This document shows, piece after piece, positions 1 to 64,000 of a stretch of DNA of 64,000 bases. Made by a program: the position numbers and the translations under genes. The notes below the pieces were generated by a model. The model saw nothing but the letters and a program-made list of their open reading frames with translations. It was not told the origin of the DNA and did no database searches. The stretch is from NCBI RefSeq assembly GCF_036250065.1, contig NZ_CP109199.1, positions 2,418,001 to 2,482,000 on the forward strand, in the 5' to 3' direction. The stretch is from Micromonospora sp. NBC_01699. Lineage in GTDB: Bacteria; Actinomycetota; Actinomycetes; Mycobacteriales; Micromonosporaceae. Each line of letters begins with the position of its first letter. The first letter of the stretch is position 1.

Positions 1-1274
1 AGCCGGGCCCGGTCGATGCTGACCGAGCCGTTCGCCTGGAGCGCCACCCGGCGGGCGATGTCCAGCCCCAGACCGGTCGAACCCCGGTCACTCGTGCCCC
101 GGCGCAGGGCCCGATCCGGGTTGGCGATACCCGGCCCGGCGTCGTCGACCCGAACCGCTATGTAACCGTCCCGCCGGGACACCGCGACCTCGAACGCCGT
201 GCCCTGCGGGGTGTAGCGGAACACGTTGCCGAGCACCGCGTCGAGCGCCGCCGCCAACTCGGCCCTCGGCACCGGTACGGGGATGCGCAACTGGGCGCCG
301 CTGATCCGGTGCGGCCGGTTCTGGTCCCCGGCGAGCGCCGCCCAGAACACCATCCGGTCCCGGACCACCTCGCTGACGTCGCACATGCCCGGTTCGGTCT
401 CCTGCACGACCGTCTTGCGGGTGGTGTTGATCAGCACGTCGATCTCACCCTCCAGGGTGACGATCGCCTGCCGGATCCGCCGGATCGTCCGGCGTCGGTC
501 GAGTTCCGCCTCGCTGAACGAACCGACGCTGGTGTCGTCGGAGTCGAGCGCGTCGGCGTCGAGCCGCAGCACGGTCAGCGGCGTACGCAACCGGTGCGAC
601 AGGTCGGCGACCAGTTCACGTTCGTCGGTACGGGAGGTGACCAGGCGGTCCGCCATCCGGTTGAACGCGTACCCGGCCTCGGCCAGCTCCCGTGGACCGC
701 TCGGCTCGATCCGCAGGTCGAGATCGCCGTCGCCGACCGCGAGCGCGGCCTGGACCAGTCCACGGGCGGACGCGACCGCCCGGCCGGCGAGCCGGTCCAC
801 CACGATCACCGAGACCACGACCAGCCCGATCGCGATGGCGATCAGGGTGAGCCAGCGACCACCGGCCCCCGGCTGGAGTGCCGAGTCGGGGATGAACACC
901 TCGACCACCGCGACCCGGTCGCCGAGCGACGCCGGCTCCAGCCGGACCACCCCGCCGTCCACGTCGGCGATCACCAGCTCACCGCTGGCGCGGGCCCGGT
1001 CGACGTCGTCCTCGCTGGCGCGCGGGGTGCCGCCGGTCTCCAGCCCGTGCACCACCGGCCGGTCGGTCGGACCGTCGGCGAACTGGCCGATCACCTGGGT
1101 CAGCATGGTCGCGTCCGCCCCGGCGGCCAGTGCGCCGACCACCACGGCGGCGTGCCGCCCGGCGTCGGCGAGCGCGTGCTCCCGCGCCTCCTGCTGGAGC
1201 GAGATTCCGAGCGGGATGAGGAAGGCGAGGGCGACGATCGAGGTCATGCCGGCCCCGAGGTAGGCCAGCGCCAA
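1..1274 (-). CDS. Sensor histidine kinase, 3' end cut by window edge
   Basis: Membrane sensor kinase of a two-component system. Reading down from about 1274 there is a first membrane segment (IVALAFLIPLGISL), an extracytoplasmic stretch of about 110 residues, a second membrane segment (LTLIAIAIGLVVVSVIVV), then a HAMP-like linker. The H-box is DLSHRLRTPLT and the ATPase domain has an N-box variant (GNVFRYTP), a G1 box (DDAGPGI) and a G2 box (STGLGLDIARRVA). The reading frame is open to base 1, so the C-terminus is missing. The response regulator gene ends at 1277, so the pair is an operon. No ATG overlaps the regulator stop; TTG at 1274 or ATG at 1247 are the candidate starts. I chose 1274 because it keeps the whole first membrane segment and the tight spacing. 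The signal sensed cannot be read from the sequence. Confidence 0.85.
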   Translation of the reverse strand, partial: MALAYLGAGMTSIVALAFLIPLGISLQQEAREHALADAGRHAAVVVGALAAGADATMLTQVIGQFADGPTDRPVVHGLETGGTPRASEDDVDRARASGELVIADVDGGVVRLEPASLGDRVAVVEVFIPDSALQPGAGGRWLTLIAIAIGLVVVSVIVVDRLAGRAVASARGLVQAALAVGDGDLDLRIEPSGPRELAEAGYAFNRMADRLVTSRTDERELVADLSHRLRTPLTVLRLDADALDSDDTSVGSFSEAELDRRRTIRRIRQAIVTLEGEIDVLINTTRKTVVQETEPGMCDVSEVVRDRMVFWAALAGDQNRPHRISGAQLRIPVPVPRAELAAALDAVLGNVFRYTPQGTAFEVAVSRRDGYIAVRVDDAGPGIANPDRALRRGTSDRGSTGLGLDIARRVALQANGSVSIDRAR

Positions 1275-1276
1275 CC

Positions 1277-1966
1277 TCAGTCCGGTGCCACCAACCGGAA
1301 CCCGACCCCCCGCACGGTGCGCAGGTAGCGGGGTTTCGCTGCGGACTCGCCCAGTTTGCGACGAAGCCAATACAGATGCACGTCGATTGTCTGATCCTCG
1401 CCGACCGACGGTTGCCGCCATACCTCCTCCAACAGTTCCCGGCGGGACACTACCCGGCCCGGTCGCGCGGCGAGATAGGCCAGCACGTCGAATTCCTTGC
1501 GGGTCAGTGCGAGCGGTACGCCGTCGAGCAGCGCGCTGCGCTCACCGACGTCGACCCGCAGGCCGCCGACCTCGTGTACGGCAGGTGCCACCGTACGGCT
1601 GGCCCGGCCGGCCCGGCGCAGCACGGTGGTGATCCGGGCGTCCAGGTGCGCGCCGGTGAACGGCTTGACCATGTAGTCGTCCGCCCCGGCCCGGAGCAGC
1701 CGGACCACCGACTGCTCGTCGTCGCGGGCGGTGGCGATGATGATCGGCACGTCGGTGATGCCGCGCAGCATCCGTAACGCGTCGGCCCCGTCAAGGTCGG
1801 GTAGTCCGAGATCCAGCACCACCAGATCGGGAGTTTCGGCGGCGACCCGGCGCAGGGCGTCGAGAGCCGTGCCGACCGCGTGCACCGCGTGCCCACGATC
1901 GGCCAGGGAGCGCAGCATCGCGCCGCGCACGACGTGGTCATCCTCGACCAGGAGCACCGTGGCCAC
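1277..1966 (-). CDS. OmpR/PhoB-family response regulator
   Basis: A 229-residue response regulator, first gene of a two-gene operon with the histidine kinase at 1-1274. It has an N-terminal receiver (VLLVEDD acidic pair, phospho-acceptor Asp in LVVLDLGLPDLDG, switch Thr in IIIATARDD, Lys in YMVKPF) and a C-terminal winged helix (LTRKEFDVLAYLA, ending TVRGVGFRLV). The start is GTG at 1966, the only codon that places the receiver's first strand at the usual residues 3-8; the longer open frame upstream is non-coding. It reads away from the ADP-ribosylglycohydrolase gene, leaving 74 bp for two divergent promoters. Family knowledge: phosphorylated regulators of this type bind DNA as dimers at target promoters. 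No clear repeat operator is visible. Confidence 0.93.
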   Translation of the reverse strand: MATVLLVEDDHVVRGAMLRSLADRGHAVHAVGTALDALRRVAAETPDLVVLDLGLPDLDGADALRMLRGITDVPIIIATARDDEQSVVRLLRAGADDYMVKPFTGAHLDARITTVLRRAGRASRTVAPAVHEVGGLRVDVGERSALLDGVPLALTRKEFDVLAYLAARPGRVVSRRELLEEVWRQPSVGEDQTIDVHLYWLRRKLGESAAKPRYLRTVRGVGFRLVAPD

Positions 1967-2040
1967 GTGAAGACCGTACTGCCCCTGGCAAGTGCGGCGG
2001 ATTGCGCCCACGTGCCTTTTGCCGGCATGCTCCCCGTACC

Positions 2041-2961
2041 ATGTCCTTCGTACTTGTCGATGACGCGCGACTTGCCCTGGCTCGTGACAGTTTGGCCGGT
2101 CTGTCGGTGGGCGACGCCCTCGGCGCGCAGTACTTCGTTCCCGGGAACAAACCCGCTGACCTGCTGGCCGGTCAGGCGCCCCCGCCGGTCTGGGAGTGGA
2201 CCGACGACACCGAGATGGCCTGCGGGATCGTGGCGCACCTGGCCGAGCGGGGCGCGGTCGACCGGGACGGGTTGGCGCTGGCCCTGGCGACCCGGTGCGA
2301 GCCCTACCGGGGCTACGGCCCGGGCGCGGTTCGCATCCTGCGCCTGATCCGAACCGGCACGCCGTGGCCGGTCGCGTCGGCGTCCGCGTTCGACGGGCAG
2401 GGTTCCTGCGGCAACGGCGCGGCGATGCGGGTCGCCCCACTCGGGGCGTACTTCGGTGACTCGACCACCCGGGCCGCCGCCCAGGCCGCCGCGTCGGCGG
2501 AGGTGACCCACGCCCACCCGGAGGGGATCGCCGGTGCGGTGGCGGTGGCGGTGGCCGCCGTACTGGCCGTCCGGGCCCGGCTCTCCGGGCATCGACCCGA
2601 GCCGGCCCGGTTCCTCGCCGCGGTGGCCGGCGCGGTTGATCCCGCCGGTCAGGTCGGGCGGGGGATCCACCGGGCGATCACCGTTGGTCATCGGTCGACC
2701 GCCGAGGGTGCGCACGAGCTGGGCAACGGCAGCCAGGTCACCGCCCAGGACACCGTGCCGTTCACCCTGTGGGTGGCCGCCCGATGGTTGGACGACTATC
2801 CGGCCGCCATCCGGGCCTGTGTCGAGGCCGGTGGCGACGTGGACACCACGGCGGCGATCGTCGGCGGCATCGTCGCCGCGTACACCGGGGTCGGTGGTCC
2901 GGGCGGTGTCCCGACCGACTGGCTCGCCGCCCGCGAACCCCTCCCGACCTGGCTGCCCTGA
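2041..2961 (+). CDS. ADP-ribosylglycohydrolase family protein
   Basis: A 306-residue protein of the DraG/ARH family, which removes ADP-ribose from modified side chains or related adducts using two metal ions. The metal-binding signatures are visible: GLSVGDALGA near the N-terminus, WTDDTEMA around residue 60, and the late GGDVDTTAAIVGGIVAAYTG. Length fits the family. The start is ATG 2041 (MSFVLVDD); an in-frame ATG at 2002 would add 13 residues that do not look coding. It stands alone: divergent from the response regulator and convergent with the methyltransferase at 3030. No ADP-ribosyltransferase is nearby, so the substrate is unknown. Confidence 0.9.
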   Translation: MSFVLVDDARLALARDSLAGLSVGDALGAQYFVPGNKPADLLAGQAPPPVWEWTDDTEMACGIVAHLAERGAVDRDGLALALATRCEPYRGYGPGAVRILRLIRTGTPWPVASASAFDGQGSCGNGAAMRVAPLGAYFGDSTTRAAAQAAASAEVTHAHPEGIAGAVAVAVAAVLAVRARLSGHRPEPARFLAAVAGAVDPAGQVGRGIHRAITVGHRSTAEGAHELGNGSQVTAQDTVPFTLWVAARWLDDYPAAIRACVEAGGDVDTTAAIVGGIVAAYTGVGGPGGVPTDWLAAREPLPTWLP

Positions 2962-2969
2962 CCCGACCC

Positions 2970-2990
2970 GCTGCCCGCTGCCCGCTGCCC
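2970..2990. repeat. Short tandem repeat, 7 bp x 3
   Basis: Three perfect copies of GCTGCCC lie in the 68-bp gap between two convergent genes, just after the stop codon at 2961. No stem long enough for a terminator is evident. This is probably slippage-prone filler. Confidence 0.7.
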
Positions 2991-3029
2991 GCCTGGGCCG
3001 CCCCGCGCCCGGCCGTCCGGCCCGCCGCG

Positions 3030-4172
3030 TCAGGGCAGGCGGAGGACCCAGCGGTACGCCTGCACCAGGCCGGTGTCGAAGCCGGCGGCCGAGCCCCAGA
3101 GGAAGAGCCGGAATCGGCGGTAGAGCGGCTCGCCCCAGTTGGTCACGATCTCGTCCCGGGCGTCGTCCAGCCGGCGCGCCCACTCCCGGCAGGTCAGGTA
3201 GTAGTTGTGCCGGTCGTCGGTGACGCTGAGCAGTTCGAACGGCGACCGGGCGACGTGCCGCAGGTACTGGTGCAGCAGCAGCGGGGCCGACGCGCCGGGG
3301 TAGACGTAGCGCTTCAGGAAGGTCGACGCGGCGTGCTTGCGCCGCATCGCCAGCGCGTCCAGGTAGACCCGACCGCCGGGTTTGAGCAGCTCGGCGTACT
3401 TGCGCAGGGTGGTGCGGTAGTCGGGCAGGTGCTCGGTGACGCCCATGTTGACGATCGCGTCGAAGCGCTGGTGGGGGGAGTAGTTGAAGATGTGCTCGCG
3501 GACCACCCGCACCGGCAGCCGCTCGCGGTCGAACAACTCGACCAGGTAGCGCTCGGACTCGCGGGCCAGGGTCGTGGTGGTGACGTTCACCCCGCGCCGG
3601 GCGGCGTGTTCGGAGAACGCGCCCCAGCCGCCGCCGACCTCCAGCACGTGGTCGCCGGGACCGACCCCGATCGCCTCCAGCGCGAGGTCCATCTTCCGGG
3701 TCATCGCGTCTTCGAGCGGCTCGTCGTCGGAGGCGAAGACGCCCTCCGTGTAACAGCGGTGCCGGGTGTCGAGGAAGCTGAGAAAGAACGCGGAATCCTC
3801 GTCGTAGTGGTGGGAGATCGAGCGCCGGTCGTCCTCCCGGCGGCCCCGGACGAGTGCCGGCAGGAACCGACCCATCCAGGCGATCGGGTGGAAGTCGGTG
3901 AAGAAGTCGCGCATCCGCAGCGCCGCCGCGAGGTCACCCTCGACGTCGAGCCAGCCCTGGAGGTACGCGACCGCGACGCCGAACTGGTCCAGCCCGGCCA
4001 GTGCCTTCGCGCCACGGGGGTCGCTGATGGTGATGGTGAACTTCGGGTCACCGGTGCCGAATAGGTGAGCCGGCGCGCCGGCGTCCGCTACCGCAAACGG
4101 CATTGCCGGTTGGGCGGCGAAGAATGTCTCGTACCTGCGCTGGAGTGCGCTGACCAAGTCCGCTGGTGCCAC
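3030..4172 (-). CDS. Cyclopropane-fatty-acyl-phospholipid synthase-like methyltransferase
   Basis: A 380-residue class I SAM-dependent methyltransferase of the CFA synthase family, which methylates or cyclopropanates unsaturated acyl chains of membrane phospholipids. A family-typical N-terminal domain occupies residues 1-130. The segment HYDEDSAFFLSFLD and the SAM loop VLEVGGGWGAFSEHAA (about residue 177) follow, then VNMGVTEHLPDYR. The start is GTG 4172; it has no strong ribosome site, so a nearby start is possible. It reads convergently to the ADP-ribosylglycohydrolase and divergently from thrS. Whether the product is a cyclopropane or a methyl-branched chain cannot be told from sequence. 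Confidence 0.85.
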   Translation of the reverse strand: MAPADLVSALQRRYETFFAAQPAMPFAVADAGAPAHLFGTGDPKFTITISDPRGAKALAGLDQFGVAVAYLQGWLDVEGDLAAALRMRDFFTDFHPIAWMGRFLPALVRGRREDDRRSISHHYDEDSAFFLSFLDTRHRCYTEGVFASDDEPLEDAMTRKMDLALEAIGVGPGDHVLEVGGGWGAFSEHAARRGVNVTTTTLARESERYLVELFDRERLPVRVVREHIFNYSPHQRFDAIVNMGVTEHLPDYRTTLRKYAELLKPGGRVYLDALAMRRKHAASTFLKRYVYPGASAPLLLHQYLRHVARSPFELLSVTDDRHNYYLTCREWARRLDDARDEIVTNWGEPLYRRFRLFLWGSAAGFDTGLVQAYRWVLRLP

Positions 4173-4286
4173 CGCGCCAATCTAACGCCGCAGTCGCGTC
4201 GCTGGGAGGCGTAAAAGCAGGACCGATAGCATCGGAGGGCCGATCCACGGGCGATGCCCGTTATGTCTTAATTGAAGGAGTTCACC

Positions 4287-6350
4287 GTGTCCGCATCCCG
4301 TACCCCTGTCGTGGCTGACCCGGTCGTCGTCGCGGCCGGGACCACGGCGGCCGACGCGGTGGCCGCGGCGGGACTGCCCGCGGCCGGCCCGAAGGCGATA
4401 GTGGTCGTCCGGGAGGTGACCGGCGACGGCACCGGCCAACTGCGTGACCTCGACTGGGCGCCCGACGTCGACACCGAGGTCGAGCCGGTCAGCCTGGACT
4501 CACCGGACGGGCTCAACGTGCTGCGCCACTCCACCGCGCACGTGCTGGCCCAGGCCGTCCAGGACATCTTCCCGGAGGCGAAGCTCGGCATCGGCCCGCC
4601 GATCGAGAACGGCTTCTACTACGACTTCGACGTGTCGAAGCCGTTCCAGCCCGAAGACCTCGACAAGCTCGAAAAGCGGATGCAGGAGATCGTCAAGGCC
4701 GGGCAGCGGTTCCGGCGCCGCCGCTTCGACAGCCTGGACGAGGCCCGTACCGAGCTGGCCGACGAGCCGTACAAGCTGGAGCTGATCGAGGTCAAGGGGG
4801 CCGGCGACTCGGCCGGCGGCTCGGGGCTGGACGCGGGCGAGGTGATGGAGGTCGGCGCCGGTGAGCTCACCATCTACGACAACATCGACGCCGGCACCGA
4901 CAAGGTCTGCTGGTCCGACCTGTGTCGGGGACCGCACCTGCCCAGCACCCGGCTGATCGGCGCCTTCAAGCTGATGCGCTCCGCCGCCGCGTACTGGCGC
5001 GGGTCGGAGAAGAACCCGCAACTCCAGCGGGTGTACGGCACCGCCTGGCCGACCCGGGACGCGCTCAAGGCGTACCTGAAGTTGCTCGAAGAGGCCGCTC
5101 GGCGCGACCACCGCAAGCTCGGCTCGGACCTCGACCTGTTCAGCTTCCCCGACGAGATCGGCTCGGGCCTGGCGGTCTTCCACCCCAAGGGCGGCATCAT
5201 CCGGCGGGAGATGGAGAACTACTCCCGGCAGCGGCACGAGCGGGCCGGGTACGAGTTCGTCAACACCCCGCACATCACCAAGGGCCACCTGTTCGAGACC
5301 TCCGGCCACCTCCAGTGGTACGCCGACGGCATGTACCCGCCCATGTCGGTCGAGGGCGCCGACTACTACCTCAAGCCGATGAACTGCCCGTTCCACAACC
5401 TGATCTACCGGGCCCGGGGTCGCTCCTACCGGGAGCTGCCGCTGCGGCTGTTCGAGTTCGGCTCGGTCTACCGGTTCGAGAAGTCCGGCGTGGTGCACGG
5501 CCTGACCCGGGTACGCGGCATGACCCAGGACGATGCGCACATCTACTGTACGAACGAGCAGATGGCCGGCGAGCTGAAGTCGCTGCTGCGCTTCGTGCTG
5601 GACCTGCTGCGCGACTACGGCCTGGACGACTTCTACCTGGAGCTGTCAACGCGCAACCCGGAGAAGTCGGTCGGCACCGACGAGAACTGGGAGAAGGCCA
5701 CCGAGGCGCTGCGTTCGGCGGCCGAGGAGTCCGGGCTCGACCTGGTGCCGGACCCGGGCGGCGCGGCGTTCTACGGCCCGAAGATCTCGGTCCAGGTGAA
5801 GGACGCGATCGGCCGTACCTGGCAGATGTCCACCATCCAGGTCGACTTCAACCTGCCGGAACGGTTCGGCCTCGAATTCCAGGCGTCCGACGGCAGCCGG
5901 CAGCGTCCGGTCATGATCCACCGGGCCCTCTTCGGCTCGATCGAGCGGTTCTTCGGGGTGCTCACCGAGCACTACGCCGGGGCGTTCCCGGCCTGGCTGG
6001 CGCCGGTGCAGGTGGTCGGCATCCCGATCCGCGAGGAGCACGCCGGCTACCTGGCCGAGTTCGTCGAGGCGCTGCGCGACCAGGGGATCCGGGCCGAGGT
6101 GGACAGCTCCGACGACCGGATGCAGAAGAAGATCCGGACCGCCCAGCAGCAGAAGGTCCCGTTCATGGCGATCGCCGGCGACTCCGACGTCGAGGCGGGT
6201 TCGGTCTCGTTCCGCTACCGCGACGGCTCGCAGCGCAACGGCATCCCACTGGCCGAGGCCGTCGCCCACGTCGTCGACGTGGTCCGCTCCCGCTCCAACT
6301 CCGGCCCAGCCGCGGAACCCCCCAACCCGTCCACCCAACCCCCCGCCTGA
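4287..6350 (+). CDS. thrS: Threonine--tRNA ligase
   Basis: Class II aminoacyl-tRNA synthetase of 687 residues that charges tRNA-Thr. A TGS-like N-terminal part (residues 1-75) is followed by the editing domain with HSTAHVL and CRGPHLPST, whose His and Cys residues form the editing site. The catalytic core has MNCPFHN (zinc-binding Cys) and [14 protein letters not shown], followed by an anticodon-binding domain. The start is GTG 4287, since a clear ribosome site AAGGAG lies 6 nt upstream at 4275-4280; an in-frame TTG at 4272 would put that site inside the gene. The last 15 codons are extremely C-rich, unlike the rest of the gene, and run into the hairpin at 6413. No T-box leader is visible in the 114-bp upstream gap. 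Confidence 0.97.
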
Positions 6351-6683
6351 CCCACCCCGCTCCGCTCCTCCCCCCCCCGCCCCCCTGGCCCCCCGCCCCC
6401 GCCCGCTCCGTTCGTTGATCATGAAGTTAGCGCCATTGGAGAAGATCAAAAAGGGCGTTAACTTCATGATCAACGCTCTGGTGTGGCCGTTCCGGGAGGG
6501 GGTGGGGGTGGCGTGGGAGGCTGCTTGCGGTGGGAGTTGCTGCGGGGGTGGGCGTTGCGGTGCGGTTCATCCTCGGGTGCCGGGCGGTGTGCACGTGAGC
6601 CTGGGCCCGTGGAGCGACCCCGCGTGCCTGCGCGGCAGGTACGGGCGGATGGGTTCCGTGCGGCTGACCGTAGGATCGTCGGT
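6351..6683. other. Intergenic region with strong strand skew
   Basis: No gene is supported here. Bases 6340-6412 are almost entirely C with some T on the + strand. A 63-nt palindrome follows at 6413-6475, and the strand then flips to G-rich (6476-6620) up to the HIT gene. See the separate entry for the palindrome. Confidence 0.8.
6413..6475. repeat. Long intergenic palindrome, family A copy 1
   Basis: Two 22-nt arms (6413-6434 and 6454-6475) pair with one mismatch around a 19-nt loop. The core of the arm is TTGATCATGAAGTTA. The same core forms the arms of a second palindrome at 26492-26554, 20 kb away. It lies between two genes of the same direction, and the C-rich to G-rich switch centres on it. 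Confidence 0.92.
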
Positions 6684-7226
6684 GTGACAGGGGCGGCGCG
6701 GCACACGGAATCCGAGATGTCGGACGGGTTGGATCGGCTCTGGACCCCGCACCGGATGACGTACATCTCCGGGCAGGACCAGCCGGCCGAGGGTTACGAG
6801 AAACCGTCCGGCTGCCCGTTCTGCCTGGCACCGGGCAAGGAGGGCGACGACAGCCTGGTGGTCGCCCGGGGCAAGCGGGTGTTCGTGGTGCTGAACCTCT
6901 ATCCGTACAACCCGGGGCACCTGCTCGTCTGCCCGTACCGGCACGTGGCCGACTACACCGAGCTGGACGCGGAGGAGACGGCTGAACTGGCCGCCCAGAC
7001 GCAGACCGCGATGCGGGTGATCCGCAAGGTCAGCAGCGCGCACGGCTTCAACATCGGGATGAACCAGGGTGGCGTGGCCGGTGCCGGCATCGCCGCCCAC
7101 CTGCACCAGCACGTGGTACCCCGCTGGGGCGGCGACGCCAACTTCATGCCCGTCATCGGCCGTACCAAAGTCCTCCCCCAACTCCTCACCGACACCCGCA
7201 ACCTCCTAACCACCACCTGGCCCTAA
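6684..7226 (+). CDS. HIT-domain protein, AP4A phosphorylase-like
   Basis: A 180-residue histidine-triad nucleotide hydrolase/transferase. The catalytic triad is HLHQHVVPRW near residue 143, and the region LNLYPYNPGHLLVCPYRHV matches the family. It also contains CPFC, a possible zinc ligand pair. It resembles the mycobacterial diadenosine-tetraphosphate phosphorylase-like protein encoded between thrS and pgsA1, and it keeps the thrS neighbour here. The start is GTG 6684 or ATG 6717; I chose the former to leave a family-like N-terminal tail, but the ribosome site is weak for both. The stop codon lies inside the 12-bp target duplication of the insertion element at 7231, so the insertion did not damage the protein. 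Confidence 0.88.
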   Translation: MTGAARHTESEMSDGLDRLWTPHRMTYISGQDQPAEGYEKPSGCPFCLAPGKEGDDSLVVARGKRVFVVLNLYPYNPGHLLVCPYRHVADYTELDAEETAELAAQTQTAMRVIRKVSSAHGFNIGMNQGGVAGAGIAAHLHQHVVPRWGGDANFMPVIGRTKVLPQLLTDTRNLLTTTWP

Positions 7227-7230
7227 CCCC
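7219..7230. repeat. Target-site duplication, left copy
   Basis: GGCCCTAACCCC, repeated perfectly at 8723-8734, directly abuts the left end of the insertion element. It includes the TAA stop of the HIT gene. Confidence 0.93.
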
Positions 7231-7290
7231 AATGCCGCGTAGTTAAGGCTTGGGTCTGCTTGTCAAGGGCGTGTCGTGGCAGAAGGAACG

Positions 7291-7348
7291 ACGGGGCTCC
7301 GGTATAGAGGTTTGTCACTCCAAGACAGCCTCTGGACCGGGAGCCCCG
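7291..7348 (+). promoter_or_regulatory. Hairpin covering the transposase ribosome site
   Basis: ACGGGGCTCCGGT (7291-7303) pairs with 7336-7348 (ACCGGGAGCCCCG) with one bulged G. Inside this, AGAGG (7306-7310) pairs with CCTCT (7329-7333). The right arm contains GGGAG, the likely ribosome site for the TTG start at 7352. Such structures in other insertion sequences block translation from read-through RNA that enters from outside genes; here read-through would come from thrS/HIT. Confidence 0.65.
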
Positions 7349-7351
7349 CCG

Positions 7352-8710
7352 TTGGAACAGTTTGCCATCACCCGGACGATCGCGGTGGCTTCGGGGCGGT
7401 TCGCGCCGGGTCATCTGGGTGAGTTGACGCAGCACGTGCCGTTCGAGATGGTCGACGCGGTCCTGGCCGATACCCGGTCGGTGCAGGCTCGGGTGCGGGA
7501 TGTGCCTTCGCGAGTGGTGGTATATCTGCTGCTCGCGGCGGGGCTGTTCACCGAGTTGGGCTACCAGCAGGTATGGGCCCGGCTCGTCGCCGGCCTGGAC
7601 GGGTTGGCGGTGGCGATGCCGACTTCCTCAGCCCTGTCCCAGGCCCGCCGTCGGGTCGGGGACAAGCCCCTGGCGGCGTTGTTTCGGCTGTTGGCGGGTC
7701 CACCCGCCGGGGCCCAGCGGTGGCGGGGTCTGCTGGTCTGCGCGATCGACGGCACCAGCATGTTCGTGCCCGACAGCACGGCGAATCTGGCGGTCTACCC
7801 GCGTCAGGCCGGCACCCACGGCGGGTCCGGATATCCCATGGTGCGGCTGGTCGCGGTCGTGGCCTGCGGCACCCGCACACTGATCGACGCGGTGTTCACC
7901 CCACTCACCACCGGTGAACTCGCCTGCGCCGGGCGTCTGCTGGGCTGTCTGCACCCGGGCATGCTCCTACTGGCCGACCGGGGCTTCGCCGCCCGCACGA
8001 TGATCGAACAGTTCGCCGGCACCGGCGTCGACCTGCTCGTGCGGGACAAAGACGACCGGCGGCTACCGGTGATCCGCCGCCACCACGACGGGTCCTGGCT
8101 ATCGGTCATCGGCGCGATGACGGTCCGGGTCGTCGACGCCGAGATCCTGGTGCACCTCGACGGGAAACACCATGTCGGCCGGTACCGGCTGATCACCACC
8201 CTCACCGATCACCACCGATTCCCCGCTCTGGACCTGGTCACGCTCTACCACCAACGCTGGGAAATCGAGACGACGTACCTGGAGTTGAAGTCCACCCTGC
8301 TCGGCGGACGGGTCCTACGGGCCCGGACCCCGAACGGGGTGAGTCAGGAAGTCCACGCCCTGCTGACCGTCTACCAAACGGTGCGGCTGGCTATGGCCGA
8401 CGCCACCGCCAACCAACCGACCAGCCCGGACCAGGCCAGCTTCACCGTGGCGGTCCACGCCGCCCGGGACCAGATCATCCTGGCCACCGGGGTCATCGCC
8501 GACACCACCATCGACCTCGTCGGAGTGATCGGCCGCGCGGTCCTGACCCACCTCCTCCCGAAACGACGCGCCCGAACAAGCCCACGAGTAGTCAAACGCG
8601 CCATCTCCAAACACCGCGCCAAAGGCACCATCGACCGCACCAACTACCACCACACCATCACCGTCAACATCCTGCACACCACAGGATTGACAACCGACCC
8701 ACCCCCCTAA
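7352..8710 (+). CDS. IS4-family transposase
   Basis: DDE transposase of about 452 residues. The three acidic residues are visible: Asp in CAIDGTSM (about residue 132), Asp in LLADRGF (about 210), and Glu in the IS4 signature YHQRWEIETTYLELK, which fits Y-(2)-R-(3)-E-(6)-K exactly. An N-terminal IS4-type domain (FAPGHLGELTQHVPFEMVD) precedes the core. I prefer TTG 7352 because GGGAG lies just upstream within a hairpin and the product starts close to the conserved domain. The frame stays open back to TTG 7250 and GTG 7271, so a longer product is possible. The gene is intact. Its 3' end is C- and A-rich relative to its 5' end. Confidence 0.92.
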   Translation: MEQFAITRTIAVASGRFAPGHLGELTQHVPFEMVDAVLADTRSVQARVRDVPSRVVVYLLLAAGLFTELGYQQVWARLVAGLDGLAVAMPTSSALSQARRRVGDKPLAALFRLLAGPPAGAQRWRGLLVCAIDGTSMFVPDSTANLAVYPRQAGTHGGSGYPMVRLVAVVACGTRTLIDAVFTPLTTGELACAGRLLGCLHPGMLLLADRGFAARTMIEQFAGTGVDLLVRDKDDRRLPVIRRHHDGSWLSVIGAMTVRVVDAEILVHLDGKHHVGRYRLITTLTDHHRFPALDLVTLYHQRWEIETTYLELKSTLLGGRVLRARTPNGVSQEVHALLTVYQTVRLAMADATANQPTSPDQASFTVAVHAARDQIILATGVIADTTIDLVGVIGRAVLTHLLPKRRARTSPRVVKRAISKHRAKGTIDRTNYHHTITVNILHTTGLTTDPPP

Positions 8711-8722
8711 CTAAGCGGCATT

Positions 8723-8734
8723 GGCCCTAACCCC
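8723..8734. repeat. Target-site duplication, right copy
   Basis: GGCCCTAACCCC, identical to 7219-7230, immediately after the right inverted repeat of the insertion element. Confidence 0.93.
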
Positions 8735-8776
8735 CTCCCTCCCCCTTCCCCCCCGCGTGCCCCGCCCCCTCCTCGG

Positions 8777-8834
8777 CGATCTAGGGCGAATACGTGCTTG
8801 TTGATCTCCATTCACACGTATTCGCCCTAGATCG
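8777..8834. repeat. Long intergenic palindrome, family B copy 1
   Basis: Perfect 20-nt arms (8777-8796 and 8815-8834; left arm CGATCTAGGGCGAATACGTG) enclose an 18-nt loop. A second copy at 38798-38855 shares the outer arm (CGATCTAGGGC), the inner arm (ATACGTG) and most of the loop (GATCTCCA). It differs at two arm positions, each matched by a compensating change in the opposite arm. The left flank is nearly pure C/T and the right flank nearly pure G/A/T. Confidence 0.94.
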
Positions 8835-8863
8835 CGGGGGGAAGGGGTGGGAGGGTGGGGGGC

Positions 8864-9874
8864 ATGACGGTGGATGGGCGGGTGCTGGGGCGTGGTGGGG
8901 TTCGGGTTGGCGGGTTGGGGGTGGGGTGTTGGGCTATTGGGGGGCCCTGGTACGCGGGGGAGCAGCCGCTGGGGTGGGGCAGGGTTGATGACGAGGAGTC
9001 GGCGCGGGTCGTACGACGGGCGCTCGAACTCGGGGTGACCTTTTTCGACACCGCCGACACCTACGGGGCCGGGCACAGTGAGCGGGTGCTCGGGCGGGCC
9101 CTGGCCGGGCGGCGGGACGAGGCGGTCATCGCCACCAAGTGGGGCAACACCTTCGACGAGCAGACCAAGCAGGCCACCGGGCCGGACTGGTCGCCGGCAC
9201 ACCTGCGCCGCGCGGCCGAGGCGTCGCTGCGCCGACTCGGCACCGACCGGATCGACCTCTACCAACTGCACCTCAACGACCTGGCCATCGAGCTCGCCGA
9301 GCCGCTGCTCGGCACCCTCGAAGACCTCGTCGCCGAGGGCAAAATCCGATGGTACGGGTGGAGCACCGACTTCGCCGACCGGGCCGAGGCGTGGGCGCTC
9401 GGCGGCCGCCACACCACCGCCATCCAGCACTCCTTCTCCGTGTTGCAGGACTCGCCGGAGGTGCTCGCGGTCTGCGAGAAGCACGACCTGGCCAGCATCA
9501 ACCGGGGACCGCTCGGGATGGGGCTGCTGACCGGCAAGTATACCGCCGAGACTGTGCTCGGCCCGGACGACGTACGCGGCATCGCGCCGGAGTGGCTGGA
9601 CTGGTTCCGCGACGGCCGCCCGGCACCGGAGTGGCTGAGGCGGGTCGCCGAGGTCCGGGAGGCGCTGACCGTGGATGGGCGCACCCTGGCCCAGGGCGCG
9701 CTCGGCTACCTCTGGGCGCGCAGCCCCCGTACGGTGCCGATCCCCGGCTGCCGCACCGTGGCGCAGTTGGAGGAGAACGCGGGCGCGCTGGCGTACGGGG
9801 CGCTCACCGCGGCGCAACTGGCCGAGGTGGAACGTCTGCTGGCTGACCTGCGGGATCCGTCCGAGCGGAACTGA
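8864..9874 (+). CDS. Aldo/keto reductase
   Basis: A 336-residue NAD(P)H-dependent oxidoreductase with the (beta/alpha)8 fold. Family markers are FFDTADTYGAGHSERVLGRA (Asp and catalytic Tyr), TKWG (Lys), the region RLGTDRIDLYQLHLND (His), and the C-terminal TVPIPGCRTVAQLEENAG that binds the cofactor phosphate. The start is ATG 8864 with a G-rich ribosome site. The first 30 codons are strikingly G-rich compared with the rest, part of the skew that begins at the palindrome at 8777. It stands alone; the next gene is 630 bp away. The substrate is unknown. Confidence 0.9.
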   Translation: MTVDGRVLGRGGVRVGGLGVGCWAIGGPWYAGEQPLGWGRVDDEESARVVRRALELGVTFFDTADTYGAGHSERVLGRALAGRRDEAVIATKWGNTFDEQTKQATGPDWSPAHLRRAAEASLRRLGTDRIDLYQLHLNDLAIELAEPLLGTLEDLVAEGKIRWYGWSTDFADRAEAWALGGRHTTAIQHSFSVLQDSPEVLAVCEKHDLASINRGPLGMGLLTGKYTAETVLGPDDVRGIAPEWLDWFRDGRPAPEWLRRVAEVREALTVDGRTLAQGALGYLWARSPRTVPIPGCRTVAQLEENAGALAYGALTAAQLAEVERLLADLRDPSERN

Positions 9875-9950
9875 GTACGGCGCCACTGCCCGGTCGCAGC
9901 GGGGTAGGTTACCTCCCCGATCGGGCAGAGGCGCCACTCACCGGAGTGAA

Positions 9951-9960
9951 ATAACGTTAT
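9951..9960. promoter_or_regulatory. Candidate auxiliary LacI-type operator
   Basis: ATAACGTTAT is the core of the operator at 10226-10239, found again 275 bp upstream. LacI-family repressors often use paired sites to form DNA loops. No -35/-10 pair is obvious beside this copy. Confidence 0.5.
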
Positions 9961-10193
9961 CCTAAATCTTGCCGCTGTGTTCGTGCTCCGTACCGGATTC
10001 TGAGACGGCGATGCGGAACGGCGATGCGGAACGGTGGCGCGCCCGGCTTCGCGGGCGGCGTCCCGGCATCCTTGCCGGTCGCGCTGGTGCCGCTGGTTGT
10101 TGAACTCTGCGGCGTCGCTGGGCTCGATCATGGACCGGTCCGCCCGTTCCGTGCCGGTCCTTTCGAGCGTCCGGGCACCGGACCTTGACGGTC

Positions 10194-10239
10194 TTGACAC
10201 GCGGTCGAAACTTTCTAAGATCTATAGATAACGTTATCT
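10194..10239 (+). promoter_or_regulatory. Promoter with LacI-type operator
   Basis: TTGACA (10194-10199) and TAAGAT (10216-10221) are spaced by 16 bp, a near-consensus housekeeping promoter. A perfect 14-bp palindrome AGATAACGTTATCT (10226-10239) covers the expected start point, with the central CG typical of LacI-family operators. This should control the Gfo/Idh - MFS - DegT cluster. No LacI-family regulator is encoded in the window. Confidence 0.75.
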
Positions 10240-10271
10240 CACCGGCTCTCCTTCGCCACTTTCCCGGTGAG
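10238..10271 (+). promoter_or_regulatory. 5'-leader hairpin
   Basis: CTCACCGG (10238-10245) and CCGGTGAG (10264-10271) form an 8-bp perfect stem at the very start of the predicted transcript. The remaining leader up to 10505 (about 235 nt) shows no recognisable riboswitch. Confidence 0.45.
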
Positions 10272-10505
10272 TTGGCCACGCCCGACGACGGGTGGAGAAG
10301 ACCGCAATCCCATCGACGTCCGTTGGCGGTATGCAGGTGGCCGCCCTCGGCATCAGGTACCGGAGTCCGCCGTCCGTCGGACCCGGGTTCGGGCTCACGC
10401 GGGACAGCGCCGGAGGCACCGTCGCCGGTTCCGTCCGTGGAAACGCCCGGTCAGCGCGGTAAACCCGCCGGGCATTCGTCCGGCCGTCGAGAAAGGGTTC
10501 CCAGC

Positions 10506-11522
10506 ATGACGCAAGGTCCCATCAAGGTCGGGCTGATCGGCGCCGGCAGTATCGCCGGAGTACACGTCGACGGCTATCTCGCCAACCCCGGCATCACCCG
10601 TCTGGTGGCCGTCGCCGACGTGGTTCCCGAGCACGCGCGGCGTCGTGCCGAACCCGCCGGCGCGCAGGTCTACACCGACTACCGGGAGATGCTCGCGCGG
10701 GCCGACATCGACGCGGTCGACATCTGCCTGCCGCACCACCTGCACCGGGAGGCGATTGTCGCGGCGGCCGAGGCCGGCAAGCACATCCTGTGCGAGAAAC
10801 CGCTCTGCCTCAGCCACGAGGAGGCACAGGCGGTCACGGAGGCCGTGGAGCGGGCCGGCGTCACCCTCATGTGCGCACACAACCAGCTCTTCTCCGCACC
10901 GGTGGCCAAGGCGCGTGAACTGCTGGACAGCGGGCTGCTCGGCACGGTCTACGAGGTGCGTACGACCGACAGCTTCTACAACGACTTCGACCCGGCCAAC
11001 ATGGGCTGGCGCGCGACCGCGGAGACCAGTGGCGGCGGCGAACTCATCGACACCGGATACCACCCGAGCTACCTGCTCATGCACCTTGCCGCGGCGGAGC
11101 CGGTCGAGGTCGTGGCGATGCTCAGCACGCACCGCCTCACCTTCATGGAGGGCGAGGACTCCGCGCAGGTGCTCGTACGGTTCGCCAACGGCGTCGTCGG
11201 CACGATCACGACGAGTTGGGCGTACACGCCGACCGCGACGACCGAGCGCTTCTCCGTCGTCGGCGCGAAGGGATCGCTGCACAGCGACGGCTCGACGCTC
11301 TGGTACCGCCTGCGCGGTGGAGAGGACGGTGCGTTCGAGTTCGGACCCTCGGACGAGTACGGCGGCGAGATCCGCCACTTCGCCGAAAGCCTCCTGGCCG
11401 GTACGCCCCCGCTGCACGGTCACGTCGAGGGCATCGCCGTGCTCGGCATCATCCTCGCCGCGTACGAGTCGGCTCGGACGAGGGCGATCGCCCCGGTGAC
11501 CGCCCTGCTGCCGACGCCGTAG
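10506..11522 (+). CDS. Gfo/Idh/MocA-family oxidoreductase
   Basis: A 338-residue NAD(P)-dependent sugar or cyclitol dehydrogenase. The N-terminal Rossmann fold carries VGLIGAGSIAGVHVDGY (about residue 8), the family signature EKPLCLS contains the catalytic Lys (about 97), and the region GGGELIDTGYHPSYLLMHL holds the conserved Asp and His (about 180). The start is ATG 10506; the longer open frame upstream is promoter and leader. It is first in a cluster with an MFS transporter and a DegT-type aminotransferase, both on the same strand. A dehydrogenase making a ketone and a PLP enzyme aminating it is the usual logic of amino-sugar or aminocyclitol formation (NtdC/NtdA of kanosamine synthesis is an example). 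The actual substrate is inference. Confidence 0.9.
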   Translation: MTQGPIKVGLIGAGSIAGVHVDGYLANPGITRLVAVADVVPEHARRRAEPAGAQVYTDYREMLARADIDAVDICLPHHLHREAIVAAAEAGKHILCEKPLCLSHEEAQAVTEAVERAGVTLMCAHNQLFSAPVAKARELLDSGLLGTVYEVRTTDSFYNDFDPANMGWRATAETSGGGELIDTGYHPSYLLMHLAAAEPVEVVAMLSTHRLTFMEGEDSAQVLVRFANGVVGTITTSWAYTPTATTERFSVVGAKGSLHSDGSTLWYRLRGGEDGAFEFGPSDEYGGEIRHFAESLLAGTPPLHGHVEGIAVLGIILAAYESARTRAIAPVTALLPTP

Positions 11523-11624
11523 CGGCACCGACCCACGCGGTCGACGGTTCCGCCGCCGACCGTTCGAGCCCCGTTCGAGCCCCGTTCGGCGTCATCTTCC
11601 GCCGCATCGCCGAGGAGTGAATCC

Positions 11625-13220
11625 GTGCGTCCGTCACCGGTTTCCGTACCGAGAGCCACCGGGCGCGAATGGCTCGGACTCGGGGTGCTGAGTCTCGTCG
11701 CGTTCGTGACCTCGGTCGACGTGTTCGTACTGCTGCTCGCGCTGCCGGACATCGCCCTCGATCTGGGGGCGAGCGCGGTGCAACAGCTCTGGATCACCGA
11801 CGTCTACGGCTTCATGCTGGTCGGATTCATGATCAGTGCGGGGACCCTCGGTGACCGGATCGGCCGCCGCCGGCTGCTCATGATCGGCGCGACGGTCTTC
11901 GGCGCGGCGTCGGTCGTGGCGGCGTTCTCGGTGGATCCGCTGATGTTGATCGTCGCGCGGGGCGTACTGGGGATCGCCGGGGCGACGCTCGCGCCGGCGA
12001 CGCTCGGGTTGATCTCCGGGATGTTCCGCGTCCCCCGCGAGCGGGCGGTGGCGGTCAGCGTCTGGCAGATGTGTTTCATGGGTGGCGCGCTGGTCGGGCC
12101 GATCCTGGGGGGCCTGCTGATCGGGCACTTCTGGTGGGGCTCGGTCTTCCTGCTCGGGGTGCCGGCGATGGTCGTACTGCTCGTGCTGGGTCCGTTCACC
12201 ATTGCCGAGAGTTCGCAGCCCGGGGCGGGCCGGATCGACCTGGTGAGCGTCGGGCTCTCGCTCGGCGCGATCCTGCCGACCGTCTACGGGCTCAAGGAAC
12301 TTGCGAACGCCGGTCCGGACCCGCATTCCGTCGTACCGATGCTCGTCGGTGCCGCGTTCGGGGTGTGGTTCGTTCGGCGGCAACGTCGCCTCGACGATCC
12401 ACTGCTCGACGTCTCGCTGTTCACGAACCGGGCGTTCGCCGCGATCACCCTCATCATGATCATGGTCACCGTGGTCAGTTCCCTGATGTTCTTCACGGCC
12501 CAGTACCTGCAACTCGTGGCCGGGATGAGCGCGTTGGACGCCGCGGTCGCCATGCTGCCCGCGGCGGCCAGCTCCATCGTCGCGATCGCGGCCACGCCGT
12601 ACCTTGCTCGGGTGTTCGGCCCGGCCACCATCGTCGTCGCGGGCATGACCGTGGCGGCGTTCGGAGCCTGGATGTTCACCACGCCGGCGCCGGGCGACGA
12701 CCCGACCGCCGTGATCGTCGGGCTCGCGATCGCGACCTTCGGCAACAGCCCGGTCGTGGCCCTGGGTACGACCCTCATCCTCGGCTCCCTGCCGACCGGC
12801 CGGGCGGGATCGGCCGGCGGGATAGCCGAGACCGGCACCGAGTTCGGGTTCGCGTTCGGGGTCGCCGTCCTGGGCAGCATCTCCACCGTGGTCTACCGGT
12901 CCCGGCTGGTCCTGCCGGAAGACCTCCCGGCCGAGGCACGGTCGCAGTCGCGTGACGGACTCATCGGCGCGATCAACAGCGGATTGCCGGCAGCGGTCGA
13001 CGCCGCCCGGCACGCCTACGTCCTGAGTCTGCACGCGGTCGGGTGGGCAGTGGTCGTCGTCGCCGGCGCCACCGCCCTGCTCGGCATCCTGTTCCTCCGC
13101 CACCCGCCGCCCCGGAACAGCCCGCCAACCCAAGACAGCCCGCCAACCCAAGACAGCCCGCCAACCCAAGACAGCCCGCCAACACACGACAGACCGACAA
13201 CGGGAGAAGCCGCACAATGA
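11625..13220 (+). CDS. MFS transporter, DHA2 (EmrB/QacA-like)
   Basis: A 531-residue drug:proton antiporter-like membrane protein with about 14 hydrophobic segments. The loop GTLGDRIGRRRLLMIGA between segments 2 and 3, SVDVFVLLLALPDIA in segment 1 and [19 protein letters not shown] in segment 5 match the family. The start is GTG 11625 after GAGGAG. The C-terminal tail holds four copies of a six-residue repeat (SPPTQD) encoded by an 18-bp tandem repeat. It overlaps the downstream aminotransferase by 4 bp (ATGA). In this context it probably moves the product or substrate of the flanking dehydrogenase and aminotransferase. Confidence 0.9.
   Translation: MRPSPVSVPRATGREWLGLGVLSLVAFVTSVDVFVLLLALPDIALDLGASAVQQLWITDVYGFMLVGFMISAGTLGDRIGRRRLLMIGATVFGAASVVAAFSVDPLMLIVARGVLGIAGATLAPATLGLISGMFRVPRERAVAVSVWQMCFMGGALVGPILGGLLIGHFWWGSVFLLGVPAMVVLLVLGPFTIAESSQPGAGRIDLVSVGLSLGAILPTVYGLKELANAGPDPHSVVPMLVGAAFGVWFVRRQRRLDDPLLDVSLFTNRAFAAITLIMIMVTVVSSLMFFTAQYLQLVAGMSALDAAVAMLPAAASSIVAIAATPYLARVFGPATIVVAGMTVAAFGAWMFTTPAPGDDPTAVIVGLAIATFGNSPVVALGTTLILGSLPTGRAGSAGGIAETGTEFGFAFGVAVLGSISTVVYRSRLVLPEDLPAEARSQSRDGLIGAINSGLPAAVDAARHAYVLSLHAVGWAVVVVAGATALLGILFLRHPPPRNSPPTQDSPPTQDSPPTQDSPPTHDRPTTGEAAQ
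13117..13188 (+). repeat. 18-bp tandem repeat x 4 inside the MFS gene
   Basis: Units start at 13117, 13135, 13153 and 13171; three are identical (ACAGCCCGCCAACCCAAG) and the fourth has changes. They keep the reading frame and encode Pro/Ser/Thr-rich copies at the cytoplasmic C-terminus. Copy number is likely to vary between strains. Confidence 0.93.
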
Positions 13221-14452
13221 ACGTGTCCAGTGCCCGGGAACTGCTCGCCATCGACGGCGGGACCCCATTGCGTACGGATCCATTTCCGGCCCGGCAGCCC
13301 TTCACCGAGGAGTGTGTCGAACTCGTCACCGACGCCGTCAGGTCCGGTGACCTGTTCGGCATGGGTGGCCGGTACGTCGGGCGCTTCGAGACCGAGTACG
13401 CGGAGTTCTACGGTGCCCGGCACGCCATCTCGGTCTCGTCCGGCACGGCGGCGGTGCACGTGGCGCTGGCCGCGTACGACCCGGAGCCCGGATCCGAGGT
13501 GATCACCGCCCCGATCACGGACGCCGGCACGATCGTCCCGATCCTCGCGGCCGGCTGCGTTCCCGTTTTCGCCGACGTGGATTCGAGCTACGCCATGGAT
13601 CCGGCGTCGATCGAGTCGAAGATCACCGACCGTACGGTCGCGATCGTCGTCGTGCACCTCTTCGGCGGCGCGAGCGACGTCCGGCTCATCCGGGAGATCG
13701 CCGACCGGCACGGCATCGCCCTGATCGAGGATTGCAGCCAGGCGCACGCGACCAGGCTCGACGGCCGGTACGTCGGCATGTTCGGCCATGTCGGGGCGTT
13801 CAGTCTCCAGCAGTCGAAGCACCTGACCACCGGCGACGGTGGAATGGCGATCACCGACGATCCCGAGTTGGCGGAGCGGATGCTGCTGTTCCGGGACAAG
13901 GGCTGGATCCGTACCCGATACGGTTCCCGCTCCTACGACGGATTCGGAATGAACTACCGGATGACCGAACTACAGGCGGCCGTCGGCATTCCCCAGTTGC
14001 GTACGTTGGACAGCGTCGTGCGGCGGCGGCGCGACTTCGCCATCCGGGCCAACTCGCATTTCGCGGACGTACCCGGTGTCTCGGCATTCGTGCCGATCGA
14101 GGGCTGCGAGGCTTCCTACTGGACCTACCCGTTCGAGGTGGACAACGGCGACATCCACCGGTTCGCCTCGGCGCTGGCCGAGGAGGGGATCCCGACCATG
14201 CCCGGCTTCCACAACGATCCGATCTACCTGTCCATGAGCGCGCTGCGGGATCAGAAGACGTTCGGTTCGTCCAGCTACCCGTTCGTCGAGCCGTTCCACG
14301 AGCCGGTGTCGTACGCACCCGGTCTCTGCCCGGCCGCCGAGGCGGCGCTCAGCCGGTTGATCGTCTTCTGGCTGAACGAGGACATGACCGAGCGGGACGC
14401 GGACTCGGTGGGGCTGGCTGTCGCCAAGGTGGCCCGTGGGCTCACCGCCTGA
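13217..14452 (+). CDS. DegT/DnrJ/EryC1-family aminotransferase
   Basis: A 411-residue PLP-dependent enzyme of the sugar aminotransferase family. The cofactor lysine lies in SLQQSKHLTTGDGG (about residue 203), preceded by LIEDCSQAHATRLDG (Asp that binds the pyridine nitrogen). VSSGTAAVHVAL forms the phosphate cradle. The sequence RSGDLFGMGGRYVGRFE near the N-terminus recalls the wider AHBA/NtdA-like branch. ATG 13217 overlaps the MFS stop. Together with the Gfo/Idh dehydrogenase it could convert a hydroxyl to an amino group on a sugar or cyclitol. A bidirectional terminator follows at 14475. Confidence 0.9.
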   Translation: MNVSSARELLAIDGGTPLRTDPFPARQPFTEECVELVTDAVRSGDLFGMGGRYVGRFETEYAEFYGARHAISVSSGTAAVHVALAAYDPEPGSEVITAPITDAGTIVPILAAGCVPVFADVDSSYAMDPASIESKITDRTVAIVVVHLFGGASDVRLIREIADRHGIALIEDCSQAHATRLDGRYVGMFGHVGAFSLQQSKHLTTGDGGMAITDDPELAERMLLFRDKGWIRTRYGSRSYDGFGMNYRMTELQAAVGIPQLRTLDSVVRRRRDFAIRANSHFADVPGVSAFVPIEGCEASYWTYPFEVDNGDIHRFASALAEEGIPTMPGFHNDPIYLSMSALRDQKTFGSSSYPFVEPFHEPVSYAPGLCPAAEAALSRLIVFWLNEDMTERDADSVGLAVAKVARGLTA

Positions 14453-14474
14453 CCGGGTGACCCCACGGTGATCT

Positions 14475-14531
14475 CGTCGGTACCGTGCCCGCCGGACCCG
14501 GATGGGAGCCCGGGCAGGCACGGTACCGACG
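14475..14531. terminator. Bidirectional terminator hairpin
   Basis: Perfect 15-bp arms (14475-14489 and 14517-14531; CGTCGGTACCGTGCC) lie between the convergent stops at 14452 and 14550. There is no U-tract on either side, as is usual for high-GC actinomycetes. Unlike the A, B and C palindromes it has no C/G skew switch. Confidence 0.8.
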
Positions 14532-14549
14532 CAGGATCGGCGGGTCGGT

Positions 14550-16715
14550 TCAGGAGCCGGCGGCGGCCTGCTCCTTGCGGACCTGGTCGACCAGGTGGGC
14601 CGGCATCGGCTCGTGGCGGGCGAAGGAACGGGAGAAGGTGCCCGAGCCGGAGGTGAGCGAGCGCAGCTCGACCGCGTACCGGAGCAGTTCGGTGGCGGGC
14701 ACCTCGGCCCGTACCAGGGTCCGGTCCATGGTTTCCGGGTCCGCCTCGGTGCCCAGCACCCGGCCGCGCCGACCGGACAGGTCGCTGCGCACCGCGCCGA
14801 CCGACGAGTCCGGCACCCGGATGACCACCTCGTCGACCGGCTCCAACAGGGTCAGTTCGGCCTGTTCGGCCGCGTCCCGCAGGGCCAGCGCACCGGCGGT
14901 CTGGAAGGCGGCGTCGGAGGAGTCGACGCTGTGCGCCTTGCCGTCGACCAGGGTCACCCGTACGTCCACCACCGGATAGCCGGCGAACAGGCCGCGTTCG
15001 AGCTGGGCGCGTACGCCCTGCTCCACCGACGGGACGTAGGTGTGCGGCACGGCGCCGCCGACCACCCGGTCGACGAACTCGAAGCCGGAACCGCGGGGCA
15101 GCGGCTCCACCTCGACGTCGCAGACCGCGTACTGGTCGTGGCCGTCGGACTGCTTGACGTGCTTGCCGTGTCCGGTCGCGCCCGCGACGAAGGTTTCGCG
15201 CAGCGCCACGCGTACCGGTTCGGTTTCCAGTTCGACGCCGCCGGCGCGCAACCGGTCCAGGACGACCTCGGCGTGCGCCTCACCCGTGCACCAGAGAACC
15301 AGCTGGTGGGTCTCCGGGTTGCGGTCCAGCCGCAGGGTCGGGTCCCCGGCGGTCAGCCGGGCCAGGTTCCCGGCCAGGGCGTCCTCGTCGCTGCGGGTCG
15401 TCGCCGCGATCGCCACCGGCAGCAGCGGTTCGGGCATCTCCCACGGCTCGACCAGCAGCGGGTCGTCCGTGGCGGAGAGGGTGTCGCCGGTCTCCGCGCT
15501 GCCCGACTCGGTGATCGCGCAGATGTCCCCGGCGACGCAGGCGGACACCTCGCGCAGCGTCCCGCCCAGCGGGGTGTAGACGTGCGTGACCCGTTCGTCG
15601 GCGTCGTGGTCGGGGTGGCCGCGTTCGGCCAGCCCGTGCCCGGAGACGTGGACGGCCCGGTCGGGGCGGAGCGTGCCGGAGAAGACCCGGACCAGGGACA
15701 CCCGCCCGACGTGCCGGTCGACGGTGGTCTTGACCACCTCGGCGACCAGCGGGCCGTCCGGCTCGCAGCGCATCGGCGGCCGGGGCGAGCCGTCCACGCC
15801 GGTCACCACCGGCAGGTCGTGCTCCAGCGGCGACGGGAAGGCCGCCGTCAGCACCTCCAGCAGGGCGTCGAGCCCGACGCCGGTCCCGGCGCAGACCGGC
15901 ACCACCGGGTAGAGGTGTCCGCGCGCGACCGCGGTTTCCAGATCATCGACGAGTACGTCGACGCCGATCTCCTCACCGTCGAGGTACCGGTCCATCAGGG
16001 TCTCGTCTTCGCTCTCCGCGATGATCCCCTCGATCAACTCGTCCCGGGACTCGTCGATGGCCGGCAGGTGCTGCGGTTCGGGGTCGCGTACGTCCGCCGG
16101 CAGACCGGCGCTGTAGTCGAAGACCCGGCGGGTGATCAGGCCGAGCAGCCCGGCCGTCGACACGCCGTCGTCGCCGAGCATCGGCAGGTAGAGCGGGACC
16201 ACGTTGTCGCCGAAGAGCCGCTGGCAGAGGGCCACGGCCTCGTCGTAGTCGGCCCGCGGGTGATCCAGTCGGGAGATCGCGACGGCGCGGGGCATGCCGA
16301 CCGTGGCGCACTCCTCCCAGAGGTTGACGGTGGCCGCGTCCATGCCACCGGCGGCGGAGACGACGAACAGGGCCGCGTCGGCGGCGCGCAGCCCGGCCCG
16401 CAGTTCACCGACGAAGTCGGCGTAGCCGGGGCTGTCCAGCAGGTTGACCTTGATCCCGTCGTGCAGGAGCGGGGCGCAGGCGAGGGTGACCGAGCGCTGC
16501 TGGCGTACGGCGGCGGGGTCGTGGTCGCAGACGGTGTTGCCCTCGGTGACGCTCCCGGCCCGCCCGATCGTGCCGGTCGCCGCGAGCAGCGCCTCGACCA
16601 GGGTGGTCTTGCCGGCACCGGAGTGGCCGACGAGGACCACGTTGCGGATCCGGTCGGGTTCGTCCGCCATTGGTGCCGGGCCGGTGCCGTCCCTGTCCTG
16701 ACTCTTCTGCGCCAT
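14550..16715 (-). CDS. EF-G-like GTPase (EF-G2 type)
   Basis: A 721-residue translational GTPase homologue with the five-domain EF-G layout. The GTP-binding motifs are G1 (GHSGAGKTT, about residue 29) and G3 (DSPGYADF). G4 reads SRLD instead of the usual NKxD, so nucleotide specificity or hydrolysis may differ from true EF-G. Actinobacterial EF-G2 proteins bind GTP but are reported to lack ribosome-stimulated hydrolysis; the altered G4 fits a non-canonical role. The start is ATG 16715 with GGGAGG upstream; a GTG at 16724 falls inside that ribosome site. It is a single gene, convergent with the aminotransferase. Confidence 0.9.
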   Translation of the reverse strand: MAQKSQDRDGTGPAPMADEPDRIRNVVLVGHSGAGKTTLVEALLAATGTIGRAGSVTEGNTVCDHDPAAVRQQRSVTLACAPLLHDGIKVNLLDSPGYADFVGELRAGLRAADAALFVVSAAGGMDAATVNLWEECATVGMPRAVAISRLDHPRADYDEAVALCQRLFGDNVVPLYLPMLGDDGVSTAGLLGLITRRVFDYSAGLPADVRDPEPQHLPAIDESRDELIEGIIAESEDETLMDRYLDGEEIGVDVLVDDLETAVARGHLYPVVPVCAGTGVGLDALLEVLTAAFPSPLEHDLPVVTGVDGSPRPPMRCEPDGPLVAEVVKTTVDRHVGRVSLVRVFSGTLRPDRAVHVSGHGLAERGHPDHDADERVTHVYTPLGGTLREVSACVAGDICAITESGSAETGDTLSATDDPLLVEPWEMPEPLLPVAIAATTRSDEDALAGNLARLTAGDPTLRLDRNPETHQLVLWCTGEAHAEVVLDRLRAGGVELETEPVRVALRETFVAGATGHGKHVKQSDGHDQYAVCDVEVEPLPRGSGFEFVDRVVGGAVPHTYVPSVEQGVRAQLERGLFAGYPVVDVRVTLVDGKAHSVDSSDAAFQTAGALALRDAAEQAELTLLEPVDEVVIRVPDSSVGAVRSDLSGRRGRVLGTEADPETMDRTLVRAEVPATELLRYAVELRSLTSGSGTFSRSFARHEPMPAHLVDQVRKEQAAAGS

Positions 16716-17042
16716 CGGGCGCACCTCCCTCTACCGGTGGTCGGTCGCTGACGACACGCCGCTGGCCTGCGACGACATGCCGGTGGTTGGGTCACCGCCG
16801 CGCTGGCGACCGGGTGCACCGCCCCGGCGGCGGCGTCCCGACGGGAAGCGGGCCGGGCGCTTCGCGGCGATATCCTGGGATAGCCTGCCGGATGCCGGGA
16901 ACATGTAGTTTCGTTGCGTGACCCAGCTCACGTTCCCTGACCCGATCCCACACCCGCGGCGGACGGTACACAACCCCGTGGCGGCAGGTGACACCACCGG
17001 GCTTGCCACCATCGGTGCGGCGACAGATATCGTGGGACCGCC
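16716..17042. other. Intergenic region upstream of pgsA
   Basis: No convincing gene; the open frames through it are shadows. It must hold the divergent promoters of the EF-G-like gene and pgsA. The one clear motif is the CRP-like half-site pair at 16918-16931. Confidence 0.6.
16918..16931. promoter_or_regulatory. Candidate CRP-family site
   Basis: GTGACCCAGCTCAC matches the CRP core GTGA-N6-TCAC exactly. It lies 112 bp before pgsA and about 200 bp before the EF-G-like gene. A 14-bp motif of this kind can arise by chance in a long high-GC region. Confidence 0.35.
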
Positions 17043-17693
17043 ATGGCGAAGATCTTCCAAGTATCTGCCCGAGCGGGTCTGACCCGCGTCATCGAACCGG
17101 TCGCCCGCGCGCTGCTGCGCCGCGGCGTGACCCCCAATGCGGTAACGGTGACGGGCACCGTCGGGGTGTTGATCGGGGCCCTCGGCTTCGGCGCCCGCGG
17201 TCACCTCGTCACCGGTGCCATCATCGTCACCTTCTTCGCGCTCACCGACCTGCTCGACGGGACGATGGCGCGGATGTCGGGTGGCTCGACCAAGTTCGGC
17301 GCCTTCCTCGATTCGAGCATGGACCGGGTGGCCGACGGCGCCGTCTTCGGCGCGGTCGCCTTCTGGCTGGCCAGCGAGGGCGATCGGTGGGGGGTGGCCG
17401 GCGCGCTGGTCTGCCTGGTCGCCGGCGGCGTCGTCTCCTACGTCAAGGCGCGGGCCGAAGGGCTCGGGATGACCGCGAACGTGGGCGTCGCCGAGCGTAC
17501 CGAGCGCCTGATCATCGTCGGGATCGGCGGCATCCTCCAGGGTGCCGGGATCGACCACGCGCTGACCGTCGCGCTCTGGCTGCTCGCCGCCGTGTCGGTC
17601 TTCACCGTCGGACAGCGGATGACCCACGTCTACCGCCAGGCCGCCGAGCAGGCCCGACAGCCCCGGCCGACCGAGTCGGGCGCGGACCGGTGA
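17043..17693 (+). CDS. pgsA: Phosphatidylinositol phosphate synthase (CDP-alcohol phosphotransferase)
   Basis: A 216-residue integral membrane enzyme. The CDP-alcohol phosphotransferase motif is complete, D-G-x2-A-R-x8-G-x3-D-x3-D, read from DGTMARMSGG through FLDSSMD (residues 66-88). In actinobacteria the pgsA followed by a PIM acyltransferase and pimA joins inositol phosphate to CDP-diacylglycerol, making the PI precursor of mannosides. About five to six hydrophobic segments are visible. The start is ATG 17043. It opens the operon pgsA - acyltransferase - pimA - membrane protein. Confidence 0.93.
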   Translation: MAKIFQVSARAGLTRVIEPVARALLRRGVTPNAVTVTGTVGVLIGALGFGARGHLVTGAIIVTFFALTDLLDGTMARMSGGSTKFGAFLDSSMDRVADGAVFGAVAFWLASEGDRWGVAGALVCLVAGGVVSYVKARAEGLGMTANVGVAERTERLIIVGIGGILQGAGIDHALTVALWLLAAVSVFTVGQRMTHVYRQAAEQARQPRPTESGADR

Positions 17694-17757
17694 GCCGGAT
17701 GACCGACCGACCGGTGGGGTTCACCGTCGACCCGAGCATCGGGAACGGTGTGGTCGG

Positions 17758-18690
17758 GTGAATCTGGTCGAGCTGGGCTATCTGGCCGGCTGGCGGATCA
17801 CCCGCGCGGTGCCGAAGCCGCTGGCCGCCGCGGTGTTCCGGCTCGGCGCCGACCGGGCGTTCCGGCGGGGCGGCCCCGGGGTCAAGCGGCTGGCGGGCAA
17901 CCTGCGCCAGGTGGTTGGCCCGGACCTGCCGTCGGCCGAGTTCGACCAGCTCGTCCGGCGCGCACTGCGGTCGTACGGGCGCTACTGGCTGGATCTGTTC
18001 CGGCTGCCGTCGCTGTCGCACGCCCAGCGGCTCGCCACGTTCGAGCTGGTCGGAACCGAGATGCTGGCCGCCGACGTGGCCGCCGGCCGGGGCGCGGTGA
18101 TCGCGCTGCCGCACGGCGGCAACTGGGACGCGGCCGGGGCGTGGGTGGCGGCGATGGGCTGGCCGATCACCACGGTCGCCGAACGGCTCAAGCCGGAGGC
18201 GATGTACACCCGGTTCCTGGAGTTCCGGCAGGGGCTCGGCATGGAGATCATCCCGCTCAGCGGCGGGCAGCAGCCGCCGTTCGACGTACTCGCCGAGCGG
18301 ATCCGTCAGGGGCACGTGGTGCCGTTGCTCGCCGACCGGGACCTGACCCGTCGGGGGATCGAGGTCCGCTTCTTCGGGGCCCGTACCCGGATGCCGGCCG
18401 GTCCGGCCCTGCTCGCCCTCAGTACGGGTGCCCCGCTCTACGTCGCCTCGATGTGGTACGAACCGGACAAGGCGCTCGCCGAGCTGGTCGGCCCGCTGGA
18501 GCTGCCGGACCCGGCCAGCGGCACCCTCAGCGAGCGGGTACGGGTGCTCACCCAGGACATTGCCGACCATCTCGCGGCCGGTATCGCCCAGCATCCGGAA
18601 GACTGGCACATGTTGCAGCGGATGTGGCTGACCGGGGACGATCGGGCGCAGACGGACCCCGTGACACCAGCCGCGCCCGGGCCGGCCTGA
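17758..18690 (+). CDS. Phosphatidylinositol mannoside acyltransferase (PatA-like)
   Basis: A 310-residue lysophospholipid-acyltransferase-superfamily enzyme. The catalytic HxxxxD motif is HGGNWD (about residue 118), followed by LLADRDLTRRGIEVRFFG, typical of the LpxL/HtrB-like branch. Between pgsA and pimA this is the enzyme that transfers an acyl chain to the mannose of PIM, at the cytoplasmic face of the membrane. The start is GTG 17758, 64 bp after pgsA. It ends 13 bp before pimA, so the genes are co-transcribed. Confidence 0.9.
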   Translation: MNLVELGYLAGWRITRAVPKPLAAAVFRLGADRAFRRGGPGVKRLAGNLRQVVGPDLPSAEFDQLVRRALRSYGRYWLDLFRLPSLSHAQRLATFELVGTEMLAADVAAGRGAVIALPHGGNWDAAGAWVAAMGWPITTVAERLKPEAMYTRFLEFRQGLGMEIIPLSGGQQPPFDVLAERIRQGHVVPLLADRDLTRRGIEVRFFGARTRMPAGPALLALSTGAPLYVASMWYEPDKALAELVGPLELPDPASGTLSERVRVLTQDIADHLAAGIAQHPEDWHMLQRMWLTGDDRAQTDPVTPAAPGPA

Positions 18691-18703
18691 GGGGGAGGGC
18701 GCA

Positions 18704-19864
18704 GTGCGGATCGGCATCGTGTGCCCGTACTCCTTCGACGTGCCGGGCGGGGTGCAGAACCACATCATGGACCTGGCCGAGGCCCTGATCGGTCTCGGAC
18801 ACGAGGTGAGCGTGCTGGCCCCGGCGGACGAGGACTCGCCGCTGCCGCCGTACGTCGTGTCGGCCGGTCGGTCGGTGCCGTTCCCGTACAACGGGTCGGT
18901 GGCCCGGATCACCTTCGGCCCGGTTTCCACCGCCCGGGTACGCCGCTGGATCGCCCGGGGCGACTTCGACGTACTGCACGTGCACGAGCCGTTGGCGCTG
19001 AGCCTGTCGCTGCTGGCCGTGATGTCGGCGCGCGGGCCGGTGGTGGCGACCTTCCACACCGCGATGACCCGGTCCCGGGCGCTGGCCGCCGCGCAGAACA
19101 TGCTCCAGATCGTGCTGGAGCGGGTCACCGCCCGGATCGCGGTCAGCGCGTTGGCCCGCAAGGTGCAGGTGGAGCACCTCGACGGCGGCGCGGTGGAGAT
19201 CCCCAACGGGGTGGCGGTGGCGAAGTTCGCCGACGCGGAGGCGCTGCCCGGCTGGCCGGGGGAGTGCGCGCCGGGCAGTGGCGGCACAATCGGCTTCCTG
19301 GGCCGGTTCACCGAGCCGCGCAAGGGGTTCGCCTTGCTCCGGGAGGCGTTCATGGCGCTCGCCGCCGAACGTCCCGGCCTGCGCCTGCTGGTCGCCGGTC
19401 CGGGTGAGCCGGCCGAGCTGATGGAGGACGTGCCGCCGGACCTGCGCGACCGGGTCACCTTCCTCGGCCTGGTCTCCGAGGCGGACAAAGCGCGCATGCT
19501 GCGCAGTGTGCATGTTTACGTCGCGCCGAACACGGGCGGTGAGTCGTTCGGCATGATCCTCACCGAGGCGATGGCCGCCGGTGCCGCCATCGTCGCCAGC
19601 GACCTGGACGCGTTCCGTCGGGTGCTCGACGGCGGCCGGGCCGGCCAGCTCTTCCCCACCGGGGACGCGCAGGCGCTGCGTCGTACGCTCGTCGAGCTGC
19701 TCGACGACCCGGCTCGCCGGGCCGCCCTGTCGGCGTGCGCGCGAGAGGTCGTGGCGACGTTCGACTGGCCGATGGTTGCCCGCCGGGTTCTGGAGGTATA
19801 CGCAGCTGCGATCGAGGCCACCGACGGACGGGTGATCGACCAGGAGTGGGTGGGCCCACGCTGA
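18704..19864 (+). CDS. pimA: Phosphatidyl-myo-inositol mannosyltransferase
   Basis: A 386-residue GT-B glycosyltransferase of family GT4 that adds the first mannose from GDP-mannose to phosphatidylinositol. Visible features are the N-terminal PYSFDVPGGVQNHI loop that binds substrate, LHVHEPLALSLSLL, the hinge segment GFLGRFTEPRKGF, and the nucleotide-sugar signature ESFGMILTEAMAAG with its Glu (about residue 275). The start is GTG 18704 behind GGGGGAGGG. Position directly after the acyltransferase supports the assignment. Confidence 0.95.
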   Translation: MRIGIVCPYSFDVPGGVQNHIMDLAEALIGLGHEVSVLAPADEDSPLPPYVVSAGRSVPFPYNGSVARITFGPVSTARVRRWIARGDFDVLHVHEPLALSLSLLAVMSARGPVVATFHTAMTRSRALAAAQNMLQIVLERVTARIAVSALARKVQVEHLDGGAVEIPNGVAVAKFADAEALPGWPGECAPGSGGTIGFLGRFTEPRKGFALLREAFMALAAERPGLRLLVAGPGEPAELMEDVPPDLRDRVTFLGLVSEADKARMLRSVHVYVAPNTGGESFGMILTEAMAAGAAIVASDLDAFRRVLDGGRAGQLFPTGDAQALRRTLVELLDDPARRAALSACAREVVATFDWPMVARRVLEVYAAAIEATDGRVIDQEWVGPR

Positions 19865-19946
19865 GCCGGTCCGGCGGTCGGCTCGCAGGCAGGTGCCGGC
19901 GGCGTACCCACGCCTCCGGCCGGACGGGATGAGGAGCCGCACGACG

Positions 19947-20489
19947 ATGCCGCACATGTGGTGGTTGGTGGGTGCTGTCGCCGTGGTCGGCCTGATCGCG
20001 GTCTACCTGTCCTGGACCGTCGGTCGGGTCGACCGGCTGCACATCCGGGCCGCCTCGGCCGCCAGGTCCCTGGACGCACACCTGCTGCGCCGGGCCGCCG
20101 CCGCGGCTGTGCTGGCCGAGGAACACTTCGCGGTGGAGCTGTACGCGGCGGCCCGGATCGCGCTCGACGCCGGCCCCGAGGAGCGGGAGGCGGCCGAGAA
20201 CGACCTCACCCGCCAGCTCCGACTCACCCCGCTGTCCGCGGACGACCCGGCCGCCGAGTCGGTGATCGCGGCCAGCCGCCGGCTCGGCCTGGCCCGCCAG
20301 GTGCACACCGATCTCGTACGCGACGCGCTGTCCGCCCGCCGCCGCCCCGTCGTACGACTGCTCCGCATGACCCGCAAACACCCCCGCCCCACCTACTTCG
20401 ACGTAGACGATCCCACCCTCCACCCCCTGCCCTCTCCTCCTTCCCCTCCTTTCCCTCCCACCCCCACCCCGAGATCCGCACTCCGGTAG
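19947..20489 (+). CDS. Single-pass membrane protein of unknown function, downstream of pimA
   Basis: Protein of about 180 residues. One N-terminal membrane helix (WWLVGAVAVVGLIAVYLSW) precedes an Ala/Arg/Leu-rich helical region (residues 30-150) with strong coiled character. I do not recognise a named domain. The start is ATG 19947 after GAGGAG; ATG 19956 is an alternative. The last 20 residues are low-complexity Pro/Ser/Thr from a C-rich tract, and the stop codon TAG lies inside the left arm of the palindrome at 20481. The original C-terminus may have been replaced or extended by that element. A membrane gene in this position is common after pimA in actinobacteria. Confidence 0.7.
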   Translation: MPHMWWLVGAVAVVGLIAVYLSWTVGRVDRLHIRAASAARSLDAHLLRRAAAAAVLAEEHFAVELYAAARIALDAGPEEREAAENDLTRQLRLTPLSADDPAAESVIAASRRLGLARQVHTDLVRDALSARRRPVVRLLRMTRKHPRPTYFDVDDPTLHPLPSPPSPPFPPTPTPRSALR

Positions 20490-20539
20490 AGAAAGAGTGG
20501 TTGTTCGCTCCGTCATTGCCACTCGTTGCTCTACCGGAG
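20481..20539. repeat. Long intergenic palindrome, family C
   Basis: The outer stem is CTCCGGTAGAG (20481-20491) with CTCTACCGGAG (20529-20539). The inner stem is GAGTGG (20495-20500) with CCACTC (20519-20524), separated by a small internal loop and closed by an 18-nt loop. It shows the same C-rich left flank (20400-20480) and G-rich right flank (20540-20640) as families A and B, but an unrelated stem sequence. Confidence 0.9.
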
Positions 20540-20680
20540 CTGGCTCGGGCGGGGCGGTGGGCGGGTGAGGTCGACCACAGGGCAGGCCACGGGTGGGTTG
20601 ATTGGCTGTCGGAAGGGCGGTGGGGCGGGCGTAGCCTTGGGCCCGGTATGTGAAACCTGGCCCCGAGGAGTGACTGAGTC

Positions 20681-21598
20681 GTGTCCGATTCCGCCGTGCA
20701 GCCCGAGTCCACCACCCCTGTTGTCGGCAGTGCCCGAGTCAAGCGCGGGATGGCCGAGATGCTCAAGGGTGGCGTGATCATGGACGTGGTCACCGCCGAG
20801 CAGGCGAAGATCGCCGAGGATGCCGGTGCGGTCGCGGTGATGGCGTTGGAGCGGGTGCCGGCCGACATCCGGGCCCAGGGCGGCGTCTCCCGGATGAGCG
20901 ACCCGGACATGATCGACAGCATCATCAACGCGGTCTCGATCCCGGTGATGGCCAAGGCCCGGATCGGCCACTTCGTCGAGGCCCAGGTGCTCCAGGCGCT
21001 CGGCGTCGACTACGTGGACGAGTCCGAGGTGCTGACCCCGGCCGACTACGCCAACCACATCGACAAGTGGGCGTTCACCGTGCCGTTCGTCTGCGGGGCG
21101 ACCAACCTGGGCGAGGCGCTGCGCCGGATCACCGAGGGCGCGGCCATGATCCGCTCCAAGGGCGAGGCCGGCACCGGCGACGTCTCCAACGCCACCACCC
21201 ACATGCGCAAGATCCTGGGCGAGATCCGCCGTCTCGGCTCGCTCGCCCCGGACGAGCTCTACGTCGCGGCGAAGGAGCTCCAGGCACCGTACGAGCTGGT
21301 CCGTGAGGTGGCCGAGACCGGGAAGCTGCCGGTCGTACTCTTCACCGCCGGAGGCATCGCGACCCCGGCGGACGCCGCGATGATGATGCAGCTCGGCGCC
21401 CAGGGGGTCTTCGTCGGGTCGGGCATCTTCAAGTCCGGCAACCCGGAGCAGCGGGCCGCCGCGATCGTCAAGGCGACCACCTTCCACGACGACCCGGACG
21501 TGCTGGCCAAGGTCTCCCGTGGGCTGGGCGAGGCGATGGTCGGCATCAACGTCGACGAGATCCCGCAGCCGCACCGCCTTGCCGAGCGTGGCTGGTGA
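20681..21598 (+). CDS. pdxS: Pyridoxal 5'-phosphate synthase lyase subunit PdxS
   Basis: A 305-residue (beta/alpha)8 enzyme that builds PLP from ribose 5-phosphate, glyceraldehyde 3-phosphate and ammonia. The imine-forming lysine is in MAKARIGHF (about residue 90) and the second active-site lysine in RSKGEAGTG. The phosphate loop [14 protein letters not shown] is intact. The start is GTG 20681 with GAGGAG upstream. It is followed by pdxT after 25 bp; the two subunits form a 12+12 complex in known systems. The G-rich leader starts at the palindrome at 20481. Confidence 0.97.
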
Positions 21599-21623
21599 AC
21601 CCGGTAGCCATCGGGGGCGGCGC

Positions 21624-22229
21624 ATGAGCACCATCGGCGTGCTCGCGTTGCAGGGTGACGTACGCGAGCACCTGCTGGCCCTGGCCAGCACCGACGACGC
21701 GATCGCCCGGCCGATCCGCCGGCCGTCGGAACTGGACGACGTCGACGCCCTGGTGATTCCGGGCGGTGAGTCGACCACCATGAGCAAGCTGGTGGCGGAG
21801 TTCGAGCTGCTGGACCCGATCCGCAAGCGGATCGCCGACGGCATGCCGGTGTACGGCTCCTGCGCCGGCATGATCATGCTGGCGACCGAGGTGCTCGACG
21901 GGCGTCCCGACCAGCGCGGCTTCGACGGCATCGAGATGACCGTCCGACGCAACGCGTTCGGTCGGCAGGTCGACTCGTTCGAGGCCCCGGTGGAGATCGC
22001 CGATGTGCCCGGCCCCCGGTTCGACGCCGTGTTCATCCGGGCTCCCTGGGTGGAGCGGGTCGGCGACGGGGTACGGGTGCTGGGTCGGGTGACCGAGGGT
22101 CCGGCGGCCGGTCGGATCGTCGCGGTACGGCAGGGCAACCTGCTCGCCACCGCGTTCCACCCGGAGCTGACCGGGGACCTGCGGGTGCACCAGTACTTCG
22201 TGGACCTGGTCCGGGACGCCACCACCTGA
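21624..22229 (+). CDS. pdxT: Pyridoxal 5'-phosphate synthase glutaminase subunit PdxT
   Basis: A 201-residue class I glutamine amidotransferase that feeds ammonia to PdxS. The catalytic Cys lies in [10 protein letters not shown] (about residue 78), and His and Glu in [10 protein letters not shown] (about residues 178-180). IPGGESTTM binds glutamine. The start is ATG 21624; GGGGGCGG upstream is a modest ribosome site. Co-transcribed with pdxS. Confidence 0.96.
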
Positions 22230-22421
22230 CGGGGTGTGACGGCCGGGCGGGTGGCGCCGGTAGGATTGCCGGGTTCGGCCGGGCAGTCTGCTCAAATCGC
22301 CTACCGCCCAGAGCCGACAGCGGATCTTCACCCGGGCTGATTGTCGCGAAATCGGCGAGATCGCCGGGAAGATGAGCGGGCAGTCGACTGTTGACGCGTG
22401 GGTTAGCGACGGAGGTAACAG

Positions 22422-23171
22422 ATGTCCGGCCACTCAAAGTGGGCGACGACCAAGCACAAGAAGGCGGTCATCGACGCCAAGCGCGGCAAGATGTTCGCGA
22501 AGTTGATCAAGAACGTCGAGGTCGCGGCGCGGACCGGCGGCGGTGACCCGACCGGCAACCCGACCCTCTACGACGCCATCCAGAAGGCGAAGAAGAGCTC
22601 GGTCCCGAACGACAACATCGACCGTGCGGTCAAGCGCGGATCCGGTCTGGAGGCCGGCGGCGCCGACTGGCAGACGGTGATGTACGAGGGCTACGGCCCC
22701 AACGGCGTCGCGCTCCTGATCGAGTGCCTCACCGACAACCGCAACCGGGCCGCGACCGAGGTACGTACCGCGCTGACCCGCAACGGCGGCTCGCTCGCCG
22801 ACGCCGGCTCGGTGTCGTACATGTTCACCCGCAAGGGCGTGGTGATCGTGCCGAAGACCGGCCTGACCGAGGACGACGTGCTGATCGCGGTCCTCGACGC
22901 CGGCGCCGAAGAGGTCAACGACCTGGGCGAGGCGTTCGAGGTCATCTCCGAGCCGACCGACCTGGTCGCCGTCCGCACCGCGCTTCAGGATGCGGGTATG
23001 GAGTACGAGTCGGCCGAGTCGTCGCTGGTCCCGAGCGTCACCATCCCGCTGGACGAGGACGGCGCGCGGAAGATCTTCAAGCTGATTGACGCGCTGGAGG
23101 ACTCCGACGACGTGCAGAACGTCTACGGCAACTTCGACATCTCCGACGACGTCATGGCCGCCGTCGACTGA
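22422..23171 (+). CDS. YebC/PmpR-family protein
   Basis: A 249-residue member of the TACO1/YebC family. The N-terminal signature [20 protein letters not shown] is perfect, and the three-domain length is standard. Family members act as transcription regulators in some bacteria and help ribosomes translate proline stretches in others. The start is ATG 22422 after GGAGG. In Streptomyces and mycobacteria this gene leads into ruvCAB; here a 21-kb block separates them and a terminator follows at 23281. Confidence 0.95.
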
Positions 23172-23280
23172 AGGCGTAGGCAACTCGCGCTGGCATTTCT
23201 GTTGCAGGTGGCGGACGAAGGTGGCTTCCACTTCGATCGGCTAGCCCAGCTGGATCAGTGACCGGTAAGGTCGCGCACGA

Positions 23281-23313
23281 AACAGCCCCCAGGATCACCT
23301 GGGGGCTGTTTTC
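23281..23313 (+). terminator. Intrinsic terminator after yebC
   Basis: Perfect 13-bp arms (AACAGCCCCCAGG and its complement) with a 4-nt loop, followed by TTTTC. This is the only hairpin in the window with a real T-run, so it should stop transcription of pdxST-yebC about 110 nt past the yebC stop. Confidence 0.9.
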
Positions 23314-23376
23314 GCATATGGCTCGCAAGGTTGGATCCTCGTGTTCCGCTGGTAATGAGTCGTTAAGCGGCCGCCG

Positions 23377-23418
23377 TACTCTGCAATTACTACTTTGCAA
23401 TTCGTACTCTACAATTCC
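23377..23418. repeat. Three tandem 14-bp direct repeats
   Basis: Units TACTCTGCAATTAC, TACTTTGCAATTCG and TACTCTACAATTCC are contiguous. They differ at few positions and are AT-rich against a high-GC background. The regular 14-bp spacing suggests a protein-binding array in the promoter of the small gene at 23574. Confidence 0.85.
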
Positions 23419-23573
23419 CATCGTTTCTGGGGTCTTCCCAGCGAGGCGAGTTCTTGGCATAGTACGCCTGGTCGGCGGTGCCGGAGTGGCGACAGCTGCA
23501 TGTTCCTCAGCCCTGGCGGGGTGGCTCCGACTTGGGCTGAGAAGAATGGGCCACGCTTGGAAGAGGAGTACAC

Positions 23574-23732
23574 ATGCCAACAGTAGATCCGGACTCGGAG
23601 GGGGAGGGCGCCGCACCTCCAGACCCGCGCGACCGGCGGCTGGAGTACCTGCGGCTGCTCTCTCCCATCATGAAGGATCTTGCGGCTGTGTTGGCCGCGT
23701 TGGTGGCCTTGATTACTATCTTCCGGAAATGA
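23574..23732 (+). CDS. 52-residue single-pass membrane peptide
   Basis: ATG 23574 is preceded by a strong ribosome site (GAGGAG, 6 nt spacing). The product has an acidic N-terminal half (DPDSEGEG), a basic patch (RDRRLEYLRL) and one C-terminal membrane helix (LAAVLAALVALITIF) ending RK. I do not recognise a family. The coding case rests on ribosome site, composition and the amphipathic design, not on homology. The repeat array 156 bp upstream suggests specific control. It is not attached to yebC transcription because a terminator intervenes. Confidence 0.55.
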   Translation: MPTVDPDSEGEGAAPPDPRDRRLEYLRLLSPIMKDLAAVLAALVALITIFRK

Positions 23733-23855
23733 CGCTTACGGCTAGTGCATAGTGGATCAGCCAATAGATTGGTCGACGCCGGTCGTGTCGATTGTCGGGC
23801 CGAGCGGGAAATGGGGGCTCGACCCGACAATCCGCGTTTCGGGCCGTGGTGAGGC

Positions 23856-25760
23856 TCAGCCGATGTTGTTCATGAAGCGGGTGACGGGCAGGGCGTGGTC
23901 GACGATGCGTACGTCGCCGAGCCAGCCGTAGAAGCCCTGCTCGATCAGCCGGTCGTAGTGGTACGCGCCGAAGAACCACGGCTCACCCGAGGTGGCCAGG
24001 CCGATCGCCGGGGTGCTCGGGTTGCGCAGCAGCGGGGCGCCGTCGACGTACAGCGTGGTGTGCTGGCCGTCGTTGACCACCGCCACATGGAACCACTCGC
24101 CGGTACGCATCTCGTGGCCCCAGTTGGTGGAGATGTCGTTCTGGTTGGTCGGGAAGACCGCCCACTGCAAAGCCATCCCGTCCGACAGTGACAGCGTCGC
24201 CAGGGGTTCGGCCGGGTCGCCACCGGTCTTGCCGGCATCCGCGCCCGCACCGAACCGGCTCACCACACTCATCCACGCGTGGTTGGTCGACTTGGCGTCG
24301 GTGGGCAGCTTGACGAACGCCTCGATCGTGTAGCCGCCGGTGAGGGTCATCGTGTTCATCGGCGCGGCGTCGGCCGTACGCAGGTAGGCGCCTCGGGCCG
24401 GCTTCTTGGCGCCGGTGAACCGCAAACTGGAGCGGGTCGGCTGTGCCGGGTGGTGCTCGGCCGACCAGCGCAGCGCGGTGGCGTCACTGCCGGCGAGGGT
24501 GACCCGGGTCAGGTCGTTGCCGTTGCCGGAGAGGTCGTTGACCCGGTATCCGTCCGGGACGGTCGCCCCGTCGGTCGCCGACTGGTCGAACCGCCAGTAA
24601 CCGACGGTGCCCTTGACCAGCATCTCCTTCACCGGCCGGACCGGCGGGACCGGCACCGGGGCGAAGCCGGCGAACCGCTCCTCGAAGTCGACCGCGAGGC
24701 TGAACCGGTCCACCGGGCCGGTCAGCTCGATCTCGCTCTGCTCCAGCGGGTTGCGCCGCTCGGCGACCTTGCCGAGAATCCACGGCGACAACGTTTCCAC
24801 GTCGATGGTGTTCCGGGCCAGGTCGAAGTGGTAGAGCCGGATCATCGCGCTGCCGCCGTAATAGCGATCCTGGTAGTCGGTGACGTGCACGTGCACGTCG
24901 TGCCCGGCGGCATTGGTGAGGACGGTCCGCCCCGACGGCCAGTAGTGCCCGTTGAGCGTCAGGAAAATCTGGTCACTGTCCTTGACCAGGTTGTTCCAGA
25001 GCGACTGGCCGTAGGCCGACAACGTGGCCTTGCCGGCCGCGTCGGCCGACGCGACCTCGTGGGTGGTGAGGATCGCCGGGGTACGGGGGTGAGCGGCGAG
25101 GACCTGCTTCGCCCAGGCGATCGTGCCGGCGGAAGCCCGCCAGTCGAGCGCGAAGACGAGCCACTCCATGCCGGCGGCGCGTACGAGATGGTAGGTGTTG
25201 TAGCCGTCGGGCGTCGAGCCGCCGTAGGTGGACAGCGGCGCGAACCGCGACGGCGGGAACACGTCGAGGTAGGCGCTCGGCCCACGCTGGTCATCCGTAC
25301 GCGAGTCGATGTCGTGGTTGCCGGCGAGCACGCTGTACGGCATCCTGCGCTTGTCGAAGATCTCGAAGACCTTGCCGGCCGCGGTCAGCTCGGCCGCGGC
25401 GGCGTTCTCTACCACGTCCCCGAGGTGCGCGGCGAAGACGATGTTGTGCTCCTCGCGGTGGTCGAGGATGTAGCGCAGGCTCGCGGTCAGCGGGGCCGGG
25501 TCGCCCCGGTCGCCGTCGAAAAGGTACTGCGTGTCCGGGATGACGGCGATGGTGAACCGAGGGTTCTCCGGGTCGACCCTGCCGCTGCCGGCGGTGGTGG
25601 CGGCCGGGTCGGCGGCGAGGGCGGGCTGCGCGGCGACGCCGAGCACACCGGCCGCCGCCGCGCCCGCACCGACCAGACCGGCACCCCGCAGGAACGTACG
25701 GCGGCTGGCGGCGCCCGAAACGGGCGGAAGGGAATTGTCGACGGGTTGCTGCATGCTCAT
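23856..25760 (-). CDS. Tat-exported metallophosphoesterase with C-terminal LamG-like domain
   Basis: A 634-residue exported protein. The N-terminus has a twin-arginine signal (SRRTFLRGAG) and an Ala-rich hydrophobic core ending QPALA. The calcineurin-type phosphoesterase domain (residues 65-290) shows IPDTQY, HLGDVVENA, LAGNHDIDS, TTHEV and LNGHYW, the metal ligands in order. From about residue 400 a concanavalin/LamG fold follows (GYTIEAFVKLP, EWFHVAVVNDG, LYVDG). Family knowledge: such proteins cleave phosphodiesters or phosphomonoesters outside the cell, with the LamG part binding a polymer. The start is ATG 25760 with AGGAG in front; the longer open frame upstream is not coding. Single gene. 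Confidence 0.9.
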   Translation of the reverse strand: MSMQQPVDNSLPPVSGAASRRTFLRGAGLVGAGAAAAGVLGVAAQPALAADPAATTAGSGRVDPENPRFTIAVIPDTQYLFDGDRGDPAPLTASLRYILDHREEHNIVFAAHLGDVVENAAAAELTAAGKVFEIFDKRRMPYSVLAGNHDIDSRTDDQRGPSAYLDVFPPSRFAPLSTYGGSTPDGYNTYHLVRAAGMEWLVFALDWRASAGTIAWAKQVLAAHPRTPAILTTHEVASADAAGKATLSAYGQSLWNNLVKDSDQIFLTLNGHYWPSGRTVLTNAAGHDVHVHVTDYQDRYYGGSAMIRLYHFDLARNTIDVETLSPWILGKVAERRNPLEQSEIELTGPVDRFSLAVDFEERFAGFAPVPVPPVRPVKEMLVKGTVGYWRFDQSATDGATVPDGYRVNDLSGNGNDLTRVTLAGSDATALRWSAEHHPAQPTRSSLRFTGAKKPARGAYLRTADAAPMNTMTLTGGYTIEAFVKLPTDAKSTNHAWMSVVSRFGAGADAGKTGGDPAEPLATLSLSDGMALQWAVFPTNQNDISTNWGHEMRTGEWFHVAVVNDGQHTTLYVDGAPLLRNPSTPAIGLATSGEPWFFGAYHYDRLIEQGFYGWLGDVRIVDHALPVTRFMNNIG

Positions 25761-25937
25761 GGCTCCTGATCTGCCGAAAGGGATCGGGCACATTAGGAGC
25801 GACAGCTCGGAACGATGATCACCAGCGCGGGCAACGCCAGCCGAACGCAAAGTGAAGTATCCGCAGCTACAGAGCCTGCCGGGCGGCCCCGCCGCGCTGG
25901 GTGAACTCGCAACAACCCAACGGCTGCGCCGGGTGTG

Positions 25938-26001
25938 CCTCCATGATCCCCGAGAGTTCGGCCGGCTCCAGCGAGCCGAACTCTCCCGGATCATGCGGAG
26001 G
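25938..26001. repeat. Long imperfect palindrome, family D
   Basis: The left arm runs from CCTCCATGATCC through GAGAGTTCGGC (25938-25962) and pairs with 25975-26001 apart from a two-base bulge and one mismatch. The loop is 12 nt. It lies between divergent genes, so it cannot be a simple terminator. Its flanks lack the C/G skew seen at the A, B and C palindromes. Confidence 0.88.
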
Positions 26002-26029
26002 GGAGCGGCCCAGCCGCAGCTCCCCTCCG
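25996..26029 (+). promoter_or_regulatory. Second hairpin sharing an arm with the palindrome
   Basis: CGGAGGGGAGC (25996-26006) pairs perfectly with GCTCCCCTCCG (26019-26029). Its first six bases also belong to the end of the 25938-26001 stem, so the two structures compete. It lies upstream of the predicted start of the SnoaL-like transcript, so a role at the DNA level is more likely than RNA attenuation. Confidence 0.55.
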
Positions 26030-26037
26030 GGATCACG

Positions 26038-26068
26038 TTGACCTCAAGTCGGTTTGAGGTGTGAGGGT
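26038..26068 (+). promoter_or_regulatory. SoxR-type (MerR-family) promoter-operator
   Basis: CCTCAAGTCGGTTTGAGG (26042-26059) is a perfect inverted repeat (CCTCAA - 6 nt - TTGAGG). It has the same outer hexamers as the E. coli soxS SoxR box. It sits between TTGACC (26038-26043) and a weak -10 GAGGGT (26063-26068) with a 19-bp spacer, the over-long spacing that MerR-family activators correct. The start point would fall at about 26075, next to ATG 26076. No MerR-family gene is in the window. Confidence 0.7.
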
Positions 26069-26075
26069 GCTCGGC

Positions 26076-26497
26076 ATGGAAGCGACAGACATCAACGAGC
26101 GGGCGTACGAGACCGAGATCGAGGCGATCAGGCGGGTGGTCGCCACGATCGAGCACTCCCAGAACAACGAGCTGCCCGACGAGTTCGTTGGCCTGTTCCG
26201 GGCCGACGCGATCTGGACGACGGGCGGGGGCAAGCTCCTGATCGGCCGCGACGAGATCTCGACGTTCACCCACCGGGTGCTCCCCGGCGGGATGAAGGAC
26301 TCGACGGTCACCTTCGAGGTCGTACACGTGCTGTTCCTGCGCCCCGACGTCGCCGCCGTCAAGGCCCGCCAGCTCTACCAGACCCCAACCGGCCCGGAGG
26401 AGGGCACCCCCTGTTCGTCATGACCAAGCAAGACGGCCAATGGCTCCCAACCGCCTGCCAAAACACCGGCGACCTCACCCCCGAAACCGCGCGTTGA
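26076..26497 (+). pseudogene. SnoaL-like (SgcJ/EcaC-type) protein, frameshifted
   Basis: The first frame runs to 26423 and encodes an NTF2-fold protein (IEAIRRVVATIEH, FRADAIWTTGGGKLLIGRDEI, VHVLFLRPDVAAVKARQ). After GPEEGTP it stops shortly. The expected ending (LFVMTKQDGQWLPTACQNTG) continues in the neighbouring frame to the stop at 26495-26497. One extra C in the run near 26408-26412 would restore a protein of about 140 residues. It is either a recent frameshift or a sequencing error in a C-run. Start: ATG 26076 fits a leaderless transcript from the SoxR-type promoter; GTG 26061 is an alternative. The stop codon of the restored frame lies in the left arm of the palindrome at 26492. Confidence 0.75.
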
Positions 26498-26554
26498 CCA
26501 TGAAGTTAGCGCGGATTCAGGGCCCGGATCATGTCGCTAACTTCATGATCAACG
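26492..26554. repeat. Long intergenic palindrome, family A copy 2
   Basis: Arms 26492-26511 and 26535-26554 (CGCTAACTTCATGATCAACG) pair with one mismatch around a 23-nt loop. They share the family A core TGAAGTTAGCG with 6413-6475, while the loops are unrelated. Both convergent neighbours end within it: the SnoaL frame at TGA 26495-26497 in the left arm and the PP2C gene at 26549-26551 in the right arm. C/A-rich sequence lies to the left, G/T-rich to the right. Confidence 0.93.
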
Positions 26555-28120
26555 GGGGGAGGGGGTGCGGCGGAGGGCTACTACGGCTATGTCGTCGGTG
26601 ATTTCTGGTGGGGCTAGGGTGGTTAGGAGGCGGCCACAGAAGGTGTCGAGGTTGTTGTCCACTGGGGATGCGGCGGTGGCTAGGGCCTGCATTCGTTGGT
26701 CGATGTCGATGTTGCGGCGTTCGATCAGGCCGTCGGTGTAGAGGACCAGGGTGGCGCCGGGGGGCAGGTCGAGTTCCAGGTCGTCGGGGCGGGTGGCGCG
26801 TACGCCGAGCAGGGTGGCCTGGTGCTCGATGAAGGTGGGGGAGCCGTCGGGGGTGATCAGGAGTGCCGGGAGGTGGCCGGCGCTGGCCAGGCGGATCCGG
26901 CCGGTGTCCGGTTCGAGGGTCAGTACGCAGAGCGTGGCGAACTCGCCCGGCAGGAGCGTACGCAGGAGTTTGTCGACCCGGGCCACTATCGCGCCCGGCG
27001 GATGCCCCTCCACCGCGTACGCCCGGATGGCGTGCCGGAGCTCGGCCATGACGGTCGCCGCGTGCAGTGAGTGGCCGGCGACGTCGCCGATCGCGACCAA
27101 CAGTCGGCCGTCGATCATCGCGAGCTCGTAGAAGTCGCCGCCGACCTCGGTGTGCGCGCTCGCCGGCTCGTAACGGACCGCCAGATCCAGCCCGTCGATC
27201 CGGGGCAGCGTACGGGGCAGCAGGCTGCGTTGCAGCGTCACCGCGATCCGGTGCTCCTGGTCGTAGGAGCGTTGCGCCTCGACCGCCGCGGCGAGTGCCT
27301 GTACGAGCTGACTGAGCACCATGGACTCGGCGGCCAGGGCCGAGTCCGGCACGGCGATCTGCACCCCCGGCCGGTCGTCGCGCAGCCGGGCGGTGGCCAC
27401 CGCGATCCGCTCATCGGCCGCGGTGAGCAGCGGCCAGGCGGTCGGCGATTCGGTGCGCAGCGCCACGCCGAGCGGGACCGGCGTCGGGTCGAGCGGCCAC
27501 GACCTGATCGTCACCGGTGTGCCGGGCTCGGTGGTGGTGGCGATCAGCCGTTCGCCGTCGGTGTTCTGGGCGGCGACGACGGCGCCCGTACCGAAGATCT
27601 CGGCGGCCCCGGCCACGGCGGCGGTGAGCAACTGGACCAGGGTGGGGGCCGAGTTGACCGCGAGGGTGGTGTCGGCGAGCCGGGCGAGCCGGGCGGCGAG
27701 CAGCTCGGCCCGGCGCCGGGCCCGGTAGTAGCGCAGCGCGGCGTGCGTGGTCGCGACCAGCTCGTCCGGCTCGATCGGCTCGACCAGGTACGCGTCCGCG
27801 CCCCGGCTCAGCCCCTGGATCCGGTCGGCCACGTCGACCGCGTGCGCCGAAACGTGGATCACCGGCCGGGACGACCAGCGCGGATCGGCCTTGATCCGTT
27901 CGCTGACCTCGAAGCCGGTCATGTCGCCCAGCCGCACGTCCAGCACGAGCAGGTCGACGTCCCGGTGTTCCATCAGCTCCAGCGCCGCCCCGCCGCTGTT
28001 CGCCTCGATCACCGTGAAGCCGGCCCGGGACAGCCAGCTCACCAACAGGTAACGCTTCGCGGCCCGGTCGTCCACCACCAGGATCGTGGCGTCCGACGGC
28101 ACCTGGTCGGTCGTGCTCAT
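26549..28120 (-). CDS. Response regulator with GAF-like and PP2C (RsbU/SpoIIE) phosphatase domains
   Basis: A 523-residue output protein of the stressosome operon. Residues 12-130 are a receiver (ILVVDDRAAKRYLLV, phospho-Asp in LLVLDVRLGDMTG, VSAHA, EPIEP; the usual KP lysine is replaced by Glu). Residues 150-290 resemble a GAF domain. Residues 300-515 are a SpoIIE-type Mn-dependent Ser/Thr phosphatase with VGGDFYE, IGDVAGHS, SAGHLPAL, YTDGLIERR and DDIAVVAL. Such enzymes dephosphorylate anti-anti-sigma factors. Its ATG overlaps the kinase stop (ATGA), so the kinase at 28117 probably phosphorylates the receiver. The last codons are CGT-TGA contributed by the palindrome arm at 26535-26554. Confidence 0.92.
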   Translation of the reverse strand: MSTTDQVPSDATILVVDDRAAKRYLLVSWLSRAGFTVIEANSGGAALELMEHRDVDLLVLDVRLGDMTGFEVSERIKADPRWSSRPVIHVSAHAVDVADRIQGLSRGADAYLVEPIEPDELVATTHAALRYYRARRRAELLAARLARLADTTLAVNSAPTLVQLLTAAVAGAAEIFGTGAVVAAQNTDGERLIATTTEPGTPVTIRSWPLDPTPVPLGVALRTESPTAWPLLTAADERIAVATARLRDDRPGVQIAVPDSALAAESMVLSQLVQALAAAVEAQRSYDQEHRIAVTLQRSLLPRTLPRIDGLDLAVRYEPASAHTEVGGDFYELAMIDGRLLVAIGDVAGHSLHAATVMAELRHAIRAYAVEGHPPGAIVARVDKLLRTLLPGEFATLCVLTLEPDTGRIRLASAGHLPALLITPDGSPTFIEHQATLLGVRATRPDDLELDLPPGATLVLYTDGLIERRNIDIDQRMQALATAASPVDNNLDTFCGRLLTTLAPPEITDDIAVVALRRTPSPR

Positions 28121-29493
28121 CGCATCGGTCGTACGGGCAGCCGGACGGTGAAGGCGCTGCCGGCACCGGGGCGGCTCTCGACGTCGAGGGTGCCGCCGAG
28201 CAGGGTGGCGAGCCGGCGGGCGTACGGCAGGCCGAGCCCGGTGCCGCCCGGTGACCTGCCCGGCACCTGGTAGAACTCCTCGAAGATCCGCTCCTGGAGT
28301 TCGGGGGCGATGCCGATGCCGGTGTCGCTGACCCGCAGCGTCCAGGTCCGCCCGTCGTGGTCCGCGGTCATCCGCACCTCGCCGCGTTCGGTGAACTTGA
28401 GCCCGTTGTGCAGCAGGTTACGCAGCACCTGGGTCAGCAGGGCCTCGTCGGAACGGATCGTCGCCGACGCCTCGGGCTCGACCACTATCAGCTCGACCTC
28501 GGGGCGGGGCGCCAGCGCCCTGGCCGTACCGCGAAGCTGGCCGAACAGGGCCCGCAGTTCGATGTCGGTCCAGGTCGGCTCGATCGTGCCGGACTCCGCC
28601 TTGGCCAGGTCCAGCAGGTCGTTGACCAGCGATAGCAGGTCCACGGCCGAACCCCGGACCAGTTCGATCTGTTGCCGCTGCTCGTCGGTGAGCGGATCGG
28701 AGGCCGGGTCGAGCAGCAGCCGGGACAGCCCGATCACCGCCGTCACCGGCGCCCGCAGCTCGTGGCTGGCGTTGGCCAGGAAGCGGGTCTTCGCCTCGCT
28801 CGCCGACCGCAACTGCACCGACCGGTCCTCCAACTCGGCGTGCAGGGCGACAACGCCCCGGTTCGTCTCGTCGAGTTCCTCGGAGAGCTGCGTGTAGAGC
28901 GCCAGCACACCCTGGTTCGTCTCGCTGAGTTCCTCGTTGAGCCGGGCGAGTTCGTCGCGCTGGGCCCGCGCCTGCTCCAGGGCGGCGAGCAGTTCCTCGT
29001 TCTGCTCGGCCATCTCCTCCAGTGGCGTACGGGCCACCGAGGCGCCGAGCTTGTCGCGTACCCGCTCCAGTTGGGCGGGGGTGAGCGGACCGGCCGAGGC
29101 GGGAATGCGGCGGGACATCCGGATCACCGTCGCCGTGCCGTCCTCCCGGACCGCGAAGGTGTCGACCAGTCGGGCCACGGCCAGCGCCCCGGACAGCCGC
29201 TGCTGGGACGTGTCGGGCGTGGCGCGGGTGCTGACCTCGATCAGCAGCACCGCCTCCTCGCCGACCCGCACCGAGAAGAGCACCTCGGCCCGTGACGGCG
29301 TACGGACGGCGACCAGCAGGTGGCGGCCGACCTCGCTGAGCGCGGTGGCGAGACGTACCTGGTCCTGGTGTTCGAAACCGACGGCGGCGGCCACCTCCCG
29401 GCCCCGTTGCCGGACCACGAACACGTCCGACTCGGTACGCAGCGCCATCCGCAACAGCGGCGTGCCCGTGTCCGTACCGGTCGCCTCGGTCAC
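28117..29493 (-). CDS. Histidine kinase with RsbT-like N-terminal domain and long coiled coil
   Basis: A 458-residue soluble kinase. An N-terminal domain (residues 1-125) resembles degenerate ATPase/anti-sigma modules (LRMALRTESDVFVVRQRGREVA and VRLATALSEVGRHLLV). A coiled coil follows (about 140-220, EQNEELLAALEQARAQRDEL). The H-box is FLANASHELRAPVTAVIG, then N-box NLLHNGLKFTERG, G1 SDTGIGI and G2 GGTGLGLPYARRLA. There is no membrane segment. GTG 29493 overlaps the upstream stop (GTGA), a strong start argument. It likely couples the stressosome to the receiver-PP2C protein encoded next. Confidence 0.9.
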   Translation of the reverse strand: MTEATGTDTGTPLLRMALRTESDVFVVRQRGREVAAAVGFEHQDQVRLATALSEVGRHLLVAVRTPSRAEVLFSVRVGEEAVLLIEVSTRATPDTSQQRLSGALAVARLVDTFAVREDGTATVIRMSRRIPASAGPLTPAQLERVRDKLGASVARTPLEEMAEQNEELLAALEQARAQRDELARLNEELSETNQGVLALYTQLSEELDETNRGVVALHAELEDRSVQLRSASEAKTRFLANASHELRAPVTAVIGLSRLLLDPASDPLTDEQRQQIELVRGSAVDLLSLVNDLLDLAKAESGTIEPTWTDIELRALFGQLRGTARALAPRPEVELIVVEPEASATIRSDEALLTQVLRNLLHNGLKFTERGEVRMTADHDGRTWTLRVSDTGIGIAPELQERIFEEFYQVPGRSPGGTGLGLPYARRLATLLGGTLDVESRPGAGSAFTVRLPVRPMR

Positions 29494-30503
29494 GGCCGGG
29501 TCCGGGCGACCAGTACGCAGGCATCGTCGCGCCGTACGCCCGCGTCCCGCAGCAGCGTCGCGGCGATCACCTGTGGGGAGCGGCGTTGCAGGCCGGGATA
29601 GTCCGTCAGCCGCCACCGGTCGGTCACGCCGTCGCTGTGCATGACCAGGTTCGCGTGGTCCGGTAGCGGATACTCGAACTCGCGTATCGAACGGCGCTGG
29701 TGGCCGACGATCCCGGGCAGGGAGACCAGTCCGCGGCGTTCGTCGCCGTCGACCACGAACCCGGCGATGTTGCCGAGTCCGGCGTACCGGAGCAGGTTGG
29801 CGTCCGGCACGAGTTCGGCGACCGCCGCGGCGGCCCCTCGGGTGTGCGAGATCGAGCCGTGCAGGTGCTCCACCACGGCCGACGGTGGACCGGCCGGGGC
29901 GGTGTGGAAGGCGTGTACGGCCGCGCTCGCCGCCGCCGCCGCGAGCGGCCCGTGACCCAGACCGTCGCAGACCAACACCTGCCGCCGACCGTCGACGATC
30001 CGTACGGCGAAGCCGTCACCGCAGGACAGTTCGCCGGTCATCGGCCGGCTCACCCCGGCGGTCCAGACCGGTTCGGGTTGCCCCGCCGGCCACACCTGGG
30101 CGACCGTCACCGTGCCCCGGCCGGGCATCGAGAACACGTCGACCCAGGTCGACTGCCGCAGGATCGCGCCCAGGCCGATGCCCAGCGAACCGGCGGTCGA
30201 GTGCCCGTCGCGCGACGACGACGTCACGTCGGCCATGCCGGGTCCGGAGTCCACCGCGACGAGTTCGACTCCGGCGATCTTCCCGGACCGGGCCGGGCGG
30301 ATCAGGAGTTGCCCGTCGACGGCGTGCTTGACCAGGTTGGTGGCCAGTTCGGTCACCACTATCGCGAGCGCGTCGATCCGGACCCTGTCCAGGCCGACCC
30401 GCGCGCCGAGCTGTTCGGTGGCCCGGCGGGTGGCGCCGACCGTACCCGGCTCCTCGACCCGGAACCACACCCCGTCGTCGGTCAGTCGGTCCTCGCCGGT
30501 CAT
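29490..30503 (-). CDS. Fusion of RsbT-like ATPase and RsbX-like PP2C phosphatase
   Basis: A 337-residue two-domain protein. Residues 8-135 are a GHKL ATPase of the anti-sigma/RsbT type (IVVTELATNLVKHA, VAVDSGPGM, GSLGIGLGAILRQS). Residues 150-335 are a small PP2C phosphatase (VCDGLGHGPLAA, YAGLGNIAGFVV, MHSDGVTDRW, DDACVLVAR). In Bacillus, RsbT kinase and RsbX phosphatase are separate proteins that switch and reset the stressosome; here a second RsbT-like domain is fused to the phosphatase. ATG 30503 overlaps the rsbT stop (ATGA). Confidence 0.92.
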   Translation of the reverse strand: MTGEDRLTDDGVWFRVEEPGTVGATRRATEQLGARVGLDRVRIDALAIVVTELATNLVKHAVDGQLLIRPARSGKIAGVELVAVDSGPGMADVTSSSRDGHSTAGSLGIGLGAILRQSTWVDVFSMPGRGTVTVAQVWPAGQPEPVWTAGVSRPMTGELSCGDGFAVRIVDGRRQVLVCDGLGHGPLAAAAASAAVHAFHTAPAGPPSAVVEHLHGSISHTRGAAAAVAELVPDANLLRYAGLGNIAGFVVDGDERRGLVSLPGIVGHQRRSIREFEYPLPDHANLVMHSDGVTDRWRLTDYPGLQRRSPQVIAATLLRDAGVRRDDACVLVARTRP

Positions 30504-30925
30504 GTCGACCGGGCCCATTTGGTGATGGTGACGGTGGTTCCCCGGCCGGCGCCGGTGTCGATGGCGAACTCGTCGACCAGTCGCCGGGCCCCGCCGAGGC
30601 CCAGGCCGAGGCCGCCGCCGGAGGTGTAACCGTCGGTCAGGGCCAGGTCCAGGTTGGGGATGCCGGGTCCGTCGTCGGAGAAGACGATCCGTACGCCCTT
30701 GCGTCGGCCACTGTCCACGAGACCGACCTCGGCGTTGCCCCCGCCGCCGTAGACGAGGGTGTTGCGGGCGAGTTCACTGGCGGCGGTGACGAGTTTGGTC
30801 TGGTCCACCAGGGACAGTTTGACCGTGACGGCGGCGGTGCGGACGAGTTGACGTACCCGGACAACGTCGCCGTCCGAGCTGATCGTCACGACCCGGGGTG
30901 TGTCCGGGTCGAGGCCGCCGGTCAC
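30500..30925 (-). CDS. rsbT: Anti-sigma regulatory serine kinase RsbT
   Basis: A 141-residue GHKL ATPase. N-box ASELARNTLVYGGGG (about residue 49), G1 FSDDGPGIPN, and the glycine lid GGGLGLGLGGARRLVDEF are all intact. In known stressosomes RsbT phosphorylates RsbR and RsbS, is then released, and activates a PP2C phosphatase. The start is GTG 30925, overlapping the rsbS stop by 4 bp. Confidence 0.93.
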   Translation of the reverse strand: MTGGLDPDTPRVVTISSDGDVVRVRQLVRTAAVTVKLSLVDQTKLVTAASELARNTLVYGGGGNAEVGLVDSGRRKGVRIVFSDDGPGIPNLDLALTDGYTSGGGLGLGLGGARRLVDEFAIDTGAGRGTTVTITKWARST

Positions 30926-31371
30926 GGCGTGGTCGTTGTCGGTGGGTCGAGATCGAGCCCGGTGGGCAGCGCCCAGACCTCCGCCGGGTACGGGTCGACG
31001 ACGTACGACGCCTCGTCGGCGCGGGCGCGGGCGAGTAGTTCCATGCCGCGTTCGACGTTCAGCGCGGTCCGGATGCCATCGAGCGACAGGCCCAGTTCGA
31101 CCAGGGTGATCGCCACGGCGGGGCGCATGCCGACCACCACGGTCTCCGCGTCGAGCACCCGGGCGATCCCGGCGATCGAGGAGAGCATCCGGCCGACGAA
31201 CGAGTCGACGATGTCCATCGCGGTGATGTCGATGATCACCCCGTGGCAGCCGGTCGCCACTATCCGGTCGGCCAGGTCCTCCTGGAGCGCGAGCGCGGTC
31301 TGGTCCTCCATGTCGACCTGGATCGAGACCAGTAGCAGGTCACCGATCTTGAGTACCGGTACCCGGTCCAT
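30922..31371 (-). CDS. rsbS: Stressosome scaffold STAS protein RsbS
   Basis: A 149-residue single STAS domain. IIDITAMDIVDSFVGRML carries the conserved serine that RsbT phosphorylates in Bacillus RsbS (DS in VDSF, about residue 61). LKIGDLLLVSIQVDMED starts the domain. The C-terminus has a Pro/Thr-rich tail about 30 residues longer than the fold needs. ATG 31371 overlaps the rsbR stop (ATGA). Confidence 0.94.
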   Translation of the reverse strand: MDRVPVLKIGDLLLVSIQVDMEDQTALALQEDLADRIVATGCHGVIIDITAMDIVDSFVGRMLSSIAGIARVLDAETVVVGMRPAVAITLVELGLSLDGIRTALNVERGMELLARARADEASYVVDPYPAEVWALPTGLDLDPPTTTTP

Positions 31372-32252
31372 CAGGCGCCTCGGTGGCCGGTGACCGGGGC
31401 CGCCGGGCCGTGTGCCCGCCGGGACGCGTCGATCATCCGCAGCGCGTGCCGGAGGGCGTCGGCGAGGCTCGACTTGGTGGCGATGTCGCCGAACTCGATG
31501 CCCAGCGCCACGATGGTCTGCGCGATCTGCGGGCGGATGCCGGAGATGATGCACTCCGCGCCCATCAGCCGGGCGGCGACCACGGTCTTGAGGATGTGCT
31601 GGGCCACCTGGGTGTCGACCGCCGGTACGCCGGTGATGTCGATGATCGCGTACGGCGAGCCGGTGTCGACCAGGGTCTGCAACAGGCGCTCCATGACCAC
31701 CTGCGCGCGCGCCGAGTCCAGCGTGCCGACCAGCGGTACGGCCACCACGCCGTCCCAGAGTTTCACCACCGGAGTGGACAGCTCCAGGAGCTGTTCGGCC
31801 TGGTCGGCGATGAGTTCCTCACGGGATTTGGTGTACCGCTCGAAGGTGTAGAGGCCCAGCTGGTCGACCACGGTCGAGCCGGCCACGAAGTCGGCGAGCA
31901 GTTCCCGGTCGGCGTCGCGTACGTTCAGGATGCCGATCAGCGCGTCCTTGAGGGCGAAGACGCTGATCGCGGTCTCGGTGGCGGTGAAGCCCTGCCGGGC
32001 CCGGATCCGGGACAGGTCGGCGAGCGTGGCCCGCAGTCCGGCGGCACTGTCGGTGGTCAGGTCGAACGGGCCGTCGCCCAGGGCAGCGATCAGTACGCGG
32101 TGCAGTTCCTGCACCTCCTGGCGCAGTTCCGCCTCGGTCGTCCGGCCGCGCATCGACGCGGCGGCGATCTCCGTCCACTTGGTCACCAGGTGCTCTGCGT
32201 GTTCGCTCAGCAACGCTGCGAAACGACTGCTCTCGTTCGCCGTGATTCCCAT
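31371..32252 (-). CDS. rsbR: Stressosome sensor RsbR
   Basis: A 293-residue protein: N-terminal non-haem globin-like sensor domain (residues 5-150, all helical) and C-terminal STAS domain (155-285) with IIDITGVPAVDTQVAQHI. Two threonines in the STAS domain (GTLDSAR and AVDTQ) match the positions phosphorylated by RsbT in Bacillus RsbR. It is the first gene of a six-gene operon with five 4-bp or shorter overlaps, so subunit ratios are probably set by coupled translation. The start is ATG 32252 with AGGGAAG upstream. The signal is unknown. Confidence 0.93.
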   Translation of the reverse strand: MGITANESSRFAALLSEHAEHLVTKWTEIAAASMRGRTTEAELRQEVQELHRVLIAALGDGPFDLTTDSAAGLRATLADLSRIRARQGFTATETAISVFALKDALIGILNVRDADRELLADFVAGSTVVDQLGLYTFERYTKSREELIADQAEQLLELSTPVVKLWDGVVAVPLVGTLDSARAQVVMERLLQTLVDTGSPYAIIDITGVPAVDTQVAQHILKTVVAARLMGAECIISGIRPQIAQTIVALGIEFGDIATKSSLADALRHALRMIDASRRAHGPAAPVTGHRGA

Positions 32253-32476
32253 GCTTCCCTCCCCAGTTGCCAGCCATGCTCGACCAATGGCCGGTCAGGC
32301 CGGTGGACTGTATCACCGGGGGTAGCGGCGGCAGCGGGGTCGACGACCGGCGGTGGCCTGCGAATGTTGACCTTTCCGAATCGACCGCTCGGCGGTCGCG
32401 ACGGACGGTCCGGATGGGCATGTGATACCGGTCCGCAGCCGTCGGCGGCCGGATCGTCGTGGCCGGGTGACCGTTG

Positions 32477-33160
32477 TCAGGTCGGCCGGTACTCCACCTC
32501 GGGGCGGCCGGGGGTGCCGTAGCGGGAGGTGCGGCTGACCCGGCCGGTGCCGACCAGGTGTTCGAGGTAGCGGCGGGCGGTCACCCGCGACGTACCGGTC
32601 CGGGTCGACACCTCGCTGGCGGACAGCCCCGGCTCGGTACGCAGCACGGCCAGCACCGCGTCCAGGGTCTCGGTCCCGAGCCCCTTGGGCAGGGTGTCGG
32701 CGTCGGCGCCGCGCAACGTGGCGAACATCCGGTCGACCTCGTGCTGGGCCACCACCGCGCCGTCGGCGAGGGCCTGGCGGCGGTACTCGGCGTACCGTTC
32801 CAGCTTGTCGCGGAACGCGGCGAAGGTGAATGGCTTGAGCAGGTAGTGGGTCACCCCGAGGGCGACCGCGGCGCGGACCATGGTCAGGTCCCGGGCCGAG
32901 GTCACGGCCAGCACGTCGGTGCTGCTGCCGACCGCCCGCAGCGCCCGGCAGACGTCCAGGCCGTGCAGGTCGGGCAGGCGAAAATCCAGCAGTACGAGGT
33001 CCACCCCGCCGCCACCGTCGACGCGCAGGGCCGCCATCGCCTCCCGGGCGGTGTGCGCGACCCCGACCACGGTGAAGCCCGGCACCCGTTCGGTGTAGGC
33101 GCGGTGTGCGTCGGCGAGCAGGGGCTCGTCCTCCACGACCAGCACCCGGATGGCGGTCAC
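32477..33160 (-). CDS. CitB/DcuR-type response regulator
   Basis: A 227-residue regulator with an N-terminal receiver (VLVVEDEPLLADAHRAY, phospho-Asp in LVLLDFRLPDLHG, VTSARD, LLKPF) and a C-terminal helix-turn-helix (LSASEVSTRTGTSRVTARRYLEHL) of the kind found in regulators of citrate and C4-dicarboxylate uptake. GTG 33160 overlaps the kinase stop by 4 bp (GTGA). The pair reads away from a dicarboxylate symporter gene, its likely target. Confidence 0.92.
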   Translation of the reverse strand: MTAIRVLVVEDEPLLADAHRAYTERVPGFTVVGVAHTAREAMAALRVDGGGGVDLVLLDFRLPDLHGLDVCRALRAVGSSTDVLAVTSARDLTMVRAAVALGVTHYLLKPFTFAAFRDKLERYAEYRRQALADGAVVAQHEVDRMFATLRGADADTLPKGLGTETLDAVLAVLRTEPGLSASEVSTRTGTSRVTARRYLEHLVGTGRVSRTSRYGTPGRPEVEYRPT

Positions 33161-34770
33161 GTCGGGGACTCCCGGGGGATCGGTAGCCGGGCCGGTATCG
33201 GCAGCCGGACGCTGAACAGCGTGCCACCTGCGGCGGGACGGCTCACGTCGACCTTGCCGTCGTAGCGTGACACCACCTGCCCGACCAGGGCCAGGCCGAG
33301 TCCCCGGCCGGCGCTCTTGGTCGACCAGCCGCGTCGGAACGCGTCGGTGACCTGCGCCGGATCGAGTCCCGGTCCGCTGTCGGCGACCCGGACCGTCACC
33401 TCCTGGTCGGTCGCGCCGACGAAGACCCGGACCTGCCGGGGCGGCTCGGTGCCGCCGACCGCCTCCAGGGCGTTGTCGAGCAGGTTGCCGACCACGGTGA
33501 GCAGGTCGCCGATGGGCAGCGGGTGCCCGTCGAGCCGGGAGTCGGGGTCGACCACCAGGTCCACGCCCCGTTCGCCGGCCTGGGCGGACTTGCCGAGCAG
33601 CAGCGCGGCCAGCGCGGGTTCGGTGACCGAGCCGACCACCCGGTCGGTGAGCTGCTGGGCGAGGGTCAGTTCGGCGGTGGCGAGCTGCACCGCCTCGTCG
33701 GTACGCCCCAACTCCACCAGCGTCAGTACGGTGTGCAGTCGGTTCGCCGACTCGTGCGCTTGGGCTTGCAGGGCCTCGCTGAGTCCGCGTACCGAGTCGA
33801 GTTCGCTGGCCAGGGTGCGCAACTCGGTGTGGTCACGCAGGGTCAGTACGGTGCCGACCGCCCGGCCGCCGAAGGTGGTGGCCCGCTGGTTGGCCACCAG
33901 GACCCGGTCACCGGCGAGCATCGGCTCGTCGTGTGCGGGGCGGCCGGAGAGGATCAGGTCGGCGACGGCCGGCGGGAAGCCGAGCTCGGCCACCGGCTGG
34001 TCCTGCACCGGGTCGGCCCCGGTCAGCCCGAGCAGGCGCCGCGCCTCGTCGTTGATCAGGGCCACCCGCCGGTCCGGGGTGAGCACCACCAGGCCCTCCC
34101 GGACCGAGTGCAGGACCGCGTCGTAGTACTCGTACATCCGGGTGATCTGGGCCGGGCCGAGGCCGTGGGTCTGCCGGCGCAGGCGGCGGCTGAGCAGCCA
34201 GGAGCCGGCGGCGGCGAGGGCGAGCGCGGCGGCGGTGGCGCCCAGCAGGGCGGGTGCCTGGGAGAACAGCTTGCGGTTGATCGCCTCGGTGGTGATGCCG
34301 ACCGAGACCAGTCCGACGACGGCGCCGCCCTCGCCGCGTACCGGCACCACCGCCCGGACGGACTCGCCGAGGGTGCCGATGTTGATCGTGGTGAACGCCC
34401 GGCCGAGGAGCGCGGGTTCGATCTCGCCGACGAACGGGTGACCGATCTGGGCCGGGTTGGGGTGCGAGTAGCGGGTGCGGTCGGGTGCCATCACCACTAT
34501 GAAGTCGGTCCCGGTGGCCCGGCGGGTCGATTCGGCGTACGGCTGGAGCGTGGCGGCCGGGTCGGGGGAGCCCAGCGCGGTCGCCACGTCGGGGGAGCGG
34601 GCGACGGCCTCCGCCACCGCGAGCACCTCCTCCTTCGCGGCGTCGCGTACGTCGGCGCGGGCGAGCAGCACCGCCCCGGCCATGCCGGCCACCACCAGCA
34701 GGGTGACGACCAGGACCTGCAAGGCGAAGAGTTGGCCCGCGATGCTCCATCGTCGTCTGGACATGCGCAT
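33157..34770 (-). CDS. CitA/DcuS-type sensor histidine kinase
   Basis: A 537-residue membrane kinase with a membrane helix (LFALQVLVVTLLVVAGMAGA), an extracytoplasmic PDC/Cache-like sensor (residues 40-165; RRATGTDFIVVMAPDRTRYS and HPNPAQIGHPFVG match the citrate/fumarate-binding class), a second helix, a PAS domain (220-320), and the kinase core. The phospho-acceptor His is in LQAQAHESANRLHT. N-box NLLDNALEAVGG, G1 ADSGPGL and G2 GRGLGLALVGQVV are intact. The start is ATG 34770 or 34764. It probably senses a C4-dicarboxylate or citrate, as the divergent symporter suggests. Confidence 0.92.
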   Translation of the reverse strand: MRMSRRRWSIAGQLFALQVLVVTLLVVAGMAGAVLLARADVRDAAKEEVLAVAEAVARSPDVATALGSPDPAATLQPYAESTRRATGTDFIVVMAPDRTRYSHPNPAQIGHPFVGEIEPALLGRAFTTINIGTLGESVRAVVPVRGEGGAVVGLVSVGITTEAINRKLFSQAPALLGATAAALALAAAGSWLLSRRLRRQTHGLGPAQITRMYEYYDAVLHSVREGLVVLTPDRRVALINDEARRLLGLTGADPVQDQPVAELGFPPAVADLILSGRPAHDEPMLAGDRVLVANQRATTFGGRAVGTVLTLRDHTELRTLASELDSVRGLSEALQAQAHESANRLHTVLTLVELGRTDEAVQLATAELTLAQQLTDRVVGSVTEPALAALLLGKSAQAGERGVDLVVDPDSRLDGHPLPIGDLLTVVGNLLDNALEAVGGTEPPRQVRVFVGATDQEVTVRVADSGPGLDPAQVTDAFRRGWSTKSAGRGLGLALVGQVVSRYDGKVDVSRPAAGGTLFSVRLPIPARLPIPRESPT

Positions 34771-34904
34771 CAGTGTTCCCTGTGTGACGGCTCTGGCGCT
34801 TGACGACGCCGGAGATCAGTTTGTTGTTTCGGGTGGGGGTCTGCCCGGTGAACACAATGAACGCAAGGCTGTGCGTACGTGAGATCCAGGCCACAGTCTC
34901 GGGC

Positions 34905-36299
34905 ATGGACACCCCCACCGCCCGGCCACGACGGGACCGCACCCACTATCTGTATCTCGCCGTCATCGTCGCCGTCGTCGCCGGCATCGTCCTCGGCTTC
35001 GCCGCCCCGGAGGCGGCCCGGGAGCTGAAGCCGATCGGTACCGGCTTCGTCGCGCTGATCAAGATGATGATCAGCCCGATCATCTTCTGCACCATCGTGC
35101 TCGGCGTCGGCTCGGTCCGGCAGGCCGCCAAGGTCGGCAAGGTCGGCGGCCTGGCGCTCGGCTACTTCCTGGTCATGTCGACCGTGGCGCTCGCCATCGG
35201 ACTCGTCGTCGGCAACATCGTGCACCCCGGCTCGGGCCTGCACCTCGGCGCCGCCCAGGCCGCCGCCGGCCAGGCCCAGGTCAGCGGCGAGAGCGAGGGT
35301 ACGGTCGACTTCCTGCTCGGCATCATCCCGACCTCGCTGCTGTCGGCACTGACCGAGGGCGAGGTGTTGCAGACCCTGCTGGTCGCGCTCCTGGTCGGCT
35401 TCGCCGTGCAGGCGATGGGCCGCCGGGGCGAGCCGGTGCTGCACGCCGTCGGCGTGATCCAGCGGCTGGTCTTCAAGATTCTGACGATGGTGATGTGGCT
35501 GGCGCCGTTCGGCGCGTTCGGCGCGATCGCCGCCGTGGTCGGCGCGACCGGGATGGACGCGCTCAAGAGCCTGGCCCAGATCATGATCGGCTTCTACGCC
35601 ACCTGTCTGATCTTCGTCATCGTGATCCTGGGCCTGCTGCTCCGCCTGATCGCCGGCATCTCGATCTTCTCCCTGCTGCGCTACCTGGGCCGGGAGTTCC
35701 TGCTGATCCTCTCCACCTCCTCCTCCGAGTCGGCGCTGCCCCGGCTGATCGCCAAGATGGAGCACTTCGGGGTGAGCAAGCCGGTGGTCGGCATCACCGT
35801 GCCGACCGGCTACTCGTTCAACCTCGACGGCACCGCGATCTACCTGACCATGGCCTCGCTCTTCGTGGCCGAGGCGCTGGGCAAGCCGCTCGCCGTCGGT
35901 GAGCAGATCTCGCTGCTGGTCTTCATGGTGATCGCGTCCAAGGGCGCGGCCGGCATCACCGGCGCGGGGCTCGCCACCCTGGCCGGCGGGTTGCAGAGCC
36001 ACCGGCCGGACCTGGTCGACGGGGTGGGCCTGATCGTCGGCATCGACCGGTTCATGTCCGAGGCCCGCGCGCTGACCAACTTCGCCGGCAACGCGGTGGC
36101 CACCGTACTGATCGGCACCTGGACCCGTGAGTTCGACCGGGAGCAGGCGCGGGCGGTGCTCTCCGGCGAGCGACCCTTCGACGAGTCGACCATGGTCGAC
36201 GAGCACGGCCCGGCGGACGACGAGCACGGGCCGGGGGACGACGAGTCCCCGGCCGACGCGGGCGGCACCACGAAGGAACCCGCGGCGGCCCGCGGCTGA
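34905..36299 (+). CDS. Dicarboxylate/amino acid:cation symporter (DctA/GltP family)
   Basis: A 464-residue membrane transporter of the glutamate/C4-dicarboxylate family. The re-entrant loop signature SSSESALPRLI (about residue 270), PTGYSFNLDGTAIYLTMASLF, and MSEARALTNFAGNAVATVLI with its substrate-binding Arg region are all present. ATG 34905 gives a normal N-terminus; ATG 34858 would add an unlikely leader. A C-terminal acidic tail of about 40 residues (DDEHGPGDDESPAD) is unusual for the family. Divergent from the CitA/CitB-like pair. A terminator follows at 36318. Confidence 0.92.
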   Translation: MDTPTARPRRDRTHYLYLAVIVAVVAGIVLGFAAPEAARELKPIGTGFVALIKMMISPIIFCTIVLGVGSVRQAAKVGKVGGLALGYFLVMSTVALAIGLVVGNIVHPGSGLHLGAAQAAAGQAQVSGESEGTVDFLLGIIPTSLLSALTEGEVLQTLLVALLVGFAVQAMGRRGEPVLHAVGVIQRLVFKILTMVMWLAPFGAFGAIAAVVGATGMDALKSLAQIMIGFYATCLIFVIVILGLLLRLIAGISIFSLLRYLGREFLLILSTSSSESALPRLIAKMEHFGVSKPVVGITVPTGYSFNLDGTAIYLTMASLFVAEALGKPLAVGEQISLLVFMVIASKGAAGITGAGLATLAGGLQSHRPDLVDGVGLIVGIDRFMSEARALTNFAGNAVATVLIGTWTREFDREQARAVLSGERPFDESTMVDEHGPADDEHGPGDDESPADAGGTTKEPAAARG

Positions 36300-36317
36300 C
36301 CATCCCCGATCCGCTCC

Positions 36318-36355
36318 TCGGGCCACCCGCTCCGTGCCACGGGCGGGTGGCCCGA
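36318..36355 (+). terminator. Terminator hairpin after the symporter
   Basis: Perfect 13-bp arms (TCGGGCCACCCGC with its complement at 36343-36355) and a 12-nt loop, 19 bp past the symporter stop, followed by ATTATG. Confidence 0.85.
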
Positions 36356-36403
36356 ATTATGTGTAGAGCGCAAGTTACGAGGTTTCATCGGTAAAGTCGG
36401 TTC

Positions 36404-37594
36404 GTGACCAGAGGGCAGAGAATCCTCGCCGGGCTGGCGGTGGCCCTGTCGATCGCGCTCACCGCCTGCACGGAGCAGCCGCCGCAGCGCTCCGGCCCGG
36501 CGTCCGGTGCCCCCGGCCAGCAGGCCGAGCCGCAGGCCACCCCGGCCCTGGAGCTGATCGCCGGGATGCCGCCCTACACCTCCACCACCAACGTGTACGC
36601 CGCCGCCGGCGCCGACCAGTTGAGCGAGGCGGTACGCGGCGACAAGCCCCTCGTCTACGTCCCCAACACCGGCAGCGACGACGTGTGGGTGATCGACCCG
36701 GACACGTACAGGGTGGTGGACAAGTTCCCCGGCGGACCGGAACCGCAGCACGTCGTCCCCTCCTACGACCTGCGTACGCTCTACGTCGCGTCCAGCCGGG
36801 TGCCGTCGGGCGGCCTGGTGCCGATCGACCCGCGCACCGGCAAGCCGGGCAAGCTGATCGACGTGCAGGACGTCTACAACCTGTACTTCACCCCGGACGG
36901 CAAGCAGGGGATAGTGGTCGCCGAGTTCTACCGGCGACTCGACTTCTACGACGTCACCACCTGGCGGCGGACCGGCTCGGTCAGCTTCCCGGAGTGCGCC
37001 GGAATCAACCACCTGGACTACTCGGTCGACGGCCGGACCATGCTGGTGAGCTGCGAGTTCGGCAACCGGATGCTGGTCGTCGACTCGGTCACCCGCACCA
37101 AACTGCGCCAGTTCGACCTGGACGTGGTCGCCGACGGGATGCCGCAGGACACCCGGCTCACCCCGGACGGGCGGCACTTCCTGGTCGCGGACATGATGGC
37201 CGCCGGCGTCTACGTCTTCGACGGCGCGGCCACCCAACGGACCGGTTTCATCCCCACCGGCAAGGGCGCGCACGGCATCTACTTCAGCCGGGACGGCACT
37301 CTCGCGTACGTCACCAACCGGGACGACGGCACCGTGAGCCTGATCGACCTGGCCACGCTCACCCCGGCCGGACTCTGGCGGATTCCCGGCGGGGGCAGCC
37401 CCGACATGGGCGGGCTCTCCGCCGACGGCCGGGTGCTCTGGCTCTCCGGCCGCTACCACGACGAGGTGTACGCGATGAGCACCGCGGACGGTCGGCTGCT
37501 GGCCCGGATCCCGGTCGGCTCCGGCCCGCACGGGCTCACCATCTGGCCCCAGCCCGGCCGCTACTCCCTCGGCCACACCGCCAACATCCGCTGA
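36404..37594 (+). CDS. Lipoprotein with YVTN-type beta-propeller repeats
   Basis: A 396-residue exported lipoprotein. The signal peptide (GLAVALSIALTAC) ends in a lipobox with Cys at about residue 22. After a Pro/Gln-rich linker a seven-bladed propeller is likely, with repeating strands such as LVYVPNTGSDDVWVIDP, LYVASSRV, MLVSCEFGNRMLVVDS, FLVADMMAAGVYVFDG and AYVTNRDDGTVSLIDL. Such propellers mostly bind partners or ligands rather than catalyse. The start is GTG 36404. It is 80 bp before the aminotransferase gene, possibly co-transcribed. Function is unknown. Confidence 0.85.
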   Translation: MTRGQRILAGLAVALSIALTACTEQPPQRSGPASGAPGQQAEPQATPALELIAGMPPYTSTTNVYAAAGADQLSEAVRGDKPLVYVPNTGSDDVWVIDPDTYRVVDKFPGGPEPQHVVPSYDLRTLYVASSRVPSGGLVPIDPRTGKPGKLIDVQDVYNLYFTPDGKQGIVVAEFYRRLDFYDVTTWRRTGSVSFPECAGINHLDYSVDGRTMLVSCEFGNRMLVVDSVTRTKLRQFDLDVVADGMPQDTRLTPDGRHFLVADMMAAGVYVFDGAATQRTGFIPTGKGAHGIYFSRDGTLAYVTNRDDGTVSLIDLATLTPAGLWRIPGGGSPDMGGLSADGRVLWLSGRYHDEVYAMSTADGRLLARIPVGSGPHGLTIWPQPGRYSLGHTANIR

Positions 37595-37674
37595 GCCGGG
37601 TCGGCGGACGCCCCGCCACCGAACGAGCCCCGGCGTGCTCCACGGTGCCCGGTCCGGCCACCTACCCTGGGCAT

Positions 37675-38709
37675 ATGGATCTTGCGCAGGCACAGGAGTT
37701 GTGGAATCCGGAGCCGGGCTGGCTCAACACCGCGAGCTACGGGCTGCCGCCGCGACCGGCCTGGGACGCGTTGCAGCAGGCGCTGGGCGAGTGGCAGGTC
37801 GGCCGTACGTCGTGGGAGGGCTGGAACGCCGCCACCGACCGGTCCCGTACCGCGTTCGCCCGACTGGTCGGGGTGCCGGTCGCCGACGTCTGCGTGGGTG
37901 CCGGGGTGTCCCAGTTGCTCGCCCCGATCGCCGCCGCGCTACCGGCCGGCACCACCGTACTGGCGCCGGAGGAGGAGTTCACCTCGAACCTTTTTCCCTG
38001 GCTGGTGCACGGCGATCGGGGCGTACGGGTGCGCACCGTACCGGCGGCGCGGCTGGTCGAGTCGATCGACGCGTCCACCGATCTGGTCGCGTTCAGCCTG
38101 GTCCAGTCCGCCACCGGCGCGGTCGCCGAGTACGAGGCGGTGGTGGCGGCGGCCCGTGACCACGGCGCGCTGGTGGTGGTGGACGCGACCCAGGGCTGCG
38201 GTTGGCTGCCGTTCGACGCGGGACTGGCCGACGCGGTGGTGGTCGGGGCGTACAAGTGGTTGATGGCGCCCCGCGGCGCCGCGTTCGGTTACCTCGCCCC
38301 GGCGTTGCGGGACCGGCTCACCCCGCTCGCCGCCGGCTGGTACGCCGGTGACGACCCGCACGGCTCCTACTACGGCCCGCCGCTGCGGTTGGCCGCCGAC
38401 GCCCGCCGGTTCGACCTGTCCCCGGCCTGGTTCAGCTTCGTCGGGGCGGCACCCGCGCTGGAACTGATCGCCGAGATCGGCCTGCCGGCGATCCACGCCC
38501 ACAACGTGAACCTGGCCAACAGCTTCCTCACCGGCCTGGGCCAGCCCCCCGGCAACAGCGCCATCGTCACCGTCGACGTCCCCGACGCCCAACAACGCCT
38601 GGCCGCCGCCGGTATCCGCGCCGCCGTCCGCGCCGGCCACCTCCGCGCCTCCTTCCACCTCTACACCACCCCCACCGACATAACCCAAGCCCTAACCGCC
38701 CTCACCTGA
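37675..38709 (+). CDS. Class V aminotransferase-fold PLP enzyme
   Basis: A 344-residue PLP enzyme of the cysteine desulfurase/isopenicillin epimerase fold. The cofactor lysine is in VVVGAYKWLMAPRG (about residue 197), preceded by VVVDATQGCGW (Asp and Gln contacting PLP). WLNTASYGLPPR opens the fold. It lacks the Cys loop of desulfurases, so it is more likely a lyase, epimerase or aminotransferase. The start is ATG 37675. The last 150 bp become very C-rich, running into the C tract before the palindrome at 38798. Confidence 0.86.
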   Translation: MDLAQAQELWNPEPGWLNTASYGLPPRPAWDALQQALGEWQVGRTSWEGWNAATDRSRTAFARLVGVPVADVCVGAGVSQLLAPIAAALPAGTTVLAPEEEFTSNLFPWLVHGDRGVRVRTVPAARLVESIDASTDLVAFSLVQSATGAVAEYEAVVAAARDHGALVVVDATQGCGWLPFDAGLADAVVVGAYKWLMAPRGAAFGYLAPALRDRLTPLAAGWYAGDDPHGSYYGPPLRLAADARRFDLSPAWFSFVGAAPALELIAEIGLPAIHAHNVNLANSFLTGLGQPPGNSAIVTVDVPDAQQRLAAAGIRAAVRAGHLRASFHLYTTPTDITQALTALT

Positions 38710-38797
38710 CCCCACCCCCCCTCCCCCCTACCCCACCCCCCACCCCCCTGCCCCCCGCCCCCTGCCCCCCCACCCCCTGCCCCACCCCTCTCCTCGT

Positions 38798-38855
38798 CGA
38801 TCTAGGGCATATACGTGCTTGTGGATCTCCAACAGCACGTATATGCCCTAGATCG
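38798..38855. repeat. Long intergenic palindrome, family B copy 2
   Basis: Perfect 22-nt arms (38798-38819 and 38834-38855; arm begins CGATCTAGGGCATATACG) enclose a 14-nt loop (TGTGGATCTCCAAC). Compared with 8777-8834 two adjacent arm bases differ (GA to AT), and the facing bases in the other arm have changed to keep pairing. The left flank (38710-38797) is almost pure C; the right flank is G-rich. Confidence 0.94.
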
Positions 38856-38896
38856 CGAGGAGGGGGGCGGGGGTGAGGTGGGTCACTTTTCGAAAC

Positions 38897-38977
38897 GGTA
38901 CGGGGTCGTATTGGAATTTGGGGGCTAGGTTCTTTTCGTTACGAGTCTGTTCCGTATCGTTTTTGAGGGTACGGGGT
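38897..38977. promoter_or_regulatory. Promoter region of the MFS-TetR pair with candidate TetR operator
   Basis: An inverted repeat CGTTACG (38937-38943) - 9 nt - CGTATCG (38953-38959) matches at 6 of 7 positions per arm and has the size of TetR-family sites. A 10-bp direct repeat GGTACGGGGT occurs at 38897-38906 and 38968-38977. The likely ligand is the TetR protein encoded two genes downstream. Confidence 0.5.
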
Positions 38978-38998
38978 ACCGGGGGGTAGGGGCGTTTT

Positions 38999-40579
38999 AT
39001 GGAGAACCCGCAACCGTTCGAGAACACGGGGCACCCGAGGCGGTGGGTGATCCTCGGCGTGCTGGTGATCAGCCTGCTCGTGGTGGTCCTGGACAACACG
39101 ATCCTCAACGTCGCCCTGCGTACGTTGTCCGACCCGGTGCACGGCCTCGGTGCCAGCCAGGGCGACCTGGAATGGGCGATCAACTCCTACACGCTGGTCT
39201 TCGCCGGACTGCTGTTCACCTTCGGGGTGCTCGGCGACCGGCTCGGGCGCAAGCGCTTCCTGCTGCTCGGGCTGGCCATGTTCGGGGCCTCGTCGCTGCT
39301 GTCCGCGTACGCGCAGAGCCCCGGCCAGTTGATCGGGGCACGGGCCCTGATGGGCCTCGGCGGAGCGGCGATCATGCCGGCCACCCTGTCGATCATCTCC
39401 AACGTCTTCGACCCGCGTGAACGGGCCCGCGCGATCGGCGTCTGGGCCGGGGCGGTCGGCCTCGCCGTGGCGATCGGCCCGATCCTGGGCGGGCTGCTGC
39501 TGGAGCACTTCTGGTGGGGCTCGGTCTTCCTGATCAACGTACCGGTGGTGCTGGTCGGCCTGGTGGCCGCGTTTGTGCTGGTGCCCGAGTCGCGCGACCC
39601 GCGACCGAGCCGGATCGACATCGTCGGCGTGCTGCTCTCGGTGGTCGGCCTGGTGGCGTTGACCTACGGCGTCATCGACGGCGGCGAGCACGGCTTCGAC
39701 CGGCCGCTGGTCTGGGTGTCGATCGTCGGTGGGCTGGCCGTATTGGCCGCGTTCGTGCTCTACGAGCTGCGGGTCGAGTTCCCGTCGCTGGACGTCCGGC
39801 TGTTCAAGATGCCCCGCTTCGCCGCGCCGGTCGCGGTGGTCGGGCTGACCTTCTTCGCCGCCATGGGCGTGATGTTCTTCAGCTCGTTCTACCTGCAACT
39901 GGTCCGGGACTACTCGCCGCTGCGTACCGGTGTGCTGTTCCTGCCGTTCGCGGCCGCCCAGCTGATCTTCGCCCCGCGCAGCGCCGCGATGGTCAAGCGG
40001 TACGGCGCCAAGGCCGTCTCCGCCGTCGGCCTGCTGCTGACCGCCCTCGCGCTCGCCGCGTTCGTCTTCATCGGGGCCGAGACGCCGATCTGGGTGCTCG
40101 TCGTGTCGTTCTTCGTCCAGGGCGTCGGGATGGCCAACATCATGGCGCCGGCCACCGAGTCGGTCATGTCGTCGCTGCCCCGGGAGAAGGCCGGGGTCGG
40201 CTCCGCGGTCAGCAACACCGTCCGGCAGATCGGTGGCGCACTCGGCGTCGCGGTCCTCGGTTCGGTGCTGTCCGGGGTCTACCGGGACCAGATAGCACCC
40301 GCCACCGACGCGCTGCCGGGCCCGGCCCAGGAGGCGGTGAGCGAGTCGATCTCCGGCGCGTACGCCGCCGCGGCCCAACTCGGCCCGGCCGGACAGGGCG
40401 TGATCGACGCGGCCAACGACGCGTTCGTCTCGGCGATGCACTGGGCCGCCGGGCTGTCGGCGATCGTCGCGGTCATCGGCATCCTGGTGGTCCTGCGCTG
40501 GATGCCGGGACGTGCGGCGACCCACGCGCACGTCCAGCCGGAACAGACGAGCACGCCGGAACTGGCAGCTACATCATAA
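38999..40579 (+). CDS. MFS multidrug transporter, DHA2 family
   Basis: A 526-residue 14-helix antiporter. [15 protein letters not shown] in helix 1, [19 protein letters not shown] between helices 2 and 3, and [19 protein letters not shown] in helix 5 (motif C) are the family marks. The start is ATG 38999. A TetR gene follows after 10 bp. It is similar in type to the MFS protein at 11625 but not a close copy. Probable role is export of a toxic compound under TetR control. Confidence 0.93.
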
Positions 40580-40589
40580 GTCGGAAACA

Positions 40590-41195
40590 ATGACGGACAT
40601 GACCACCACCGCTGATGCTCCGCGGTCGCCCGGGCGACCGCGGAGCACCCGCGTCGACGAGGCGATCGTGGAAGCCACCCTGGACCTGCTCGCCGAGGGC
40701 ACCACCCTCGAAGCGCTGTCCATCGAGGCGATCGCCGCCCGTGCGGGCGTCGGCAAGGCCGCCATCTACCGTCGCTGGTCGGGCAAGGACGCCCTGGTCG
40801 TCGACACGCTGCGGACCCTGAAGGGGCCGCCGACGATGCCGAACGGCGCGACCGTACGCGAGGACCTGGTGATCCTGCTCAGTCAGGTGGGCCGCAACTC
40901 GGACGCGCGGGCGGCATCGATCTTCCCGTGCATGATGCCGACCATCCAGCGCGACGCCGCCATGCACCGGCTCTACCAGGAGTTGCTCGAACCCCGCCGG
41001 CAGGTGATGCGGGACGTGCTGCTGCGGGGCATCGAGCGCGGGGAGCTGCGACCCGACGTCGACATCGAGCTGACCCTGGCCGTACTGACCGCGCCGGTGC
41101 TGCTCCAGCGGCTGCTGCGCTGGCATCCGAAACTCGACGCCGACAACCTGCCCGAGCGGGTGGTCGACGCCCTGTTCTCCGGCATCGCCACCTGA
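40590..41195 (+). CDS. TetR/AcrR-family regulator
   Basis: A 201-residue repressor. The N-terminal helix-turn-helix is [28 protein letters not shown] (residues 36-65), preceded by the basic [12 protein letters not shown]. The ligand domain (about 75-195) includes helices typical of the TetR_C group. ATG 40590 is chosen; ATG 40599 is close by. Co-transcribed with the MFS gene, which it probably represses through the site at 38937-38959. Confidence 0.92.
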
Positions 41196-41222
41196 CGAGG
41201 GGCAGGGCCGGGCATACGGGCG

Positions 41223-43142
41223 TCAGGCGGTGGGCGTACGGAGGCGGTGCAGGCGCAGGGCGAGCTGTACCTCCAGCGCCCGCTCCGGCTTCTGCCAGTC
41301 CGGGCCGAGCAGTTGCCCGACCCGCTCCAGCCGCTGGGTCACCGTGTTCACGTGTACGTGCAACTGCTCGGCCGCGCGGGCCAGGCTGCCACCCACCCCG
41401 AAGTACGCCTCCAGCGTCTTCACCAGCGCCGTACCGCGCCGGGCGTCGTAGTCGACGACCGGGCCGACGGTGTCGGCCAGGAACCGGGCCACGTCCCGGT
41501 CGCCGTCCTCGCTGACCGCCCCGAGCAGCAGCCCGACGAAGCCGAGTTCGGCGGTGCTGGCCCCCTCGCCGGCCCGCCCCAGCGCCCAGAGCGCGGTCAG
41601 GCAGCGGTCCGCCTCCCGGAACGCGGTGCCCAGCGACGCCGGCCCGCGCGACGGGCCGCTGGATCCGGCGGTCACCGGCCGACCGGTGACCCGGGACAGG
41701 TCCCGGACCACCGCCCGCGCCGCCGCACCGGCATCCTGACCGGGCACCATCAGCACCACCCGGCCGTCGCGGGCCGCGGCCAGCCCACCCCGGGTCGAGG
41801 CGTACGTGGTCGCCCACGACACCACCCGCTGCCGGGCCGAACCGGTCGCCGCGATCACGTCGTCGCCGACCGCCACCAGCACGTGCGGCGCGTCCAGTTC
41901 CACCCCGAGCCGGCGGGCCCGGCTGCGCAGCGCCTCCGCGTCGCGTACCGGGCGGGCGATCAGGTCGTCGAGCAACTCGCCCCGGACCCGTCCCTCGGCC
42001 TCGGCGACCGTCCGGCGGAACAGCAGCAGCAGCGCGGTCACCAGGGCGGCCCGCTCCAGGATCCGCTGGTCGGCGTTGACGAGTTCGTCGTCCGGGTGCA
42101 GCACCAGGGCGCCGAGGTTCTCCGTACCGGCGACGACGGCGGCGTACCACAGGGGTCCCCGACGGACGCTGCGTCCCTCGGTCCGGGAGGCGACCACGGC
42201 CTCGACCAGCACCGCCCGCTCCGGCTCGGCGATCGTGCCGACCCGGGCCAGCAGTCGGCCGTCGGCGTCGAGCGCGAGCAGTGCGCCGCCGAGCACCTCG
42301 GTCACCGCCGACGCCACGTCCTCCACCCCGCCGCCGCGCAGCACCAGCGCGGTCATCCGGTCGTGCGCGGCGGCGGCCCGCTCGACCGAGGCGCTGTGCG
42401 CCCGGATGGTGCCGTTCGCGGCGGAGAGTTCGGCGAGCGCGGCCTGCGTCTCGGCGAGCAGCCGGGCGGTGTCGATCGCCACCGCCGCGTGCGCGGCGAG
42501 CGAGACCAGCAGGGCCACCTCCTCACGGGCGAACGGGCGGGCGGACCGGTTCGCCGCGTAGAGCACCCCGATCACGCTCGCGCCGAGCCGCAGCGGTACG
42601 CCCAGGATCGCGACCAGCCCCTCCTCGCCCACCCCGGCGTCGATTTCGCCGGTGTGGTGGAAGCGGGCGTCCTCGGGATAGTTCGCGGTCGCGTACGGGG
42701 TGCCGCTCTGGGCCACCAGACCACCGAGTCCGGCCCCCATCGGCAGCCGCAGTCGCTGGAACCGGGCCGACACGGAACCGTCGGTCACCCGCATGTACGT
42801 GTCACCGTGCGGCTCGTCGTTGAGCGTCATGTACGCCACGTCGGTGCCGAGCAGGTGCCGGGCCCGGTGCACGATCGCGTGCAGCACCGCGTCCAGGTCG
42901 CGCAGGCCGGCGAGGTCGCTGGCGGTGTCGTACAGGCCGGAGAGTTCGACCTCGCGTTGGCGGCGACGTTCCAGCAGGGCGCGGACCCGCAGCGCGACCA
43001 CCTTCGCCTGTTCCAGCTCGGCCAGCCGCTCGGCCGGCAGGCCGGCGGCGCGGGCGGCCACCAGCGGCCCCTCGAACTCCACCGCCGCGGCCTCACGGGC
43101 CAGCAGCTCCAGGAACTCGATCGGCGACGACATGGGACCCAT
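41223..43142 (-). CDS. GAF-domain PucR-family transcription regulator
   Basis: A 639-residue regulator. A GAF domain fills residues 70-225 (LYDTASDLAGLRDLDAVLHA and LRLGASVIGVLYAANRSARPF). A middle region resembling GGDEF-like/PucR linker sequence follows, and the C-terminus is a PucR-type helix-turn-helix (TLEAYFGVGGSLARAAEQLH, then NTVTQRLERVGQLL). Members control purine, amino-acid or aromatic catabolism in response to a small ligand. The start is ATG 43142 or ATG 43133. It lies 17 bp after the stop of the short-chain dehydrogenase, so the two form an operon and are probably functionally linked. Confidence 0.88.
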   Translation of the reverse strand: MGPMSSPIEFLELLAREAAAVEFEGPLVAARAAGLPAERLAELEQAKVVALRVRALLERRRQREVELSGLYDTASDLAGLRDLDAVLHAIVHRARHLLGTDVAYMTLNDEPHGDTYMRVTDGSVSARFQRLRLPMGAGLGGLVAQSGTPYATANYPEDARFHHTGEIDAGVGEEGLVAILGVPLRLGASVIGVLYAANRSARPFAREEVALLVSLAAHAAVAIDTARLLAETQAALAELSAANGTIRAHSASVERAAAAHDRMTALVLRGGGVEDVASAVTEVLGGALLALDADGRLLARVGTIAEPERAVLVEAVVASRTEGRSVRRGPLWYAAVVAGTENLGALVLHPDDELVNADQRILERAALVTALLLLFRRTVAEAEGRVRGELLDDLIARPVRDAEALRSRARRLGVELDAPHVLVAVGDDVIAATGSARQRVVSWATTYASTRGGLAAARDGRVVLMVPGQDAGAAARAVVRDLSRVTGRPVTAGSSGPSRGPASLGTAFREADRCLTALWALGRAGEGASTAELGFVGLLLGAVSEDGDRDVARFLADTVGPVVDYDARRGTALVKTLEAYFGVGGSLARAAEQLHVHVNTVTQRLERVGQLLGPDWQKPERALEVQLALRLHRLRTPTA

Positions 43143-43159
43143 TGTGCGGGTGGAGATCT

Positions 43160-43942
43160 TCAGTTTGCTGTCCAACCCCCGTCGACCGCGATCGCGGCGC
43201 CGGTGATGAACGACGCCGCGGGGGAGCAGAGGTACGCCATCAGCTCGGCGACCTCCTCCGGCTCGATCAGGCGCTTGATCGCCGCCCGAGCCAGCATGAT
43301 CCTCTCGACCACCTCGCTCTCCGGGATGCCGTGGGTCGCCGCCTGTGCCGCGATCTGCCCCTCGACCAGCGGAGTACGCACGTACGCCGGGTTGATGCAG
43401 TTGGCGGTGACCCCGTGCGCCGCCCCCTCCAGCGCGACCACCTTCGAGAGCCCCTCCAGGGCGTGCTTGGCCGACACGTACGCCGACTTGTACGGCGAGG
43501 CGCGCAACCCGTGCACGGACGAGATGTTGATCACTCGACCCCAGCCGCGCTCGTACATCCGGGGCAGGGCGCGCTGGACGATCAGGAACGGCGCCTCCAC
43601 CATCACCCGGTGGATGTACGCGAACCGCTCGGGCGGAAAGTCCTCGATCGGCGCGACGTGTTGCAGGCCGGCGTTGTTGACCACGATGTCGACGCGTGCG
43701 TCCAGCGCGGCGGTCGCCGCCGGGTCGGACAGGTCGGCCGCCACCGCGTGCCCACCGATCTCGGCCGCCACCTCCTTGGCCGCCTCGGCGTTCCGATCGA
43801 CCACGGTCACCTGCGCGCCGGCCGCCGCGAGCCGGACCGCACAGGCCCGGCCGATGCCGCTCCCACCACCGGTGACCAGCGCGTTGCGCCCCGACAGGTC
43901 GAGCCGTACGACGTGGGGATCCGCCACGCTTTCTGCCGTCAT
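43160..43942 (-). CDS. Short-chain dehydrogenase, 3-hydroxybutyrate dehydrogenase-like
   Basis: A 260-residue NAD-dependent SDR. Rossmann motif [16 protein letters not shown] (about residue 22), NNAG at about 91, and the catalytic Ser-Tyr-Lys in INISSVHG and [10 protein letters not shown]. The segment [15 protein letters not shown] and the overall pattern resemble bacterial D-3-hydroxybutyrate dehydrogenase, which makes acetoacetate. ATG 43942 gives a normal length. It is first in an operon with the PucR-type regulator. Confidence 0.88.
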
Positions 43943-44172
43943 GGCGCAAGAAGCTACGACCCCGACGCGCGGGCGCACATGGGCAGCGCACACATACTCG
44001 CCGGAAAAGCTATGTGGCTCCGGTGGCCCGCCCGGTCGCCGCCCACCGGGTGAGAGGGTGGGCGTGTCGGCGTATCGCGGTCGTACGGCCGCCAGTAGGG
44101 TGTCGAACACGTGTACTGCCGGGTGCGGCGGTCTCCTCGCCGACCGGCGACGGGGCCAGGGGAGGGGGCGGC

Positions 44173-44754
44173 GTGCGGGTGCTGGGCGTCGACCCGGGGC
44201 TGACCCGGTGCGGAGTTGGTGTGGTCGAGGGTGTTCCCGGCCGGCCGTGCACGCTGGTCGCGTACACCGTGGTCCGCACCGATTCGGCCGCCGACCTGTC
44301 GCTGCGGCTGCTGCACCTGGACCGGGCGCTGACCGAGCTGGTCGCCGAGCACCAGCCGGAGAGCGTTGCCGTCGAACGGGTGTTCAGCCAGTCCAACACC
44401 CGGACCGTGATGGGCACCGCCCAGGCCAGCGCGGTCGCCGTACTGGCCGGGGCGCGGGCCGGGCTGCCGGTGCAGACGTACACGCCGAGCGAGGTGAAGG
44501 CGGCGGTGACCGGGTCCGGTCGGGCCGACAAGGACCAGGTCACCACGATGGTCACCCGGCTGCTCCGGTTGGCCGCGCCACCGAAGCCGGCGGACGCGGC
44601 GGACGCGTTGGCGCTGGCCATCTGTCATGTGTGGCGGGGCGGGAACCGGGCCCGGCTGGCCGAGGCCACGGAGGCCGCCGCCCGGCGGGCCGCGGCGGTC
44701 GCCGCACCGGGACGTACCGGGGCGGCTGCCGCCCGACGTGGAGGAACAAGATGA
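44173..44754 (+). CDS. ruvC: Crossover junction endodeoxyribonuclease RuvC
   Basis: A 193-residue Holliday junction resolvase. The acidic catalytic residues are in [12 protein letters not shown] (Asp 7), SVAVERVF (Glu), and [15 protein letters not shown] (two Asp). The start is GTG 44173 after GGAGGGGG. The C-terminal 25 residues are Ala/Arg-rich and beyond the core fold. It overlaps ruvA by 4 bp (ATGA). Confidence 0.96.
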
Positions 44755-45353
44755 TCGCCAGTGTGCGGGGCGTGGTGGCCGGGCTCGGGCCCGACACTGC
44801 GGTGATCGAGGTCGGTGGGGTCGGGCTGGCCGTGCACTGCGCGCCGGGCACCCTGGCCGGGCTCCGGCTGGGTAGCGAGGCCCGGCTGGCCACCACGCTG
44901 GTGGTCCGGGAGGACTCGCTCACCCTCTACGGTTTCGCCGACGACGACGAGAAGCACCTGTTCGAGCTGCTCCAGACGGCCAGCGGGGTCGGACCCCGGC
45001 TGGCCCAGGCGGTGCTGGCGGTGCACTCACCGGACGTGGTCCGCAAGGCGATCGCCAACTCCGACACCGCCACCCTGGTCCGGGTGCCGGGGATCGGCAA
45101 GAAGGGCGCCGAGCGGCTGGTGCTCGAACTGCGGGACAAGATCGGTCCGGTGGCGATCGGGTCGGACGGCGCGGGCGGCGTGCTCGGCGGGGCGTGGCCG
45201 GACCAGATCCGCCAGGCGCTGGTCGGGCTCGGCTGGAGCGTCGCCCAGGCCGACCAGGCGGTGGCCACCGTGGCGGAGACCATCGATGGCCCCACGCCGC
45301 CGGTGCCGGTCCTGCTCAAGCAGGCGATCCGGCTGCTCGGTAAGACCCGATGA
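44751..45353 (+). CDS. ruvA: Holliday junction branch migration protein RuvA
   Basis: A 200-residue junction-binding subunit. The N-terminal OB fold ([13 protein letters not shown]), two helix-hairpin-helix motifs ([17 protein letters not shown] and [19 protein letters not shown]) and the C-terminal RuvB-binding helices are present. The start is ATG 44751, with GGAGGA upstream. It overlaps ruvB by 4 bp (ATGA). Confidence 0.97.
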
Positions 45354-46408
45354 CCGATTCCGGGGACCTGGTCTCGGCGTACGCGGACGACGCCGAACGG
45401 GACGCCGAGGTCAGCGTCCGACCGAAGCGGCTGTCCGACTTCATCGCCCAGCATCGCGTACGCGACCAGCTCGACCTGCTGTTGAAGGGCGCGATGGGTC
45501 GGGGCAGCCCGCCCGACCACATCCTGCTCTCCGGCCCGCCGGGGCTGGGAAAGACCACCCTGGCCAACATCGTCGCGGCCGAGCTCGGCACCGGCATCCG
45601 GGTCACCAGCGGGCCGGCGATCGAGCGGTCCGGGGACCTGGCCGCGATCCTGACCAGTCTGGCCGAGGGCGACGTCTTCTTCATCGACGAGATCCACCGG
45701 ATCGCCAAGCCGGCCGAGGAACTGCTCTACAGCGCGATGGAGGACTTCCGGGTCGACGTGATCGTCGGCAAGGGCCCCGGTGCGACCGCGATCCCGATCG
45801 ACGTGGAGCCGTTCACGCTGGTCGGCGCGACCACCCGGTCCGGGCTGCTGACCGGTCCGATGCGCGACCGGTTCGGCTTCGTGGCGCATCTCGACTTCTA
45901 CAGCGCGGCCGACCTGGAGGCGCTGCTGCACCGGTCGGCGCGCATCCTCGGGGTTCCGATCACCGAGGAGGGGGCGGTCGAGATCGCCGGCCGGTCGCGG
46001 GGCACGCCCCGGATCGCCAACCGGCTGCTGCGCCGGGTGCGGGACTTCGCCGAGGTCCGGGCCGAGGGCGTGGTCACCCTGGAGACGGCCCGCGCGGCCC
46101 TCAAGGTGTACGACGTCGACGCGCTCGGTCTGGACCGGCTCGACCGGGCGGTGCTCAGCGCCCTGATCGACTCGTTCCGGGGTGGCCCGGTCGGCCTGTC
46201 CACGCTGGCCGTGGCGGTGGGGGAGCAGCCGGACACGGTGGAGGAGGTGTGCGAGCCGTTCCTGGTCCGGGCCGGACTGCTGGCCCGTACGCCGCGTGGG
46301 CGGGTCGCCACCGAGGCCGCCTGGCACCATCTGGGACGTACGCCGCCGAATGGTACATTTGGTGCCAGTCCGAGCGCGGCGCCCGATCTGTTCGCTGCTG
46401 AGTCGTAA
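45350..46408 (+). CDS. ruvB: Holliday junction branch migration ATPase RuvB
   Basis: A 352-residue AAA+ motor. Walker A is [15 protein letters not shown] (about residue 62), Walker B is FFIDEIHRI, sensor 1 is [10 protein letters not shown], and arginine finger region PMRDRFG. The C-terminal winged helix ([17 protein letters not shown]) is complete, followed by about 30 extra residues. Last gene of ruvCAB. Confidence 0.97.
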
Positions 46409-46555
46409 CTGCCGTGATCTGTTTGTGATCCGTGCCGCATTCGGCGTACACAGACTCACCGACTAGACTTCGCCGCGATCTGTCTGTAGAGACAGGAGAT
46501 TTCGCTTTCGCCGTGACGTACCACGTCGCGACGGGGCCAATGGGAAGGTCATATC

Positions 46556-46894
46556 GTGGTTTTGGAAGCGGCAGCAAGCGGCGGTGGAGCCGGCAGCTTC
46601 ACGCCGATCCTGATGATTGTCCTGCTCTTCGGTGTCATGTATTTCATGATGATCCGGCCGCAGCAGAAGCGCCGTCGCGAGGCTGAGCAGATGCAGTCCT
46701 CGATCGGCCCCGGCGACGAGGTGGTCACCATTGGCGGCCTCCACGGCACCGTCGCCTCGGTCGACGACGAGACAGTCACCCTCGAAGTGGCCCCCGGGGT
46801 GCACAACAAGTACGCGCGCCCTGCGGTGGCCCGGGTACTGAACCAGGCTCCGAAGCTTGAGACGATCTCGGACGAGGTCGAAGCGAAGGAGTAA
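46556..46894 (+). CDS. yajC: Preprotein translocase subunit YajC
   Basis: A 112-residue accessory protein of the SecDF complex. One membrane helix (ILMIVLLFGVMYFMMI) precedes RPQQKRRREAEQMQSSIGPG and a small cytoplasmic beta domain (VVTIGGLHGTVASVDDETVTLEV). The start is GTG 46556. In the 147-bp gap after ruvB a small hairpin (CTGTCT-4 nt-AGACAG, 46480-46495) lies just before this gene. secD follows. Confidence 0.94.
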   Translation: MVLEAAASGGGAGSFTPILMIVLLFGVMYFMMIRPQQKRRREAEQMQSSIGPGDEVVTIGGLHGTVASVDDETVTLEVAPGVHNKYARPAVARVLNQAPKLETISDEVEAKE

Positions 46895-46977
46895 CCCACC
46901 CCCGGTGTGCGGGGCAGGTTATCGATCGAAGATAGTTGATAGCTGTACCGGCGTGACCCCACGCCGGAGAGGTACGC

Positions 46978-48942
46978 ATGTCGCCGGGCATGCCGGCGCG
47001 CCCATCGCCGCCCACCACCAGCGGCCGAACCGTGCAGGGAGACAGGACAGCCGTGGCACCACCTCAGGGACAGATGCACCCCGGGCGGCAGCTAGCCGTA
47101 CTCGGGGGCATCTTTGTCGTCCTCTACCTCTTAGTCTTCTTCGCCGGCGGTGCTAGCGGGAGCTTCCGCGACCGGTTGGAGCCGAAGCTGGGTCTCGACC
47201 TCGTCGGTGGCACCCGGATGACGCTTGAGGCGACGAGCCTCAACAACCAGCCCCCCACGGCCGAGAACCTGGAGGAGGCCCGGCAGATCATCGAGAACCG
47301 GGTCAACGCCCAGGGCGTCTCCGAGGCCGAGGTGGTGACCGAGGGCAACCGCAACATCGTCATCTCGCTGCCCGGCCAGAGCCGCGACCTCAGCGAGGTC
47401 GGCGAGGCGGCCGAACTGCGGTTCCGCAAGGTGATCAAGGCGACCGACGGTGGGGCGCCCAGCGCTGCCCAGCCGCCGCCGGCCGCGACCCCGGATCCGT
47501 CGGCCCCGGCGGCAACCCCGTCGGTCGGCGCGACCCCGAGCGCCCCGGCTGCGGGTGCGCCCAGCGCCACGCCGTCCGCCGGTGGGCAGGGCGGGATGGC
47601 ACCGACCCCCACGCCGAGTGCCGCCACCGGCGCACCCGCGACCCCGAGCGCCTCGGCTTCGGCGGCCCCGGTGCCGCAGAGCGTGGAGCAGGCGCGGGCC
47701 GCGGTCCAGCAGAAGGTGGGCGCGGCGGCCTGGCAGGCAGCGAGCGCACTCCAGGCGCCGGCCGACCTGACCACCGACCCGACCCTGCTCGAAACGCTCA
47801 AGCCGTTCGGCACGCTGACCGGCCGCGAGGTTGCCGCGCTGCCCGCGGCGATGCAGTTCAACGTACCGACGATCACCTGCGAGCTGCTCGAACAGCGCCC
47901 GGCGGCCTCGATCAGCGCCGTGGACCAGCAGGTCGTGGCCTGTGAGGGCCCGGTGAAGAACCTGCTCGACGTGGCGAAGGTGCTGGGCACCGACGTCAGC
48001 GACGCCAGCGGCGTGCTGGACCAGAACAGCCAGTGGGTGGTCAGCCTCGACTTCACCGGCGACGGGCAGAAGAAGTGGACCAACCTGACCCGCGAGGCGT
48101 TCAACAACGAGGGCGGCGCCTGCGACCAGGGCGCGCTCGGCCCGGACGGCAAGTGCCGGGTCGCCGTGGTGCTCGACAACACGATCGTCTCGTCGCCCGA
48201 GATCCAGGGCGTGCTCACCGGCGACTCGCAGATCACCGGTAACTTCACCAGCAAGGACGCCAACACGCTCGCCGGCCAGCTCCGCTTCGGCGCGCTGCCG
48301 GTGACGTTCGAGCCGCAGGAGCAGGAGTCGGTTTCCGCGACGCTGGGCTCCAGCCACCTCAAGGCCGGTCTGCTGGCCGCCGGGGTGGGCCTGCTGCTGG
48401 TCGCCATCTACTCGTTCTTCTACTACCGCCTCCTCGGCACGGTCATCATCCTCAGCCTGGGCCTCTCGGCGCTGCTGGTCTTCGGTGCGCTGATCGTGCT
48501 CGGCCGGCAGATCGGCTTCACGCTGACCCTCGCCGGCATCGCCGGATTCATCGTCTCCCTGGGTGTCGCCGCCGACTCGTTCGTGATCTATTTCGAACGT
48601 CTCAAGGACGAGATCCGCGAGGGACGCAGCCCGCGCAGCGCGGTGCCCCGCGCCTGGGCCCGGGCCCGGCGGACGATCATCTCGGCCAACGCCATCTCGA
48701 TCCTGGCGGCGGTCGTGCTCTACGTGGTCTCGGTCGGCACGGTGAAGGGTTTCGCCTTCGCGCTCGGCCTGGCCACGATCCTCGACCTGGTCGTCGTCTT
48801 CCTCTTCCGGCACCCGATCATGACGATGTTCGCCAACACCAAGGCGTTCCTGTCGCCCCGGGTCAGTGGGCTCGGACGGGTGCTGCACAGGGCCGAGGCC
48901 GAGCCGACCGAGCCGCGCAACCCGCGCGCCAAGGAGGCCTAG
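46978..48942 (+). CDS. secD: Protein translocase subunit SecD
   Basis: A 654-residue RND-like membrane subunit that uses the proton gradient to help release exported proteins. An N-terminal helix (LGGIFVVLYLLVFFAGG) is followed by a large extracytoplasmic P1 region. Five helices occupy the last 220 residues (GLLAAGVGLLLVAIYSFFYY onward). LGLDLVGGTRMTLEA and VSLDFTGDGQKKW are family marks. An Ala/Pro/Ser/Thr-rich insert (about residues 160-235) interrupts the P1 region. ATG 46978 has GGAGAGG in front; GTG 47053 is an alternative without the 25-residue leader. Confidence 0.95.
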   Translation: MSPGMPARPSPPTTSGRTVQGDRTAVAPPQGQMHPGRQLAVLGGIFVVLYLLVFFAGGASGSFRDRLEPKLGLDLVGGTRMTLEATSLNNQPPTAENLEEARQIIENRVNAQGVSEAEVVTEGNRNIVISLPGQSRDLSEVGEAAELRFRKVIKATDGGAPSAAQPPPAATPDPSAPAATPSVGATPSAPAAGAPSATPSAGGQGGMAPTPTPSAATGAPATPSASASAAPVPQSVEQARAAVQQKVGAAAWQAASALQAPADLTTDPTLLETLKPFGTLTGREVAALPAAMQFNVPTITCELLEQRPAASISAVDQQVVACEGPVKNLLDVAKVLGTDVSDASGVLDQNSQWVVSLDFTGDGQKKWTNLTREAFNNEGGACDQGALGPDGKCRVAVVLDNTIVSSPEIQGVLTGDSQITGNFTSKDANTLAGQLRFGALPVTFEPQEQESVSATLGSSHLKAGLLAAGVGLLLVAIYSFFYYRLLGTVIILSLGLSALLVFGALIVLGRQIGFTLTLAGIAGFIVSLGVAADSFVIYFERLKDEIREGRSPRSAVPRAWARARRTIISANAISILAAVVLYVVSVGTVKGFAFALGLATILDLVVVFLFRHPIMTMFANTKAFLSPRVSGLGRVLHRAEAEPTEPRNPRAKEA

Positions 48943-48943
48943 C

Positions 48944-49018
48944 ATGAGCGAGCCAGTCATCCAGGGCAGCGCCCCGGCCCACTCGGCCGTCGCAGAGCAA
49001 AGCGAGGTAGCGGCATGA
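48944..49018 (+). CDS. 24-residue ORF between secD and secF
   Basis: ATG 48944 follows a perfect ribosome site (AAGGAGG) that lies in the last codons of secD. Its stop TGA overlaps the secF ATG (ATGA). The predicted peptide starts MSEPVIQGSAPAHS and is hydrophilic, with no membrane helix. The arrangement suggests translational coupling from secD through this ORF to secF. Either the peptide itself or only the act of translation may matter. Confidence 0.5.
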   Translation: MSEPVIQGSAPAHSAVAEQSEVAA

Positions 49019-50244
49019 GCCGCCGTAGCGGTCTGGCCACCCGGCTCTACCAGGGCGAGGCCGGTCTCAACATCATCGGACGTCGCCGGCTCTGGATCGG
49101 CATCGCCCTCGGGCTGGTGCTGGTCGCGCTCGTCAGCATCTGGACCCCCGGGTTCAAGCTCGGCATCGAGTTCTCCGGCGGCAACTCCTTCCAGGTGCCC
49201 GCCAGCGTCGGCACTATCGACCACGCCGAGGAGCAGGTCGACGCGGCGCTGAGCAGCCTCGGCGGCGACGAGCCGGCACACGTCGTCTCCACCCAGACGG
49301 TCAACGGCGTCGGCGGCTCCTTCTACGAGCTGCGCACCACCGAGCTGAACACCCAGCAGTCCAACGACGTGCAGGCCGACCTGGCCGGCAAGTTCGGCAT
49401 CGCCGGGGACCAGATCAGCATCAACCAGGTGAGCGCGGCCTGGGGCGACCAGGTCACCGAGCGAGCCCTGCTCGGTCTGGTGGTCTTCGTCGTCCTGGTC
49501 ATGATCTACCTGATCCTGCGGTTCGAGTGGCGGATGGCGGTCGCCGCCGTCTCGTCGCTCTTCCTCAACCTGGCGCTGACCGCCGGCATCTACGCCCTGG
49601 TCGGCTTCGAGGTGACCCCCTCGACCATCGTCGGCTTCCTCACCATCCTCGGCTTCGCGCTCTACGACGTCGTGGTGGTCTTCGACAAGGTCCAGGAGAA
49701 CACCCGCGGCATCACCGCGAGCAGCACCCAGACCTACGGCGAAGCGGCCAACCTGGCCATCAACCAGACCCTGATGCGGTCGATCAACACCGGTCTGGTG
49801 GCGTTGCTGCCGGTCGGTGGCCTGCTCTTCATCGGTGCCGGCCTGCTCGGCGCGGGCACCCTGGAGGACCTCGGTCTGGTGCTGTTCCTCGGTATGGGTA
49901 TCGCGGTCTACTCCTCGATCTTCTTCGCGACCCCGGTGCTGAGCCTGCTCAAGGACTACGAGCCGCGGATCCAGACGCACACCAAGCGGGTCCTGGCCCG
50001 GCGTTCCACCACCGGTGGCGCACGCCCGGCCACCGCTGCCCGCCGGCCGGCTGCCCGTACCGGTGAGGAGCCGGTCGGCGACGACACCGTACCGGCCGGG
50101 CCGACCGACGAGGAGGCGGCGGCGCTGGCCGGCGCCGCCCCGAAGGTCGGTGCCCGTCCCACAGGCAAGCGGTCCTCCGGTGCCCGCGGTGGTCGACCGG
50201 GTGGCGGCGGCGGTAGCCGGCCGAGTGGGGCCAAGCGCCGCTGA
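49015..50244 (+). CDS. secF: Protein translocase subunit SecF
   Basis: A 409-residue partner of SecD. An N-terminal helix (LWIGIALGLVLVALVSIW), LGIEFSGGNSFQV, an extracytoplasmic loop, then five helices (LLGLVVFVVLVMIYLILRF, ALTAGIYALVGFEVTPSTIV, FLTILGFALYDVVVVFDKV with the conserved polar pair, and two more). The last 85 residues form a long basic Ala/Gly/Arg-rich tail (ending RPSGAKRR) not needed for the fold. ATG 49015 overlaps the stop of the 24-residue ORF. Confidence 0.95.
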   Translation: MSRRSGLATRLYQGEAGLNIIGRRRLWIGIALGLVLVALVSIWTPGFKLGIEFSGGNSFQVPASVGTIDHAEEQVDAALSSLGGDEPAHVVSTQTVNGVGGSFYELRTTELNTQQSNDVQADLAGKFGIAGDQISINQVSAAWGDQVTERALLGLVVFVVLVMIYLILRFEWRMAVAAVSSLFLNLALTAGIYALVGFEVTPSTIVGFLTILGFALYDVVVVFDKVQENTRGITASSTQTYGEAANLAINQTLMRSINTGLVALLPVGGLLFIGAGLLGAGTLEDLGLVLFLGMGIAVYSSIFFATPVLSLLKDYEPRIQTHTKRVLARRSTTGGARPATAARRPAARTGEEPVGDDTVPAGPTDEEAAALAGAAPKVGARPTGKRSSGARGGRPGGGGGSRPSGAKRR

Positions 50245-50347
50245 CCCTGGCGGAACAGACGACGGAGGCGTCCGGCATGCTGGCTACAACGGCGTGCCGG
50301 GCGCCTTTCGTATGGCGTGGGCGCGGATGTCCGGTGAGAGGGGCAGC

Positions 50348-50911
50348 ATGACGGAGACCCAGACCGGGGTACGCGGCGACAGCGGCCCGGCCACGGCGGA
50401 ACTGGTGGCCAGCCGGGTGCTGGACGTACCGGACTTTCCCCGGCCCGGAGTGGTGTTCAAGGACCTGATGCCGCTCTTCGCCGACGGTGACGTGTTCCGT
50501 GGCGTGATCGACGGGATCATCGAGTACCACGGGCGGGACTCGTTCGACGTGGTGGCCGGCATCGAGGCGCGCGGCTTCGTGCTCGCCGCCGCGATCGCGT
50601 ACGCCACCGGCCGGGGGGTGGTGCCGGTGCGCAAGGCCGGCAAGCTGCCCCGTGCGGCGTACGCCGCCTCCTACGCCCTGGAGTACGGCGAGGCCACCCT
50701 TGAGGTGCACCAGGATGCCTTCACGGCCGGTCACCGGGTACTGGTGGTGGACGACGTGCTCGCCACCGGCGGTACGGCGGAGGCGACGCTGAGTCTGGTC
50801 GAGCGGGCCGGCGGGACCGTGGCGGGGCTGTCCGTACTGTTGGAACTCTCTTTCCTCGGGGGCCGGGAGCGGCTGGCTCCCCGTCCCGTCCATGCACTTC
50901 TGACCGTTTAG
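50348..50911 (+). CDS. apt: Adenine phosphoribosyltransferase
   Basis: A 187-residue purine-salvage enzyme making AMP from adenine and PRPP. The PRPP loop is VLVVDDVLATGGTAEATL (about residue 135). FPRPGVVFKDLMPL and GIEARGFVLAAAIA are adenine-specific. ATG 50348 has GAGAGGGG in front. In actinobacteria it sits with relA, linking salvage to stringent control; the relA gene follows 171 bp later. Confidence 0.95.
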   Translation: MTETQTGVRGDSGPATAELVASRVLDVPDFPRPGVVFKDLMPLFADGDVFRGVIDGIIEYHGRDSFDVVAGIEARGFVLAAAIAYATGRGVVPVRKAGKLPRAAYAASYALEYGEATLEVHQDAFTAGHRVLVVDDVLATGGTAEATLSLVERAGGTVAGLSVLLELSFLGGRERLAPRPVHALLTV

Positions 50912-51082
50912 TAGAGCTTGTCATCGGGGATCGATCCGGTGCGTGCGGGGGAGCGGCATCCGGCAGTCCGGACGGGTAGCATTGCCTTTCGCTGACCAGG
51001 TGGAGGCCGTTCTACCGGGCTGGCACAGGACCAGGTCGACCGGTTACGGTCGGCTCGTCCCAAGCGAGGTGTGAGGAGGCCG

Positions 51083-53875
51083 GTGTCCCACGATGTCGCC
51101 CCTCCGGCGGAGGGCACGGTGCAATCGACCAGCGACGCCGACGGTGTCACCCAGGTGGCCGGGTCCGTCGGCGGGCCGGTCCCGACCGCGACCGCCGGTA
51201 CCAGTTCCGTCGCCCCCACCGGTGAGTCCGGTGACGTCGGGTCGGCCGATGGTGTGGCGGCCGGTGCGGCCGCCCGAAACGGTGATCCCGACTCCGGTGA
51301 CCCCAACCCGGCCGCGGTCGGCAGCGCGGGAGCCGGTCACGCCGACAACGGCAGCAATGGCGGCGGCGCCGCCAACGGAAGCGGTGGTAACGGCGGTGCG
51401 GTCGTAGCGGCGCCGGTCGGCCCGATCGCGGTGGTGGCCGGTGACGATCCCGCCGCCGTCGTTCCGATCGCGGTCGCCCCGTCGGTCGCCCCGGTCGACG
51501 TTCTCGCCCCGCCGGTCCCGCCCGTCCCCGCGGGTGGCGTCGTGGTGCCGATCGGCGTGGCCGGTCGACTCGTCACGACCGACGAACCCGGCGCGGCCAC
51601 GTCCAGCTTCGGTCTGGCCAGCGCGCCGACCGGGCGGCGGGTGCGGGCCCGGCTGGCCCGGTTCAACGCACCCTGGCAGACGCCGCAGGTGAGCGAGGTG
51701 CTCGAACCGCTGATCGCCACCCACCGGGCCGCCCACCCCAAGATGGACCCCCGGATGTTGCAGCGCGCCTTCGACATGGCCGCCCGCTGGCACTCGGGGC
51801 AGTACCGCAAGTCCGGTGACCCGTACATCACCCACCCGCTGGCGGTGGCCACCATCCTGGCCAACCTCGGCATGGACACCACCACGCTGGTCGCCGCGCT
51901 GCTGCACGACACCATCGAGGACACCAACTACGGCCTGGACCAGATGCGGATCGACTTCGGGGCCGAGGTCGCCCTGCTGGTCGACGGGGTCACCAAGCTG
52001 GACAAGGTCAAGCTGGGTGACGCGGCCAAGGCCGAGACGATCCGGAAGATGGTCGTCGCGATGGCCAAGGACCCCCGGGTCCTGGTGATCAAGCTGGCCG
52101 ACCGGCTGCACAACATGCGTACGCTGACCTTCCTGCCCCGCGCGAAGCAGGAGCAGAAGGCCAAGGAGACGCTGGAGATCCTGGCTCCGCTGGCCCACCG
52201 CCTGGGTATGAACACGATCAAGTGGGAGCTTGAGGATCTCGCCTTCGGCACCCTGTTCCCCAAGCGGTTCGAGGAGATCAACCGGCTGATCGGCGAGCAC
52301 CAGCCGCAGCGGGAGGCGCTGCTGCGCCAGGTGACGCAGAAGGTGCAGGTCGACCTCAAGGCCGCCAAGATCAAGGCGGAGACGACCGGGCGGCCCAAGC
52401 ACCTCTACTCGATCTACCAGAAGATGATCGTCCGGGGTCGGGACTTCAACGACATCTACGACCTGGTCGGGGTGCGGATCCTGGTCGAGACGGTGCGCGA
52501 CTGCTATGCGGCGCTCGGTGTGATCCACGCGAACTGGCAGCCCGTACCGGGCCGGTTCAAGGACTACATCGCGATGCCGAAGTTCAACATGTACCAGTCC
52601 CTGCACACCACCGTGATCGGGCCCAGCGGCAAGCCGGTGGAGATGCAGATCCGGACGTACGCGATGCACCGCACCGCCGAGTTCGGCATCGCCGCGCACT
52701 GGAAGTACAAGGAGCAGAAGGGCGCCACCGTCGTCGGCCCACCGGCCAACATCGACGAGATGACCTGGCTGCGGCAACTGCTGGACTGGCAGCGGGAGGC
52801 GAGCGACCCGAGCGAGTTCCTCGACGCGCTCCGCTTCGACCTGTCCAGCCAGGAGGTGTACGTCTTCACGCCCAAGGGCGACGTGATCCCGCTGCCGACC
52901 GGCTCGACCCCGGTCGACTTCGCGTACGCGGTGCACACCGAGGTCGGGCACAAGTGCATCGGCGCCCGGGTCAACGGCAAGCTGGTGCCGCTGGAGTCGA
53001 CGCTCTCCAACGGCGACGTGATCGAGATCTTCACCTCGAAGTCCGACACCGCCGGCCCCACCCAGGACTGGCTCGGTTTCGTCAAGAGCCCCCGGGCGCG
53101 GACGAAGATCCGGCAGTACTTCAACAAGGAGCGCCGCGAGGAGGCGATCGAGGCCGGCAAGGACGCGATCGTCAAGCAGATGCGCAAGCAGGGCATGCCG
53201 TTGCAGCGGATGCTCAGCTCCGACAACCTGATGGCGATCGCCCGGGACCTGCACCTGGCCGACGTCGCGTCGCTCTACGCGGCGGTCGGCGACAGCCAGG
53301 TCTCCGCCCAGTCGGTGGTCCAGCGGCTGATGGCCGGCTACGGCGGCGAGGAGGGCGCGGCGGAGGACATCGCCGAGACCGCCGTCGCCACCCGCCCGCC
53401 GCGCAGCCGTACCTCCAGCCACGACCCCGGAGTGGTGGTTCGTGGGGTCAGCGACGTCTGGATCAAGCTCGCCCGCTGCTGCACCCCGGTGCCGCCGGAC
53501 TCGGTGTTCGGCTTCGTCACCCGCTCCGGCGGGGTGAGCGTGCACCGCGACGACTGCGCCAACGCCGAGGATCTCCGGGTGCAGGGCGAGCGGATCGTGG
53601 AGGTGAGCTGGAAGCTCACCTCGGCGTCCACCTTCCTGGTGGCGATCCAGGTCGAGGCGCTGGACCGGCACAAGCTGCTCGCCGACGTGACCCGGGTGCT
53701 CTCCGAGGAGCGGGTGAACATCCTCTCCGCGACGGTCACCACCACCCGCGACCGGGTGGCGGTGAGCCGGTTCAGCTTCGAGATGGCCGACCCGAAGCAC
53801 CTGGGCCACCTGCTGGCGGCGGTCCGCAAGGTCGACGGCGTCTTCGACGCCTACCGGGTCACCTCCGGCGCCTGA
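51083..53875 (+). CDS. relA: Bifunctional (p)ppGpp synthetase/hydrolase (RelA/SpoT)
   Basis: A 930-residue alarmone enzyme. The hydrolase domain carries [20 protein letters not shown] and LLHDTIEDT (His-Asp pair, about residue 275). The synthetase domain has [13 protein letters not shown] and [12 protein letters not shown], a TGS domain begins near [14 protein letters not shown], and a C-terminal ACT domain ends the protein. The first 170 residues are an Ala/Gly/Val/Thr/Pro low-complexity extension absent from shorter homologues. The start is GTG 51083 behind GAGGAGG, with a tight 3-nt spacing; GTG 51071 is possible. A bidirectional terminator follows at 53944. Confidence 0.95.
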
Positions 53876-53943
53876 CCCGCTACCACCGGCTCCAGGCAAC
53901 CGGCTCCGGGCAACGGACGAACGAAGGCAACGGTAAGACGAAC

Positions 53944-53977
53944 GAAGGGGCGGCCCGCCGTAGCGGGCCGCCCCTTC
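53944..53977. terminator. Bidirectional terminator between relA and cyclophilin genes
   Basis: Perfect 15-bp arms (GAAGGGGCGGCCCGC and complement) with a 4-nt loop, between convergent stops at 53875 and 54006. Confidence 0.9.
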
Positions 53978-54005
53978 TCGTGCCGGTGGCGCTGGTGGCG
54001 GAACC

Positions 54006-54845
54006 TCAGCCGGCCACGGCGCTCATCGTCAGTGCCTTGATCAGAACTTCCTTCTTCGGGTGGCCGCCGCCGGCCTGCTGGGCGAAGGCGCCGTCGTCGC
54101 CGGCCGCGCCGACCTCCTTGACCAGGTCCATCCCGCCGGTGACCGTGCCGAGCACGGTGTACGTGGCGTCGAGCTGCGAGTCACCGTAGACGATGAAGAA
54201 CTGGCTGCCGCTGGAGCCGGGCTGGCCGGAGTTGGCCATCGCGATGACCCCCGCCGGGTACGGCGGACGCTGCTCGGTCGGCAGGTTCTCCTCGGCCATC
54301 CGGTAGCTCGGGCCGCCGGTGCCGTCGCTGTCCCGCCAGCCGGCGCCGGCGGCGCTCGGGTCGCCGCACTGGAGCACCTGAAGGCCCTCGGTGACCAGCC
54401 GGTGGCACTTGGTGTTGTCGAAGAACTTCTTCTCCGCCAGGTGGGTGAAGCTGGCCGCGGTGCACGGCACCTTGGACAGGTCGAGCTTGGCGGTGATCGG
54501 CCCGAGCCCGGTGTCGATGGTCATCGTCTGCGAGCCGACGTTCGGCGCCGAGGTCGGCGGCAGCCCGACGTCCTTGGTCGTCGGCGTCCGCTGCTCGGCC
54601 GGGATGTCGGTCCAGGTGCACTGGGTCGAGCCGGCTCCGACCGGGGCCGCGTCGGTGGCCTTGTCGTCGTCGCCGAGGCTGGCGACCAGCCACACGGTGC
54701 CGGCGACGACCAGTAGCAGACCCACCCCGGCGGCGACGATCGTTTGCAGCTGGCGGCGCTTGCGGGCAGCGGTGGCCCGCTGGGCCATCTCCCGTTCGAG
54801 CCGTGCCCGCGCCGCGGCGCGCTGCCGCTCTCTCGTGGACGTCAC
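54006..54845 (-). CDS. Membrane-anchored cyclophilin-type peptidyl-prolyl isomerase
   Basis: A 279-residue type II membrane protein with a basic coiled N-terminus (REMAQRATAARKRRQLQ), a membrane helix (TIVAAGVGLLLVVAGTVWLVA) and an extracytoplasmic cyclophilin domain (residues 100-270). The catalytic Arg is retained in FDNTKCHRLV, and GSSGSQFFIVYGD is the core strand. Four cysteines (QCTW, PCTA, KCHR, QCGDP) could form disulfides outside the cell. The start is GTG 54845 after AGGAGG. It is a tandem paralogue of the gene at 54910 and convergent with relA, as in many actinobacteria. Confidence 0.92.
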   Translation of the reverse strand: MTSTRERQRAAARARLEREMAQRATAARKRRQLQTIVAAGVGLLLVVAGTVWLVASLGDDDKATDAAPVGAGSTQCTWTDIPAEQRTPTTKDVGLPPTSAPNVGSQTMTIDTGLGPITAKLDLSKVPCTAASFTHLAEKKFFDNTKCHRLVTEGLQVLQCGDPSAAGAGWRDSDGTGGPSYRMAEENLPTEQRPPYPAGVIAMANSGQPGSSGSQFFIVYGDSQLDATYTVLGTVTGGMDLVKEVGAAGDDGAFAQQAGGGHPKKEVLIKALTMSAVAG

Positions 54846-54909
54846 GGTGACTCCTCCTGGACTATCAACGCTGCGGTGCTGCGTCCGCGGCTGCTGTCTG
54901 GGCTCTGCT

Positions 54910-55809
54910 TCAGGACTGCCCGGCCGCCGTCGGGGTGGCGGTCGGCGTCGTTGTCGCCGGCGGGGCGGCGGGCGGTGCGTCGGTGGCGGGCTCGCCGACG
55001 GTCAGGCTCTGGATCACCACGTCGGTCTTCGGCTTGACCTTCTCGCCACTGCCATTGTCCACCAGTTCGGTGGTGCCGATCTTCTGGATCACGTCGAGTC
55101 CGGCGCTGACCTTCCCGACGATCGGGTAGGTCGGCGCGGTCGGGTTGAAGTCCTTGAGGAAGATCAGGAACTGGCTGCCGTTGGCGCCGGGCGCGCTGCC
55201 GATCAGGGCGACGGTGCCGGCCGGGTAGAGCGGCGGCTGGCCCGCTGCCGGGCTGGCCGACGGGGTCGGTTCCGGTGCCGGTGCCGACGGCACGTTCTCA
55301 CTGGTGAAGGTGTAGGTGGGGCCGCCCGTACCGGTGCCGCTCGGGTCGCCGCAGCGCAGCGCGCCGTCGGCGGTGATCTCGTGGCAGGTGGTGTTGTCGT
55401 AGAACGACCGGCCGGCCAGGTGGGCGAAGCTCGCCCCGGCGCAGGGCGCGTTGGCCAGGTCGAGATCGACCGTGACCGGGCTGCCCTGGTTGGTGGTGAT
55501 GGTCATCGGGCGGGTGCCGGTGGTGGGCAGCCCGGTGGTCGACGGCATACCGACGTCCTTGAGGCTGCTGTTCGACGCCGCGTCCTGCGGGGTCCAGGCG
55601 CAGATCTCCGGCGCCGCGGCCGGGCTCGGCTCACGGTCGAACCCGCCGAGTGCCCAGACCGACCCGAGTACGATCAGCGCCAGCGCCAGCGCGGCGCCGA
55701 CCCCGGCCTGGATCTGTCGCCGACGCCGGGCGGAGGCGGCTCGCCGAGCCATCTGCCGGTCGAGCTTGGCACGCGCCAACTTGCGCTGCCGGTCCCTGCT
55801 GGAAGCCAC
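54910..55809 (-). CDS. Second membrane-anchored cyclophilin-like protein, active site altered
   Basis: A 299-residue paralogue with the same plan: basic N-terminus, membrane helix (GVGAALALALIVLGSVWAL), cyclophilin domain, and a Pro/Thr/Ala-rich C-terminal tail. The catalytic Arg is replaced by Glu (TTCHEIT against KCHRLV in the neighbour), and the conserved Gln before the GDP turn is Arg (LRCGDPS). The four-cysteine pattern is kept. This argues for a binding or chaperone role with little isomerase activity. A Pro/Ala insert lies near SAPAPEPTPSASP. The start is GTG 55809. Confidence 0.88.
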   Translation of the reverse strand: MASSRDRQRKLARAKLDRQMARRAASARRRRQIQAGVGAALALALIVLGSVWALGGFDREPSPAAAPEICAWTPQDAASNSSLKDVGMPSTTGLPTTGTRPMTITTNQGSPVTVDLDLANAPCAGASFAHLAGRSFYDNTTCHEITADGALRCGDPSGTGTGGPTYTFTSENVPSAPAPEPTPSASPAAGQPPLYPAGTVALIGSAPGANGSQFLIFLKDFNPTAPTYPIVGKVSAGLDVIQKIGTTELVDNGSGEKVKPKTDVVIQSLTVGEPATDAPPAAPPATTTPTATPTAAGQS

Positions 55810-56182
55810 CCGCGCTCCTTTTCCCTCTACCCTGGTCGTGGCGGACGGCCACGTTCTCGCCGTCGGGCGTCAAGTGCGCCACGCCACACGCCCGCCAGAG
55901 TGTACGGCTATCGGCTGAGAATGTGGTGTACGAGGTGGCCGCTACGTAAATCTGTGCCTGCGGACCGTCCACCGACGCGGTTCCAGACCGTTCTATCGGA
56001 TATATCCCCCACGCCGATCGACTCGACCGCCAGCCGCGTGCGTCGTACGTCGCCGGTGTCCGTTCCGGCGACAGCCGAGAACGTCGCCCACGGACCCGCC
56101 GGCGGTGTGTGCGGCGCGGCACCCGAACCGCCCGGCGGATAGGCTGCGGGAGACGCCAACGTCGACGGGAAGGGGAGCGGAC
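55810..56182. other. Divergent intergenic region
   Basis: It separates the cyclophilin genes (leftward) from the MBL hydrolase (rightward). Promoters must lie here, but I see no clear operator, repeat or small gene. Confidence 0.6.
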
Positions 56183-56902
56183 GTGTTCGTCGCCGGGTTT
56201 CCCGCGGACGCCTTCGGCACCAACTGCTACGTGGTCGCGACCGCGCCGGGAGAGCAGTGTGTTGTGGTCGACCCGGGAATCGGAGTGATCGACCGCCTCG
56301 ACGCGCTCCTGCACGAGCACCGGTTGCAGCCGGCCGCCGTCCTGCTGACCCACGGCCATCTCGACCACACCTTCTCCGTCGCACCGGTCTGCGGCGCCCG
56401 TGGGATCACCGCTTACGTGCACCCGGCCGACCGGGAACTGCTGGCCGACCCGAGCAAGGGGCTCTCCGCCGACCTGAACCAGCTCTTCGGCGGCCGGCTG
56501 CCGTACGCCGAGCCGGAGGACGTCGCCGAGCTGACCGACGGCGCGAGCATGAGCCTCGCCGGGTTGGAGATCACCGTCGACCACGCACCGGGCCATACCG
56601 GCGGGTCGGTGCTGTTCCGGTTGCCGGGGGCCGGCTCACTGTGGGAGGCGGACCAGCTCTGCCTCTCCGGGGACGTCCTGTTCGCCGGTTCGATCGGTCG
56701 TACCGACCTGCCGGGAGGCAGCATGCCAGCCATGCTGACCAGCCTGCGGGACAAGATCCTCCCGCTCGCCGACGACACCGTCGTCCTGCCCGGCCACGGA
56801 CCCGAGACCACCATCGGCCGCGAGCGCGCGAGCAACCCGTACCTGCGTCAGGTCGCCTCGGCCGACCAAGCGCGACCGGCCGGTTCCCAGCGGGGCTGGT
56901 AG
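56183..56902 (+). CDS. MBL-fold metallo-hydrolase (glyoxalase II-like)
   Basis: A 239-residue metallo-beta-lactamase-fold enzyme. The zinc motif THGHLDH (about residue 59), further ligands in APGHTGG, LSGDVLF and the final PGHGPETTIG are complete. The family includes hydroxyacylglutathione hydrolases and similar thioesterases; actinomycetes lack glutathione, so another thiol ester is likely. The start is GTG 56183 after AGGGGAG. It lies between relA/cyclophilin and hisS as in mycobacteria. Confidence 0.9.
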   Translation: MFVAGFPADAFGTNCYVVATAPGEQCVVVDPGIGVIDRLDALLHEHRLQPAAVLLTHGHLDHTFSVAPVCGARGITAYVHPADRELLADPSKGLSADLNQLFGGRLPYAEPEDVAELTDGASMSLAGLEITVDHAPGHTGGSVLFRLPGAGSLWEADQLCLSGDVLFAGSIGRTDLPGGSMPAMLTSLRDKILPLADDTVVLPGHGPETTIGRERASNPYLRQVASADQARPAGSQRGW

Positions 56903-56967
56903 TAGGTCCGCGCCTCGCGTCACCCAGATCCCGCCCGCGCGCGTCGCGCGGGAGTTCAAGGAGCATC

Positions 56968-58296
56968 ATGAGCAAGCCCACGCCCATCTCCGGCTTTCCC
57001 GAGTGGGCCCCGCCGCAGCGGATGATCGAGCAGTACGTGATCGACCGCATCCGCAACACCTTCGAGCTGTACGGCTTCGCGCCGCTGGAGACCCGGTCGG
57101 TCGAGCCGCTGGACCAGTTGCTGCGCAAGGGGGAGACCTCCAAGGAGGTCTACCTGCTGCGCCGGTTGCAGGAGGATCCGGGCGGGTCGGGCGGCGACGA
57201 CGCACTCGGCCTGCACTTCGACCTGACCGTGCCGTTCGCCCGCTACGTGTTGGAGAACGCCGGCAAGTTGCAGTTCCCGTTCCGCCGCTACCAGATCCAG
57301 AAGGTGTGGCGGGGCGAGCGCCCGCAGGAGGGGCGCTACCGCGAGTTCGTCCAGGCCGACATCGACATCGTCGACCGGGACACCCTGCCGGCGCACTACG
57401 AGGCCGAACTCCCCCTGGTCATCGGCGACGCGCTCGGCGGCCTGCCGATCCCGCCGTTCGTGATCCAGGTGAACAACCGGAAGGTCAGCGAGGGCTTCTA
57501 CCTGGGGGTCGGTTTGACCGACCCGGCCGCCGCGCTGCGTGCGGTGGACAAGCTCGACAAGATCGGGCCGGACCGGGTGGCCGCGCTGCTGACCGAGACC
57601 GCCGGGGCGACCGAGGCGCAGGCCAAGGCGTGTCTCGCCCTGGCCGAGATCAGCGGACCGGACGCCTCGTTCGCGGACGCGGTCCGGGCCCTCGGGGTGG
57701 AGCACCCGCTGCTCGAAGAGGGCCTGGTCGAGTTGGTCGCGGTGGTGGAGACGGCGGCGGCGCACTCGCCCGGTCTCTGCGTCGCCGACCTGCGCATCGC
57801 GCGTGGCCTGGACTACTACACCGGTACGGTCTACGAGACGCAGTTGCGCGGCTACGAGCGGTTCGGCTCGATCTGCTCCGGTGGCCGGTACGACAACCTG
57901 GCCACCGCCGGCTCCACCACGTTCCCCGGTGTGGGCATCTCGATCGGTCTGACCCGGCTGCTCGGCCTGCTCTTCGGTGCGGGTGAGCTGACCGTGTCCC
58001 GGTCGGTGCCGACCTGTGTGCTGGTGGCGCTGTCGGCGGAGGAGGACCGGCCGTCCAGTGACCGGATCGCGGCGGCGCTGCGTCGGCGCGGTATCGCCAC
58101 CGAGGTCTCCCCGTCGGCGGCGAAGTACGGCAAGCAGATCCGGTACGCCGAGCGGCGCGGGATCCCGTACGTGTGGTTCCCGGGTGCCGACGGGGCGGTG
58201 GACGAGGTGAAGGACATCCGTTCCGGCGAGCAGGCGGCGGCCGCCGCGGCCGACTGGACCCCGCCGGTGGAGGACCTGCGTCCCCTGGTGAGCTGA
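56968..58296 (+). CDS. hisS: Histidine--tRNA ligase
   Basis: A 442-residue class II synthetase. Motif 2 is FRRYQIQKVWRGERPQEGRY, the histidine-binding loop is ARGLDYYTGTVYE, and motif 3 is FPGVGISIGLTRLLGLL. A C-terminal anticodon-binding domain (residues 345-425) follows. The N-terminal form (MSKPTPISGFPEWAPPQR) belongs to the type common in actinobacteria. The start is ATG 56968 with AAGGAG upstream. Confidence 0.96.
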   Translation: MSKPTPISGFPEWAPPQRMIEQYVIDRIRNTFELYGFAPLETRSVEPLDQLLRKGETSKEVYLLRRLQEDPGGSGGDDALGLHFDLTVPFARYVLENAGKLQFPFRRYQIQKVWRGERPQEGRYREFVQADIDIVDRDTLPAHYEAELPLVIGDALGGLPIPPFVIQVNNRKVSEGFYLGVGLTDPAAALRAVDKLDKIGPDRVAALLTETAGATEAQAKACLALAEISGPDASFADAVRALGVEHPLLEEGLVELVAVVETAAAHSPGLCVADLRIARGLDYYTGTVYETQLRGYERFGSICSGGRYDNLATAGSTTFPGVGISIGLTRLLGLLFGAGELTVSRSVPTCVLVALSAEEDRPSSDRIAAALRRRGIATEVSPSAAKYGKQIRYAERRGIPYVWFPGADGAVDEVKDIRSGEQAAAAAADWTPPVEDLRPLVS

Positions 58297-58349
58297 GTCG
58301 GCGGTGGGTTCGCACCGGCTGAGCGGGCGGACTGGCGCTGCGGTCCGGC

Positions 58350-58383
58350 TTGACCTACGGTAGCGTAACTTACGCTACCGTAG
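58350..58383 (+). promoter_or_regulatory. 29-bp operator overlapping the desaturase promoter
   Basis: CTACGGTAGCGTAA (58355-58368), a single C, then TTACGCTACCGTAG (58370-58383) is a perfect 14+1+14 palindrome. TTGACC (58350-58355) is a good -35 at its edge and TACGCT (58371-58376) a possible -10, so a bound protein would cover the whole promoter. Its length suits a TetR-family fatty-acid regulator bound as two dimers. No such gene is nearby. Confidence 0.85.
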
Positions 58384-58392
58384 GGAGAGCCC

Positions 58393-59337
58393 GTGACTGC
58401 CGCCATCACCCGTACGCTCAGCCAGACCGCGTTGCTGACCGAGCTGGAATCCGTCGTCGCCCAGAACCTCGACCGGCACCTCGCGGTGGCCAAGGAGTGG
58501 TTCCCGCACGAGTACGTGCCGTGGAGCGACGGGCGTACCTTCGACGGCCTGCTGGGCGGTGAGGCGTGGTCCCCGGAGGACTTCAAGCTGCCCGAGGTGG
58601 CCCGGACCGCGCTGGTGGTCAACCTGCTCACCGAGGACAACCTGCCGTCGTACCACCACGAGATCGCGAAGCTGTTCGGGCGCGACGGCGCCTGGGGGAC
58701 CTGGGTGCACCGGTGGACGGCCGAGGAGGGCCGGCACGGCGTGGCGATCCGCGACTACCTGACCGTCACCAGGGCGGTCGACCCGGTGGCGCTGGAGCGG
58801 GCCAGGATGGTGCACATGTCCGCCGGGTTCAGCAACGACCACCCGGACGAGGTGCTGCACTCGCTGGCGTACGTGTCGTTCCAGGAACTCGCCACCCGGA
58901 TCTCGCACCGCAACACCGGCCGGGTCACCGGCGACCCGCTCTGCGAGCAGCTGCTCGCCCGGGTGGCGGCCGACGAGAACCTGCACATGATCTTCTACCG
59001 CAACCTGCTCGCCGCCGCCTTCGAGCTGGCCCCGAGCCAGGCGATGCGGGCGGTGGCCGACGTGTCCGCCAACTTCCAGATGCCCGGCAACGGCATCGAC
59101 GGCTTCGCCCGCAAGTCGGTGGCGATCGCCCTGGCCGGCATCTACGACCTGCGCCAGCACCGGGACGACGTGCTGGTTCCGGTGCTGCGCCAGTGGGACG
59201 TCTGGAACGTCACCGGGCTGGACGCCGACGGTGAGGCGGCCCGCGAGGAGCTCGGCGTGCAACTCGACGAGTTGGACAAGGCGGCGTCCCGGTTCGAGGA
59301 GAAGCGCGACGCCCGAGCCGCCCGCCTCGCCCGCTGA
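58393..59337 (+). CDS. Acyl-[acyl-carrier-protein] desaturase (ferritin-like)
   Basis: A 314-residue soluble di-iron desaturase that makes an unsaturated acyl chain. Iron ligands are visible in TEDNLPSYHHEIA, TAEEGRHGVAIRDY and AADENLHMIFY (two ExxH motifs). Actinobacterial DesA proteins of this type serve membrane and mycolic-type lipid synthesis. The start is GTG 58393, 10 bp after the operator and with GGGAGAG as ribosome site, so the leader is very short. The operator makes this gene the clear target of a lipid-responsive repressor. Confidence 0.92.
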   Translation: MTAAITRTLSQTALLTELESVVAQNLDRHLAVAKEWFPHEYVPWSDGRTFDGLLGGEAWSPEDFKLPEVARTALVVNLLTEDNLPSYHHEIAKLFGRDGAWGTWVHRWTAEEGRHGVAIRDYLTVTRAVDPVALERARMVHMSAGFSNDHPDEVLHSLAYVSFQELATRISHRNTGRVTGDPLCEQLLARVAADENLHMIFYRNLLAAAFELAPSQAMRAVADVSANFQMPGNGIDGFARKSVAIALAGIYDLRQHRDDVLVPVLRQWDVWNVTGLDADGEAAREELGVQLDELDKAASRFEEKRDARAARLAR

Positions 59338-59362
59338 CCGTACCCGCCCGCTGACCGAGCAA

Positions 59363-59391
59363 GGGCCCCTCTCCGGAGCGGAAAGGGGCCC
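59363..59391. terminator. Short bidirectional terminator
   Basis: GGGCCCCT (59363-59370) and AGGGGCCC (59384-59391) form an 8-bp stem between the convergent desaturase and permease genes. Confidence 0.7.
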
Positions 59392-59402
59392 GTACGTCGC
59401 CG

Positions 59403-61757
59403 TTACTCGGTACGCAGTCCGTCCGGGCGCATCAGCCGCCACAGCACCGGCAGGCTCAGTACGGTCACCAGCAGCACCACCCCGGCGGCCACGCCGCAGA
59501 GTTGGAGCAGGCTCGGCCAGTCCAGCCGTACCGGCCGTTGCACCATCCGTTGCAGCACCGCGCCGAGGCCGGTGCCGAGCACGGCGGCCAGGGCCAGCCC
59601 GAGCAGCACCGGGATCGCCGTCTGGAGCAGCACCGACCAGCTCATGGTGGCGCGCCGGGTGCCGAACGCGACCAGTACGGCGAGCAGTCGGCGCCGCTCC
59701 CGCAACTGCTCCAGCGTGGTGACCAGCAGGCTCGCGCCGATCAGCAGCAGTACCGCCACCACCCCGGCGAACAGGCCCCGGCGGATGTCCCGGAAGCTGC
59801 TGTCCTCGGTGGTGGCCCGCAGCGGCCAGATGTTCATCAGCGGGCTGATGCCCGCCGAGGCGTTGCGTACGTGTTCGACCGCGCCCGGCACCGCCGGGTC
59901 CAGCCCCAGGTAGACCAGCGTCAGCGAGTCCCGCAGGGAGTCGGGGTCCACCGCGCCGGGGGTGGCCAGGACACCGCTGCGGTGGTTGCCCTCCGGGGAG
60001 GGTCGGCTCGTCGCCGCCCGGATCCCGGCCGGCACCGTCCACGGCCGACCGACCACCCCGTCGTACGGGGAGCCGACCTCGACCCGTTGGCCGCCCGCCG
60101 GCAGTGGCCCCGCGATTCCCTCGCCCGGTACGGCGAACGTGTCGCCGTCGGCACAGTGGTCGAGGGTGGCCAGTTCGGCCAGGGCGGCGCAGTCGCCGAC
60201 CAGCAGCGGCCAACCCGGCCGGTTCCCGTCCGCGTCGGCGGCCCCTCCGGCGGGCATCAGGTAGGTCTGCGCCACCACGGTCACCGATCGGACCCCGGTG
60301 GTGTCGCGCAGCCGTTGTGCGATGGTGGCCGCGCCGCCGCCGTCGGTGTCGGCCAGGGCGATGTCGCCGTACATGTCGGCTCGGGCGGGGTCCTGGCCGG
60401 ACCTCGTGCTGTAGGCGGGGGCGATGCCGCTGAACAACATCTGCAACGCGATGCCACCGGCGACGGCGACCGCCACGCCGTTGACCATGCGGGCGGAGGC
60501 GGCGCTGTCGAGTTGCAACCGCCGGGTGGCGAGTTGCCAGGCGACGCCGCCGCCGCGCAGCCGGCGGACGACCGTTTCGACCAGCCAGGGCAGCACGGTG
60601 GTCACGCCGCCGAGCAGCAGGACGACGCCGATGGCGATGCGGGCCGTACCGGCCGGCTCTCCGGTCCGGCTGACCGAGCCGAGCAGCGGGAGCAGCAGGA
60701 CGGCACCGGCGACCGGCATGATCGGTCGCCACCAGAGCCGGCGCCGGGTGCCGGTGGCCCGGCGGACCACGCCGAGCGGTTCGATCACCACCCGGCGCAG
60801 GGCGAGCAGCGCGACCCCCACCGCCGTGACCGGCACCCCGAGCAGGATCAGTACGGCCAGCGCCGGGTCCGGGCGGACGTCGGCCGGGAAGACGCTGATC
60901 TCCTGTAGTGCGAACAGCCCGACGAACTGCCGCCCGAGGAGGAAGAACAGCGCACCGGCGGCGAGCCCGAGCAGGGCGCTGACCAGGGACTCCCCGGCGG
61001 CGATCCGGGTGGCCATGGGTCGGTCGGCGCCGACCAGCCGCAGCGCCGCCAACCGGCGGTCCCGGTGTTCGCCGCCGAAGCGTACGGCGGTGCCGATGAA
61101 GACGGCGATCGGCAGCAGCAGCACCACCAGGATGATCAACACGAGCAGCAGCAGGACCGGGTCGAGCCCTTCGTTGGTGCTCGGGTCGCCGAAGTGGTCG
61201 ATCCGGCCGACCCCGGACTGGTCCGTGCTGATCCGGTCGCTGCCCAGGTAGAAGGCGTACTCGCGGGGGCCGGTCAGGCCGTGGTCGCCGATGGTGCCGA
61301 CGGACCGGTAGTCGAGCCGGGGTCGCAGCAGCGCGCCCTCCGGTGCGGCGAGCAGGTCGGCCAGGGCGGGCGAGACGACGATCTCGTCCGGGCCGGGCAG
61401 CCTGTCCAGACCGGGCGGTACCGGGGCGTCGGGGCCCTCCGGGCGCAGGATCCGGCCCCGGATCGAGCGCTCACCGAAGGTGGTGTTGAACTGGCCGACG
61501 AGCAGGGTGTCGGCCGCCGGGGTGGTCAGCTCGACGTCGTACTGCTGGTCGCCGCGGGCCTCGCCGCGCGCGGACCGGTCGCCGAGCATGGTGGGGATGG
61601 AGACGGCGATCAGCAGCAGCGCCACGCCCAGGCCGACGCCGATCGCGGCCAGCACGGTCCGGAGCAGCCCGTCCCGGCCGCCGGCGAAGACCAGCCGGGC
61701 GCCGAGCAGCAGGTCGTCGCGCCAGCGGCCCGGCCCGGACCGCCGGTCGCGGCTCAC
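59403..61757 (-). CDS. FtsX-like ABC transporter permease
   Basis: A 784-residue permease with two FtsX-type blocks. N-terminal helix (VLAAIGVGLGVALLLIAVSI), a large extracytoplasmic region, clusters of helices near residues 220-380 (LLLVLIILVVLLLPIAVFIG onward), a second extracytoplasmic region, and three C-terminal helices (GVVAVLLLIGASLLVTTL, VLLGLALAAVLGTGLGAVL, GVAAGVVLLVTVLSLPVLW). GTG 61757 overlaps the ATPase stop (GTGA). With the ATPase it forms a MacB/LolCDE-like exporter or a mechanotransmission complex. Confidence 0.9.
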   Translation of the reverse strand: MSRDRRSGPGRWRDDLLLGARLVFAGGRDGLLRTVLAAIGVGLGVALLLIAVSIPTMLGDRSARGEARGDQQYDVELTTPAADTLLVGQFNTTFGERSIRGRILRPEGPDAPVPPGLDRLPGPDEIVVSPALADLLAAPEGALLRPRLDYRSVGTIGDHGLTGPREYAFYLGSDRISTDQSGVGRIDHFGDPSTNEGLDPVLLLLVLIILVVLLLPIAVFIGTAVRFGGEHRDRRLAALRLVGADRPMATRIAAGESLVSALLGLAAGALFFLLGRQFVGLFALQEISVFPADVRPDPALAVLILLGVPVTAVGVALLALRRVVIEPLGVVRRATGTRRRLWWRPIMPVAGAVLLLPLLGSVSRTGEPAGTARIAIGVVLLLGGVTTVLPWLVETVVRRLRGGGVAWQLATRRLQLDSAASARMVNGVAVAVAGGIALQMLFSGIAPAYSTRSGQDPARADMYGDIALADTDGGGAATIAQRLRDTTGVRSVTVVAQTYLMPAGGAADADGNRPGWPLLVGDCAALAELATLDHCADGDTFAVPGEGIAGPLPAGGQRVEVGSPYDGVVGRPWTVPAGIRAATSRPSPEGNHRSGVLATPGAVDPDSLRDSLTLVYLGLDPAVPGAVEHVRNASAGISPLMNIWPLRATTEDSSFRDIRRGLFAGVVAVLLLIGASLLVTTLEQLRERRRLLAVLVAFGTRRATMSWSVLLQTAIPVLLGLALAAVLGTGLGAVLQRMVQRPVRLDWPSLLQLCGVAAGVVLLVTVLSLPVLWRLMRPDGLRTE

Positions 61758-62476
61758 CGCGCCACCGGGTCGAGATCACGGGTACGGCCGTCGCGGACCA
61801 CCACCTCGCGATCGGAGTACGCGGCCACCCGGGGCTCGTGGGTGACCAGCACCACCGCCGCGCCGGTCTGCTTGGCGGCCTCGCTGAGCAGCCGCATCAC
61901 CCGTTCGCCGTTGAGCGAGTCCAGCGCACCGGTCGGCTCGTCGGCGAAGATCACCCGGGGTGCGGTGACCAGTGCCCGGCCGACCGCCACCCGCTGGCCC
62001 TGGCCGCCGGAGATCTCACCCGGCCGCTTGCCGGCCACGTCGGTCACCTCAAGCCGCTCCAACCACTGCGTCGCCCGCCGTTCGGCCTCGCGGCGCCGGA
62101 CCCCGTCCAGGCGCAGCGGCAGGGCCACGTTTTCCAGGCAGGTCAGCTCGGGCACCAGTTGGCCGAACTGGAAGACGAAGCCGAACTCGCCCCGGCGCAG
62201 CGCGCTGCGCTCGCCGTCGGACATCGCGGACAGCTCCCGGTCCCGGTAGCGGACCTGCCCGGAGTCGGGGCGGACGATCCCGGCCAGGCAGTGCAGCAGG
62301 GTGGACTTGCCGGATCCGGACGCACCCATCACGGCCACCGTCTCGCCGGCCCGTACGGTGATCGACGCTCCGTCCAGGGCCGGCGTCGGCCCGTACGTCT
62401 TGTGCAGGTCGAGGCCGACCAGCAGTGGCTCGGTGGGGTCGGCGGCCCGCCGGTCGGGGCCTGTTCCGGCGGTCAT
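61754..62476 (-). CDS. ABC transporter ATP-binding protein (LolD/MacB type)
   Basis: A 240-residue ATPase. Walker A GASGSGKST (about residue 51), Q-loop FVFQFGQLVPELT, signature SGGQGQRVAVGRAL, Walker B VIFADEPTGALDS and H-switch VTHEP are all standard. ATG 62476 overlaps the padR stop (ATGA). It partners the FtsX-like permease. Confidence 0.95.
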   Translation of the reverse strand: MTAGTGPDRRAADPTEPLLVGLDLHKTYGPTPALDGASITVRAGETVAVMGASGSGKSTLLHCLAGIVRPDSGQVRYRDRELSAMSDGERSALRRGEFGFVFQFGQLVPELTCLENVALPLRLDGVRRREAERRATQWLERLEVTDVAGKRPGEISGGQGQRVAVGRALVTAPRVIFADEPTGALDSLNGERVMRLLSEAAKQTGAAVVLVTHEPRVAAYSDREVVVRDGRTRDLDPVAR

Positions 62477-62997
62477 GTGCGCACCGTCGCGGCGAGTTGG
62501 TCGAGGCGGGCGGTGGTCAGCTCCAGCCAGCGCAGGTCGGCTTCCAGGTGGAACAGGGCGTGGTCGCAGATGAGCTGGTCGGACAGGTCGCCGCCGAGTT
62601 TGCGCTGGGTGAGTTCGCGCATCAGGCGCAGGTGTTCGGCCCGCTGCACGTCGAGGATCTCGGCCGCGTTGCGTTCGGTCAGCAGGGCGAGCAGGACCTT
62701 GGTGTAGAGGGTGCTTTGCAGGTACAGGTCGGGCTTCTCCGGGCTGGCCAGCCAGGTCTGCACGTCGGTCACGCCGGACGCGGTGACCGCGTACCGCTTG
62801 CGTTCGGGGCCCTCGCCCGGTTCGACGCCGTCGACCTCGACCAGGCCGCTTTTCAGTAGCCGGGCCAGGGTCGAGTAGACCTGGCCGTAGTGCAGCGGAC
62901 GGCCGTGTCCGAACCGTTCGTCGTAGGCCCGCTTGAGGTCGTAGCCGTGGCGGGGGCGGGACTCCAGGAGCCCGAGGAAGGTCTGCCCGATTGACAT
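62473..62997 (-). CDS. PadR-family transcription regulator
   Basis: A 174-residue winged-helix regulator. FLGLLESRPRHGYDLKRAYDERFG and VYSTLARLLKSGLVEVDG form the N-terminal DNA-binding fold, and the C-terminal half is an antiparallel helical dimerisation domain (PadR subfamily 2). The start is ATG 62997; GTG 63006 is close. It is first in the padR-ATPase-permease operon and probably represses it through the palindromes at 63009-63036. Confidence 0.92.
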   Translation of the reverse strand: MSIGQTFLGLLESRPRHGYDLKRAYDERFGHGRPLHYGQVYSTLARLLKSGLVEVDGVEPGEGPERKRYAVTASGVTDVQTWLASPEKPDLYLQSTLYTKVLLALLTERNAAEILDVQRAEHLRLMRELTQRKLGGDLSDQLICDHALFHLEADLRWLELTTARLDQLAATVRT

Positions 62998-63008
62998 GCG
63001 GAGCACTC

Positions 63009-63036
63009 TACACCACGTGTATACCTGGCATGTATA
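63009..63036. promoter_or_regulatory. Candidate PadR operator
   Basis: Two overlapping inverted repeats lie just upstream of padR: TACAC-CAC-GTGTA (63009-63021) and TATAC-CTGGCAT-GTATA (63020-63036). PadR proteins often bind AT-rich dyads at their own promoters. Confidence 0.6.
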
Positions 63037-63096
63037 GCGTCTGACCTGGGGTGATGCTTGTGCTCACCCGCTGCTTTTGGTGGAAGTGAGCAGTCG

Positions 63097-63135
63097 TTAA
63101 CATTTACGACATCGATGTACTCAGATTCATGAAAT
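63097..63135 (+). promoter_or_regulatory. Candidate GlnR site upstream of urtA
   Basis: TTAAC-6 nt-GACAT (63097-63112) and CTCAG-6 nt-GAAAT (63120-63135) resemble the tandem GlnR half-site pattern gTnAc-n6-GaAAc, with 7 nt between the boxes instead of 6. Urea-uptake operons in actinobacteria are known GlnR targets. The match is partial. Confidence 0.4.
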
Positions 63136-63186
63136 CCCTGGTTCCTACGGTGGCGGCACTCCGACACCGACTCGAAGGGGACCCGG

Positions 63187-64000
63187 ATGGCACGAGGGTT
63201 GCGCGACCGGCTAGCCGCTCTTTGTATATTGTCGACATTTCTACTGACCGCGGGCTGTGTCGAGGATCCCGGCAGCTCGGCCGGTGACTCGGCCACCATC
63301 AAGGTCGGCATCCTGCACTCGCTCAGCGGCACGATGGCGATCAGCGAGGTGACCGTACGGGACGCGGAGCTGCTCGCGATCGAGGAGATCAACGCGGCCG
63401 GGGGCGTACTCGGCAAGAAGATCGAGCCGGTGGTCGAGGACGGCGCCTCGGACTGGCCCACCTTTGCCGAGAAGGCGCAGAAGCTGATCTCGCAGGACAA
63501 GGTCGCCACCGTCTTCGGCGGCTGGACCTCGGCCAGTCGCAAGGCGATGCTGCCGGTGTTCGAGCGCAACAAGGCGCTGCTCTGGTACCCGGTGCAGTAC
63601 GAGGGGCTCGAAAGCTCCCCGTACATCTTCTACACCGGGGCGACCACCAACCAGCAGATCGTGCCCGGCCTGGACTACCTCGCCGAACAGGGCAAGAAGA
63701 AAATCTTCCTGGTCGGCAGCGACTACGTCTTCCCGCGCACCGCAAACAAGATCATCAAGGCGTACGCGGCCGCGAACGGGATGGAGATCCTCGGCGAGGA
63801 GTACACCCCGCTCGGCCACACCGAGTACAGCACCGTGGTCAACAAGCTCCAGCAGGCCAAGCCGGACGCCGTTTTCAACACCCTCAACGGGGACAGCAAC
63901 GTCGCCTTCTTCAAGCAGCTGCGCAGCGCCGGCATCACCGCGCAGACCATGCCCACGGTCTCGGTCAGCGTCGCCGAGGAGGAGGTCGTCGGCATCGGCG
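63187..64000 (+). CDS. urtA: Urea ABC transporter substrate-binding lipoprotein, 3' end beyond window
   Basis: At least 271 residues are visible and the frame is open to the last base. The signal peptide ([15 protein letters not shown]) has a lipobox Cys at about residue 22. The mature part matches the amide/urea-binding type I periplasmic fold: [71 protein letters not shown] and [15 protein letters not shown]. These are hallmarks of UrtA rather than general branched-chain amino-acid binding proteins. The permease and ATPase genes are expected to follow. A GlnR-like site lies 52 bp upstream of the start. Confidence 0.93.

Follow-up and report, generated by a model that had tools for sequence, protein, structure and literature searches.

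Unrelated families of repeated hairpins at C-rich to G-rich strand switches in a Micromonospora genome

The window, i.e. the whole stretch of 64,000 nucleotides from Micromonospora sp. NBC_01699 which was analysed here, harbours five hairpins. According to our own gene calls, obtained with a purpose-made codon-usage caller, four of them are located in tandem gaps and one (at 26492) in a convergent gap. Hairpins and flanks are given below in window coordinates; none of these features is assigned to a strand. Flank skew was measured in 50-bp bins listed outward from the hairpin, and z scores refer to 200 dinucleotide shuffles of each hairpin.

6263..6412, C-rich, G-poor left flank of the 6413 hairpin, reaching into a class II tRNA synthetase gene (Pfam tRNA-synt_2b) at its 3' end; skew -0.64, -0.68, -0.32
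6413..6475, family A hairpin from the hairpin scan, arms GTTGATCATGAAGTTAGCG and complement; fold -36.6 kcal/mol, z -10.7
6476..6725, right flank of the 6413 hairpin, rich in G and poor in C; skew +0.51, +0.43, +0.18, +0.28, +0.24
8627..8776, C-rich left flank of the 8777 hairpin, taking in an IS4-type transposase gene's 3' end (Pfam Nterm_IS4, DDE_Tnp_1); skew -0.70, -0.40, -0.71
8777..8834, family B hairpin, arms CGATCTAGGGC...; z -9.8
8835..9034, G-rich right flank of the 8777 hairpin; skew +0.79, +0.73, +0.47, +0.29
20331..20480, C-rich left flank of the 20481 hairpin; skew -0.82, -0.66, -0.39
20481..20539, family-C-like hairpin with a bulge, likeness judged by eye; fold -31.8 kcal/mol, z -6.7
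20540..20689, G-rich right flank of the 20481 hairpin; skew +0.33, +0.54, +0.16
26342..26491, C-rich left flank of the 26492 hairpin, the weakest among the five; skew -0.43, -0.06, -0.41
26492..26554, family A hairpin in the convergent gap; z -6.2
26555..26854, G-rich right flank of the 26492 hairpin, situated in the 3' end of a SpoIIE/response-regulator gene on the minus strand (Pfam); skew +0.52, +0.56, +0.29, +0.38, +0.33, +0.44
38648..38797, C-rich left flank of the 38798 hairpin; skew -0.76, -0.90, -0.87
38798..38855, family B hairpin; z -11.6
38856..39005, G-rich right flank of the 38798 hairpin, upstream of a tandem MFS gene (Pfam MFS_1); skew +0.59, +0.30, +0.64

All five hairpins fold beyond their shuffles (z -6.2 to -11.6), and within the nearest 150 bp the skew is negative to the left and positive to the right of each of them. 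This confirms the first-pass annotation, which had placed the five hairpins exactly at switches from a C-rich to a G-rich strand. In a sliding scan of the window the skew step D, defined as the skew of the right 100 bp minus that of the left 100 bp, amounts to at least 0.8 at four places only, all of which coincide with hairpins noted before; the hairpin at 26492 attains D = 0.799, and no reverse switch of the 0.8 level is found in the window. As had been claimed, the hairpins belong to three sequence families: A (6413 and 26492), B (8777 and 38798) and C, the last represented by the C-like hairpin at 20481, which was missed by the ungapped finder and is outside the 64 paired copies considered below.

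Across 2.064 Mb of the host genome we observed four unrelated repeat-hairpin families, A to D, the fourth of which was found outside the window. Together they comprise 64 paired copies in this scope, while genome-wide 38 exact core-pattern copies of family A and 54 exact-core copies of family D are present. The copies measured are mostly 44-82 bp long, and the arms are identical letter for letter among many copies. All four families are palindromic repeats interspersed in the genome, for the most part just 3' of stop codons. The mean D of the 64 paired copies is 1.03; it is positive in 63 and exceeds 0.5 in 58 of them. In the same 2.064 Mb, D exceeds 0.5 in 3 of 109 other intergenic hairpins and in 7 of 728 element-free intergenic centres. 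Hence, the switch belongs to A-D and not to hairpins generally, and the expectation that it would accompany other long palindromes holds for these families only. The shared design lies, as proposed in the first-pass annotation, in the context and not in the arm sequence; its orientation-free character is likewise supported. Up to 50 bp from the elements, the approach strand, i.e. the strand running 5' to 3' into the hairpin, contains 0.60-0.61 C and 0.14-0.17 G, and this composition is tied to the A-D hairpins. Among 62 switches of D of at least 0.8 in the 2.064 Mb, 52 contain an A-D pair by arm match and a further six are family-C-like as judged by eye, one of which (L018) is a half element only. 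The scan also yielded 13 reverse switches, some of which form the shoulders of a forward one (e.g. at 4962 and 5337 of L099).

The paired elements are distributed over 31 convergent, 30 tandem and two divergent gaps, one being placed inside a called gene; among background gaps of at least 30 bp, 276 of 1,117 are divergent. Elements in tandem gaps (n=30) follow the preceding stop at a median of 63 bp and precede the next start by a median of 223 bp. Roughly half of all elements occupy convergent gaps, where any 3'-end bias would produce a strand switch, and one might suspect that ordinary gene 3'-end composition has been taken for a hairpin feature. This reading, to which we attach practically no probability, is contradicted by the data. 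The third-position skew of the last 50 bp is -0.75 in 70 genes with an element versus -0.12, that is almost none, in 1,141 genes without; hairpin-free convergent gaps show a mean D of 0.07 (n=78), and tandem elements are equally skewed. The switch is therefore no general feature of gene ends. CpG content was rejected as an explanation as well, since the observed/expected ratio of 0.94 in untranslated flanks versus 1.17 in controls is too small a difference to drive the skew.

The skewed zone spans the untranslated gap yet is at least equally strong in the last codons, third positions being no less skewed than untranslated bases at equal distance. It enters the coding sequence, stop codons included: within 100 bp of elements TAA makes up 61% of 72 stop codons, compared to 1 of 28 at 400-1000 bp. 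In tandem pairs the antisense-side skew is no weaker than that of the sense side (0.58 vs 0.49, p=0.18, n=30). Relative to far sites, fourfold sites near elements follow the order A>=C>T>G, which, by our own ranking argument, is the order expected where RNA structure is avoided. The change in ln(G/C) amounts to -2.13 at fourfold sites and that in ln(G/A) to -2.23 at NNR codons, and a single penalty on G roughly fits several separate measures (codon sites, substitution folds).

The host was compared with two congeners, G048 and G010. Filled and empty places were sorted on full fetched stretches; by eye, one G048 place was set filled, and three G010 places were set aside as family-C-like. At the 6413 locus the alignment reveals that both the family A element and the C-rich strip are absent from G010, which carries another GC-rich hairpin instead. 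The 38798 hairpin is missing at the orthologous place of G048 and G010, both of which align on both sides, and its left flank contains C-tract DNA not present in the empty orthologues. On the element-gaining branch, third-position substitution within 120 bp is accelerated 10-fold (10.0) for G>A and 3.9-fold for G>C, and near elements G>A at first and second positions is 10.7-fold faster; G>C is otherwise close to neutral there, and G>A usually suppressed. In empty-to-filled comparisons, 89 G>A changes are opposed by 6 A>G within 120 bp. C>G near elements shows no significant rise (1/83 vs 45/970); C>A goes up about 27-fold (7/83 vs 3/970). Besides substitutions, C-tract and G-tract DNA was added near elements, and several alignments contain long runs of G and of C.

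Elements might instead have landed in C-to-G switches which were already there. In line with such an insertion-site preference, elements concentrate at gene 3' ends, and orthologues lacking the element are mildly skewed in the same direction, -0.25 to -0.31 within 120 bp and -0.03 to -0.06 beyond 200 bp, which could equally reflect lost elements or uncounted family-C-like hairpins. Empty places are, however, far less skewed than the host (-0.25 vs -0.71 at 60-120 bp; 40 places scored empty), the differences between empty and filled places are directional substitutions in alignable codons, and only 4 of the 62 strong host switches lack a family hairpin (six of the other 58 being assigned by eye). 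As main cause, insertion-site preference is contradicted, and we judge it very improbable. With the strip largely absent in relatives without the hairpin, it seems to have been built up around the hairpin; it arises via directional substitution after the gain of the element.

A gradient of mutation centred on a recurrent hairpin, which the first-pass annotation had offered as its alternative, is a serious rival as the cause of these substitutions. Hairpin-centred, strand-asymmetric mutation would deplete the approach strand of G for about 200 bp with no function needed. The leaving strand, whose 5' end is at the hairpin, would repeatedly become single-stranded on both sides, e.g. by arm cutting or fork arrest, and would suffer C>T and C>G lesions in addition to a genome-wide pull to G+C. 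We regard this as possible, though doubtful. The effect tracks the distance from the hairpin, while coding, sense and gene orientation matter little, and the G>A folds at synonymous and other codon positions are as similar as a raised mutation rate predicts. Within 120 bp, fourfold-site A is more frequent around host-only elements (0.12-0.16) than around shared ones (0.075-0.087), as if G>A came first, and the arm conservation suggests that some protein acts on the arms. The speed of G loss points in the same direction: four host-only loci (25, 28, 33 and 40), chosen post hoc, lost 20 of their 24 third-position Gs along a single short branch, by rough estimate too fast for a penalty of about 2.5, the figure for all host-only loci being 28 of 55. 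Other strong hairpins are, however, without effect, so that mutation would call for an agent with sequence specificity towards five or more arm sequences. Moreover, changes toward G (C>G, A>G) are not raised, third-position identity where both species possess the element (0.815 within 60 bp, 0.794 at 60-120 bp) is near the background of 0.823, and point mutation cannot add the C-tract and G-tract DNA that was gained as well. We know of no mutator with such a spectrum. Should this reading nevertheless apply, repeated hairpins with unrelated arms might conceivably be local strand-asymmetric mutation engines, rewriting about 200 bp on each side in several genera; it is possible, though doubtful, that a host or element process strips G from the approach strand and so alters the neighbouring genes in their codons, their stop codons and their amino acids.

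Judged from the sequence, we consider selection for a two-way, Rho-type composite transcription stop the most likely explanation of the zone, with a probability of roughly 0.45. After arrival of an element, G, and to a lesser degree T, would be purged from both approach strands over about 200 bp. RNA entering from either side would then be C/A-rich and weakly structured, next meet a strong stem and finally a G-rich stretch. The putative parts of this orientation-free stop are an unstructured rut-type loading zone with more C than G, a hairpin by which the RNA 3' end is preserved, and a zone rich in G for release. Selection rather than mutation would be the driver, the C-rich zone would presumably be read by Rho, and termination would be the function. 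The claim that the entering RNA is C-rich and G-poor is supported, and this RNA is also weakly structured, with -0.19 kcal/mol per nt (n=128), the value for control 3' ends being -0.42 (n=240). Together with the placement after stop codons, this weak structure favours the Rho-plus-hairpin stop put forward in the first-pass annotation, in a two-way form. A U tract right after the stem is absent: in the 25 bp right of the hairpin T is 0.08-0.17 and G 0.48-0.67, and A on the left side, the mirror of right-side T, is 0.05-0.17, so that the U tract of an intrinsic terminator is lacking on either side. At one orthologous place the host carries family D (step D 1.22) and G048 family C (step D 0.74), which counts for a stop. 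The equality of the antisense side and the undiminished skew of translated sequence count against it, and together with the speed of G loss they leave room for hairpin-centred mutation. Counted against a stop as well are the C>A rise, the mild skew within 120 bp of empty orthologous places, an element common to the host and G048 (L030) with a D of merely 0.29 and 0.11, ordinary GC-rich terminator-like hairpins which have no such skew zone, and the letter-for-letter arm conservation, which exceeds what RNA stems require.

We give little weight to the elements being replacements of ordinary terminators. A second GC-type hairpin is found at 3 of 59 convergent ends bearing an element and at 82 of 287 lacking one. 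However, C-rich DNA hardly forms such hairpins, and tandem ends do not differ (4 of 28 vs 68 of 520). The host genome contains two Rho_RNA_bind matches; a link of the elements to a second Rho gene was rejected, since two matches occur in 14 of 24 other genomes and their number is independent of the elements.

Selection could also act on DNA structure, the strips forming G-quadruplexes, R-loops or a stem-extending C:G zipper in the service of insulation or element spread. The two flanks of an element can indeed pair as RNA (about -66 kcal/mol over 60 nt), and the long G and C runs would suit this idea. We nonetheless deem it improbable, as pairing between same-element flanks is no stronger than between flanks taken from different elements (z -0.14 +- 0.09, 64 elements), which means that composition alone matters, and G>A changes and A enrichment are no help to C:G pairing. 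Quasi-palindrome copying between flanks was dismissed, same-element flanks being no more complementary than different-element ones; flanks pair slightly better than mono-shuffled flanks (z -0.67 +- 0.14).

Either reading, selection or mutation, would be unusual. If selected, the zone would represent a portable two-way transcription stop whose parts are legible from DNA in high-GC bacteria, and selection at the nucleic-acid level would override the choice of codons and amino acids where genes end. A mutational origin would make it a new kind of targeted mutagenesis. The question is directly testable thanks to the many copies, the orthologous places with and without an element, and the simplicity of the D statistic.

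REP/BIME repeats, which are mobilised by RAYT transposases, resemble A-D in their many dispersed intergenic palindromic copies and their presence or absence between species. The A-D host, in contrast, yielded no match to the Y1 transposase (PF01797) in a search positive in 5 of 14 control genomes, on which ground mobilisation by RAYT was rejected, and to our knowledge REP is not surrounded by a symmetric skew zone. GC-skewed R-loop promoters of animals likewise show a C-rich to G-rich strand switch about a centre; they centre on transcription starts, whereas A-D centre on hairpins mostly 3' of stop codons. In Rho-dependent terminators the upstream RNA contains more C than G and is weakly structured. 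This feature is shared by A-D, as are the stable 3'-end stem and the placement after genes, but the A-D design is symmetric on both strands and tied to repeated hairpin families, its skew being equal on the antisense side and continuing into translated codons. Rho-dependent terminators with a protecting 3' hairpin are described by Dar and Sorek 2018, as cited in PMC8269248. The DNA-uptake-signal terminators of Neisseria and Pasteurellaceae are, according to the excerpt of Kingsford et al. 2007 (PMC1852404), Rho-independent with T tails and 9-11 nt uptake signals; they share with A-D the repeated conserved arms, the inverted pairs and the hairpins after genes, while the skew zone present around A-D is not mentioned in that excerpt.

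A known RNA family was rejected, the sole Rfam gathering-score match in the window being ASdes at 58726-58793, away from the hairpins. Literature searches with the arm strings of families A, B and D returned only papers unrelated by title. Family D occurs in 1 of 119 genomes of the phylum, the host itself. Other actinobacteria showed four switches in 17 genomes, with one 20-kb stretch each, which is too little sequence to conclude absence. At loci read from other genomes, the two congeners among them, D is positive in 17 of 17, and so it is in 35 of 35 elements located in named stretches of the bacterial family. Family A displays the same skew sign in Micromonospora, and a fifth, unrelated hairpin family in another genus exhibits the same switch in a weaker form.

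In the window (70.7% G+C; 2418001-2482000 of the host genome, a single contig of 8.28 Mb) the switch from C-rich to G-rich sequence which the first-pass annotation had described is present, as judged from skew in 50-bp bins, at each of five hairpins, all of which fold far better than shuffled sequences:

6413: hairpin of family A
8777: hairpin of family B
20481: family-C-like hairpin
26492: hairpin of family A
38798: hairpin of family B

If D denotes the skew of the 100 bp right of a centre minus that of the 100 bp left of it, values of at least 0.8 are confined, within the window, to these hairpins, the one at 26492 reaching 0.799. By our own gene calls, used throughout, four of the five have tandem neighbouring genes and the other has convergent ones. 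The gene of an IS4-type transposase (7250-8710), flanked by a HIT-domain gene on one side and by the family B hairpin at 8777 on the other, indeed has the C-rich 3' end against which the annotation had cautioned. An apparent further IS4-type copy (near 10634 of stretch L108) ends in a C-to-G switch without a family hairpin. The window also contains a match to Rfam ASdes (RF01781; 58726-58793, minus strand, 59.7 bits).

We then sampled the host genome at even spacing (100 stretches of 20 kb each) which, together with the window, makes 2.064 Mb. The switch is carried by four repeat families.

Paired copies of the host families found by arm matching in 2.064 Mb
Family A: arms GTTGATCATGAAGTTAGCG, 18 copies
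Family B: arms CGATCTAGGGC, 17 copies
Family C: arms AGAGAAAGAGTGG, 17 copies
Family D: arms CGATCTTGCAGTTGTGG, 12 copies

For these 64 copies, which do not include the hairpin at 20481 as it fails the family C match rule, D averages 1.03, is positive in 63 and exceeds 0.5 in 58. Thus, with skew aligned at the inverted repeats of the host, as the annotation had proposed, the switch holds for families A to D but not for the remaining intergenic hairpins (16 or more of 18 arm bases paired), where D exceeds 0.5 in 3 of 109 (mean 0.08; two family-like hairpins with D of -0.25 and 1.02 as well as hairpins up to 150 bp from an element were set aside). Intergenic centres without an element exceed this value in only 7 of 728 cases. 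Searched in reverse, the 2.064 Mb yield 62 switches with D of at least 0.8, of which 52 enclose a family pair; among the remaining ten, six are family-C-like by eye, one is the end of an apparent IS4-type copy and three are without a clear hairpin. One apparent half element, the left arm of family C alone (L018, near 19870), shows a switch with D of 0.84.

On the approach strand, which runs 5' to 3' towards the hairpin, pooled profiles reveal a fall of G from 0.35 to 0.14 and a rise of C from 0.36 to 0.63 near the element, while total G+C changes little and the shift decays over about 200 bp. Third-position skew follows this course (-0.75 within 50 bp, -0.08 at 300-500 bp). The switch is not a gene-end effect: in genes 600 bp or longer, third-position skew in the last 50 bp is -0.75 in 70 genes with an element near the 3' end and -0.12 in 1,141 genes without one, so that gene ends without an element do not show the equal skew which the annotation had named as one refuting case. 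On the antisense side, gene 5' ends are likewise affected at 100-200 bp, and 30 tandem pairs gave 0.49 for sense and 0.58 for antisense (paired difference -0.09 ± 0.05, p = 0.18). Two elements scored as divergent were given no weight because one has an IS4-like gene as left neighbour and the other lies beside a possible missed reading frame. Fourfold sites contain A 0.104, C 0.785, G 0.089 and T 0.022 within 100 bp, compared to 0.040, 0.467, 0.449 and 0.044 at 400-1000 bp; the shift near elements in ln(G/C) (-2.13) nearly equals that in ln(G/A) at NNR codons (-2.23).

For 41 elements, which represent each of families A to D and include four from the window, orthologous places were sought in two congeners, the genus sample thus being three species. 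G048 provided 37 usable alignments (22 with an element, 15 empty) and G010 provided 32 (4 with an element, 25 empty, 3 family-C-like hairpins set aside). Where the relative is empty, third positions at 60-120 bp display 114 G>C versus 15 C>G and 73 G>A versus 3 A>G differences, while at 300-500 bp the directions are nearly even (G>C 238, C>G 195). Skew at 60-120 bp amounts to -0.25 in empty places and -0.71 in the host; the residual skew may reflect lost elements, uncounted hairpins or a weak bias of place. The alignments include TGA or TAG to TAA, GAG to GAC and, beside the window element at 38798, D-V-D-R to D-I-T-Q, as well as C-tract and G-tract DNA added in filled alleles and lacking in empty ones. 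At loci 14, 20 and 22, where the host carries family C or D, G010 has hairpins with AGTGGCC..GGCCACT-type arms that may represent a divergent relative of family C. One gene end (L033, 10802-10869; G048 orthologue L170) is occupied by different families in the two species, D in the host and C in G048, and at L035 (15254-15323; G048 orthologue L180) the family D interior appears, by eye, in opposite orientations.

Eleven elements that neither relative has allowed changes to be polarised on the host branch, at sites where the two relatives agree; nine of the elements gave sites within 120 bp.

Host-branch changes within 120 bp versus at 400-1000 bp
G>A, third positions: 16/55 versus 26/896
G>C, third positions: 11/55 versus 46/896
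C>A, third positions: 7/83 versus 3/970
C>G, third positions: 1/83 versus 45/970
C>T, third positions: 2/83 versus 29/970
G>A, first and second positions: 9/101 versus 12/1447

Four host-only elements with two-sided G048 alignment gave larger folds (G>A 7/19, G>C 9/19). Near new elements (host-only 25, 28 and 33), third-position C>A shows an increase of about 27-fold; in the initial listing, C precedes G in 7 of 8 such events, one of which was later dropped. D ranges from -0.01 (L044) and 0.32 (L047) up to 1.61 in host-only elements and from 0.29 to 1.64 in those common to host and G048, and hence age alone does not set D.

Read from sequence comparison, these changes would point, with a probability of about 0.45, to selection for a composite stop of the Rho type acting in both directions. 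One common penalty on G, estimated rather than fitted at about 2.5 scaled units, approximately reproduces the folds seen for both near-neutral and normally suppressed changes, and the base order A≥C>T>G at fourfold sites is the rank by how little each would pair in such RNA. Against selection stand the similar folds at third and at first and second positions, an antisense side as skewed as the sense side, skew undiminished inside translated sequence, and the loss of third-position Gs at host-only loci, which affects 28 of 55 overall and 20 of 24 at four loci chosen post hoc. A mutation process behind the skew, the alternative to which these points lead, appears somewhat less likely to us than selection but is a serious rival. 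As to Rho itself, Rho_RNA_bind matches the host genome twice, at G000:C1:6896160-6896387 and at 8258645-8258866, and the latter match lies within a Rho-like ORF of 477 aa (L115:533-1966, minus strand); two matches also occur in 14 of 24 other genomes, the number being unrelated to the hairpin families.

Across the taxonomic family, cores of family A were detected in 12 of 150 genomes and 3 of 44 genera, with host and host genus counted; named records contain them in 32 stretches (30 from Micromonospora, 2 from one member of the family). D is at least 0.44 at all 17 family A loci read from other genomes (15 in other genera, 2 in congeners) and averages 0.88 (minimum 0.12) over 33 copies in the named stretches. 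One 20-kb stretch from each of 17 other genomes yielded four switches. Two of these lie near each other in a single genus; the first coincides with a clear hairpin whose arms, AGTTTCGGGGAAAGTG, are unrelated to the others (family E), and the second with an apparent degenerate copy. Family E is present in 7 of 17 genomes searched and reaches 70 exact copies in one of them; its switch has the same sign as in families A to D and is weaker (mean D 0.40, range 0.00-0.68; 12 copies, one with only 72 bp of left flank). Interiors pair better within than between copies in family A (p 0.005-0.02) and no better in family E. Both families share invariant arms and an interior variable in sequence but fixed in length, 22-23 nt in 27 copies of family A and 24 nt in 30 copies of family E.
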